Source of the DNA: Lachnospiraceae bacterium
GTDB taxonomy: Bacteria; Bacillota; Clostridia; Lachnospirales; Lachnospiraceae
Assembly: GCA_017469275.1 (NCBI GenBank)
Contig: JAFUGT010000128.1
Span: 1-41,413, forward strand
Direction: 5' to 3'
Length of the DNA: 41,413 nt
Shown piece by piece: positions 1-41,413 of this stretch (the first letter of the stretch is position 1; each line of letters opens with the position of its first letter). Both the position numbers and the translations under genes were made by a program. The notes under the pieces were generated by a model that was given only the letters and a program-made list of their open reading frames with translations, did no database searches and was not told the origin of the DNA.

Positions 1-141
1 ATTTCGTTTACAAAACAAGCATTTCGCTTGCAAATGAAGCATCTCACTGACAAAAGTGGCATCTCGCTTACAAATATTCAGTTTTCAATTTACAAAGTTG
101 CAGTTTGGCTTACAAACTTGCATCTCGTATTTCAATTTAGC
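1..141. repeat. Degenerate 20-bp tandem repeat
   Basis: Seven head-to-tail units of 20 or 21 bp can be laid out from base 1 (starts near 1, 21, 41, 61, 81, 102, 122). The consensus is roughly ATYTCGCTTACAAANNNNGC. The left edge is cut by the window, so the array may be longer. Units differ at several positions, unlike a CRISPR array, and no unique spacers separate them. An open frame crosses the array but has no ribosome site and no recognisable product. Function unknown. Confidence 0.6.
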
Positions 142-250
142 GAAATCGGGCTTGAGAATAGCATTTATCCATTGTTGAAATACAAAATATCAAAAATATT
201 AAAAAATATGTAAAATATACTTAACATTTTTCTATAGTGGTGATATTATA

Positions 251-367
251 ATGCCAGAAGGTAAGAAAACCTTATGGATTGTTACTGCAGGACAGTCCGG
301 TAGCAGAAGTATTAAAACTAACAAATCATATGTTTATACCGGTAAGAGCCGGTGGAAAGGATTATAG
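251..367 (+). CDS. Possible 38-residue leader protein
   Basis: An ATG at 251, preceded by a GGTGAT ribosome-like site, opens a 38-codon frame that ends with TAG at 365-367, immediately before the GTG of the next gene. The peptide is basic and begins MPEGKKTLWIV. It resembles no family I know. The tight abutment suggests either a small translationally coupled protein or the remnant of an older gene. The ribosome site of the downstream membrane protein lies inside its last codons. Confidence 0.3.
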   Translation: MPEGKKTLWIVTAGQSGSRSIKTNKSYVYTGKSRWKGL

Positions 368-895
368 GTGAATGATATGACAGTATATAGCACAGGAGTA
401 GTAATTGGAATAGTAGTAGGACTTATTATAGCAGCAATAGTATTGAAGATGATTAATAAGGACGGAAGCTTTAAGACGGAGTATGACGAGAGGCAGAAGG
501 CAGTCAGGGGAACTGCTTATAAGTATGGTTTTTTTGCAACAATTATAGCAAATGCAGTTCTCATGATATTAGCAACAACAGATTATGATGTTACAAAGCT
601 TGGATTTACTTTGAATTTCATTCCGATATTGATCGGTATAATCGTTCAAGTGACATATTGTGTATTCAATGACGGTTATGTAGGACTTAATACCAATATG
701 CCAAGATTTATAGTATTCATGATTTTAATATCGGCATTTAACTTTTTCATAGGCATAATGGCGGGAGTTCATGGCGAACTTCTTAAGGACGGAGTTTTTC
801 AGGAACCGCTTACTAATCTTTTGGTCGGTGGATTGTTCATAGTTCTTGCAATTGAGCTTCTTATCAAGAAGGTAATTGATGGTAAAGAAGAGTAA
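368..895 (+). CDS. Small multi-pass membrane protein with YDERQ motif
   Basis: The 175-residue product has about five hydrophobic segments (near residues 8-28, 53-70, 83-101, 112-132 and 148-166) and ends in a short charged tail. Between the first two segments is the motif YDERQ (39-43), which recurs in small clostridial membrane proteins encoded beside XRE-type repressors. No enzyme motif is visible, so the function is unknown. The GTG at 368 is preferred because an AAAGGA site lies at about 356-361; the ATG at 377 would be far from it. The next gene, 70 bp downstream on the same strand, is a compact DNA-binding protein, and such pairs are usually one transcription unit in which the regulator controls the membrane partner (inference). 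Confidence 0.7.
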   Translation: MNDMTVYSTGVVIGIVVGLIIAAIVLKMINKDGSFKTEYDERQKAVRGTAYKYGFFATIIANAVLMILATTDYDVTKLGFTLNFIPILIGIIVQVTYCVFNDGYVGLNTNMPRFIVFMILISAFNFFIGIMAGVHGELLKDGVFQEPLTNLLVGGLFIVLAIELLIKKVIDGKEE

Positions 896-965
896 ATGTT
901 GCGTTGAAGGTGTATTCCCTGCGAATATAGTACAGCAGATCTGAATATTAAGGAGTGTGATCAGT

Positions 966-1160
966 ATGAAGAATCTTAGATTGAAGGCAGCCCGTGCAGG
1001 TCTTGATATGTCTCAGGATGACCTTGCCAAAAAGGTAGGGGTATCCAGACAGACCATAAGTGCAATAGAAAAAGGAGACTACAACCCGACAATTAATCTT
1101 TGCATCAGTGTATGTAAGGCACTTGATAAGACACTTGATGAATTGTTCTGGGAAGAATAG
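966..1160 (+). CDS. Compact XRE-family DNA-binding regulator
   Basis: The 64-residue product is almost entirely one helix-turn-helix domain of the XRE/Cro class. The recognition region reads SQDDLAKKVGVSRQTISAIE, followed by the family's NPTINLCISVCKAL segment and a C-terminal LDELFW ending. Proteins of this size act as dimeric repressors on nearby promoters. The ATG at 966 is chosen because an AGGAG site lies at 951-955, ten bases upstream. The upstream GTG at 957 would touch that site. It follows the membrane protein gene and is closed by a strong terminator, so the two probably form one unit. Confidence 0.88.
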   Translation: MKNLRLKAARAGLDMSQDDLAKKVGVSRQTISAIEKGDYNPTINLCISVCKALDKTLDELFWEE

Positions 1161-1184
1161 AATAGTTAATAAATATAGGGATAG

Positions 1185-1230
1185 ACAGTCTTTTATCATC
1201 AAATGAAAGATGATAAAAGGCTGTTTTTTC
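1185..1230 (+). terminator. Intrinsic terminator after XRE gene
   Basis: A 16-bp stem (1185-1200 with 1209-1224, one G-T pair) encloses an eight-base loop and runs directly into six T residues. It closes the membrane protein/XRE unit. Confidence 0.92.
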
Positions 1231-1434
1231 TTGCTATTTTTCATATAATATATTATTTTAAAATCACACTCATTTTACCCCTTACAGTGGTCGAGGGCGG
1301 AAGGCTTGGAGAGCAGGTCGCGAAGGATTGTACCAATGGAGGAAATTATCGGGTTGGAGTTCAATATGTTGAGGCAGTTGACAGATAAGTAACGGATTTT
1401 AAATAATAATTACCTTGAATGGAGAGAAGATTAT

Positions 1435-2304
1435 ATGAACAACATAGAAATCGCAAAGCAGACACTTCAGATAATTGCAAACAGGCAGTATGAAGTATCA
1501 GGGAAAAGCATACATTTACCGGATTATGACTATGAGGAGGTAGTGGTGTATTCTCCGGAGGATGGTGCTAAATTATTGGAAAACAATATTAATAGGACAG
1601 GTAAAGACATTGGGAAAAATGAAATTTTAGAAACAAACAATATATCAAAGCGGAATGATATACAAAGATATTTGACGGAGTTATGTAAACTAACAATAAC
1701 AACAGAAGATTCTTTCCAGGCTGCAAGAAGGTACGAAAAACCCCTGGTTATGAATTTTGCCAACGCACATAATCCTGGCGGTGGATTCAAGTTAGGTGCT
1801 AATGCGCAGGAGGAGGCACTTTGCAGGTGCTCTACATTATATGCGTCAATCACATCCAAAAAGGCATCCGAGATGTATCATTTCAACAACACGCATATCA
1901 ATAAGGTGGAATCTGACTATATGCTGCTTTCGCCAAATGTGTGCGTATTCAGGGATGAGAAGTATGAGCTTCTTGCAGAGCCGAAGATGGCGTCAGTAAT
2001 AACACTTCCTGCACCTAACAGGTATGGTGCGGCATTGCTTGCATCGAAGAAGACCATAGAAGAGACAATGCTTAGAAGAATTAGGATAATGCTCTTAATT
2101 GCAGCGGATAACGGATATAAGAATCTTGTTCTTGGTGCTTGGGGATGCGGAGCCTTCGGCAATAAGCCGGAGGATGTGTCAGGATATTTCCGGACTGTGC
2201 TTGTTGATGAAGGGTATGGAAGATATTTTGATGAGGTTTGCTTTGCTATATACGGAAACGAGGATGGAAAGAATATAACGGCTTTTCGGAAGATGTTTGA
2301 GTAA
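1435..2304 (+). CDS. Bacterial-type poly(ADP-ribose) glycohydrolase (TIGR02452 family)
   Basis: The 289-residue product matches the microbial PARG/TIGR02452 macrodomain family, which removes ADP-ribose from modified macromolecules. The diagnostic signature GGG-x7-QEE is present: glycines 115-117 and Q125-E126-E127, with E127 the likely catalytic glutamate. It is preceded by NAHNP, a typical ADP-ribose-binding segment. The C-terminal LGAWGCGAFGNKP segment is the second conserved phosphate-binding loop. Length is normal for the family. A GGAGAGAAG ribosome site precedes the ATG. It stands alone: a terminator lies upstream, and decayed sequence and the next promoter lie downstream. Roles in stress or phage defence are known for relatives, but nothing here decides between them. 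Confidence 0.88.
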   Translation: MNNIEIAKQTLQIIANRQYEVSGKSIHLPDYDYEEVVVYSPEDGAKLLENNINRTGKDIGKNEILETNNISKRNDIQRYLTELCKLTITTEDSFQAARRYEKPLVMNFANAHNPGGGFKLGANAQEEALCRCSTLYASITSKKASEMYHFNNTHINKVESDYMLLSPNVCVFRDEKYELLAEPKMASVITLPAPNRYGAALLASKKTIEETMLRRIRIMLLIAADNGYKNLVLGAWGCGAFGNKPEDVSGYFRTVLVDEGYGRYFDEVCFAIYGNEDGKNITAFRKMFE

Positions 2305-2497
2305 AATAGAACAGTTATTAATTACCTGACATGGTATGTCCGGTGTGAAAATAACGAATTCCCGTTATATGTCGTGGATTTATGAGTGTGCTTGAGGTAG
2401 AATTATATATGTTTTATCAAGCAGTATTGAATGTTGATGTCGCTTGGTAAAAAAAGTATTTTCGGAATGCAGCACTGCACATGGGAGGCATATTATA

Positions 2498-2563
2498 ATG
2501 GACCAGAAAAAGACCGGAGAATTTCTCAAAGTTTTTCACCTCCATCAACATAATATCTGCTAA
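2498..2563 (+). pseudogene. Truncated N-terminus of an XRE regulator
   Basis: After a good GGGAGG site, an ATG opens with MDQKKTGEFLK. This is the usual start of a large group of clostridial XRE repressors, in which LRKEKGLTQEQLAE would be expected next. Here it shifts into an unrelated reading and stops after 21 codons. No later helix-turn-helix sequence follows before the gltB promoter. The simplest reading is a deletion remnant. The rest of the 2305-2597 gap holds nothing I recognise. Confidence 0.5.
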
Positions 2564-2597
2564 TAAACATAATTTATTTGAAGGAAAAAATTTTTTC

Positions 2598-2625
2598 TTG
2601 ACTTTTGAAAATAAAGTCATATACT
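2598..2625 (+). promoter_or_regulatory. gltB promoter
   Basis: TTGACT (2598-2603) and TATACT (2620-2625) are 16 bp apart. This matches the purF and carA promoters in spacing and -10 sequence, and P1 of the leader begins ten bases later, in the position expected for the transcript start. Confidence 0.82.
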
Positions 2626-2635
2626 ATATCTAGAT

Positions 2636-2705
2636 GTTCCAAGGGTGGAACGAATGAATAGATATATTAATTGAACATTGTATGTGTATGAAGCAAGGGT
2701 GTTTC
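2636..2705 (+). promoter_or_regulatory. ANTAR-type dual-hexaloop antiterminator of gltBD
   Basis: P1: stem GTTCC (2636-2640) and GGAAC (2647-2651) around loop AAGGGT. P2: stem GAAGC (2690-2694) and GTTTC (2701-2705) around the same loop AAGGGT. Both loops have A at position 1 and G at position 4, the recognition pattern of ANTAR RNA-binding regulators. P2 shares bases 2697-2705 with the 5' arm of the following terminator, so P2 and the terminator cannot form together. Protein binding to P1/P2 should therefore allow read-through into gltB. Confidence 0.85.
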
Positions 2706-2729
2706 GAGTTTTACTCGAAGCACCCTTTT
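2697..2729 (+). terminator. Leader terminator (attenuator) of gltBD
   Basis: A 12-bp stem pairs 2697-2708 with 2714-2725 around a five-base loop and is followed by TTTT. It lies between promoter and gene, so it is an attenuator. Its 5' arm overlaps P2. Confidence 0.9.
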
Positions 2730-2970
2730 GCGTGTTAGCAACGAGCCACGCGTCAGAAATAAATCATAGACACTGTAAGCTTGCTTACAAAGTGTTATAT
2801 GATTTATTTCTGGAATGTGGCGGTGCAAGATGTCCGGGGGACATCTGCTTTGCACGGACCGTAGCGGAGCGAAGACCTGCCACGACCGATGCCGAAAACA
2901 CAGAAATCTTTGATTTCGTTGTGTTTCTGCATGCAGAGCAGATGAAGCGAAGCGAAATCGAGGTGCGCAT
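2730..2970 (+). repeat. Structured leader element, copy 1 (gltB)
   Basis: This 240-nt stretch follows the attenuator and shares long near-identical segments with 14997-15232. In order it holds: GCGTG/CACGC around a GCAACGAGC-containing loop; a long hairpin (2754-2812) with 15-bp base, CTTG apex (2780-2783) and an AA bulge (2789-2790); hairpin GTGCAA-GATGTCC (2823-2855); hairpin AAACACA-GAAATC with TTT loop (2896-2926); and the palindrome CTGCATGCAG (2928-2937). It ends before the gltB ribosome site. It could be an untranslated RNA domain or an inserted palindromic repeat. I know of no named family for it. Confidence 0.7.
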
Positions 2971-2998
2971 AATACACTGGTATGCAAGGAGGAAAAAT

Positions 2999-5900
2999 AT
3001 GAACAAGGAATTAGAGAAAATCAGACAAAACGGTTTATATGATCCGCAGTTTGAACACGACAACTGTGGTATCGGTGCAATTATTCAGATTGACGGTAAG
3101 AAGAGTCATCAGCTGGTTGCTGATGCTTTAAGTATTGTGGAAAATCTTGAGCACAGAGCGGGAAAAGATGCGGAAGGAAAGACCGGTGACGGAGTTGGTA
3201 TTCTTACACAAATACCGCACAAATTCTTTGTTCGTAAGATGGCTCAACAAGAGGTAAAACTTCCGGATGAAAGAAAATACGGTGTGGGAATGTTTTTCTT
3301 TCCTCAAAGTGATCTGGAAAACCGTCAGGCTAAGAAGATGTTTGAGATTATAGTTGCTAAAGAAGGTCTTAAGATTTTAGGATGGAGAAAAGTTGATACA
3401 AAGCCGGAAGTATTAGGGAGCAAGGCATTAGAATGTATGCCGGTCATTATGCAGGTGTTTATTGAAAGACCGGATGGTTTTGAGACTGACCTTGATTTTG
3501 ACAGAAAACTCTATGTTATCAGAAGGGAATTCGAGCAGAGTAATGTTAACACTTATGTTCCGTCTCTGTCATGTAGAACAATTGTGTATAAAGGAATGTT
3601 CCTGGTCGGACAGCTCCGTACATTTTTCCTTGATCTTATGGATAAGGATTATGAGTCTGCAATCGCTATGGTTCATTCAAGATTTTCAACCAATACCAAT
3701 CCAAGTTGGAACAGAGCCCATCCTAACCGCTTCATGGTGCATAATGGAGAGATTAATACCATAAAGGGTAATGCGGATAAAATGCTGGCAAGAGAAGAAA
3801 CGATGTCAACTAAGATGCTGTCGGCGGATGATATGACTAAGGTGCTGCCTGTAATTTCTTCAAGCGGTTCAGATTCGGCAATGTTAGATAACACTTTGGA
3901 ATTTCTGGTGATGAGTGGCATGGAACTTCCCCTTGCGGCTATGATAGCAATACCTGAACCATGGGCGCACAACGATACACTTACTCAGGAGGAAAGAGAT
4001 TTCTACCAGTATTATGCCACTATGATGGAGCCTTGGGACGGTCCGGCATCAATTCTTTTTTCTGATGGGGATATTATGGGCGCAATTCTTGACAGAAATG
4101 GTCTTAGACCGTCAAGATATTATGTGATGGATGATGGCAGACTTATACTTTCCTCAGAGGTGGGGGTTCTCCCGCTTCCCGAAAAACATATCGTGAAGAA
4201 AGAAAGACTTCACCCGGGCAAAATGCTTCTGGTAGATACAACGAAAAACAAGATATATTCCGATGAAGAAATCAAGGAAAGATATGCACACAAAGAGCCG
4301 TATGGCGAGTGGCTTGACAGCAATCTGCTTAAACTCAAGGATATCAAGATTCCCAATGCAAAAATTCCGTCTTATACAGACGAAGAGAGAACAAGACTTC
4401 AGAAAGCATTTGGTTATACATACGAGAATTATCATGAGGGTATTCTCAATATGGCATTAAATGGAACAGAACAAATAGGTGCTATGGGCGTTGATACCCC
4501 TATAGCTGCACTTTCAGATCAATATCAACCTTTATTTTACTACTTTAAACAGTTGTTTGCGCAGGTGACCAATCCGCCTATTGATGCAGAGCGGGAAAAA
4601 ATTGTAACTTCACGTACTGTCTATGTGGGAACAAACGGTAATCTGCTGGAGGAAAGACCTGAGAACTGCCATGTTTTGAAGATACACAATCCCATTCTTA
4701 CAGATCTTGATCTTCTAAAAATCGAAAACATTAAGGCAGAAGGCTTTAAGGTGGCAAAGGTATCTATACTACATTATAAGAGTACACCGATTAAGAGAGT
4801 GATCGATCATTTATTTGTAGAGGTGGATAAAGCATACAGAGAGGGAGCTAACATACTGATATTGTCTGATCGCGGTGTAGATGAAAATCATGTTGCATTA
4901 CCATCTTTACTTGCTGTGGCGGCAGTTCACAGACATTTGGTCGTCACTAAGAAATGTACAGCCATGTCGCTTATTCTTGAGTCGGGAGAACCAAGAGAAG
5001 TACATCATTTTGCAACGCTTCTTGGTTTCGGCGCTTCCGCAGTCAACCCTTATCTGGCTCATTCAACTATCAAAGAACTGGTGGATAGTGATCTTCTTGA
5101 TAAGGACTACTATGCTGCGGTTGATGACTATGACAGTGCGATACTTCACGGTATAGTAAAGATTGCTTCGAAAATGGGGATATCCACAATACAATCATAT
5201 CAGGGAAGCAAGATATTTGAAGCAATAGGAATATCGAAAGAAGTTGTGGATGAGTATTTTACAGGTACAGTGAGCCGGGTAGGAGGTATAACGCTTGAGG
5301 ATATCGCCAAGGCGGTAGATAAGCAGCACAGTCGTGCATTTGATCCGTTAGGTCTTTCTGCTGATCTGGAACTTACGGCAGTAGGACGTCATAAATCAAG
5401 AAGTCAGGGAGAGAACCACAGATATAATCCGCGTACAATACACATGCTTCAGTCGGCCACAAGAGAAGGCAATTATGATAAGTTCGTGGAATACACCAAA
5501 ATGGTGGATGCCGAGGAGACAGGATATTTAAGAAGTCTTATGGACTTTAATTATCCTGAGGCAGGTGTCCCGATTGATGAGGTTGAAAGTGAGGAGGAGA
5601 TTGTCAAACGTTTTAAGACAGGGGCTATGTCTTACGGTTCAATTTCTGAGGAGGCACATCAAACGCTGGCAATTGCAATGAATCATTTACATGGAAAGTC
5701 AAACAGTGGTGAGGGTGGAGAAAGTGAAGAACGAATCGCATCTGCCGGAACGAAGCATGACAGAAGTTCAGCTATTAAGCAGGTGGCAAGTGGAAGATTC
5801 GGAGTTACGAGCAAATACCTTGTAAGTGCAAAGGAAATACAGATTAAGATGGCTCAGGGTGCTAAGCCGGGGGAGGGAGGACATCTTCCGGGGAAGAAGG

Positions 5901-7549
5901 TATATCCATGGATTGCAAAGACGAGACATTCTACTCCGGGAGTGAGTCTTATATCACCGCCGCCACATCATGACATATACTCTATAGAGGATTTGGCACA
6001 GCTTATATACGATCTGAAAAATGCCAATAAGAATGCCCGCATTTCAGTGAAACTTGTATCAGAGGCAGGAGTGGGAACTGTTGCGGCAGGAGTGGCAAAG
6101 GCAGGGGCACAGGTAATACTTGTGTCAGGCTATGATGGAGGAACGGGGGCAGCACCATTAAGTTCTATTCATAATGCGGGACTCCCGTGGGAGTTGGGAC
6201 TCGCAGAAACACACCAGACATTACTTTCTAATGGGTTGAGAAATCAGGTGGTCATAGAAACTGATGGAAAATTAATGAGTGGAAGGGATGTGGCGATTGC
6301 TGCCCTGTTAGGTGCAGAGGAATATGGCTTTGCGACAGCACCCTTAGTTACTCTTGGCTGTGTGATGATGAGAGTTTGCCATCAGGATACATGTCCGATG
6401 GGTGTGGCCACACAAAATCCTGAACTTAGAAAGCGCTTTGCGGGCAAGCCGGAGTATGTGGAAAACTTCATGATTTTTATTGCAAGACAGCTTCGTGAAT
6501 ATATGGCCAAACTTGGTGTAAGAACAATAGATGAAATGGTTGGAAGAACTGATCTTTTGAAGGTCAAAGATTGTCTTGATGATGAGCAGGCGAAAATTAA
6601 CCTCAGTCAAATTTTGGTGGATTGTTCGGGTATAGACAGATCGTTGCAGACATTCCACTCTGAGATGGCTTATGATTTCAAGTTGGAAAATACAAAAGAT
6701 GAGAAGGTGTTATTAGTAAGTAAAGCCATCCGGGATTCTATTGAAAAGGGTAAAAAGAGCAGTATAGATATCGAATTGACTAACATAGATAGAACCTTTG
6801 GAACACTTCTTGGAGCAGAGATTACCAGAAATAATCCTGAGGGGCTTGCCGAGGATACGATAGAAGTCAACTGTACAGGCTCAGGAGGACAGAGCTTTGG
6901 AGCATTTATTCCCAAGGGACTTACCATGAAACTTGTTGGTGACAGTAACGATTATTTTGGCAAAGGTCTTTCCGGTGGAAAACTGATTGTGCATGCTCCA
7001 AGTGATGCGAAGTATGATCCGGAAGAGAATATAATTATAGGTAATGTTGCTTTATATGGTGCAACTTCAGGTGAGGCTTATATTGCCGGCATGGCAGGTG
7101 AGCGCTTCTGCATTCGTAACTCCGGTGTGACGGCTGTTGTGGAAGGTGTAGGAGAACATGGCTGCGAGTATATGACGGGAGGTCATGCTGTGATATTAGG
7201 ACCTACAGGCAAGAATTTTGCCGCGGGAATGAGTGGCGGCGTTGCCTATGTACTTGATGAGGAAAGCACACTTTATAAGAATCTGAACAAGCAGCTTGTG
7301 GTAATGGAAAAGGTGGAACTGAAAAATGATAAGGAGGAACTTAAGAGAATCATTGAAAATCATGTGAAGTATACGGGTTCTAAGAAAGGTCAGAAAATTC
7401 TTGATGACTTTGACGGATACATTGGTAAATTTAAGAAAATCATACCTACAGATTACAAGGAAATGCTTAGACTTACTGCAAGAAATGAGGAGCAGGGAAT
7501 GGATAGAGAGCAGGCACAGATTGAGGCATTTACAGAGTTAGTGGGATAG
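2999..7549 (+). CDS. gltB: Glutamate synthase large subunit
   Basis: The enzyme converts glutamine plus 2-oxoglutarate to two glutamates, working with GltD. The 1516-residue product has the full family layout: class II glutamine amidotransferase domain, central linker domain, FMN-binding synthase domain and C-terminal beta-helix. The catalytic cysteine is Cys23 in DNCGIGA, after a short propeptide that must be removed. The 3Fe-4S ligands lie in C-x5-C-x4-C (Cys1121, 1127, 1132) followed by PMG. The ATG at 2999 has an AAGGAGG site just upstream and places the propeptide at normal length. The frame stays open for 107 codons upstream, but that DNA is the structured leader. gltD follows 13 bp after the stop. 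Expression is predicted to depend on ANTAR antitermination. Confidence 0.97.
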   Translation: MNKELEKIRQNGLYDPQFEHDNCGIGAIIQIDGKKSHQLVADALSIVENLEHRAGKDAEGKTGDGVGILTQIPHKFFVRKMAQQEVKLPDERKYGVGMFFFPQSDLENRQAKKMFEIIVAKEGLKILGWRKVDTKPEVLGSKALECMPVIMQVFIERPDGFETDLDFDRKLYVIRREFEQSNVNTYVPSLSCRTIVYKGMFLVGQLRTFFLDLMDKDYESAIAMVHSRFSTNTNPSWNRAHPNRFMVHNGEINTIKGNADKMLAREETMSTKMLSADDMTKVLPVISSSGSDSAMLDNTLEFLVMSGMELPLAAMIAIPEPWAHNDTLTQEERDFYQYYATMMEPWDGPASILFSDGDIMGAILDRNGLRPSRYYVMDDGRLILSSEVGVLPLPEKHIVKKERLHPGKMLLVDTTKNKIYSDEEIKERYAHKEPYGEWLDSNLLKLKDIKIPNAKIPSYTDEERTRLQKAFGYTYENYHEGILNMALNGTEQIGAMGVDTPIAALSDQYQPLFYYFKQLFAQVTNPPIDAEREKIVTSRTVYVGTNGNLLEERPENCHVLKIHNPILTDLDLLKIENIKAEGFKVAKVSILHYKSTPIKRVIDHLFVEVDKAYREGANILILSDRGVDENHVALPSLLAVAAVHRHLVVTKKCTAMSLILESGEPREVHHFATLLGFGASAVNPYLAHSTIKELVDSDLLDKDYYAAVDDYDSAILHGIVKIASKMGISTIQSYQGSKIFEAIGISKEVVDEYFTGTVSRVGGITLEDIAKAVDKQHSRAFDPLGLSADLELTAVGRHKSRSQGENHRYNPRTIHMLQSATREGNYDKFVEYTKMVDAEETGYLRSLMDFNYPEAGVPIDEVESEEEIVKRFKTGAMSYGSISEEAHQTLAIAMNHLHGKSNSGEGGESEERIASAGTKHDRSSAIKQVASGRFGVTSKYLVSAKEIQIKMAQGAKPGEGGHLPGKKVYPWIAKTRHSTPGVSLISPPPHHDIYSIEDLAQLIYDLKNANKNARISVKLVSEAGVGTVAAGVAKAGAQVILVSGYDGGTGAAPLSSIHNAGLPWELGLAETHQTLLSNGLRNQVVIETDGKLMSGRDVAIAALLGAEEYGFATAPLVTLGCVMMRVCHQDTCPMGVATQNPELRKRFAGKPEYVENFMIFIARQLREYMAKLGVRTIDEMVGRTDLLKVKDCLDDEQAKINLSQILVDCSGIDRSLQTFHSEMAYDFKLENTKDEKVLLVSKAIRDSIEKGKKSSIDIELTNIDRTFGTLLGAEITRNNPEGLAEDTIEVNCTGSGGQSFGAFIPKGLTMKLVGDSNDYFGKGLSGGKLIVHAPSDAKYDPEENIIIGNVALYGATSGEAYIAGMAGERFCIRNSGVTAVVEGVGEHGCEYMTGGHAVILGPTGKNFAAGMSGGVAYVLDEESTLYKNLNKQLVVMEKVELKNDKEELKRIIENHVKYTGSKKGQKILDDFDGYIGKFKKIIPTDYKEMLRLTARNEEQGMDREQAQIEAFTELVG

Positions 7550-7562
7550 GAGGAATATGACA

Positions 7563-9125
7563 ATGGGAAAGAATACAGGATTCATGGAATATGAGAGGAA
7601 GAATGGTCCGGTGGTTGCCGAGAAGGATAGGGTAAAGAATTTTGAAGAGTTTCATGGTCAGCTTGCAAAGCATGAACAGTGTATGCAGGCTGCAAGATGT
7701 ATGGATTGTGGAGTACCATTTTGTCAGGCGGGTGTAATGATTGCAGGAATGGCTTCAGGCTGTCCGCTTAATAATCTGGTACCGGAGATTAATGATCTTG
7801 TATATAGAGGTAATTTTAGTGAAGCCTATAAGAGGCTTTCGATTACCCATTGTTTTCCCGAGTTTACATCAAGGGTGTGTCCCGCACTTTGTGAGGCGGC
7901 GTGTACCTGTGGGCTGCATCAGGAGCCTGTATCGACGAAGGAAAATGAAAGAGCGGTTATAGAGTACGCCTTTTCCCATGATCTTGTTAAGGAAGAGGTT
8001 CCTAAAGTGAGAACCGGCAAGAAAATAGCAGTGGTTGGTAGTGGCCCGTCAGGACTTGCGGCAGCGCAGCTTCTTAACCGAAGAGGACATGAGGTTACGG
8101 TCTATGAGAGAAACGACCGCGTGGGTGGACTGCTCAGATATGGAATTCCGAATATGAAGCTTGATAAGAAAGTAATTGACAGGAGAATTGCTTTGATGGA
8201 ACAAGCCGGAATTAGATTTTTAACCGGAGTTAATATTGGCAAGGATATAAGTGCTAAAGAATTAGAGAAAGAATATGACAGTGTTATACTTGCGTGTGGT
8301 GCTTCTAATCCGAGAGATATAAAGGCACCGGGAAGGGAAGCGAAGGGAATCAGATTCGCAGTGGATTTCTTGTCGGAAGTTACAAAAACACTACTTGATA
8401 GTGATTTTGAAAAAATGAGCATTGCATCGCCTGTGCTTGCACGTGGCGATATTATGCGAAAAAAACATGGAGACGATAGTCGACATGAGAAGATACCCTA
8501 CAAACTATGTGAGGGTAAAGATGTTATTGTTATCGGAGGCGGTGATACAGGTAACGACTGTGTGGGAACAAGCATCCGTCTTGGTGCAAAATCTGTAACA
8601 CAACTTGAAATGATGCCTGAGGCACCGAAAAGCCGTCTTGATTCTAACCCGTGGCCGGAGTGGCCGAAGGTTTTGAAGACCGATTATGGTCAGGAGGAGG
8701 CTATATGGAAATACGGACATGATCCACGTATATATCAGACGACGGTCAAAGAGTTCATTAAAGATGGAAAAGGTAATCTCAAAAGTGTTGTTATCATTTC
8801 TTTAAAGCCTGAAAAAGATAAGAAGACGGGAAGAATGAATATGGTTCCTGTTGATGGCACGGAAAAAGAGATTCCTGCACAGCTTGTACTTATTGCAGCA
8901 GGTTTCCTCGGAAGTGAGAGCTATGTTACGGAAAGTTTTGGAGTGGAGGTTGACGGACGTACCAATGTTAAGACCGATGTCGGGAAATTCGCAACCAATA
9001 AGAAGGGTGTATATGCTGTTGGCGATATGCACCGGGGACAGTCACTTGTGGTATGGGCTATTTCGGAGGGAAGAGCCTGCGCCAAGGAAGTGGATGCGGA
9101 TTTGATGGGTTATACGAATCTGTAG
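7563..9125 (+). CDS. gltD: Glutamate synthase small subunit
   Basis: This NADPH-oxidising partner feeds electrons through FAD and iron-sulfur clusters to GltB. The N-terminal cysteine-rich region holds the cluster motifs (CMDCGVPFCQ, then CP and CPALCEAACTCG). The FAD-binding GSGPSGLAAA loop follows near residue 160, and a second dinucleotide-binding site GGGDTGND near residue 325. The product is 520 residues, normal for the family. The ATG at 7563 (MGKNTGFMEY, the typical family start) is preferred over the ATG at 7557 because the AGGAGG site at 7548-7553 is only three bases from the latter. The site overlaps the gltB stop, so translation is probably coupled. A terminator follows. Confidence 0.96.
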   Translation: MGKNTGFMEYERKNGPVVAEKDRVKNFEEFHGQLAKHEQCMQAARCMDCGVPFCQAGVMIAGMASGCPLNNLVPEINDLVYRGNFSEAYKRLSITHCFPEFTSRVCPALCEAACTCGLHQEPVSTKENERAVIEYAFSHDLVKEEVPKVRTGKKIAVVGSGPSGLAAAQLLNRRGHEVTVYERNDRVGGLLRYGIPNMKLDKKVIDRRIALMEQAGIRFLTGVNIGKDISAKELEKEYDSVILACGASNPRDIKAPGREAKGIRFAVDFLSEVTKTLLDSDFEKMSIASPVLARGDIMRKKHGDDSRHEKIPYKLCEGKDVIVIGGGDTGNDCVGTSIRLGAKSVTQLEMMPEAPKSRLDSNPWPEWPKVLKTDYGQEEAIWKYGHDPRIYQTTVKEFIKDGKGNLKSVVIISLKPEKDKKTGRMNMVPVDGTEKEIPAQLVLIAAGFLGSESYVTESFGVEVDGRTNVKTDVGKFATNKKGVYAVGDMHRGQSLVVWAISEGRACAKEVDADLMGYTNL

Positions 9126-9130
9126 ATATA

Positions 9131-9174
9131 AAGACCATCATTGGTTAGAGATAAATCTATCAGTGGTGGTCTTT
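9131..9174 (+). terminator. Terminator of gltBD
   Basis: AAGACCA pairs with TGGTCTT, and the stem extends inward by eight further pairs including G-T pairs. It ends in TTTT, directly after gltD. Confidence 0.82.
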
Positions 9175-9258
9175 TAATATAATAATTTATGATAAACAAA
9201 GCTGCACTATTTTAAAATTACGCTTGATTGTAGATTATATCAGTGTTATTATATATAA

Positions 9259-9298
9259 TTATATCATTTTATATCGTATTATATCATTTTATACCGTA
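9259..9298 (+). repeat. 20-bp direct repeat upstream of ATPase gene
   Basis: Two adjacent 20-bp units starting TTATATCATTTTATAYCGTA differ at a single base. The surrounding stretch (9230-9315) is very AT-rich with further ATATC motifs. The location, 60 bp before the ATPase start, fits an operator or a curved promoter element, but no regulator is identifiable. Confidence 0.65.
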
Positions 9299-9358
9299 GA
9301 ATCTTTTATTATATCAAGATGTTACTCTATATTTGTTTTGAAAAAGTGGAGGTTTGTA

Positions 9359-10405
9359 ATGGCTAAAAGAAATCCTTATACACTTAATTTTGGAAGAATT
9401 CCCAATGAATATATAGGTAGAGATATTATTATTAATGAGATTGTCGATACTGTAAATAGTGAGATGGTCGACAGTCAGGCATTTAAATTAGTTGGAATTA
9501 GAGGAACCGGTAAGACTGTAACTCTAACAGCTATTGAAAGAGAATTGGAATCTGATAAGAGATGGATTATAGTTAATCTGCGGTATAATGCAGATATAAT
9601 TAGGGATTTGATATCAAATCTTTATAGTGAAATACCATTTATCACCAAATTTGTAGATGCAAATCTTAATCTGTCTGCTTTTGGTATAGGTCTTGAGATA
9701 TCGCAGAAAAGTCCTGTTTCCAGCATGGATGTTGCTCTTAAACTTTTGATGGAAGAAATCAGGCGAAAAAAAATGAGAGTGCTTGTTACAATTGATGAGG
9801 TACAAAAAACAGAGGCTCTTATTGATTTTGTACAGGAGTTTCAGATTCTTATACGAAAGGATCTTCCGATTTATCTTATAATGGCGGGTCTTTATGAAGA
9901 CATAGAAGACATAGAAAATACCGATGGCCTTACATTTTTATTAAGAGCAGAGAAATATGAGATGAAACCATTAAATACAGATGTTATAAGAGAAAGCTAT
10001 AAAGAAACATTAAAACTTTCTACAGATGTAGCTAATGAACTTGCGACTCTCACAAAAGGCTATGCTTTTGCATATCAAGTTATAGGTTATTATATGTGGG
10101 AATCAGGGAAAAAACAAATTAATGATTTGATATTGTCTAAGGTCGATGCTGCACTTATAGAAAAGGTTTATGAAAAAATATGGAGTGAACTTCGTCCGAT
10201 GGATAAATGGTTTCTATCCTTTATAGTAAAGAAAGATAAAATGCCTGTTTCAGAACTTTTGGAATTGACAAAAAAGAATCACAATGAATGGAGTTCGCCT
10301 AGAAAACGACTTATTGAAAAGGGGGTTCTTGAAGATATAAGAGGTATGGTAATTATAAAACTACCTCGTTTTAAAGAGTACGTAGAAAGTGAGCAAAGGG
10401 ATTGA
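9359..10405 (+). CDS. P-loop ATPase of the AAA/ORC-like bacterial family
   Basis: The 348-residue product has an N-terminal NPYTLNFGRIP segment and a GR motif typical of a widespread family of ATP-binding proteins. The P-loop GIRGTGKT is at residues 46-53, and the Walker B strand ends in TIDE (D146, E147). The C-terminal 100 residues look like a winged-helix domain (MPVSELLELTKK...PRKRLIEKGVL). Such proteins resemble Orc1/Cdc6-like or STAND-type switches, but no substrate is known. The start at 9359 follows GTGGAGG; the longer upstream frame lacks a ribosome site and covers the AT-rich repeat. The PD-(D/E)XK nuclease gene starts 91 bp downstream. Base composition is more AT-rich than the flanking metabolic genes, consistent with acquisition by transfer. 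Confidence 0.8.
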   Translation: MAKRNPYTLNFGRIPNEYIGRDIIINEIVDTVNSEMVDSQAFKLVGIRGTGKTVTLTAIERELESDKRWIIVNLRYNADIIRDLISNLYSEIPFITKFVDANLNLSAFGIGLEISQKSPVSSMDVALKLLMEEIRRKKMRVLVTIDEVQKTEALIDFVQEFQILIRKDLPIYLIMAGLYEDIEDIENTDGLTFLLRAEKYEMKPLNTDVIRESYKETLKLSTDVANELATLTKGYAFAYQVIGYYMWESGKKQINDLILSKVDAALIEKVYEKIWSELRPMDKWFLSFIVKKDKMPVSELLELTKKNHNEWSSPRKRLIEKGVLEDIRGMVIIKLPRFKEYVESEQRD

Positions 10406-10496
10406 TTTCAGTGCTTGTTTGGAATATTTCAAATATATTTTTTGTTTGAAATTGGTTAAGCAGTGCGGTAGACTGATTTCTAAAAGGGAATTTTAT

Positions 10497-11045
10497 ATGC
10501 TGTATGATAAGGATATACGGGATGATCTGTGCGATTTTCTTGAAGAAAAACATGGGAAAATCCGTTTTTTTGAAGAATTAACAATGGGAAAATCCAGAGC
10601 TGATATTGTAATGGTGACCAGTGAAGGTTTATACGGAATTGAGATTAAAAGTGACGCTGACACGTATCAGAGATTAGAGCGTCAGGTCAAAGATTATGAC
10701 AGGTTTTACGATTATAACATAGTAGTTGTGGGAACATCTCATGCAGAACATATAGGTGAGCATGTGCCGGATTATTGGGGTATAATAACTGCGGAGCTGG
10801 TTGATGGCAAAGTTGATCTCTATGAATACAGACATCCTGCTTTATGTCCGAAAGCAAAGCTCATTAACCAGATGCATTTTCTTTGGAAGAGTGAAATGCG
10901 ACATATTCAGGATAAACTTAACTTGTATAAGTATTCTGATAAGAGCAGGGCATACATACGCAAATATCTTATGGATAAAGTGTCACATGATGAGCTTAAG
11001 ATATATTTGCTTGAGGAATTGTTTGAAAGGGAATATCATTTATAA
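10497..11045 (+). CDS. PD-(D/E)XK nuclease-like protein (sce7726-type)
   Basis: The 182-residue product contains the restriction-endonuclease fold signature. RADIV carries D36, and GIEIKSDADT carries E49 and K51, followed by RLERQVKDYDRFYDY and a hydrophobic VVVG strand. This D...ExK arrangement with the SDADT extension is characteristic of the sce7726-like branch. All catalytic residues are present, so nuclease activity is plausible. The ATG at 10497 is chosen because AAGGG lies about eight bases upstream; a GTG at 10389 gives a longer frame but overlaps the ATPase gene and adds an unconserved-looking extension. Immediate proximity to the ATPase suggests they work together, possibly as a defence or DNA-repair module (inference). 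Confidence 0.75.
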   Translation: MLYDKDIRDDLCDFLEEKHGKIRFFEELTMGKSRADIVMVTSEGLYGIEIKSDADTYQRLERQVKDYDRFYDYNIVVVGTSHAEHIGEHVPDYWGIITAELVDGKVDLYEYRHPALCPKAKLINQMHFLWKSEMRHIQDKLNLYKYSDKSRAYIRKYLMDKVSHDELKIYLLEELFEREYHL

Positions 11046-11109
11046 GAGTTGAATGAAATACAAACGTTAATTGACGGATAATAGGTTGGGGCAACAACAG
11101 GAGGACCAA

Positions 11110-11580
11110 ATGTTTAGACAAATGCGTAGATTTAAGCAACAGCTTGAAGAGTCAGAATGTATTGAAATATTGAAGGATGAGCCAAGAGGTGTTCTTTCAA
11201 TGATTGGAGATGATGGATATCCGTATGGAGTACCATTGGATCACTTTTATGCTGATGGCAAGATATATTTTCATTGTGCAAAGGAAGGTCACAAGCTTGA
11301 TGCAATTAGAAAATGTGAAAAAGTCAGTTATTGCGTATATGACAAGGGGTACCGCAAAGATGGTGAATGGGCACTTAATATCAGAAGTGTAGTGGCGTTT
11401 GGGAAAATACATGTCGTAGAAGATGAACTGAAAAAGAAAGAGATTTGTACTAATCTTTGTCGCAAGTTCACGGATGATGAAGAATATCTTAGAAAAGAAC
11501 TTGAAAATGCATTTCCAAGAGTGTGTTGTCTGGAATTAAATATTGAACATATGACGGGAAAATTAGTTAATGAATCATAG
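11110..11580 (+). CDS. Pyridoxamine 5'-phosphate oxidase-like flavin protein
   Basis: The 156-residue product is a split-barrel FMN-binding protein of the NimA/PNPOx-like family. Visible family features are GVLSMIGDDGYPYGVPL at the barrel start, FHCAKEGHKLDAI (the conserved HKxD element) and a terminal strand near VVAFGKIHVV. These proteins bind flavin or heme and act as small-molecule reductases, but no substrate can be assigned. The ATG at 11110 lies five bases after an AGGAGG (11099-11104); the earlier TTG at 11071 has no ribosome site. It is followed by another flavin-type protein on the same strand. Confidence 0.85.
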   Translation: MFRQMRRFKQQLEESECIEILKDEPRGVLSMIGDDGYPYGVPLDHFYADGKIYFHCAKEGHKLDAIRKCEKVSYCVYDKGYRKDGEWALNIRSVVAFGKIHVVEDELKKKEICTNLCRKFTDDEEYLRKELENAFPRVCCLELNIEHMTGKLVNES

Positions 11581-11636
11581 AGAAGAAAGTCAGAAAATCA
11601 TTGGATTTATAATACATATTAGGAGGGAATGATAAG

Positions 11637-12254
11637 ATGAAGGTATTGATTATCAATGGTAGTCCAAGAATGAACGGAAACACGACAATCGCTGTGAACG
11701 AAATGGTAAAAATCTTTGAAGCAGAAGGTGTAGAAACAGAAGTTGTGCAGATTGGCAATAAGGATGTAAGAGGATGTATTGCCTGCGGTTCATGTGCAGA
11801 GAAAGGTAAGTGTGTTTTTGATGATGTGGTGAATGAACTTGCTCCGAAGTTTGAGGCTGCAGATGGTCTTGTGTTGGCAACTCCCGTATATTATGCATCA
11901 GCAAATGCAACTCTTATTGCATGTCTTGACAGACTGTTCTACAGCACTCATTTTGATAAGACTATGAAAGTGGGAGCGAGTGTTGCTGTTGCAAGACGTG
12001 GTGGTTGTTCAGCGACCTTTGATGAATTGAATAAGTATTTTACCATCTGTAATATGCCTGTTGCATCCAGTCAGTATTGGAACTGCGTTCATGGAAGAGA
12101 GAAAGGACAGGCTAATCAGGATTTGGAAGGATTACAGACTATGCGTGTGCTTGCAAGGAATATGACATTTCTTATGAAGAGTATTGCCCTTGGCAAGGAA
12201 CAGTTTGGGTTACCGGAAAAAGAAGAGTGGCAACCTACACATTTTATTAGGTAA
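11637..12254 (+). CDS. Flavodoxin-fold NAD(P)H-dependent oxidoreductase
   Basis: The product has 205 residues. The N-terminal MKVLIINGSPRMNGNT is the FMN-phosphate loop of the NADPH-dependent FMN reductase/iron-sulfur flavoprotein family. C-x2-C-x5-C around residues 48-57 (CIACGSCAEKGKC) resembles the compact cluster-binding motif of iron-sulfur flavoproteins. The conserved ATPVYYASAN segment follows. It probably transfers electrons between NAD(P)H or ferredoxin and an unknown acceptor in anaerobic redox metabolism. An AGGAGGG site precedes the ATG. It sits 56 bp after the PNPOx-like gene and may share its transcript. Confidence 0.88.
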   Translation: MKVLIINGSPRMNGNTTIAVNEMVKIFEAEGVETEVVQIGNKDVRGCIACGSCAEKGKCVFDDVVNELAPKFEAADGLVLATPVYYASANATLIACLDRLFYSTHFDKTMKVGASVAVARRGGCSATFDELNKYFTICNMPVASSQYWNCVHGREKGQANQDLEGLQTMRVLARNMTFLMKSIALGKEQFGLPEKEEWQPTHFIR

Positions 12255-12277
12255 TATGTTTTGGGCGTACTTATCAT

Positions 12278-13294
12278 TTAGCAATTGGAAGTAAGGTGCA
12301 GAGTTTTTACAATGCTTTGATATGCATTTATACTTTGCACCTTTTTTATCTTTTTGAGAGTCTTTTTATCTATGTTAAAATGCATACTCCAGAAGGTCCA
12401 TAATTCTTTCATTTTATATAGAACCGGCTGCTCGCCGGACATGTAATCTTTATAGCCTGCAAGAAGCTCATCATGGAATAAAACGAATCTTTTATAATCA
12501 AAAGAGTTGTCCATAGAGTTGTCTTTATTTTCTGAAATGTTGTTGATGTCCGTTTCATCATGAGATATGGAGGATGGAGAAATTTGACCGGAGTTAAAAT
12601 TGGGCTTGCTGATAATTAGCGGCAGCTCCGGATTGGAAATGGCGCCGCGTCCAAGCATAACGGCAGTTGTATCAGGACATGATTTGAGCAGATTGTTGAA
12701 CGAAGTAAAATCGGTAATGTCTCCGTTGTAACATAGTGGACACGATAGCATATCTTGTGCCATTTTGAAGGCTTCAATACTGGGCTTGCCGGTATACTGT
12801 TGGGATAGGGTTCTTGCGTGTATAATGAGTTCTCTGATGGGAAATTTGGCATACATTTTTAGAAGATCTTCCCATTCCAACAGTGATTCAATCCCAAGTC
12901 TTGTTTTTATAGAGATGGGAAGTGGACTTTTATCATATATAATATCAAGAAATTTTTCTAATTTACCCGGATCATTTAGGAAGCCTGCCCCACGTCCTTT
13001 GGCGACAACGGTTCCTGAGGGACAGCCAAGGTTGAAGTTAACCTCATAATAGCCCATGTCTTTTAGTTGTTTTGCAATCTCTAGAAATATATCTGCCTGA
13101 TTAGTGAGAATTTGAGGTACAAGAGGAAGGGCAGTATTATTTTCGGGAAGAACCTCACTAAGTTCGCGGCTCTTTAATCTGCGGTTGGCGACAAAGGGTG
13201 TGTAGTAAGTATCAATACCGCCGTAATATTTGTGATATGCATTTCTGTATATGTATGTGGTAATCCCCTCCATGGGGGCAAGGTATATTTTCAT
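12278..13294 (-). CDS. tRNA-dihydrouridine synthase family protein
   Basis: This FMN enzyme reduces specific uridines in tRNA to dihydrouridine. The 338-residue product starts MKIYLAPMEGITTYIYRN, the family's FMN-binding entrance. It has the catalytic cysteine in NFNLGCPSGTVVAKGRGAGF and the conserved ISIKTRLG and LIIHARTLSQQYTGKP segments. The start at 13294 is chosen because AGGAG is present seven bases upstream on the minus strand; an 18-residue longer frame is not family-like. Between the main barrel and the C-terminal helical domain is a polar insertion of about 35 residues rich in Ser, Asp and Asn, which looks like a flexible linker. The gene runs opposite to its neighbours. Confidence 0.92.
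   Translation of the reverse strand: MKIYLAPMEGITTYIYRNAYHKYYGGIDTYYTPFVANRRLKSRELSEVLPENNTALPLVPQILTNQADIFLEIAKQLKDMGYYEVNFNLGCPSGTVVAKGRGAGFLNDPGKLEKFLDIIYDKSPLPISIKTRLGIESLLEWEDLLKMYAKFPIRELIIHARTLSQQYTGKPSIEAFKMAQDMLSCPLCYNGDITDFTSFNNLLKSCPDTTAVMLGRGAISNPELPLIISKPNFNSGQISPSSISHDETDINNISENKDNSMDNSFDYKRFVLFHDELLAGYKDYMSGEQPVLYKMKELWTFWSMHFNIDKKTLKKIKKVQSINAYQSIVKTLHLTSNC
12293..12347 (+). terminator. Possible terminator after flavodoxin gene
   Basis: AAGGTGCA (12293-12300) pairs with TGCACCTT (12336-12343), followed by T residues. An inner AATGC/GCATT helix closes most of the 35-base gap. It lies inside the 3' end of the opposite-strand dus gene, so it would stop plus-strand transcripts there. 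Confidence 0.45.
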
Positions 13295-13496
13295 AAGTAA
13301 TCTCCTGATAATGTAATGACATATGGTTGTTTTACAATTGTAACACATGAAAATACTTCCTGTCCAAAAAACAATTAGTTTTTTTCAATGCTTTGTGATA
13401 GAATTAGATAAATACTTGGAAGAACTAAAAACAGTAAACATCGTAGAGAAATATTAATTCGGATGACATCAGGATTATAGTATAAAGGAGGAGATT

Positions 13497-14837
13497 ATGA
13501 AAAAAAGGAATTTAATAATGTATGCGGTAGTAACGAGCATGATGCTTGCGCTTCTTACTGCATGTGGCAATGGCGCAAATGATGATAAGCAAACTGCCAT
13601 TACACAGGAAAATAGTGAGATTGATGAACAAAATGATGATAAAGAGGCTTCTGTAAATGAAGTTGAAAATGATGACGGAGAAACAGAGGCAGAAAGTGCT
13701 GATACCCAAAATGCAGATGGTGAAGGTGCCGGTGAAGAGATAGAAACATCTGATGAAAATGATGATAAAGCCGAGGTGTCGGATTTTAAAAATATCACAA
13801 AGGAACAGTGTGTTAACGAGATTGATGCTTTACGTTCACAAGAGCCTGTTAATCCTGCTTTGACTGAACTGATGGCTGAGATGGCAAGATGTGCAACTTT
13901 TGCAAGAATTATAGATGAACAGGGATGCATTTTTAAGGACATGGATTCTTACAAGAAGGGTGCATTGAGAACCCAGATATATAAAGATATTATGTGGGGA
14001 GAGACACCCTTTTCAGGAGCAATTACTATTTCGGATGCAGGGGAAAAATATAATGCTGATATGATTATTCCTGTGGATGAGGCGAAACAGTTTTTGAACG
14101 AGGTATATGGGGAGGAAGATATTACTGATGCTGAACATATGAAAGTTACTGATGATGGTTACATTCTGTTTTCTTTTGGTGATGGTGACCCATGGGAGCT
14201 TATTGAACATATGCGGTTTTTTGAAGACGATAATTATTATCTGCTGACAGGTCCGTCTTTTTTTGATAGCAATGGTGGAGGTATGTCATATATGGGATAT
14301 GCGGATATCCTTTTTGCAAAAAATCCTGACAGCAGATATGGAGTTACAATGATATACGGTCGTTACAGAAAAGAAACAATTAAAGTGTCAAGTGCGGATG
14401 CATCCTCCAGTCTTCCGGACGCAAATGGCAAAACATATGGTGCGGCAAATCTTTATGATGGAAATTATGAAACAGCATGGGTTGAGGGAGTAAAAGGAAC
14501 GGGAATAGGTGAAACTATAACACTTCACCTTAATGAAGTATCGAATGTTTTTGGTATTCAGTTATATAACGGGTACCTTGCCAGTGGAGATTTGTATGAA
14601 AAAAATGGAAAGGTCACGGAAGTTTCGGTTGATTTTGGCGGAGGAAATGTTGTCACAAAAGAAGTGTATGGGGGTTATTATGGTTGGGGATCTGTAGAGG
14701 ATATGGCAGCATTAAATCTTAGTACGATAGAGTTGGATAAACCGGTGACAACAGATAAAATAGTTATTACGATCAAAAATGCAGAAGCAGGCAATAAGTA
14801 TGATGATACATGTATAAGTGAGATAACTGTTTATTGA
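13497..14837 (+). CDS. Lipoprotein with discoidin-like (NADase-type glycan-binding) C-terminal domain
   Basis: The 446-residue product begins with a lipoprotein signal (MKKRNL..., lipobox LTAC, lipidated Cys23), so it should be anchored outside the membrane. Residues 25-95 are a highly acidic, low-complexity linker rich in Glu, Asp and Asn. The middle (about 100-295) is a globular region I do not recognise. The last 145 residues resemble the NADase-type glycan-binding, galactose-binding-like fold: SSLPDANGKTYGAANLYDG, then ETAWVEG, then strands ending KIVITIKNAEAG. An AAAGGAGG site precedes the ATG. The gene lies between the divergent dus and the purF promoter and seems to stand alone. A surface-adhesion or carbohydrate-binding role is inferred. 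Confidence 0.8.
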   Translation: MKKRNLIMYAVVTSMMLALLTACGNGANDDKQTAITQENSEIDEQNDDKEASVNEVENDDGETEAESADTQNADGEGAGEEIETSDENDDKAEVSDFKNITKEQCVNEIDALRSQEPVNPALTELMAEMARCATFARIIDEQGCIFKDMDSYKKGALRTQIYKDIMWGETPFSGAITISDAGEKYNADMIIPVDEAKQFLNEVYGEEDITDAEHMKVTDDGYILFSFGDGDPWELIEHMRFFEDDNYYLLTGPSFFDSNGGGMSYMGYADILFAKNPDSRYGVTMIYGRYRKETIKVSSADASSSLPDANGKTYGAANLYDGNYETAWVEGVKGTGIGETITLHLNEVSNVFGIQLYNGYLASGDLYEKNGKVTEVSVDFGGGNVVTKEVYGGYYGWGSVEDMAALNLSTIELDKPVTTDKIVITIKNAEAGNKYDDTCISEITVY

Positions 14838-14856
14838 AAACCTGAATTAAAACAAC

Positions 14857-14884
14857 TTGACATTTAATGAAAAAGTTTTATACT
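14857..14884 (+). promoter_or_regulatory. purF promoter
   Basis: A perfect TTGACA (14857-14862) and TATACT (14879-14884) are separated by 16 bp. P1 of the leader starts eight bases later. Confidence 0.88.
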
Positions 14885-14892
14885 AATTATGT

Positions 14893-14968
14893 GTTCCAAG
14901 GGTGGAGCAGTTAACGGTAAGTAAGAATTTTAACATGAATAGAGAATTATAAGAAGCAAGGGTGTTTC
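14893..14968 (+). promoter_or_regulatory. ANTAR-type dual-hexaloop antiterminator of purF-pyrG
   Basis: P1: GTTCC (14893-14897) with GGAGC (14904-14908) around AAGGGT; one pair is G-T where the gltB leader has A-T. P2: GAAGC (14953-14957) with GTTTC (14964-14968) around AAGGGT. The linker is 44 nt. P2 overlaps the terminator's 5' arm from 14960 onward. Confidence 0.85.
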
Positions 14969-14996
14969 GAGGTCTGTACTCGAAGCACCCATTTTT
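14960..14996 (+). terminator. Leader terminator (attenuator) of purF-pyrG
   Basis: A 12-bp stem pairs 14960-14971 with 14979-14990 around a seven-base loop and is followed by ATTTTT. It is mutually exclusive with P2. Confidence 0.9.
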
Positions 14997-15232
14997 GCGT
15001 GTAAGCTACGAGCAATGCGCCACGATAAAAAATAGATGTGTCGCAAGCTTGCTTGCAAGACATATCTATTTTTTATCGTGGAATGTGGCGGTGCAAGATG
15101 TCCGGTGGACATCTGTTTTGCACAGACCGGAGCGTAGATTAACCACGACCGATGCCGGAAACACAGAAATCTTTGATTTCGTTGTGTTTCTGCATGCAGA
15201 GCTGATGAAGCGAAGCGGAATCGAGGTGGGCA
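14997..15232 (+). repeat. Structured leader element, copy 2 (purF)
   Basis: Second copy of the element at 2730-2970, in the same position after the attenuator. Its long hairpin (15020-15081) has a 23-bp stem unrelated in sequence to copy 1 but perfectly paired apart from one G-T, with the same CTTG apex (15048-15051) and AA bulge (15057-15058). The downstream half is nearly identical to copy 1: the GTGCAA-GATGTCC hairpin (15091-15123), the AAACACA-GAAATC hairpin, the CTGCATGCAG palindrome and the GATGAAGCGAAGCG segment. An open frame across it ends four bases into purF and is not considered coding. Confidence 0.7.
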
Positions 15233-15266
15233 TGGATTACGATAATATACAAGAAAGGCGGAAAAA

Positions 15267-16691
15267 ATGAGCAATATTCATGAGGAATGTGGTGTTATTG
15301 GCATCTTTGCACCTAAAGAGTATAGAGTTGCAAATGATGTATATTATGGTCTTTATGCACTCCAACATAGGGGGCAGGAGAGTTGCGGAATCGTTGTCAA
15401 TGATGATGGTCTGTTCTTTTCCCATAAGGATATTGGACAGGTGAGTAATGTATTTACTGCAGAAGAACTTGAAAAATTACCTGATGGTAAAATTGCAGTG
15501 GGGCATGTCAGGTACGGAACTACGGGAGGTAATAACAGAAACAACTGTCAGCCCATTGAAGTTAATCATCAGAAAGGTAAGATGGCATTAGCGCATAACG
15601 GTAATATCAGTAATGCATATAGTCTCAGAAATGAGTTAGAACTTTCGGGTGCTATATTTCATTCCACATCCGATACGGAAATTATCGCGTACATCGTTAC
15701 ACGGGAAAGATTGAAAACACCATCAATAGAAAGAGCAGTGCTGGAAACTATGAATTATCTTGAGGGCGCATATTCCATTGCACTTATGTCTGCAACTAAA
15801 CTAATTGTAGCAAGAGATCCAAATGGTTTTAGACCACTCTGCTATGGTAAATGCGAGGATGGACGATATATTGTGGCGTCAGAGACCTGCGCTTTAGAAG
15901 CAGTAGGAGCCACATTTATACGCGATGTTAGACCGGGAGAAGTTATAGTTTTTTCTGATGAGGGAGTTAAATGTTATACAGATTATTGTGATATTAAAAA
16001 GAGGCAGATATGTATATTTGAATATATCTACTTTGCAAGACCTGATTCTGTCATAGACGGAGTTTCAGTACATGGTGCGAGAATAAATGCAGGTCGTATT
16101 CTTGCAAGGGAGTATCCGGTTGATGCGGATGTGGTTATCGGCGTTCCTGATTCGGGACTTGATGCGGCACTTGGATATTCAAGAGAATCGGGGATACCAT
16201 ACGGTATAGGTTTTATTAAGAACAAATATATCGGAAGAACATTTATTTCCCCCACGCAAAATGAACGTAGCGATCAGGTGAAAATTAAACTTAACCCTAT
16301 AAAAGAAACTGTTGAGGGAAAGAAAGTTGTGTTAGTGGATGATTCTATAGTGAGGGGGACTACGAGTGGCAGGATTGTTAAACTGTTAAGGGATGCAGGT
16401 GCAAAGGAGATTCATATGATGATATCCTCACCGCCTTTTACCAATCCATGTTACTACGGTACTGATATTGATACGAGAGAAAACCTTGTAGCCTGTCATC
16501 ATACTGTTAAGGAGATTGCCGAAATGATAGGCGCAGATACTCTTGGATATCTTCCGGTTAAAGCATTACATGAACTGGTGGGGCATGAAGGCTTCTGTAA
16601 TGCCTGTTTTACAGGGAAATACGCAACCCCTGTGCCCCAAAATGTCAGCAAGAACAGGTTTGAAAGAAGACTATCCGAGAGAGATGGATGA
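15267..16691 (+). CDS. purF: Amidophosphoribosyltransferase
   Basis: First step of purine synthesis: PRPP plus glutamine gives phosphoribosylamine. The 474-residue product has a short propeptide (MSNIHEE) before nucleophile Cys8 (CGVIGIF), then the class II amidotransferase domain and a phosphoribosyltransferase domain. The PRPP-binding loop VVLVDDSIVRGTTSG is near residues 352-366. C-terminal GFCNACFTGKY gives the CxxC half of the structural 4Fe-4S site known from the Bacillus-type enzyme. The ATG at 15267 follows AAAGGCGG. pyrG begins 39 bp after the stop with no terminator between, so both should respond to the upstream ANTAR attenuator. Confidence 0.97.
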   Translation: MSNIHEECGVIGIFAPKEYRVANDVYYGLYALQHRGQESCGIVVNDDGLFFSHKDIGQVSNVFTAEELEKLPDGKIAVGHVRYGTTGGNNRNNCQPIEVNHQKGKMALAHNGNISNAYSLRNELELSGAIFHSTSDTEIIAYIVTRERLKTPSIERAVLETMNYLEGAYSIALMSATKLIVARDPNGFRPLCYGKCEDGRYIVASETCALEAVGATFIRDVRPGEVIVFSDEGVKCYTDYCDIKKRQICIFEYIYFARPDSVIDGVSVHGARINAGRILAREYPVDADVVIGVPDSGLDAALGYSRESGIPYGIGFIKNKYIGRTFISPTQNERSDQVKIKLNPIKETVEGKKVVLVDDSIVRGTTSGRIVKLLRDAGAKEIHMMISSPPFTNPCYYGTDIDTRENLVACHHTVKEIAEMIGADTLGYLPVKALHELVGHEGFCNACFTGKYATPVPQNVSKNRFERRLSERDG

Positions 16692-18326
<1,635 letters not shown>

Positions 18327-18368
18327 ATTTTATATAATGATAAGGTATAAATGCTAAGTTTTAAAATG

Positions 18369-18417
18369 AAGAGTTTATTAATGTCTGCGAAAACAGACCA
18401 TAATAAACTCTTTTTTT
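18369..18417 (+). terminator. Terminator of purF-pyrG
   Basis: GAGTTTATTA (18371-18380) pairs with TAATAAACTC (18401-18410), with an inner GTCTG/CAGAC helix and a run of seven or more T residues. The remaining gap to 18636 shows only the Fur-like site at 18540-18554. Confidence 0.93.
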
Positions 18418-18539
18418 ATGTCAATAAACTTTCCTTTAGCAGGATATAGGCATAAATAGGATGAGTGCCAATCACTTAACAAAGGTTCAGAGAAGAAATA
18501 TTAGAAATGTATTGCTTCAATGAGAAAGAGATTGTAAAA

Positions 18540-18554
18540 TGATAATAAATATCA
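18540..18554. promoter_or_regulatory. Possible Fur/PerR-type operator
   Basis: TGATAATAAATATCA matches the Fur consensus TGATAATnATTATCA with one mismatch. It lies 83 bp upstream of an iron-sulfur aldo/keto reductase, a plausible iron- or peroxide-controlled target. Such sites arise by chance in AT-rich DNA. Confidence 0.35.
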
Positions 18555-18636
18555 TTATGAGGGTGGAAATAAAAATAAGTTCTACATAAATTTTAACTGT
18601 AGTTAATAATGAACAAAACGAGAAGGAGGAAGCATA

Positions 18637-19773
18637 ATGGTTTATAATGATTTTCAGGATTTGAAGTTGTCAGCATTGGGTATGGGTAATATGAGACTTC
18701 CAGTACTTGAAGGAGATGACGGCAAGATTGATGTGGATACAGCAAGGGAAATGTTTGCATATTGTATGGAGCAGGGAATTAATTATTACGATACTGCATA
18801 CGGATATCATGCGGGTCAGTCAGAGGTGGTCGTGGGTGAATTGTTAAAAGACTACGATAGGGATAAATTTTATCTTGCTTCAAAGTTTCCGGGCTATGAT
18901 CTTAACAATATGCCTAAAGTAAAGGAGATATTTGAGGAGCAGCTTAAGAAATGTCAGGTGGATTATTTTGATTTCTATCTTTTCCATAATGTATGTGAGA
19001 TGAATGTGGATGCATATCTTGATCCTAAGTACGGAATATACGATTATCTTATTGAGCAGAAGAAAAATGGTCGAATTAAGCATCTCGGTTTTTCTGCGCA
19101 TGGAAATATTGATTGTATGACAAAGTTTTTGGATGCTTATGGAAAGGATATGGAATTTTGTCAGATAGAACTTAATTATTTTGATTACAATTTTCAGGAT
19201 GCAAAGGGCAAAGTAGAACTCCTTAACAAATGGAATATACCTATCTGGGTAATGGAGCCTGTGCGTGGAGGACAACTGGCTACACTTCCGAAGGAAGCAG
19301 CAGCCAGACTTAAGGAGGCAAGACCGGATGAAGATGTACCTGCGTGGGCGTTCCGGTTTCTGCAGTCTATACCGGGAGTCACAATGACACTTTCGGGAAT
19401 GTCAAATATGGAGCAGCTTGTGGCAAATATCAAAACCTATGAGACCAATAAACCTCTTAATTCTACAGAGTTTGAGCTTATACTTGGAATAGCAGATGAC
19501 ATGATTAAGAAAACTACGGTTCCATGTACCGGCTGTCATTATTGCGTATCACATTGTCCGAAGAAGTTAGATATTCCATTTCTTCTCAAATTATATAATG
19601 AGGCAATGGTGTCCGGTGCAGGCGTATTTATAGCTCCAATGGGACTTGCGTCAGTTGATGAGGATAAGCAACCGGATTGTTGTGTTGCTTGTCACAGTTG
19701 TGAGAAGGTATGTCCTCAGAACATACATATTCCGGAAGAACTTAAAAAATTTGCGGAGAAGATGGGAAAATAA
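18637..19773 (+). CDS. Aldo/keto reductase with C-terminal ferredoxin domain
   Basis: The 378-residue product joins an aldo/keto reductase TIM barrel (residues 1-270) to a two-cluster 4Fe-4S domain. Barrel landmarks are GMGNMRLPV, YDTAYGYHAGQSEVVVG with the catalytic Tyr, and the conserved WVMEPVRGG. The ferredoxin part has CTGCHYCVSHCP (Cys297, 300, 303, 307) and later CCVACHSCEKVCPQNI. This combination (COG1453 type) is common in anaerobic Firmicutes and probably couples ferredoxin or NADPH to reduction of an unknown carbonyl. An AAGGAGGAA site precedes the ATG. It lies between pyrG and the carA leader with no link to glutamine metabolism. Confidence 0.9.
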   Translation: MVYNDFQDLKLSALGMGNMRLPVLEGDDGKIDVDTAREMFAYCMEQGINYYDTAYGYHAGQSEVVVGELLKDYDRDKFYLASKFPGYDLNNMPKVKEIFEEQLKKCQVDYFDFYLFHNVCEMNVDAYLDPKYGIYDYLIEQKKNGRIKHLGFSAHGNIDCMTKFLDAYGKDMEFCQIELNYFDYNFQDAKGKVELLNKWNIPIWVMEPVRGGQLATLPKEAAARLKEARPDEDVPAWAFRFLQSIPGVTMTLSGMSNMEQLVANIKTYETNKPLNSTEFELILGIADDMIKKTTVPCTGCHYCVSHCPKKLDIPFLLKLYNEAMVSGAGVFIAPMGLASVDEDKQPDCCVACHSCEKVCPQNIHIPEELKKFAEKMGK

Positions 19774-19801
19774 CGGATAAATGAAAAGTCTGAAATCTTT
19801 C

Positions 19802-19829
19802 TTGACATTCTTTAAAAAAGTTTTATACT
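19802..19829 (+). promoter_or_regulatory. carA promoter
   Basis: TTGACA (19802-19807) and TATACT (19824-19829) are 16 bp apart, the same design as the purF and gltB promoters. Confidence 0.88.
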
Positions 19830-19840
19830 AATACTTGAAT

Positions 19841-19913
19841 GTTCCAAAGGCGGAGCTTATTGTGATCAAATAATAATTATTAATACTGTTGATTAATGAA
19901 GCAAGGGTGTTTC
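19841..19913 (+). promoter_or_regulatory. ANTAR-type dual-hexaloop antiterminator of carAB-glnA
   Basis: P1: GTTCC (19841-19845) with GGAGC (19852-19856) around AAAGGC. This loop differs from AAGGGT at positions 3 and 6 but keeps A1 and G4. P2: GAAGC (19898-19902) with GTTTC (19909-19913) around AAGGGT. The loop variation at non-recognition positions supports a functional ANTAR target. Confidence 0.85.
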
Positions 19914-19940
19914 GAGGTCCGTACTCGAGGCACCTTTTTT
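19905..19940 (+). terminator. Leader terminator (attenuator) of carAB
   Basis: An 11-bp stem pairs 19906-19916 with 19924-19934 around a seven-base loop, followed by six T residues. It shares bases with P2. Confidence 0.9.
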
Positions 19941-19984
19941 AGCCTTATAGGAAATTGCGATTTCCTATAAAGCTAAAAAGGTGC
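19930..19984 (+). promoter_or_regulatory. Long hairpin overlapping the carA attenuator 3' arm
   Basis: GCACC plus the T tract (19930-19940) pairs with the A run plus GGTGC (19975-19984); AGC pairs with GCT; and TATAGGAAAT pairs with ATTTCCTATA around a TGCG loop. The hairpin therefore uses the 3' arm and T tract of the terminator. It occupies the place held by the structured element in the gltB and purF leaders. Role unknown. Confidence 0.65.
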
Positions 19985-20016
19985 TTGCGAGATGCAGATG
20001 GATAAAGGAGGAACTT

Positions 20017-21105
20017 ATGGACAGAAAACTAATTTTGGAAGATGGAAGCGAGTACTTAGGGTACGGCTTCGGTGCAAGGCGCGATGCAGTGTGCGAAATT
20101 GTGTTCAACACTTCTATGGTCGGCTATCAGGAGATTGTATCCGATCCGTCCTACACCGATCAGGCAATAGTTATGTCATATCCTCTTATTGGTAATTATG
20201 GAATAACCGATGAGGATTTTGAAAGTAAACTGCTTAATCTTGGCGGACTGATCGTCAGGGAAATAAATGATTCACCTTCCAATTTTCGATTTACAAGAAC
20301 ATTATCAGAACTTTTGGAAGATGGAAATGTTCCGGGAATATATGGGGTTGACACCAGAAAACTGGTCAGAAGCATAAGAGATTTCGGTTCGAGAAAGGTT
20401 CTTATTACGAACGCAGACACGACGCTTGAAGAAGGCCTGCAAATTCTTAAGAATACTGAGCTTCCACATGATGCCGTTTCCAGATGCAGTTGCAAGAAGA
20501 GGTGGTATGCCCGAACTTCCAATCCGGTTTACAATGTAGTTGCGATTGATTGTGGAATGAAAATGAATATCGTAAGAGAGTTTAATCGTCATGGCTGCAA
20601 TGTGACAGTTGTTCCGTATGATACAGGAAGTGCGGAAATTCTTTCGATGAAGCCTGACGGTGTATTTATATCAAATGGTCCCGGTGATCCTGAAGATGTA
20701 GGAGTTGTGATAGATACATTAAGCAAATTACGCGGTAAGATACCTCTTTTCGGGATCTGTCTCGGACATCAGTTGATTGCGTTGTCTTATGGCGCAAAAA
20801 CGTATAAATTAAAATTTGGACACAGAGGCGGTAATCATCCTGTCAAAGATATTAGAACCGGAAAAGTTGAGATTACAAGTCAGAATCATAGTTATGCGGT
20901 AGACGAGAAGTCTCTTGAAGGTACAAGGCTTTCAGTATCACATATCAATCTTTTAGATAATACGGTGGAGGGACTTGTATGTGCTGACGATTATGTATTT
21001 TCCGTTCAGTATCATCCCGAAAGCGCACCGGGTCCTCAGGATTCCACATATCTCTTCGAGCGATTCGCTCATTACATGAATCAATTCAGAGCCAGGTTAC
21101 TATAA
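20017..21105 (+). CDS. carA: Carbamoyl-phosphate synthase small (glutaminase) subunit
   Basis: Hydrolyses glutamine and passes ammonia to CarB for carbamoyl phosphate, feeding pyrimidine and arginine synthesis. The 362-residue product has the N-terminal CPSase domain (LEDGSEYLGYGFG, FNTSMVGYQEIVSDPSY) and a class I glutaminase with nucleophile Cys248 in FGICLGHQ and the YHPE of the triad near the end. The ATG at 20017 follows AAAGGAGG; the open frame 12 codons upstream has no ribosome site. carB starts 86 bp after the stop, and a CTTG-loop hairpin fills part of that gap. Confidence 0.96.
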   Translation: MDRKLILEDGSEYLGYGFGARRDAVCEIVFNTSMVGYQEIVSDPSYTDQAIVMSYPLIGNYGITDEDFESKLLNLGGLIVREINDSPSNFRFTRTLSELLEDGNVPGIYGVDTRKLVRSIRDFGSRKVLITNADTTLEEGLQILKNTELPHDAVSRCSCKKRWYARTSNPVYNVVAIDCGMKMNIVREFNRHGCNVTVVPYDTGSAEILSMKPDGVFISNGPGDPEDVGVVIDTLSKLRGKIPLFGICLGHQLIALSYGAKTYKLKFGHRGGNHPVKDIRTGKVEITSQNHSYAVDEKSLEGTRLSVSHINLLDNTVEGLVCADDYVFSVQYHPESAPGPQDSTYLFERFAHYMNQFRARLL

Positions 21106-21113
21106 TTAGAAGA

Positions 21114-21143
21114 ACGCTTTCGCATGCTTGCATGAGAAAGCGT
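21114..21143 (+). other. CTTG-loop hairpin between carA and carB
   Basis: ACGCTTTC (21114-21121) pairs with GAAAGCGT (21136-21143), and inner CATG/CATG closes a CTTG loop (21127-21130). There is no T tract, so it is not a terminator. The apex matches the long hairpins in the gltB and purF leaders. It may act in RNA processing or differential stability of carA and carB (inference). Confidence 0.6.
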
Positions 21144-21191
21144 GAAGCAAATTATAATAATCATTTATTATATATGACGGAGGAAAGATAG

Positions 21192-24122
21192 ATGCCGAAA
21201 AGAACAGATATTAATAAAATACTCGTTATAGGTTCAGGTCCGATAGTTATAGGGCAGGCAGCAGAGTTTGATTATGCCGGAACGCAGGCATGTCTTGCGC
21301 TCAAGGAAGAAGGATACGAGGTGGTACTTGCCAACTCTAATCCGGCGACGATAATGACTGATACTATGGTAGCTGATAAGGTATATATGGAACCGTTGAC
21401 ATTGGAATTTATGGCGAGAATATGCCGCTATGAAAGACCTGATGCAATTGTTCCGGGAATAGGCGGTCAGACCGGGCTTAATCTTGCCATGCAATTGAAT
21501 GACAAGGGTGTATTAAATGAATGTGAGATTGAGCTTTTAGGAACTAATGCTGCCAGTATTAAATGTGCGGAAGACCGGGAAGAATTTAAAGAATTATGCG
21601 AAAGAATCGGAGAACCGGTAGTTCCTTCCCGGATAACTTACAGTATCGAGGAAGGGTTAAATGCTGCTAAGGAGATTGGATATCCGGTTATACTCCGACC
21701 TGCATTTACCCTTGGTGGTACAGGCGGTGGTTTTGCCTATAACGAAAAAGAAATGCGTGAAATGATGGCTAATGCGCTGGCACTTTCCCCCGTTCATCAG
21801 GTGCTTGTTGAAAAGAGTATAAAGGGATATAAAGAGATTGAGTATGAGGTCATCCGTGATGCGAATGATACGGCAATAGTGGTTTGTAACATGGAAAATC
21901 TTGATCCTGTAGGAATTCACACCGGAGATTCTATTGTGGTAGCTCCAAGCCAGACCTTAACTAATAAAGAATATCATATGTTAAGGGATAGTGCTCTGAA
22001 AATAATACGTGCTCTGGGAGTTAAGGGAGGCTGTAATGTACAATTTGCCCTTGATCCACAGTCCTTTAACTACTATGTGATAGAGGTAAATCCGAGAGTA
22101 TCCCGTTCATCTGCATTGGCATCTAAGGCAAGCGGATATCCCATTGCGAGAGTGTCCGCAAAGATTGCGGTCGGAATGAATCTGGATGAAATTGAACTTG
22201 CCAATACACCTGCCTGCTTCGAACCGGCACTGGATTATGTTGTAACGAAGATGCCAAGATTTCCGTTTGATAAATTCACACTTGCTTCAAATGTGCTTTC
22301 TACCCAGATGAAAGCCACCGGAGAAGTTATGAGTGTGGGACGTACCATGGAGGAAAGTCTGTTAAAAGCCATACGTTCCCTGGAAGATGGAAAGAATCAT
22401 ATTCACCTTGAAAAATTTGACGTAAAGAGTTTGTCAGATAAACCGGAACCTGATAACAAACAGGAGGCAATCGAAAAACTGCTCACATATATCGAAGATG
22501 GAACGGATGACAGGATATATGCCATATCACAGCTTATATGGCTTAATGTTGACCTTCAAATAATATTTGACAGAACCAGGATTGACATGTTCTTCTTAGA
22601 TAAGATCAAGAATATTGTTGAGTTTGAGAAGAAGCTTGAAAATATTAGAGTTGTCCGTAATAATTCTGATGACCCAATAATAAAAAGTGAGATTGCTGAC
22701 ATTTTATCATATGAAACCCTGTATGAAGCGAAACGTATGGGCTTTTCTGATTCATATATAGCTGAACTTCTTGATGTTACAGAGGATGAAGTCTGGAAGA
22801 AAAGGAAAGAGCTTAATATCAGACCGGTATATAAGATGATAGATACATGTGCATCTGAGTTTGAAAGCTATGTTCCGTATTTTTATTCTACATACGAGGA
22901 TGAAAATGAGTCTATAGTTTCCGATAAAAAGAAAATTATAGTATTAGGTTCCGGACCGATAAGAATAGGGCAGGGTGTGGAGTTCGATTACTCAACTGTA
23001 CATGCGGTAAAAACCATACATGATATGGGTTATGAAGCTATAGTGATAAACAATAATCCCGAAACGGTATCAACGGATTACACGACGGCTGACAAACTGT
23101 ATTTTGAACCTCTTACAGTGGAAGATATTATGAATATCATTGATCTTGAAAAGCCTGTTGGCGTTATTGCATCCCTTGGCGGGCAGACAGCCGTAAATCT
23201 TGCCGAGCCGCTAACCAAACGTGGAGTGAAAATTATAGGTACGGACTGCGATGCAATATTTAAGGCAGAAGACAGGGATGCGTTTGAAAATGTTATCGTA
23301 TCTTTAGGTATTCCACATCCTATCGGTGAAGCAGTTACCGATATAGAAAGCGGAGTAAATGTAGCAAGTAAGATTGGTTATCCGGTTCTTGTCAGACCTT
23401 CGTTTGTTCTCGGTGGACGTGCAATGGAGATTGTTGCCAACGAAGAAATGTTAAGACATTATCTGAAAAATGCGGTTGAGGTGGATGTGGATAAGCCGGT
23501 GCTGGTTGATAAATATGTAGTTGGCAAAGAAGTTGAAGTGGATGCAATCTGTGATGGCAAAGAAGTATTTCTTCCGGGAATTATGGAGCTTGTGGAACGT
23601 ACCGGTGTACATTCCGGAGACAGTACAAGCGTATATCCACCATTTTCAATATCAGAAAAGGTGAAGGATACCATAAGAGAGTATACGACTAAGATAGGTC
23701 TGGGAATTGGAATTATAGGATTGTTCAATATTCAGTTCATCGTAGATAAAGAAGAGAATGTATATATAATCGAGGTCAACCCGAGAGCATCAAGGAGCGT
23801 ACCTTTTCTATCCAAGTCCACAGGTTTTTCTCTTGTAGATATTGCAACTAAGGTCATGCTTGGAAAAAGTTTGGAGGAACAGGGCATAACCGATCTTTAT
23901 CCCTTACCAAAACAATTCTGGTATGTCAAAGCTCCTGCTTTTTCTTTCGAGAAATTGAATGGTATGGATGCCTATCTTTCACCGGAGATGAAGTCCACAG
24001 GTGAGGCGATTGGTTACGACAGAAAATTAAAGCGTGCATTTTATAAGGCGCTTCAGGCTTCCGGAATTAAAATGAAGGATTACGGAACCGTAATGGTTAC
24101 TCTTGCTGACGAGGATAAATAA
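21192..24122 (+). CDS. carB: Carbamoyl-phosphate synthase large subunit, interrupted by in-frame TAA
   Basis: Makes carbamoyl phosphate from bicarbonate, two ATP and ammonia supplied by CarA. The 976 residues include both ATP-grasp halves: [20 protein letters not shown] with [12 protein letters not shown] in the first, and [20 protein letters not shown] with [11 protein letters not shown] in the second. The oligomerisation linker lies between them. The frame ends at a TAA (24120-24122), but the same frame continues for 111 residues with the family's C-terminal MGS-like allosteric domain (see 24123-24458). Full-length relatives have about 1070 residues. The catalytic machinery is intact, so a truncated enzyme may still work but would lose UMP/IMP/ornithine-type regulation. 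An AGGAGGAAAG ribosome site precedes the ATG. Confidence 0.93.
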
Positions 24123-24458
24123 GAGGCTTTGCCCCTTGTACGTCGTTTTTATCAGTTGGGATTTAATATTGAGGCAACTGTAGGAACCGCCAACTTCTTA
24201 AAGAGCAACGGAATAAGAACAAGGCTTCGTGGTAAACTTAGTGATGGCAGTGATGAAGTAATTAAATCTATACAAGCAGGCTATGTTAGTTATATAATCA
24301 ATACAAGAGCGATTCTATCGGGTGTACATTATGAGGACGGTGTTGCCATAAGACAATGCGCTGTTCGAAATGGTGTGACCATGTTCACATCCCTTGATAC
24401 GGTAAGAATCCTTCTGGATGTGCTTGAAGAGGTTATACCTGAGATATCCGTCATATAA
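24123..24458 (+). pseudogene. carB: Severed MGS-like regulatory domain of CarB
   Basis: The stretch continues carB in the same frame directly after the TAA. It reads EALPLVRRFYQLGFNIEAT and ends EEVIPEISVI, with the ATVGTANFLKSNG and SYIINTR segments of the methylglyoxal-synthase-like domain that binds allosteric effectors. All of it is conserved-looking, with no further stop, so the interruption is recent, bypassed, or a base-call error. A TTG at 24129 with a weak AGAGG two bases upstream could start a separate 109-residue protein, but the spacing is poor. Confidence 0.8.
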
Positions 24459-24499
24459 GACATATAAACATTAATTTGTGAAAAAGAAAGGAGTCAGAC

Positions 24500-25672
24500 A
24501 TGAACGAAACTTTAGATGAAATCATGGAATATATAGAACGCGAGGATGCCAAATTTATAAGGCTTGCATTCCGCGATGCATTGGGAGTGCAGAAGAACAT
24601 TTCCGTAATGCCCTCTGAAATCAAGAAAGCCTTAGAGGACGGAATCCCCATTAATCCAAATGATATTGCAGGCTTTGAGGGCTGCAAAGGAGCTAATCTT
24701 TATCTTAAGCCAGATCCGTCAACCCTTGCAGTGCTTCCATGGCGACCTGACAGCGGCAGAGTGGTGAGAATGTTCTGTGATGTCTGTACCTCGGATGGTA
24801 AAGCCTTTCCCGGTGATACCAGAAAAATCCTACGGGATGCAGTAAAAAAGGCAAAACAGGCGGGAATACAGTTCCGCTTCAGCTCAGAGGCAGAATTCTA
24901 TCTCTTCAAAAAAGACGATAATGGCGAGGTGACTAATATTCCATATGATGACGCAGGATATATGGATATCGCACCAAAGGACAGGGGAGAGAATATTCGA
25001 CGTGAGATTTGTCTTACAATAGAGAAAATGGGACTTATTCCGGAACGCTCTCACCATGAGAGAGGTCCGGGACAGAATGAGATTGACTTTCATTATGGAA
25101 AGCCCCTTAAAGCCGCAGACCAGATGACAACATTTAAAATGGTTGTCGGTACGGTTGCCGACAGGAACGGTCTGTTTGCCGATTTTTCTCCTGTGCCCCT
25201 TCAGGACAAGCCGGGTAACGGATACCATATCAACATTTATGCTGAGGATAATAATGGGAATGATGTGTGTAAATATGCAGCCGCCGGGATTCTTGAAAAG
25301 ATATCGGATATGACTCTTTTCCTTAATCCGTCGGATGGCTCTTATACAAGATTTGGTAATTCTAATGCGCCGGACAGAATTAACTGGTCTGCGCAAAATG
25401 AATCCGGATTATTGTATGTGTCGGAAAGTAAAGGAACCACAAGAGTTGAATTGCGTTCACCGGATGCGCTTAGTAATCCGTATCTTGCGTACGCATTACT
25501 TATACATGCAGGATTATATGGAATTGAGAATAAACTGATGCTTCCTAAGGAGATGGACCCGGAAGGAATATTGCTGCCAAAGTCCCGAATACAGGCATGC
25601 GAGATAGCAATGGACAGTGATTTTATCAAAGGAATTGTTCCTAAGGAAATTATTGAGAGTTATACATTGTAA
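24500..25672 (+). CDS. glnA: Short-form glutamine synthetase (type I-like)
   Basis: Makes glutamine from glutamate, ammonia and ATP. The 390-residue product follows the GSI plan: a small N-terminal beta-grasp (FIRLAFRDALGVQKNI), then the catalytic domain with SEAEFYLF, GPGQNEIDF, GNGYHINIY, NWSAQNESG and RVELRSPDALSNPYLAYALL. It is about 50-80 residues shorter than classical GSI, lacking much of the C-terminus that carries the adenylylation loop, so covalent control of that type is unlikely. AAAGGAG precedes the ATG. It starts 41 bp after the carB region with no terminator or leader of its own, so it probably belongs to the carAB transcript. The ANTAR regulator follows by 100 bp. Confidence 0.88.
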   Translation: MNETLDEIMEYIEREDAKFIRLAFRDALGVQKNISVMPSEIKKALEDGIPINPNDIAGFEGCKGANLYLKPDPSTLAVLPWRPDSGRVVRMFCDVCTSDGKAFPGDTRKILRDAVKKAKQAGIQFRFSSEAEFYLFKKDDNGEVTNIPYDDAGYMDIAPKDRGENIRREICLTIEKMGLIPERSHHERGPGQNEIDFHYGKPLKAADQMTTFKMVVGTVADRNGLFADFSPVPLQDKPGNGYHINIYAEDNNGNDVCKYAAAGILEKISDMTLFLNPSDGSYTRFGNSNAPDRINWSAQNESGLLYVSESKGTTRVELRSPDALSNPYLAYALLIHAGLYGIENKLMLPKEMDPEGILLPKSRIQACEIAMDSDFIKGIVPKEIIESYTL

Positions 25673-25772
25673 ATGTGGATGTGTTCGTTATTAATACCTT
25701 GTGAATAGATTAGAATACATTGATTGCCACTTGACAGTTAAGATTATATTTGATGGTTATATAGGTGATAGG

Positions 25773-26363
25773 ATGGAAAGAAAAACAGAAAGACAATATT
25801 CTTTGTTGATTGTCTCTGCTTCTGAACAATTCAATACATTGGTTAAGCGTGCGATTCCGCAGTCGAGCTTTGATGTGATCGAGATTCGTAAGAGTATCTC
25901 TTTGGCACAGCGTGAACTTCTTTCGAGAAAATATGATATTATAGTGATTAATGCCCCATTGCCGGATGATCTGGGAGTCAATTATGCAATGGATGTGGGA
26001 AGTCGTTATTCTTCGGGAGTGATGCTTGTTACGCCCGGAGAGATATGTGATGATGTGACGGAACATGTAATTGATCTCGGTATTATTGCAGTTCCCAAAC
26101 CAATTAACAAGAGGACAATATCGTCTGTGATCAGGCATTTACTTGCAGATCAGGATAAAGTCAAAACTCTTGAAAGGAAGTTGTCACAGGCAGATGACAA
26201 GTTAGCTGAAATGCGTATTGTCAATAAGGCAAAGTGGCTTTTGATAGCTAACGAGGATATGTCAGAAGCAGATGCACACAGATATATAGGAAAACAGGCA
26301 ATGGATAAATGTGTTTCCAAGCGTATAATTGCAGAGGAGATAATAGATAAATGGGAGGATTGA
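25773..26363 (+). CDS. ANTAR-domain RNA-binding antiterminator with degenerate receiver
   Basis: The 196-residue product has an N-terminal receiver-like domain (8-125) and a C-terminal ANTAR domain (about 138-193) joined by a coiled-coil helix. ANTAR landmarks are MRIVNKAKWLLIANEDMSEA and DAHRYIGKQAMDKC. These domains bind two-hairpin RNAs with A1/G4 hexaloops and prevent termination. The receiver looks phosphorylation-incompetent: the phosphoacceptor position is Asn60 (IIVINAPLPD) and the N-terminal acidic pair is Ser15-Ala16, though Lys109 is kept. Control by a ligand or by protein contact, perhaps with the adjacent glutamine synthetase, is inferred. The ATG at 25773 has AGGTGA upstream; an earlier GTG (25701) has none. 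It is the obvious candidate reader for the four leaders in this window. Confidence 0.9.
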   Translation: MERKTERQYSLLIVSASEQFNTLVKRAIPQSSFDVIEIRKSISLAQRELLSRKYDIIVINAPLPDDLGVNYAMDVGSRYSSGVMLVTPGEICDDVTEHVIDLGIIAVPKPINKRTISSVIRHLLADQDKVKTLERKLSQADDKLAEMRIVNKAKWLLIANEDMSEADAHRYIGKQAMDKCVSKRIIAEEIIDKWED

Positions 26364-26392
26364 AATAGAGGAAATATTACCTCTATTCAATC
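26359..26392. terminator. Bidirectional hairpin between convergent genes
   Basis: A near-perfect inverted repeat (GGATTGA and ATAGAGG arms with one bulged A, eight-base loop) covers the stop codons of both convergent genes. The T tract is weak on the plus strand. Confidence 0.6.
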
Positions 26393-28137
26393 CCTTTCAA
26401 AGATTTTTTGTTCTGATACATCATATTATCCGCACGCTCGAACACATCTGAAACTTTGATATCATTATCAGGGTCATAGACTGAAATACCGGTGGCGATA
26501 ACGGGTTTATCACCGGCATCTTTGTTGGCAATAACTTCTTTGCGTAAGTTTTCAAAAAGTGCATCCCTATCGCTATAATCGCGGTCGGTAAGAACGGCAG
26601 CAAATTCATCACCGCCTATGCGGAATACAGGGCTGTGAGAAAATGTGTCAAATATTAATTGGCAGGACGATTGGATATATTCATCACCTGCTTTGTGACC
26701 TAAGGTGTCGTTAATATGTTTGAGATTATTAAGGTCACATACAACGATTGCGAAGGAAATGCAGTATTTATCCACATCAATATTTTTCTGGATGTTTATC
26801 TCTAATTCACGATAAGCATTTTTGTTCTTGGCACCGGTGAGTTCATCACGTCTTGCCATCTCATTGGCTGTGCGTAGAGCACGAATATGTTCTTCTTCTT
26901 TTCTGATCTCCTCGGTAACATTCTCGATACCCAGAATGAAATGACTATGGTCGCTTGAAAACATGGCAGAAAGCCTTGTGTATTGTAATTGATCTACAAT
27001 GAACATTCTGTAATCCATGCTGAACTGTTTCGAGTTATCAAGAGCGGATAAAAGGTAGTCTTTGGACAGTGCGGTAAGAACGCGCTCTTTATCTTCGGCA
27101 AATACATTTTGTTCAGAGTCTTTATGTATGTCAGCAAAGAAATCACAACCCTCGCCCTGTATTTCGAGATTGCCAAAGGTATTATTGGTTGCGAAGGTTG
27201 AGTAATTACCGCCCTCAATATCAACATAATAAATGATGTCATAATGTGATGCGAGAGTTTCGGCAATCGCATTATAGGTAATACTGTTTTTCTGACTCTC
27301 CATAAAGGCCTGCTCGGCGATGAATTCAGCATTGATATTCTCAATACAAACGATTATATGTTTCTTGTCGCTTGCCCATATCTGTGAATTACGGCAGTGC
27401 ATATCATGACCGTTGATGGTCAGTTTGTAAGTAGAGGTAAATACCTTTTGCTGCTCAAGATTTTTAAGCATGGTCTTCTTGCTGTGCAGCTCCAAAACTC
27501 TGTCTACATCTTCAGGTGCAACGGCACGAGGGACATTCTTTCTGGATTCCTTGAAGAAATCTTCACCTTCTGTAGGTATATTGAGACTTTTATATACATC
27601 AGTGGAAGAGAATTCAAAGTAGTGATTGGTTTCGGTATCTATGTAATATAAAGTGTCATAGTGTTGTGCAAGGCTTGTTGCGATCTGATTATATATCTCA
27701 CGTTCTTTTTCGAGTTTTTCGGCTTTGTTGCGTTTCCTGATCTCATCATCTACGTTGAGAACTCCAAGAATGAAGTAAGTATTATGTTCTGTTGCCTCTT
27801 TGATAACTCTCAGCCTGTGCCACACCGGTCTTCCATCTATCATGAGCCGGTATTCTATGCTTTTCATGGAACCGTCTTTCATATCCTTAAGAAGCTGCTC
27901 TTTTTGTATATCGGATTTGAAAATGTGTTTATCTTCTTCAAATACGACCTGTTCTGCATCACGAGCCATGTTTTCAAAGAAATTCTCTCCGTCCTGTTCT
28001 ATCTTAAGAGAGTGAAAATCGGAATTGATGGAATACCACTTATACTCGTTGGTTTCGGCATTGACATAGTAAACACTTGTATAGTCTATAAGTAATGCTT
28101 CTGCTATTTTATTAAATACTGAGTCATTGTTAATCAT
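26383..28137 (-). CDS. Diguanylate cyclase with three tandem PAS-like repeats
   Basis: The 584-residue soluble protein has a C-terminal GGDEF domain (about 430-584) with intact RIGGDEF and substrate-binding NDTLGHKAGDEY. It should make c-di-GMP. The N-terminal 430 residues are three copies of one roughly 140-residue sensor unit. Each begins A-x-x-LA-x-HYD-x-x-YYVD-x-E-like, continues with a NL-x-I-x-x-EG-x-DFF element and a VxxED segment, and ends in an ILG-I-ENV strand and coiled linker. The RxxD product-inhibition site is absent upstream of GGDEF. No membrane segment is visible, so the signal is cytoplasmic. GAGGG precedes the ATG. It converges on the ANTAR gene and diverges from glnN. Confidence 0.9.
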   Translation of the reverse strand: MINNDSVFNKIAEALLIDYTSVYYVNAETNEYKWYSINSDFHSLKIEQDGENFFENMARDAEQVVFEEDKHIFKSDIQKEQLLKDMKDGSMKSIEYRLMIDGRPVWHRLRVIKEATEHNTYFILGVLNVDDEIRKRNKAEKLEKEREIYNQIATSLAQHYDTLYYIDTETNHYFEFSSTDVYKSLNIPTEGEDFFKESRKNVPRAVAPEDVDRVLELHSKKTMLKNLEQQKVFTSTYKLTINGHDMHCRNSQIWASDKKHIIVCIENINAEFIAEQAFMESQKNSITYNAIAETLASHYDIIYYVDIEGGNYSTFATNNTFGNLEIQGEGCDFFADIHKDSEQNVFAEDKERVLTALSKDYLLSALDNSKQFSMDYRMFIVDQLQYTRLSAMFSSDHSHFILGIENVTEEIRKEEEHIRALRTANEMARRDELTGAKNKNAYRELEINIQKNIDVDKYCISFAIVVCDLNNLKHINDTLGHKAGDEYIQSSCQLIFDTFSHSPVFRIGGDEFAAVLTDRDYSDRDALFENLRKEVIANKDAGDKPVIATGISVYDPDNDIKVSDVFERADNMMYQNKKSLKGIE

Positions 28138-28341
28138 ATGAAATCCCTCAAAAATGCTATCAATAAAATATTGGCTGCCTGATTATGTAATATAATATCC
28201 GCAAACCCTTAAATGTGTGTCATATCTGACAATAAATCGAATATATTATAATACATATGCAGGTATTTATGCAAGTGTAATGATAATCTTCGTCATTAAA
28301 AATAAATGATAAAATTTATGGAATAATTTTATAAAAAAGAC

Positions 28342-28370
28342 TTGATTTTTGTTTTGGATTGGTTTATATT
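28342..28370 (+). promoter_or_regulatory. glnN promoter
   Basis: TTGATT (28342-28347) and TATATT (28365-28370) are 17 bp apart. The leader hairpins begin seven bases later. The rest of the 28138-28341 gap shows nothing I can name. Confidence 0.65.
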
Positions 28371-28376
28371 AACATC

Positions 28377-28415
28377 TGTTAAAGCGAATATGGTTTTTAA
28401 GAACAAGGGTGTTCT
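28377..28415 (+). promoter_or_regulatory. ANTAR-type antiterminator of glnN (P1 weaker)
   Basis: P2 is clear: AGAAC (28400-28404) with GTTCT (28411-28415) around AAGGGT, with different stem bases from the other three leaders. P1 is a weaker four-pair stem, TGTT (28377-28380) with AATA (28387-28390), around AAAGCG, which still has A1 and G4. The linker is only nine bases, against 38-44 in the others. P2 shares 28407-28415 with the terminator. Confidence 0.72.
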
Positions 28416-28437
28416 CGTCGGGAGAATACCCTTTCTT
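28407..28437 (+). terminator. Leader terminator (attenuator) of glnN
   Basis: A ten-pair stem (28407-28416 with 28422-28431, one G-T) around a five-base loop is followed by TTTCTT. It sits between the promoter and glnN and overlaps P2. Confidence 0.85.
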
Positions 28438-28575
28438 CATATAAGAGGTTATGCGGATTATTACATGATATTCTTCCGGCAGGAATATAAGATCTTAATT
28501 ATGTTCGCATAAAAGTGTCAGATAAGTTTTATTTTGATGCATTTAACAAATATGTCGGGAAAGGAAGTAATTACT

Positions 28576-30690
28576 ATGAGTGAGAAAGTTAACGTAGCAG
28601 AGATTTTTGGTTCTAACGTATTTAATGATGCGGCAATGAGGGAGCGTCTTCCAAAGGCAGTTTATAAGGAGCTTAAGAAGACTATTGAACTTGGTAAGGA
28701 ATTAAATCCTGCCATAGCCGATACCGTTGCCAATGCCATGAAGGACTGGGCTATAGAAAAGGGTGCGACCCACTATACGCATTGGTTTCAACCGATGACA
28801 GGCATAACCGCTGAAAAACATGATTCATTCATCAATCCTACAGATGATGGAAAAGTAATGCTTGAATTCTCAGGCAAGGAGCTTATAAAGGGTGAGCCGG
28901 ATGCATCATCTTTCCCTTCGGGAGGTCTTCGTGCAACCAACGAGGCGAGAGGATATACTGCATGGGATTGTACATCACCTGCATTTATCAAAGAATCACC
29001 TGACGGAAGCTCTGTTCTTTGTATTCCTACCGCATTTTCTTCCTATACGGGAGAAGCGCTTGACAAGAAGATTCCACTTCTTCGTTCAATGGAAGCGGTT
29101 AATGTTCAGGCAATGAGAATACTGAGATTATTCGGAAATACAACATCTACTAAGGTTACAACTTCGGTTGGTCCGGAGCAGGAATATTTCCTTGTGGATA
29201 AGAAAGACTATGACAAGAGAATGGATCTTATATTTACCGGACGTACACTTTTTGGTGCTATGCCTCCGAAAGGACAGGAGCTTGATGACCATTATTTCGG
29301 AACGGTAAGAGAGAGAGTTCTCTCCTATATGAATGATCTTAATATAGAGTTGTGGAAGTTAGGTATCTCAGCAAAGACACAGCATAATGAGGTTGCACCC
29401 TGCCAGCATGAGCTTGCTCCTATATACGGTACAACCAATATTGGCACCGATCACAACCAGCTTGTTATGGAGACCATGAAGAGGGTTGCCGAGCGCCATA
29501 ACTTCGCATGTCTGCTTCATGAGAAGCCATTTGCGGGAGTAAATGGTTCCGGTAAGCACAACAACTGGTCAATGGGAACCGATGATGGAATTAACCTTCT
29601 TGAACCCGGTAAGACACCTCATGAGAATGTTCAGTTTTTGTTAATACTTACAGCAATATTGAAGGCTGTGGATGAACATGCGGATCTTCTTAGATTATCT
29701 GCGTCATCAGCAGGTAATGATCACAGACTTGGTGCAAATGAGGCGCCTCCGGCAATTATTTCGGTATTCTTAGGTGAGCAGCTTGATGATGTGTTAAAGC
29801 AGCTTGATACCACAGGAGAGGCCACAAGCTCTTTGCAGGGTAAGACTTATGAGTCAGGTGTATCCACGCTTCCTTCATTTAGACAGGATGCCACAGACAG
29901 AAACCGTACATCACCGTTTGCATTTACAGGTAATAAGTTTGAGTTCCGTATGGTGGGTTCTACCCAGTCTATCGCTACTCCTAACATTATACTTAATACG
30001 ATAGTGGCGGATTCACTTTGCCAGATAGCAGATGAGCTTGAAAAAGCAGACAATTTTGAGATGGCTGTTCATGACAAGATCAAAGAGCTTATTGCGAAGC
30101 ATAAGAGAATTATCTTTAACGGCGACGGATATTCAGAGGAGTGGGTTGAAGAGGCTAAGCGTCGCGGACTTCCGAATATCAAGTGTCTTGTGGATGCGGT
30201 TGCTGCATATAAGAATGAAGATAATATTGCCATGTTCGAGAAATTCAATGTGCTTTCGAGAGCAGAACTTCAGTCTCGTGCAGAGATATATTATGAGAAC
30301 TATGCTAAGCAGATCAATATTGAAGCAAAAACTATGCTTGATATGGCAAAGAAACAGATAATACCTGCAGTTATGAAGTATTCTGCTGATACAGCTAAGG
30401 GAGTAAATGAACTAAAGGCTGTCGGAGTTGACACATCTGTGCAGGAAGAGATTCTTGGCAGTATTGCAAAAGAACTCAAAGAATTGACAATGGCAGTGGA
30501 GAAACTGGCAAAACTTGATAACAAGGCATTGGCTCTTGAGGATGATATGGAGAAAGCGGCTCACTGCTTCCATGATGAAGTATTTGCGGCAATGGAGGAG
30601 GTAAGAACTCCTGCTGACAAGTTAGAAGAACTGGTTGGCAAAGAATATTGGCCATTCCCTCAATATGAAGATATTCTTTTCTATGTATAA
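28576..30690 (+). CDS. glnN: Glutamine synthetase type III
   Basis: The 704-residue product is a full-length GSIII, the large form common in Bacteroidetes and Clostridia, making glutamine from ammonia and glutamate. It shows the GSIII N-terminus ([20 protein letters not shown]) and the family's [42 protein letters not shown] and [15 protein letters not shown] segments, plus the long helical C-terminus. The ATG at 28576 follows AAGGAAG about nine bases upstream; a longer frame from 28534 is not family-like. It stands alone behind its own attenuator and ends in a strong terminator. Confidence 0.96.
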
Positions 30691-30769
30691 AACTACGAAT
30701 ATATTCGGTTATGCTTCCTGAGCGTATACAAAACTACAATATATTGATGTTTTTTTAGCCTGCATACAT

Positions 30770-30803
30770 AAAGTGCGATTGTGCAAACAGTCGCACTTTT
30801 ATT
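30770..30803 (+). terminator. Terminator of glnN
   Basis: A 12-bp stem starting AAAGTGCGA around a six-base loop ends in TTTT. Confidence 0.9.
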
Positions 30804-30948
30804 ATGCAATTTGTGCGATTTATACTATATTTGTTCTAAATTTTGTGCTATAATGAGAAAAATAATTTCAGGATTTATTGATATTATTTGATTGATACTG
30901 TTAAGACACTTACTTAAAAGCACTTTTGATTGGTTGAGGTAAGCATAT

Positions 30949-32262
30949 ATGAAGATAGATAGAAAAGAATTAACCAAATATATTTTTATGTTTGCAATCA
31001 TCTTTATAGCATTGGCAGCTAATTTTTATGTGCTTTTTGTCAATGTGAGAAAGAATGCTGTTAACGTCAAAGAACAGGAGATATATAAAGCTGCTAAAGA
31101 GTATGATAACTTCCTTGTGGAGAGTTTAGGTGCCATTAAGCTGTCATCAACGAAGCTGCAGGCAATGCTTGATGCAAAACGACCGGCTGGTGAACTTTTG
31201 GATTATCTTGAAAAGGAATCGGAGGCATATGGTAAATCCATAAATAATAATTTTAACGGGTTTTACGGAATATTCGCCGGAGAATATCTTGATGGCGCGG
31301 GCTGGGTACCTGATGCGGATTACGATCCCTATGACAGACCTTGGTATAAGGCTGCCGAAGAAGCAGACGGTGAACCTGCATTTGTAACCCCTTATCTTGA
31401 CCTGCAGACAGGGACTGTGATGATGTCTGTAAGCAGGATGTTAAAGGATAAAGACAGTGTAGTCTCAATGGATGTAAGTCTGAGCGGAGTGCAGAAAGTA
31501 GTTGAGGATAATGTATTTGAAAATGAGTGGGAATACGGAATAATATTGGATTCGGAAGGTATCGTGGTCGCACATTCGGATGTCAGGGAATTGGGTAATG
31601 ATTACAAGTCGAAAAAAGACGGAATGGGTCATATTATCTACGATAATATACGCCGTTCGGATGCCAATTATTTTACCTTCAAATATAAAGGTGATAATTA
31701 CATGGCATTTATTGCTGACATGTATGATGGATGGAAAGCGGTATCTGTTATAAAGTCAAGACAGATATTAGGCTCCATGAATAAGATTTTGATAGTGTTT
31801 ATCATAACACTTATAATTATTTTTACTACGATAGTTATAACACTTATAAGAACGAAAAAAAGACAGCAGAAAGCGCTTAATACCAATAATCAGCTTAATG
31901 CGTTGGCTAACATTTACAGAACCATATTTCTCATTAACCTTGAAGATGATACATTTATAGAAATGTCAAACAATTCTGATATAGTACGTCAGATGGTTGG
32001 TGATAACGGTAAAGATGCACAATATACGATAAGATCGGTCTTGGATTCCGTAACGGATGTCCGTTATAAAAAGTCTATCTATGATTTTATCAATTTCTCT
32101 ACCCTTGAGGCAAGACTTGAGGGTAAGAATACTATTACAAGGGATTTTGTTACCATTGAGAATAAAAGATACAGAGGACGATTTGTTCCCGTGGAATGGA
32201 GCGGGGATGATACTTTGAAGTATGTAATCTGGCTTGTTGAAATAATAGATGATGGGAGATAG
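30949..32262 (+). CDS. Membrane Cache sensor protein without an output domain
   Basis: The 437-residue product has a membrane segment at about 10-31, an extracellular double-Cache domain (about 35-270; DYDPYDRPWYKAA and PYLDLQTGTVMMSVSRML are typical), a second membrane segment (about 280-302) and a cytoplasmic PAS-like region to the end. It has no GGDEF, EAL, kinase or methyl-accepting domain. Comparable Cache-PAS stretches usually precede a GGDEF domain, so this is either a stand-alone sensor partner or a shortened cyclase. The stop overlaps the region just before the next sensor gene (seven bp between stop and start), so the two are likely co-translated and may form a complex. GAGG lies upstream of the ATG. 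Confidence 0.8.
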   Translation: MKIDRKELTKYIFMFAIIFIALAANFYVLFVNVRKNAVNVKEQEIYKAAKEYDNFLVESLGAIKLSSTKLQAMLDAKRPAGELLDYLEKESEAYGKSINNNFNGFYGIFAGEYLDGAGWVPDADYDPYDRPWYKAAEEADGEPAFVTPYLDLQTGTVMMSVSRMLKDKDSVVSMDVSLSGVQKVVEDNVFENEWEYGIILDSEGIVVAHSDVRELGNDYKSKKDGMGHIIYDNIRRSDANYFTFKYKGDNYMAFIADMYDGWKAVSVIKSRQILGSMNKILIVFIITLIIIFTTIVITLIRTKKRQQKALNTNNQLNALANIYRTIFLINLEDDTFIEMSNNSDIVRQMVGDNGKDAQYTIRSVLDSVTDVRYKKSIYDFINFSTLEARLEGKNTITRDFVTIENKRYRGRFVPVEWSGDDTLKYVIWLVEIIDDGR

Positions 32263-32269
32263 TATCCAT

Positions 32270-33640
32270 ATGAAGATAAAGAACCTCATTTTATTTATAA
32301 TTATTATAATTGTTATGTTCTTTGCTTCTAATGTGACATTTTTTCTGATGACGGAGTATGGTGATGGGAAAAGCAGACAAAATGATTTCATTTTAGCAGA
32401 GCGTATATATGATGGAATAAGAACTGAGATAGAGGGTCCGATTCTGGTGGCTAAGTCTATGGCGAAAGATTCTCTTCTAGTCGAATTCCTTAAGCATGAG
32501 AACGAGCATTCGGAAGAGTATAATGTAGAACAGATGAAAAGATTTCTTGAAGGGATCAAAGATGTGGCAGATTATGATTCCGTATACGTTATCTCCGAAG
32601 AAAGCCGAAGATATTATACTGATAGAGGACTTAATAAGATAATCAATCCCCAGGGGGATTCTCATGATATCTGGTATGATATTATTATGGGAAAAAATGA
32701 TAATTATAATGTCGATGTGGATAAGGATCAGGATAATGAGGATTGTTACACGATTTTCATTAACGTCAAGGTCTTGGATATTGACGGGAAGGTGCTTGGC
32801 ATTTGCGGTGTTGGCATATCTCTTGACAAGATACAGGCTGTTTTTGAGAATTATGAGACTTCTTATAATCTTAAGGTCAATCTGGTAAATGAAGAAGGTC
32901 TTGTTCAGGTTGATGTCAATGATATCAATGTAGAGACTACTTACTGTGTTGCTGATGACTTTACCAAAGCATCAGAATATCAATACAGCAATAGCGGGTT
33001 TGAAGGGTTTACAATATCCAGGTATGTAGATGAGTTGGATTGGTATCTCGTTGTGAAGGAAGAAAAGAAGGCAACTTTATTGGATAGGATTGATTATAAT
33101 TTTGTAAAGTGGAGTCTGGTATTGTTCCTGCTGATAACTCTTATCAGTATTTTACTTTTCAGAAAAAATTATTGCTATTCCGATACGGTCAATCAGGGTA
33201 ATACGGATCTCCTTACAGGTCTTCCTAATAGGAATTATTTCAAGGAAGTTTATGGAGAACACGGCATTTATAATACGACCAGATACAAGTCCATGGTATT
33301 TTGGGATATAGACTATTTTAAAGAAGCCAATGATACTGTTGACGGAGATAAGGTGCTGGTTGACATTGTCGCTATCGCCAAAGAATGTTTTGGAGAAAAA
33401 GGAATGATGTTTCGCTGGGGCGGAGACGGGTTCATGATAATGATGGAGTGGTCTGTTGATTTTGGCTATGAACTGTGTAAGGAATTCTGTAAAAGAGTTG
33501 AAAAGGAAAGTGAAGTGACCATCTCTATAGGTATTACTGAGGTGAAATTGTCGGATGTTATCAAAAAGAATTATCACAGAGCCGTACAGGGATGTTACCT
33601 TGTAAAGGAAATGGGTGGTAATGGCGTGAAGCGTAATTAG
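32270..33640 (+). CDS. Cache-domain membrane protein with degenerate GGDEF domain
   Basis: The 456-residue product has two membrane segments (about 5-25 and 285-305) flanking an extracellular Cache region, then a GGDEF-type domain starting TDLLTGLPNRNYFKEV. The active-site loop reads RWGGDGF near residue 383: the catalytic glutamate of GGDEF is glycine. The usual ND-x-GHxxGD helix is reduced to NDTVDGD. It is therefore probably not a working cyclase, and may bind GTP or c-di-GMP or pair with a neighbour. The ATG at 32270 follows GGGAG (32254-32258); a start at 32249 has no ribosome site. It lies between the domain-less Cache gene and two intact cyclase genes. Confidence 0.85.
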   Translation: MKIKNLILFIIIIIVMFFASNVTFFLMTEYGDGKSRQNDFILAERIYDGIRTEIEGPILVAKSMAKDSLLVEFLKHENEHSEEYNVEQMKRFLEGIKDVADYDSVYVISEESRRYYTDRGLNKIINPQGDSHDIWYDIIMGKNDNYNVDVDKDQDNEDCYTIFINVKVLDIDGKVLGICGVGISLDKIQAVFENYETSYNLKVNLVNEEGLVQVDVNDINVETTYCVADDFTKASEYQYSNSGFEGFTISRYVDELDWYLVVKEEKKATLLDRIDYNFVKWSLVLFLLITLISILLFRKNYCYSDTVNQGNTDLLTGLPNRNYFKEVYGEHGIYNTTRYKSMVFWDIDYFKEANDTVDGDKVLVDIVAIAKECFGEKGMMFRWGGDGFMIMMEWSVDFGYELCKEFCKRVEKESEVTISIGITEVKLSDVIKKNYHRAVQGCYLVKEMGGNGVKRN

Positions 33641-33654
33641 AGGGGGATATTGTA

Positions 33655-35316
33655 TTGCATTCCATAAGAAACAGATTATTATTAATAATATGCTTTTCGG
33701 TTGTAGGACTGTATATTCTTATGTCTTTTACTGCTGTGTATTCTGTCAACAAAATGGTTGAAGAAAATGCTGACACAGCGCTTTATTTGCTTGCGAAGGA
33801 AAAGAGTAATGAGTTGAATAATTATTTAAGTGGAGTAGAACGAGGAGTCGATACTGCTGAATTATATATTCGCGAGAACTTTGATAAGGCGAGATTCATC
33901 AACGATAAAGAATATCAAAAAACATTTACGGACGAGCTTGCAAAAAGGTGTAATGAGATCGGTAAAGTTATCGGTAATGTGGAGACTATATACTTCAGGC
34001 CTGTTATAGAAACTTATGGTAATGATACCGGCTTTTTCATGACTGCCGGCAGTAAAGGCGATTTTATAAGAGTAGAGCTTACGGATATTACAAGATATGC
34101 CAAGACGGATAGGGAGCATGTTGCATGGTATTATGAGCCGTTAGAAAGCGGTGAACCTATCTGGCTTGATCCGTACTATAATAAGAATATTAATGTCTAT
34201 ATGATCTCATATGTCATTCCGATATATATTGATGGAGAGATAATGGGTATTATTGGAATGGATATTAATATGGCGGCAATCCATGAGATAGTCGATTCTA
34301 TTATTTATAAGAACGGGTATGGTTTTCTGTTAGATGACAGAGGTGATATTATCTATCACAAAGATTATCCGGGAGGGCTTACGGTAGACAGATTCAACAA
34401 TGAAATGAGGACAAATGTAAAGTATCTGTCTAAGGAAGCTGCATCAAAGAATGAGATACATAAGGGTGTATGGAATGGTGAAGAGGTGAGATTATCCTCT
34501 GCTAATCTTAATAATAATATGATTCTTGGCATATTGATAGGTGAAAAAGATCTTATGCGCGAACGCACCTCTATGATCATACAGATGCTTGTTATCTTTG
34601 TTATTGTGTTTATTATAGTTGTAATTGTTTTTGTGAGGGTCATGGTGCTTATTGTCAATCCTATACGCACGCTTACCAAGGCTTCCACGATGATTGCAAG
34701 GGGTGAGCTTAATACCAATGTTGAATACGAGTCAAAAGATGAGATTGGCGCACTGGCAAAAAGTATCAATATGATGGCAACAGAGATAAGAGAGTATTTC
34801 AGGTATATGCACTCGCAAGCCTATACAGATGCCATGACGGGCGTAGGTAATAAAGCAGCATACATGGATGAGATTAATATGCTTGAGAGAAAGATAGAAG
34901 AGGGAATGGCTGAATTCTTTGTAGTTGTCTTTGATGTTAACGGATTAAAAAGAGTTAATGACAACTTAGGGCATGAATACGGTGACATGCTTATAATTGA
35001 TTCAGCTAATATAATCAAACATGTATTTTCAGCCGAGAATGTATATCGTATCGGAGGGGATGAATTCATTGTAGTTATGGAAAATGCAGGTGAAGAGGAT
35101 ATTAGTGGATATATTGAAAAATTTGACGGGGAGGTCAGAACCTTTAACAAAGAAAATGTCAGATATGAACATGATCTTGCAATTTCAAAAGGTGCAGTAG
35201 CATATTCAGAGTCAAGTGACAGTGAATACAAAGATGTATTCAAGCGTGCTGACGAATTGATGTATAGGGACAAAGAAGCATTCTATCGGGGAAGAAATGA
35301 CAGAAGAAAGAGATAA
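33655..35316 (+). CDS. Membrane diguanylate cyclase (Cache-HAMP-GGDEF)
   Basis: The 553-residue product has a first membrane segment (7-28), an extracellular double-Cache domain (about 35-300, with WLDPYYNKNINVYMISY), a second very hydrophobic segment (about 305-330), a HAMP linker (VNPIRTLTKASTMIARGELN) and a GGDEF domain starting TDAMTGVGNKAAY. The catalytic loop RIGGDEF (near 466-472) and NDNLGHEYGDM are intact, so it should make c-di-GMP in response to an external ligand. It appears to start at TTG 33655, eight bases after AGGGGG; no in-frame ATG gives a complete first membrane segment. It starts 14 bp after the degenerate cyclase gene. Confidence 0.92.
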   Translation: MHSIRNRLLLIICFSVVGLYILMSFTAVYSVNKMVEENADTALYLLAKEKSNELNNYLSGVERGVDTAELYIRENFDKARFINDKEYQKTFTDELAKRCNEIGKVIGNVETIYFRPVIETYGNDTGFFMTAGSKGDFIRVELTDITRYAKTDREHVAWYYEPLESGEPIWLDPYYNKNINVYMISYVIPIYIDGEIMGIIGMDINMAAIHEIVDSIIYKNGYGFLLDDRGDIIYHKDYPGGLTVDRFNNEMRTNVKYLSKEAASKNEIHKGVWNGEEVRLSSANLNNNMILGILIGEKDLMRERTSMIIQMLVIFVIVFIIVVIVFVRVMVLIVNPIRTLTKASTMIARGELNTNVEYESKDEIGALAKSINMMATEIREYFRYMHSQAYTDAMTGVGNKAAYMDEINMLERKIEEGMAEFFVVVFDVNGLKRVNDNLGHEYGDMLIIDSANIIKHVFSAENVYRIGGDEFIVVMENAGEEDISGYIEKFDGEVRTFNKENVRYEHDLAISKGAVAYSESSDSEYKDVFKRADELMYRDKEAFYRGRNDRRKR

Positions 35317-35334
35317 GGATTAGGAGAATACGGT

Positions 35335-37059
35335 ATGAAATCTGCAGTTGGTAAAAGCAAAGACGATATAAAAAAACCTCGGATAGGAAAAAAATTCAGA
35401 CTGCCGATAACGATTGCAATTGCGATTGTTCTGTGGTTGATATCTATGCTCCATTTCTTTTCTGTAAATGATATTGAACCTATCGAATTTTTCCCGATAA
35501 GTGATTATATCGAGTCGGATGTATACCGCCTTGATGGTACAACAGGTCATTATACCAATACCGGCTTTGACAGGCTTTCTAAGGGAGATAGAATTGTGGC
35601 AAGGGTTCACTTCCCTGAGGAGATTAATATTGAATCTCCGGAATTATATATTCCTTTATATAATTGTATTGTTAACGTATATTTAGATGGAGAGCCAATC
35701 TATGAGGACGATTATGATCCGGATAATCTCTCTAAGCATTATGGCGGAAGGATATATGAGATTATATTGCCTGATGGATTTGAAGATAAGGAGCTGACTA
35801 TTGATATTACGGCTGTAGTACGTTTTTCACAATCGGATTTTAATAAGATGGGGATTGTCAAGTCAAATGAGAGTTGGAAGATGAAAATAGCGGGTCACGG
35901 ATTCATTTTCTCTATTTCATTATCTATTATGATAATGGCTGTCATATGTATATTCTATTTTGTAGTGAAAAGTATCAGTCGGAGAGAATTACAGATAGGT
36001 CTGCCGGTAGCAGTTTTTGAATTATTGATAAATGCATGGTTTTTCGGAAGCCTTGGAATGTTTGGTCTTATTCTGGGTAATCAGGGTATCTGCGGTAAGA
36101 TAGAATATTATGCGCTCTATCCGGCTGCCATACCGCTTGCGATTTTTATATATATGGTGTTGGATAGTCCTATATATAAGAAGATAATTAAACTTCTGCT
36201 TATCATTTATTGTGTTTTCTATGTTGTCGCTACGGCTATAGAATTGTCAGATATTCAGCTTAACTACTCTGATATGCTAACTGATATGCATCTTTTGTCA
36301 GGCTTTATTATTTTGATGTTGGTCATCTCTATTTTTGCGGGAACCAAGCGTGGCAGTAATAACTATATATTCATTCTTCGCTCCGGTGTACTTATCTCCA
36401 TGATTTGTGGAATAATAGAGTTGGTGAGATTCAATATAACCAGGTATTTTACCAATAAATCTTGGCTTTCCAATGCGGGAGTCAGTTATATAGCAATTAT
36501 AGTAATTGCCGTTTCGTTAATTCTGTATCTGATTTCCATATCCGCAGAAGAGTACACTTTGAAGGTGGAAAGAAAACAGTTGATGGTGCTCGCATATAAG
36601 GATGCGTTGACTGAGATGCCGAACCGTGCTGAGTGCTATAGGAAGATAGAGGAGATGGAAGCGGGTAATATTAAGGACTATACGATGATATTTATAGACC
36701 TTAATAATCTTAAACACGCTAATGACATATATGGACATGATATGGGTGACAGGTTATTGAAGATAACTGCGGAGAATATCAAATCAATCTTTTCCGAAAA
36801 TGGATTTTGCTCAAGATGGGGCGGAGATGAATTTGTTGCCTGTATCTATGCCGGGAAAGATGCGGCGCTTAGAAAGATTGATGAGTTCCTTGCCCTTATG
36901 AAGAAGGAGGATGAGTCAGGAAGTTTTCCATTTGAGGTTTCTGCTGCCTGCGGATATAAATGCTGCACCGAAGCAGAGTATCTGCCGCCGATGGAATGTA
37001 TAAGACTGGCAGACGCCATGATGTATGAGAATAAGAAAGCTATGAAGGCTAAGAGATAA
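35335..37059 (+). CDS. Multi-pass membrane diguanylate cyclase
   Basis: The 574-residue product has an N-terminal membrane segment (about 23-42), an extracellular beta-rich domain (about 45-190) resembling the ligand-binding part of 7TMR-DISM receptors, seven or so membrane helices (about 190-405), and a cytoplasmic GGDEF domain from KDALTEMPNRAEC. The active site RWGGDEF (near 494-500) and NDIYGHDMGDR are intact. It is the fourth gene of the signalling cluster, 18 bp after the previous one, with AGGAG upstream. The four genes look like one transcript. Confidence 0.9.
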   Translation: MKSAVGKSKDDIKKPRIGKKFRLPITIAIAIVLWLISMLHFFSVNDIEPIEFFPISDYIESDVYRLDGTTGHYTNTGFDRLSKGDRIVARVHFPEEINIESPELYIPLYNCIVNVYLDGEPIYEDDYDPDNLSKHYGGRIYEIILPDGFEDKELTIDITAVVRFSQSDFNKMGIVKSNESWKMKIAGHGFIFSISLSIMIMAVICIFYFVVKSISRRELQIGLPVAVFELLINAWFFGSLGMFGLILGNQGICGKIEYYALYPAAIPLAIFIYMVLDSPIYKKIIKLLLIIYCVFYVVATAIELSDIQLNYSDMLTDMHLLSGFIILMLVISIFAGTKRGSNNYIFILRSGVLISMICGIIELVRFNITRYFTNKSWLSNAGVSYIAIIVIAVSLILYLISISAEEYTLKVERKQLMVLAYKDALTEMPNRAECYRKIEEMEAGNIKDYTMIFIDLNNLKHANDIYGHDMGDRLLKITAENIKSIFSENGFCSRWGGDEFVACIYAGKDAALRKIDEFLALMKKEDESGSFPFEVSAACGYKCCTEAEYLPPMECIRLADAMMYENKKAMKAKR

Positions 37060-37157
37060 TAGATGGGTGCAAAACTCTGTTTGTGGAATCTGTTTAATAT
37101 GCACAGCAATATAATAGAATAATAAGAGTTTTGCAATTCTATGAGGAGAAAGAAAAA

Positions 37158-38930
37158 ATGCAACAGACAGATTTGAGAGAAATTCTTAGGAGAATAGATC
37201 ACAAGGGTTATCCGGCGTATAAGGAGACTAAGGGTAAGTATGATTTTACGAATTATGTACTTTCAATAGATCATGTTCAGGGAGATCCCTTTGCATCGCC
37301 TTCTAAATTATCCGTTTGGGTGAAAGGGACTAAAGCCGGATTTGATGAGAGTTTATACGATACAAAGGAAAAGAGAATTGCGTTAGAGGATCATTTGTTA
37401 AGAAATATGGCAAGACAGGTAAGAGAGTATTCCTTTAAGGCAAAAGGTTCAGGTAAGAGCGGACTTATAAGTGTTACCAATCCGGGGCAGGAAATACTTG
37501 AAAGAACGGCATGCCAGATAGATGTAACAAGTGGCGATGTGGTATTAAGACTTGAGGTTGGATTTCCTGCTAACGGAAGAACAATCAATGCAAAAGAACT
37601 GGAAAAGATATTGTTTGATTTTCTTCCGGTGTGTGTAAAAAAGACATTATTTTCAAGAGCATATAACCCGGAAAGACTAGAAAAAGTGGCAGCTTTAGCA
37701 ACAGATCAGTGCTATATCAGAGAAAAACTTAGAGATATGGGACTTGTGGCATTCGTGGCTAACGGGGCAGTACTTCCGAGAAAGTCAGGTGTTTCCATGT
37801 TGCCTATGAAAGATGGGGTGGCATTTACTTCTCCAAAGAGTATGGAGGTGACATTAGAGCTCCCGAATAAAGGAACTGTTAAGGGAATGGGAATCCCTAA
37901 AGGTATAACCCTTATCGTTGGTGGTGGCTATCATGGGAAATCCACACTTCTTAAAGCATTGGAACTTGGAGTCTATAATCATATATCAGGGGATGGCAGG
38001 GAATATGTCATCACGGATGAAACTGCCATGAAATTAAGGGCGGAGGATGGAAGGAGTATTCAGAAGACGGATATTTCTATGTTCATAAGGAATCTGCCGG
38101 GTGGTTCGGATACTAGAAGTTTCTATACTGAAGATGCCAGTGGAAGTACATCTCAGGCAGCCAATACAATAGAAGCAATCGAAGCGGGAGCGAAGGTGTT
38201 TCTTATGGATGAGGATACTTCCGCAACCAATTTTATGATAAGAGATGAATTGATGCAAAAAGTCGTGACAAGAGACATGGAGCCGATCATTCCTTTTATA
38301 GACAGAGTGGAGGAGCTCTATAAGGAGTATGGCATTTCAACAATACTCGTGGCGGGTAGTTCCGGTTCATATTTCTATAAGGCAGACAATATTATTCAGA
38401 TGAAAGAGTATGTACCTATCGATATAACTGAGATGGCAAAGAAAGAAGCCGCAGCTTATAAGAGTGAATCGCAGACTCCTAATACAGAAAATGCAGCAGG
38501 ATTATCCGAAAGGTCGTGTGATAATAACGACTTATATAAAATAGATAAGAGTCCGGCGCCTTCCTTTGAACGGGTTGTGAGGTATGACACAGCCTTTGCC
38601 CAAAATGACAGAATTAAGCTGAAGACGATGGGAACTGAGGGTATATCCGTCAATAAAGAAATGATAGATATGAGATATATGGAGCAGCTTACCGATTCGG
38701 AGCAGCTAAATGCTATAGCACAGATGATAAAGTACTTAAAGCTCACTGTATGGAACGGAAGAGTGACTGTACAGGGGGCGGTAGAACAGCTATATAAGAG
38801 AATTGAAGAGAAAGGCTTTAATGTATTTATGAAAGGTGACCTTCCCGGCAATCTGGCACTTCCGAGAAAGCAGGAGCTTTATAGTGCAATCAATAGATGC
38901 AGGGAACTGATTAAAATTGAGAACAGTTAA
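37158..38930 (+). CDS. Predicted ABC-class ATPase (COG3044 type)
   Basis: The 590-residue product matches a conserved bacterial family of stand-alone ABC-type ATPases. Signs are the P-loop GGGYHGKSTLL near residue 254, the signature-like region DASGSTSQAANTIEA, and the Walker B VFLMDEDTSATNFMIRD. No membrane domain is present, and the family's function is not established. The last 130 residues hold a charged variable stretch and a conserved helical end. The ATG at 37158 follows AGGAG (37144-37148); an earlier TTG frame has no ribosome site. The CapA-like gene follows six bases after the stop. Confidence 0.88.
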   Translation: MQQTDLREILRRIDHKGYPAYKETKGKYDFTNYVLSIDHVQGDPFASPSKLSVWVKGTKAGFDESLYDTKEKRIALEDHLLRNMARQVREYSFKAKGSGKSGLISVTNPGQEILERTACQIDVTSGDVVLRLEVGFPANGRTINAKELEKILFDFLPVCVKKTLFSRAYNPERLEKVAALATDQCYIREKLRDMGLVAFVANGAVLPRKSGVSMLPMKDGVAFTSPKSMEVTLELPNKGTVKGMGIPKGITLIVGGGYHGKSTLLKALELGVYNHISGDGREYVITDETAMKLRAEDGRSIQKTDISMFIRNLPGGSDTRSFYTEDASGSTSQAANTIEAIEAGAKVFLMDEDTSATNFMIRDELMQKVVTRDMEPIIPFIDRVEELYKEYGISTILVAGSSGSYFYKADNIIQMKEYVPIDITEMAKKEAAAYKSESQTPNTENAAGLSERSCDNNDLYKIDKSPAPSFERVVRYDTAFAQNDRIKLKTMGTEGISVNKEMIDMRYMEQLTDSEQLNAIAQMIKYLKLTVWNGRVTVQGAVEQLYKRIEEKGFNVFMKGDLPGNLALPRKQELYSAINRCRELIKIENS

Positions 38931-38936
38931 TGTGAC

Positions 38937-40055
38937 ATGAATTATTGGGATTTGAAAATGATGAAGATAATTAATTATGTTTTGATAGTTTTTCTTTTTA
39001 TGGCATTACCAAAGTGTATAGTTAATGCTTCCGGAGTTGAAACAACGCAAACACCGGAAGCAACGAACGAAACAGTATCCGAAACGAAATATGAAATTAA
39101 GACAAGTAAAAAGTCGAAGAAAAAGAAAATAACGACTGTCACAATAAGTGCAGCGGGAGACTGTACACTAGGTGTGGACAGTCGTTTTAATTCCACATTT
39201 AATGAGTATTATAATCAGAAGGGCTCTATTTACTTTCTGAAGAAGGTTAAGAAGGTTTTTGCCAAGGATGATTTAACCATAGTTAATTTTGAGGGTACTC
39301 TCACCAATTCTTATGCGAGGGCTAATAAGCAATATACTTTCAAAGGTCCTGCAAAGCATGTCAAGATATTGAAAAAAGGCTCTGTTGAGGTTGTTACCCT
39401 TGCAAATAACCATACATCAGATTATGGCAGTCAGGGACTTATTGATACCAAGAATACCTTGAAGAATAATAAGATTAAGTATTGCTATAATTCTACAATA
39501 GCATATAAGAAAATTAAGGGCGTTAAGGTGGCATTTATTGGCTTTTCTCAGCTTGCGGGTGTAAGTGAGAGTCAGGTGGATAGCGCTATAAAGGAAGCGA
39601 AGAAGAAAAAAGCCAAGATAATCATTATGAATATTCATTGGGGCGAGGAGAGAGTGTACTATCCCACAGGAAGACAGACATATCTCGGAAGATATGCCAT
39701 AAGAGCCGGTGCAGACCTTGTGCTCGGACATCACCCTCATGTATTGCAGGGTGTAGAGAAATATAAGGGAAGATATATAGTATATAGTCTTGGAAATTTC
39801 TGCTTTGGTGGAAATGTTAATCCACAGGATAAAGATACCATGATATTTCAACAGACATTTTACATAAAAAATGGAAAACTGCTGAAGAAAAATGATGCAA
39901 AGATCATACCCTGCTCTTTGTCGGGAAAGACATATACCAATGATTTTCAACCCCGAATTCTTACAGGAAGCAGTAAGAAAAGAGTGCTTAACCGGATGAG
40001 AACCTTTTCAAGAGGGATGAACGTGAGCATCAAAGATTCGGGTGCGGTTAAGTAG
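38937..40055 (+). CDS. CapA-family (PgsA-like) metallophosphatase-fold protein
   Basis: The 372-residue product has a signal or anchor segment (LIVFLFMALPKCIVNAS), a lysine-rich linker and the CapA fold. Family motifs in order are AAGDCTLG, VNFEGTLT, LANNHTSDYG, NIHWGEE, and LGHHPHVLQG with YSLGNFCFGG. Relatives take part in poly-gamma-glutamate or capsule export, but no capB/capC genes are nearby, so substrate and role are open. The first ATG (38937) is kept although it lacks a strong ribosome site; ATGs at 38958/38961 would give a more typical signal peptide. Confidence 0.87.
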   Translation: MNYWDLKMMKIINYVLIVFLFMALPKCIVNASGVETTQTPEATNETVSETKYEIKTSKKSKKKKITTVTISAAGDCTLGVDSRFNSTFNEYYNQKGSIYFLKKVKKVFAKDDLTIVNFEGTLTNSYARANKQYTFKGPAKHVKILKKGSVEVVTLANNHTSDYGSQGLIDTKNTLKNNKIKYCYNSTIAYKKIKGVKVAFIGFSQLAGVSESQVDSAIKEAKKKKAKIIIMNIHWGEERVYYPTGRQTYLGRYAIRAGADLVLGHHPHVLQGVEKYKGRYIVYSLGNFCFGGNVNPQDKDTMIFQQTFYIKNGKLLKKNDAKIIPCSLSGKTYTNDFQPRILTGSSKKRVLNRMRTFSRGMNVSIKDSGAVK

Positions 40056-40211
40056 TGTATATCGGATTAGGAAATATTAAAGTATAAAGGCAGGTTATAT
40101 ATTGTAAATGATTGCAGTTTGAGGTAAAATATAATCATTGAGAAAGAGCAGTAAAGGCTTCTTTCATGCATTATTTTAATTATTACGAGTAGCTGACAGG
40201 AGGTATATATT

Positions 40212-41036
40212 ATGGGATCAAGTGGAGTAGAGATGTATAACAGCTCTGAGATGCTTAACTGGGTAGGTAATTTTGCGGAGCGCATGGGAGTCAGTCCTGA
40301 GAAGATTAAGATGCTCAACATCTGCGGTAAGAAGAAAAATGTTCTTCCGACAATAGAGACACATAAGAGGGTTATGATATTTGCGGATGAGAGCCAGCCG
40401 GATCTTTTCTATGAACTTTGGGAAGGTGATTACGGAGATCTTGATATGTGGATAGGATATGGACTTTCATCAGATAATAAAGTAGATAATTGCAAGGTCA
40501 AAGAGTTCATGGATAAGAAGATTACAGAACCGGTTGTTATTTTCATTATAAATGAGAATACGCGAGAGGCATCCCGTTATGGAATAAAGAATGAGTTCTT
40601 TACAAAAGGTTCGGTTAATTATGTAGGTCATGAAATCAGAGCGGTTATCATGAATATGCTTTCCTGTGATGTGGGTGATACAATATGTATAGTAAGTGGT
40701 GAAAGTATAGCCATAGAAGCTGCCATAGAAGCCAGTGAAGGAACTATAATAGCTGTTGAGCCGGATTCAAGAGATATGCGTGCAATGCAGGATAATGTCA
40801 GCAAATTCGGGGTACATAATATTGAGATTATATCGGGAGTTACCGAGGATAATCTTGCAAATGTTCCTACTCCAAGGTTATCATTTATTGTTGCCTCTAA
40901 GCGCTTAGAGGATGAGATTAAGGTGCTTTTAAAGGTCAATCCGAAAATGCAGTTTATCATTTATATAGCGATGCAAATTGCACACAAAAAGTTGGAACGT
41001 TCACAACTCTGGAAGACGGCACAACCAACACATTAG
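40212..41036 (+). pseudogene. CbiT-like methyltransferase homologue, 3' end replaced
   Basis: Residues 1-250 resemble the CbiE/CbiT (precorrin-6Y) methyltransferase group: NEFFTKGSVNYVGHEIRAV is the CbiT entrance, and AVEPDSRDMRAMQDNVSKFGVHNIEII the second SAM-binding region. The glycine-rich first SAM loop (normally DxGxGxG) is replaced by VSGESIAIEAA, and no cobalamin genes are near, so it may not methylate precorrin. From about residue 253 (near 40967) the reading becomes basic and unrelated, because the DNA switches to a SpaA-like gene in another frame. The C-terminus of the CbiT fold is therefore missing. AGGAGG lies upstream of the ATG. Confidence 0.7.
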
Positions 41037-41413
41037 ATGTAGTTGCTGGTACGTACTATATAAAGCAGCAAACTGCTTCAGATGGATATGGACTTTGCGA
41101 TTCTGCTACAACACATGATGGCGCTTCCTCTGCTAATATCCATACGGTTCAAGTTGAGGCGGATAAGACAAAAATTGTTGATTGCTTAGAGCCTCCGTTA
41201 AATGATCCATTTAACCTGCAATTAACAAAAATGGATGCTGACAAGAAGGAAAATAAAGCGCAAGGATCTGCTGGACTGTCTGGTGCAATCTTTAAGATTG
41301 AGTATTTTGATAATAGAACAGGCGCAACAACCGGAAGCACAAAGAATACTTGGTTCTTTGCTACGGATGATAATGGTAAGTTAAATCTGTTGAAAGCTAA
41401 TAGTTTGTTATCA
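40970..41413 (+). CDS. Partial SpaA/Cna_B-type surface protein
   Basis: The frame from about 40970 runs open to the window end (148 codons) and encodes beta-sandwich repeats of SpaA/Cna_B surface proteins. Visible landmarks are GTFTTLEDGTTNTL with VVAGTYYIKQQTASDGY at the end of one domain, then FNLQLTKMDADKKE with GLSGAIFKIEYFD at the start of another. Such domains form internal isopeptide bonds in cell-wall-anchored adhesins and pilins. There is no start codon, ribosome site or signal peptide: the 5' part is missing and the sequence joins directly onto the CbiT-like gene. Confidence 0.75.

Follow-up and report, generated by a model that had tools for sequence, protein, structure and literature searches.

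The window analysed here is a stretch of 41,413 nucleotides (contig JAFUGT010000128.1 of assembly GCA_017469275.1, from a Lachnospiraceae bacterium) in which leaders lie ahead of gltBD, of purF-pyrG, of carAB followed by a glutamine-synthetase-like gene (glnA*) and nitR, and of glnN (Table 1). Each of the four leaders has an intrinsic terminator that is mutually exclusive with a P2 hairpin, whose hexaloop carries A1 and G4 and reads AAGGGT in all four. An earlier note on this DNA had described a shared promoter layout, this P2 loop and a terminator overlapping P2, all of which are borne out here, P2 and the terminator by our scan and the promoter layout by reading the leaders directly. In carB, an in-frame stop is followed by the C-terminal MGS domain at 24129-24458.

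Table 1. Leader elements and genes of the window
Feature	Position	Strand	Basis or remark
gltB promoter, sigma-70-type (TTGACT, 16 nt, TATACT)	2598..2625	+	read directly; other leaders have the same layout
gltB leader P1, GTTCC[AAGGGT]GGAAC	2636..2651	+	scan; hairpin also in congener leaders
gltB leader P2 (antiterminator hairpin), GAAGC[AAGGGT]GTTTC	2690..2705	+	scan
gltB intrinsic terminator, mutually exclusive with P2	2697..2729	+	scan, -23.3 kcal/mol
gltB, glutamate synthase large subunit	2999..7549	+	
gltD, glutamate synthase small subunit	7557..9125	+	
purF leader P1, GTTCC[AAGGGT]GGAGC	14893..14908	+	scan; kept in six congeners
purF leader P2, GAAGC[AAGGGT]GTTTC	14953..14968	+	scan
purF intrinsic terminator	14960..14996	+	scan, -22.4 kcal/mol
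purF (15267-16691), then pyrG (16731-18326)	15267..18326	+	
carA leader P1, GTTCC[AAAGGC]GGAGC	19841..19856	+	scan; kept in congeners
carA leader P2, GAAGC[AAGGGT]GTTTC	19898..19913	+	scan
carA intrinsic terminator	19905..19940	+	scan, -20.7 kcal/mol
carA (20017-21105), carB (21192-24122)	20017..24122	+	
glnA*, 390-aa glutamine-synthetase-like protein without catalytic residues; proposed NitR sensor partner	24500..25672	+	
nitR, ANTAR domain and a receiver-like domain that lacks the phospho-acceptor Asp	25773..26363	+	name by analogy
glnN leader, single hexaloop hairpin, AGAAC[AAGGGT]GTTCT	28400..28415	+	scan; kept in L055
glnN intrinsic terminator	28407..28437	+	scan, -18.5 kcal/mol
glnN, type III glutamine synthetase (GSIII)	28576..30690	+	

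The scanner, which was designed after the four leaders had already been read but was supplied with no positions, looked for a hairpin with an A..G.. hexaloop on a stem of at least 4 bp and an overlapping terminator hairpin with a T run. Over both strands of the window it returned four matches, the leaders of gltB, purF, carA and glnN, the same four as in the earlier note. Sixty dinucleotide shuffles of the window gave a mean of 1.4 matches (maximum 4) with a loose terminator cut and a mean of 0.017 (maximum 1) at the strength of the real four (-18 kcal/mol or better), and a match bearing P1 occurred in 0 of 60. The four leaders are real. An Rfam search returned no family at or above its cut-off. 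The idea that a second shared element belongs to the switch was set aside: the purF leaders of L259 and L260, for example, leave no space for it before the gene, and fragments of it turn up at other places in the genus.

A promoter-proximal P1 hexaloop is present in three of the four leaders, separated from P2 by 38 (gltB), 44 (purF) and 41 nt (carA). A fifth leader, also dual, lies outside the window, upstream of the transaminase gene dapL on another contig of the same genome (L094). A candidate P1 of glnN (28377-28390, 4 bp including one G-U pair) was rejected, being absent from the scan matches; in the nearest relative, L055, whose glnN protein is 93% identical and whose P2 is kept, the stem at the corresponding site is broken and its loop reads AAAACA. 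Seven of the eight hexaloops previously counted therefore stand and that of glnN P1, whose leader is single, does not. The variation of P1 between GGAAC and GGAGC, which had been read as preserving pairing, is a one-sided change from A-U to G-U and not compensatory; a compensatory change (GTTTC/GAAAC) is seen in the dapL leader.

Within the genus, dual leaders were seen in nine of 30 fetched loci and at least seven of 26 genomes. An alignment of 16 of them (15 distinct) has both stems paired in every row, and their linkers measure 31-67 nt. The purF and carA leaders are kept in congeners, and one leader (L256) precedes gltD on a 19-kb stretch on which no gltB was found. In an alignment of 31 leaders (30 distinct), covariation is seen both in P2 and in the terminator that competes with it, and the closing C-G pair and loop positions A1, A2 and G4 are invariant. 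Among congeners, the carA leader of L259 departs from this, with GAGGGT as its P2 loop and A1 lost. P2 is 96.7% paired in the 31 leaders, a percentage inflated by seeds picked with a scanner that requires pairing, and 42 cells changed on both sides, versus 12.9 in shuffled data. As for the covariance-model check proposed earlier, a model (R1) recovered all four window leaders on the fetched loci and only one of the four in the search of their own genome, where 150 of 938 candidates were scored, so patterns were used instead; its other matches in that genome (L058, L059 and L060), with P2 stems of 3 bp, are doubtful.

Pattern matches occurred in 96 of 150 genomes of the family, with 179 matches versus 31 for the reversed pattern (counted by hand). 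We analysed the 141 matches listed, nine having been left out as loci already in the set or the mirror strand of another match; about ten matched genomes, G084 and G114 among them, are represented by none of those analysed. Of the 141 matches listed, the terminator filter retained 112. A P2 stem of at least 4 bp was present in 76 of these 112, which were classed as strict leaders and come from 54 of the 150 genomes. A nitrogen or amino-acid gene lies downstream of 64 of the 76 strict leaders versus one of 16 matches whose stems do not exceed 2 bp (11 of 20 for 3-bp stems), a count that excludes three PPDK-like matches, named from sequence and without an NCBIfam match at the cut used, and for which the references AsnB, AmtB, PII, GlnQ, DapL, ArgD, AGCS and PPDK-like were taken from the same matches, the weak-stem control using identical references. 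In these relatives the switch is found ahead of glnN, amtB/PII, glnA, asnB, gltB, purF, pyrG and glnQ, and the leaders examined mostly have a single hexaloop at about +1. Across the order, own family included, the pattern matched in 30 of 56 genomes, and many of these matches look like chance.

Strict leaders go together with ANTAR genes. Among the matches listed, they occur in 53 of 131 ANTAR-bearing genomes and in one of 19 ANTAR-less ones (Fisher p 0.002), an association that falls to p 0.04 if the single pattern matches of ANTAR-less G084 and G114 were both strict; the one strict-leader genome without an ANTAR gene, G137, is 81% complete and has a contig ending inside glnA. It is very improbable that some other factor reads these hairpins as ordinary attenuators, with an incidental ANTAR link: a lone hexaloop is unlike the classical dual motif and G084 and G114 have pattern matches outside those listed, but against this stand the invariance of A1 and G4, the co-occurrence itself and leaders that precede glnA-ANTAR operons themselves.

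The candidate regulator, NitR, matches the ANTAR family of Pfam (PF03861, E 4.7e-13, above the cut-off). It is the window's single ANTAR protein and, as had been noted, adjoins glnA; no second ANTAR gene was found in the genome, which is 82.6% complete, and a scan of genome contigs with NitR gave two loci only. In the window, nitR has glnA and a GGDEF gene as neighbours, not a histidine kinase. Asn occupies the phospho-acceptor position of the receiver in the window's NitR and in 24 of the 25 NitR proteins compared; that of L259 has Asp there. NitR is probably not switched by phosphorylation. The receiver of AmiR likewise lacks residues needed to accept phosphate (PMC3795266, PMC8934654).

The neighbouring GlnA scores 259.7 bits against the NCBIfam equivalog TIGR00653, below its cut-off of 429.15, versus 547.3 bits for the genome's other, full-length type I glutamine synthetase (GSI), which is located on another contig. 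It has N, N, E and Y at D50', E327, R339 and R344, which we take to be catalytic positions in the Salmonella glutamine synthetase numbering. What is lost are the positions that serve ammonium, the flap and the phosphates of ATP, whereas those contacting metal and substrate are kept. With these catalytic residues lost, the earlier description of the window's glnA as coding for a glutamine-making enzyme is not convincing. In the window's own clade, the GlnA of L036 and L037 are also without the metal ligand E357, so the sparing of the substrate and metal sites is not general. A GlnA tree that takes in L255 and L259 and leaves out the truncated L157 needs three changes between intact and lost, labels set by hand (lost for any change at D50', E327, R339 or a metal ligand, with E327D as intact).

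An alternative to control of NitR by GlnA* that is possible, if somewhat doubtful, keeps the ANTAR regulon but places NitR under PII, another protein or a free ligand, with glnA as a co-transcribed target that drifts because GSIII and the full-length GSI make the glutamine. Both of those enzymes are encoded in the genome, PII/AmtB genes belong to the regulon of relatives, the linkage of glnA and nitR could be the trace of an old operon, and several ANTAR-linked GlnA look intact, six of them at D50', E327 and R339 (L048, L054, L177, L209, L222, and L158 with Asp for E327). This alternative is opposed by strong purifying selection on glnA* (dN 0.12-0.24, with dS saturated above 2), by losses that, in the window's protein, spare the metal- and substrate-contact positions, and by the adjacency of glnA to nitR in 21 of 22 loci, the 22nd being a 5.4-kb contig. 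At least one of gltBD, carAB, purF, pyrG and glnN lies near nitR in 18 of the 22.

The regulon was earlier taken to cover all glutamine-using and glutamine-making enzymes in the window, by way of established dual-hexaloop ANTAR control, and to look like a glutamine-wide switch. That ANTAR-type leaders are common to gltBD, purF-pyrG, carAB-glnA-nitR and glnN is supported by the scan and by conservation in congeners, and asnB, purF and pyrG have leaders in relatives. The label glutamine-wide is too strong, however. Within the same genome, a survey of class-I glutamine amidotransferases, plus PurF and GltB of class II, found that three of the five class-I enzymes detected (TrpG-like, GuaA and HisH) have no leader of this kind within 1.5 kb upstream, one weak, mostly G-U match 1.3 kb upstream of the TrpG-like locus, without the P2 consensus, being counted as none; nor was one found upstream of the full-length GSI, whereas dapL has one. 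Across the family, the switch serves genes of nitrogen assimilation at large (ammonium transporter/PII, GSIII, GOGAT and AsnB), and ANTAR leaders have been tied to nitrogen assimilation in print since 2012 (PMC3369931).

The gltB, purF and carA leaders do have two hexaloops, but the established dual-hexaloop control does not transfer simply. In the accessible text on eut leaders, linkers measure 5-12 nt (PMC3369931, PMC8934654), a 14-nt linker strongly reduced induction (PMC3369931) and a 20-nt linker extension abolished antitermination (PMC8934654), and the actinobacterial dual-hexaloop criteria ask for 2-25 nt (PMC8164766). All linkers in the window and the genus fall outside the short-linker range of EutV, the glnN leader and most examined leaders of relatives are single, and in the 76 leaders of relatives a second hexaloop within 0-25 nt was no commoner than in shuffles. 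A switch for all glutamine use by a dual hexaloop of the EutV type is thus unlikely, and largely refuted already.

We consider it likely that the leaders are transcription-attenuation switches of one NitR/ANTAR regulon, and propose GlnA* as the gating sensor of NitR. The unassisted transcript would fold the terminator and transcription would stop; active NitR would bind the hexaloop hairpins through A1, G4 and the C-G closing pair and keep P2 folded, so that RNA polymerase could read into gltBD, purF-pyrG, carAB-glnA*-nitR, glnN and dapL. Read-through into carAB-glnA*-nitR would amount to autoregulation of NitR. GlnA* may bind glutamine, glutamate or another nitrogen signal and hold or release NitR, by analogy with AmiC-AmiR and NasS-NasT. 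Glutamine-consuming and glutamine-making enzymes would be raised together, so that the sign of the signal is not obvious. In Bacillus subtilis, feedback-inhibited glutamine synthetase acts as a nitrogen sensor for GlnR and TnrA; the sensor role proposed here is alike, whereas there the enzyme is active and the regulators bind DNA.

Other known systems share parts of this arrangement, as far as the accessible text of the cited papers goes. EutV/EutW of Enterococcus faecalis (PMC3369931, PMC8934654) has A1/G4 hexaloops, a P2 overlapping the terminator and an ANTAR protein; it differs in its linkers (5-12 nt there, 31-67 nt here), whereas here glnN and most examined leaders of relatives have a single hexaloop, the NitR receiver is without the phospho-acceptor and nitR lies beside glnA and a GGDEF gene rather than a histidine kinase. 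Ramesh et al. predicted in 2012 (PMC3369931) ANTAR regulons for nitrogen that likewise include genes for glutamate and glutamine synthesis, PII and the ammonium transporter, to which purF-pyrG, carAB, asnB and dapL are added here, although some may figure in its supplementary tables. In the nitR-glnA system of solventogenic clostridia (PMC4676874) an ANTAR antiterminator is also linked to ammonia assimilation genes, whereas the regulon described here extends further and its glnA has lost catalytic residues. In AmiC-AmiR and NasS-NasT (PMC3795266, PMC8934654) an ANTAR protein is paired with a ligand-binding partner, NasS being a relative of nitrate-binding proteins; the partner proposed here has instead a glutamine-synthetase fold. 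Among the matches listed in the literature search, with subscription journals and supplements outside its reach, we found no ANTAR leaders of purF, pyrG or carA and no degenerate glutamine synthetase paired with an ANTAR protein. Tentative but quite possible is the combined view that a catalytically dead glutamine synthetase has turned nitrogen sensor of an ANTAR antiterminator, and that this antiterminator works in the family from one hexaloop right at the transcript's 5' end and in one genus from two hexaloops 31-67 nt apart, both layouts contradicting the short-linker recruitment model of EutV.

The 2022 structure paper on EutV gave the ANTAR target a new definition, a single hexaloop, and raised the question of how widely sites of this kind are used (PMC8934654). 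The Lachnospiraceae supply dozens of candidate natural single-hexaloop antiterminators ahead of housekeeping nitrogen genes, and their dual leaders, with linkers far beyond the tolerated range, together with the single ones make the EutV recruitment model directly testable. If GlnA* gates NitR, an RNA-binding regulator would have acquired a pathway enzyme as its sensor, which would explain nitrogen control of the entry points to purines, pyrimidines and cell-wall precursors in these bacteria.

The window (contig C146), one of the 182 contigs of a 2.80-Mb genome that is 82.6% complete, encodes gltBD, purF-pyrG, carAB-glnA-nitR, and glnN. A leader scanner, built on published hexaloop criteria after the four leaders had been read and supplied with no positions, found four sites combining a hexaloop and a terminator on the two window strands, and these are exactly the leaders named in the earlier note. 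In 60 dinucleotide-preserving shuffles of the window, a mean of 0.017 sites reached the strength of the real leaders and 1.4 the loose cut, and no shuffle contained a site with the promoter-proximal hexaloop hairpin (P1). In three leaders P1 directly follows a TTGAC(A/T)-16-TATACT promoter; the linkers to the second, antiterminator hairpin (P2) are 38, 44, and 41 nt in the three dual leaders. The P1 also claimed for glnN fails because it lies outside the scan's window matches and is not conserved in the glnN locus of the nearest relative (L055). By eye, the 3' arm and U tract of the carA terminator pair with sequence just downstream as a long palindrome, a short way ahead of the start codon.

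Positions of features in the window and in loci of relatives (minus strand where marked)
Feature	Sequence	Positions
Second element, gltB leader	window	2777-2965
Second element, purF leader	window	15018-15230
Palindrome at carA terminator	window	19925-19990
In-frame stop in carB	window	24120-24129
glnA* gene	window	24500-25672
nitR gene	window	25773-26363
carA leader region with conserved linker stretch	L255 (congener)	10890-11020
Tandem hexaloop-terminator modules	L047 (relative)	17965-18071 (minus)
glnN terminator of genome G104	L042 (relative)	16546-16592

A search of the own genome allowing up to three mismatches to the gltB P2, which P2 hairpins as divergent as that of glnN would escape, recovered one additional leader, upstream of dapL on contig C160 (DapL identified from NCBIfam). 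Its P1, GTTTC[AAAGGC]GAAAC, shows a compensatory change relative to GTTCC/GGAAC, and its P2 is GAAGC[AAGGAT]GTTTC; the remaining 18 matches, of which 17 lie outside the window and one inside, lack a terminator of this kind. Of the five class-I amidotransferase genes identified in this genome, CarA and PyrG sit under leaders. No comparable leader lies within 1.5 kb upstream of the TrpG-like gene, GuaA, or HisH, nor is there one upstream of the full-length type-I glutamine synthetase (GS) gene on C160, and the regulon is therefore selective rather than the glutamine-wide switch proposed earlier. The gltB and purF leaders also share a second element, ~190-210 nt in length, that includes a long hairpin; the two copies are 86% identical, and no third was found in the own genome. 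Congener G170 has part of this element in its purF leader, and fragments turn up elsewhere in the genus. An in-frame stop, which may be genuine or an assembly artefact, splits carB just ahead of the MGS domain, where seven relatives read through.

Dual leaders, 16 in total, were confirmed in 7 of 26 genus genomes, own included, with linkers of 31 to 67 nt: all seven have one at purF and six have one at carA, and single instances precede gltB of the window, gltD of one congener, and dapL of the own genome. A seventh carA leader (congener locus L259) has the P2 loop GAGGGT, in which A1 is missing. Both stems are paired in every row of the 16 confirmed leaders, which vary so little that they offer little covariation evidence; in an alignment of 31 leaders across the family, P2 and the competing terminator both covary strongly. 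Between P1 and P2 the carA linkers of congeners (L255, L257, L258, L261, L262) hold a conserved ~40-nt stretch that may form hairpins; the window carA leader lacks it.

Across the family, the leader-signature pattern matched in 96 of 150 genomes (179 matches versus 31 for the reversed pattern, by hand count), and filtering of the matches listed and kept left 76 leaders. Among these listed matches, 64 of the 76 precede nitrogen or amino-acid genes, namely glnN (16), ammonium transporter/PII (16), glnA (8), asnB (7), gltB (5), glnQ-type transporter (4), argD, pyrG, and purF (2 each), and AGCS carrier and dapL (1 each); a PPDK-like gene lies downstream of 3 others, and nothing was recognised behind 9. 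Strict leaders among the matches listed occur in 53 of 131 ANTAR-bearing genomes versus 1 of 19 ANTAR-less ones, with the reservation that two of the latter each have a match outside those listed. Locus L047 carries two complete hexaloop-terminator modules in tandem, each with its terminator and with loops 56 nt apart, and the G104 glnN terminator is symmetric enough to score as a leader on both strands. Loci L058 and L059 contain leader-like repeats (GAGCAAAGGTGTTG) with P2 stems of only 3 bp, in L058 just upstream of an ORF for a putative NlpC/P60-type cell-wall hydrolase (by reading alone).

Most of the family leaders examined have a single hexaloop. Among the matches listed, a second hexaloop lies 0-14 nt upstream in 2 of 76 leaders (1.55 in shuffles), at 3-25 nt in 2 (2.45), and at 26-60 nt in 9 (3.7, maximum 8). 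Promoter-like pairs scoring at least 8 precede 63 of these 76 listed leaders, versus a mean of 27.6 and a maximum of 40 when mononucleotides are shuffled. For 44 of the 63 the hairpin starts 5-16 nt past the -10 box, i.e., at about +1, which leaves no room for P1. The EutV structure paper redefines the minimal ANTAR target as one hexaloop, with P1 still kept as a recruitment site, and reports that function is lost when the linker is lengthened by 20 nt (PMC8934654); an earlier paper reports strong loss at a 14-nt linker (PMC3369931).

NitR, named by analogy, matches Rv1626 (1s8n) and AmiR; all 23 compared proteins and L255 carry Asn at the phospho-acceptor position, and L259 has Asp there. glnA adjoins the genes of NitR relatives in 21 of 22 loci, and at least one of gltBD, carAB, purF, pyrG, or glnN is near in 18 of 22. 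ANTAR proteins of another kind, 181-190 aa long, stand beside glnA in other genera (L117, L135, L147, L158, L177, L209, L222); by eye, their receiver-like half also lacks the usual phospho-acceptor pattern. The GS-like neighbour in the window, GlnA*, is 390 aa long, and its score of 259.7 falls short of the GlnA cut-off (429.15). In place of D50', E327, R339, and R344 of the reference enzyme (Salmonella GS numbering) it has N, N, E, and Y; E129, E131, E212, E220, H269, R321, R355, E357, and R359 are kept. R355 and E357 are also lost in L036 and L037 of the same clade, and in other ANTAR-linked GlnA proteins the losses differ: a 401-405 aa clade carries E327K, and L050-L053 lack the metal ligand E129. 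Another six appear intact at D50', E327, and R339, one of them carrying E327D. The tree requires the intact/lost label to change at least three times, perhaps as a single gain and two losses. Since dN is 0.12-0.24 with saturated dS, the glnA* gene is maintained.

P2 and terminator are mutually exclusive, loops and gene set are conserved, and there is one regulator. NitR would bind the leader hairpins and very probably causes antitermination there. GlnA* would be its ligand-dependent partner, with a presumed signal, on the model of AmiC-AmiR and NasS-NasT (PMC3795266); the chance that it is the sensor of NitR we put at about even. ANTAR control of nitrogen genes, including glutamate and glutamine synthesis, is already in print (PMC3369931), and for clostridia there is mention of a nitR antiterminator acting on ammonia assimilation (PMC4676874). 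As far as the papers listed by literature searches show, the new regulon members are purF-pyrG, carAB, asnB, and dapL, the long-linker and single-hexaloop leaders are new layouts, and a degenerate GS is new as a candidate sensor.
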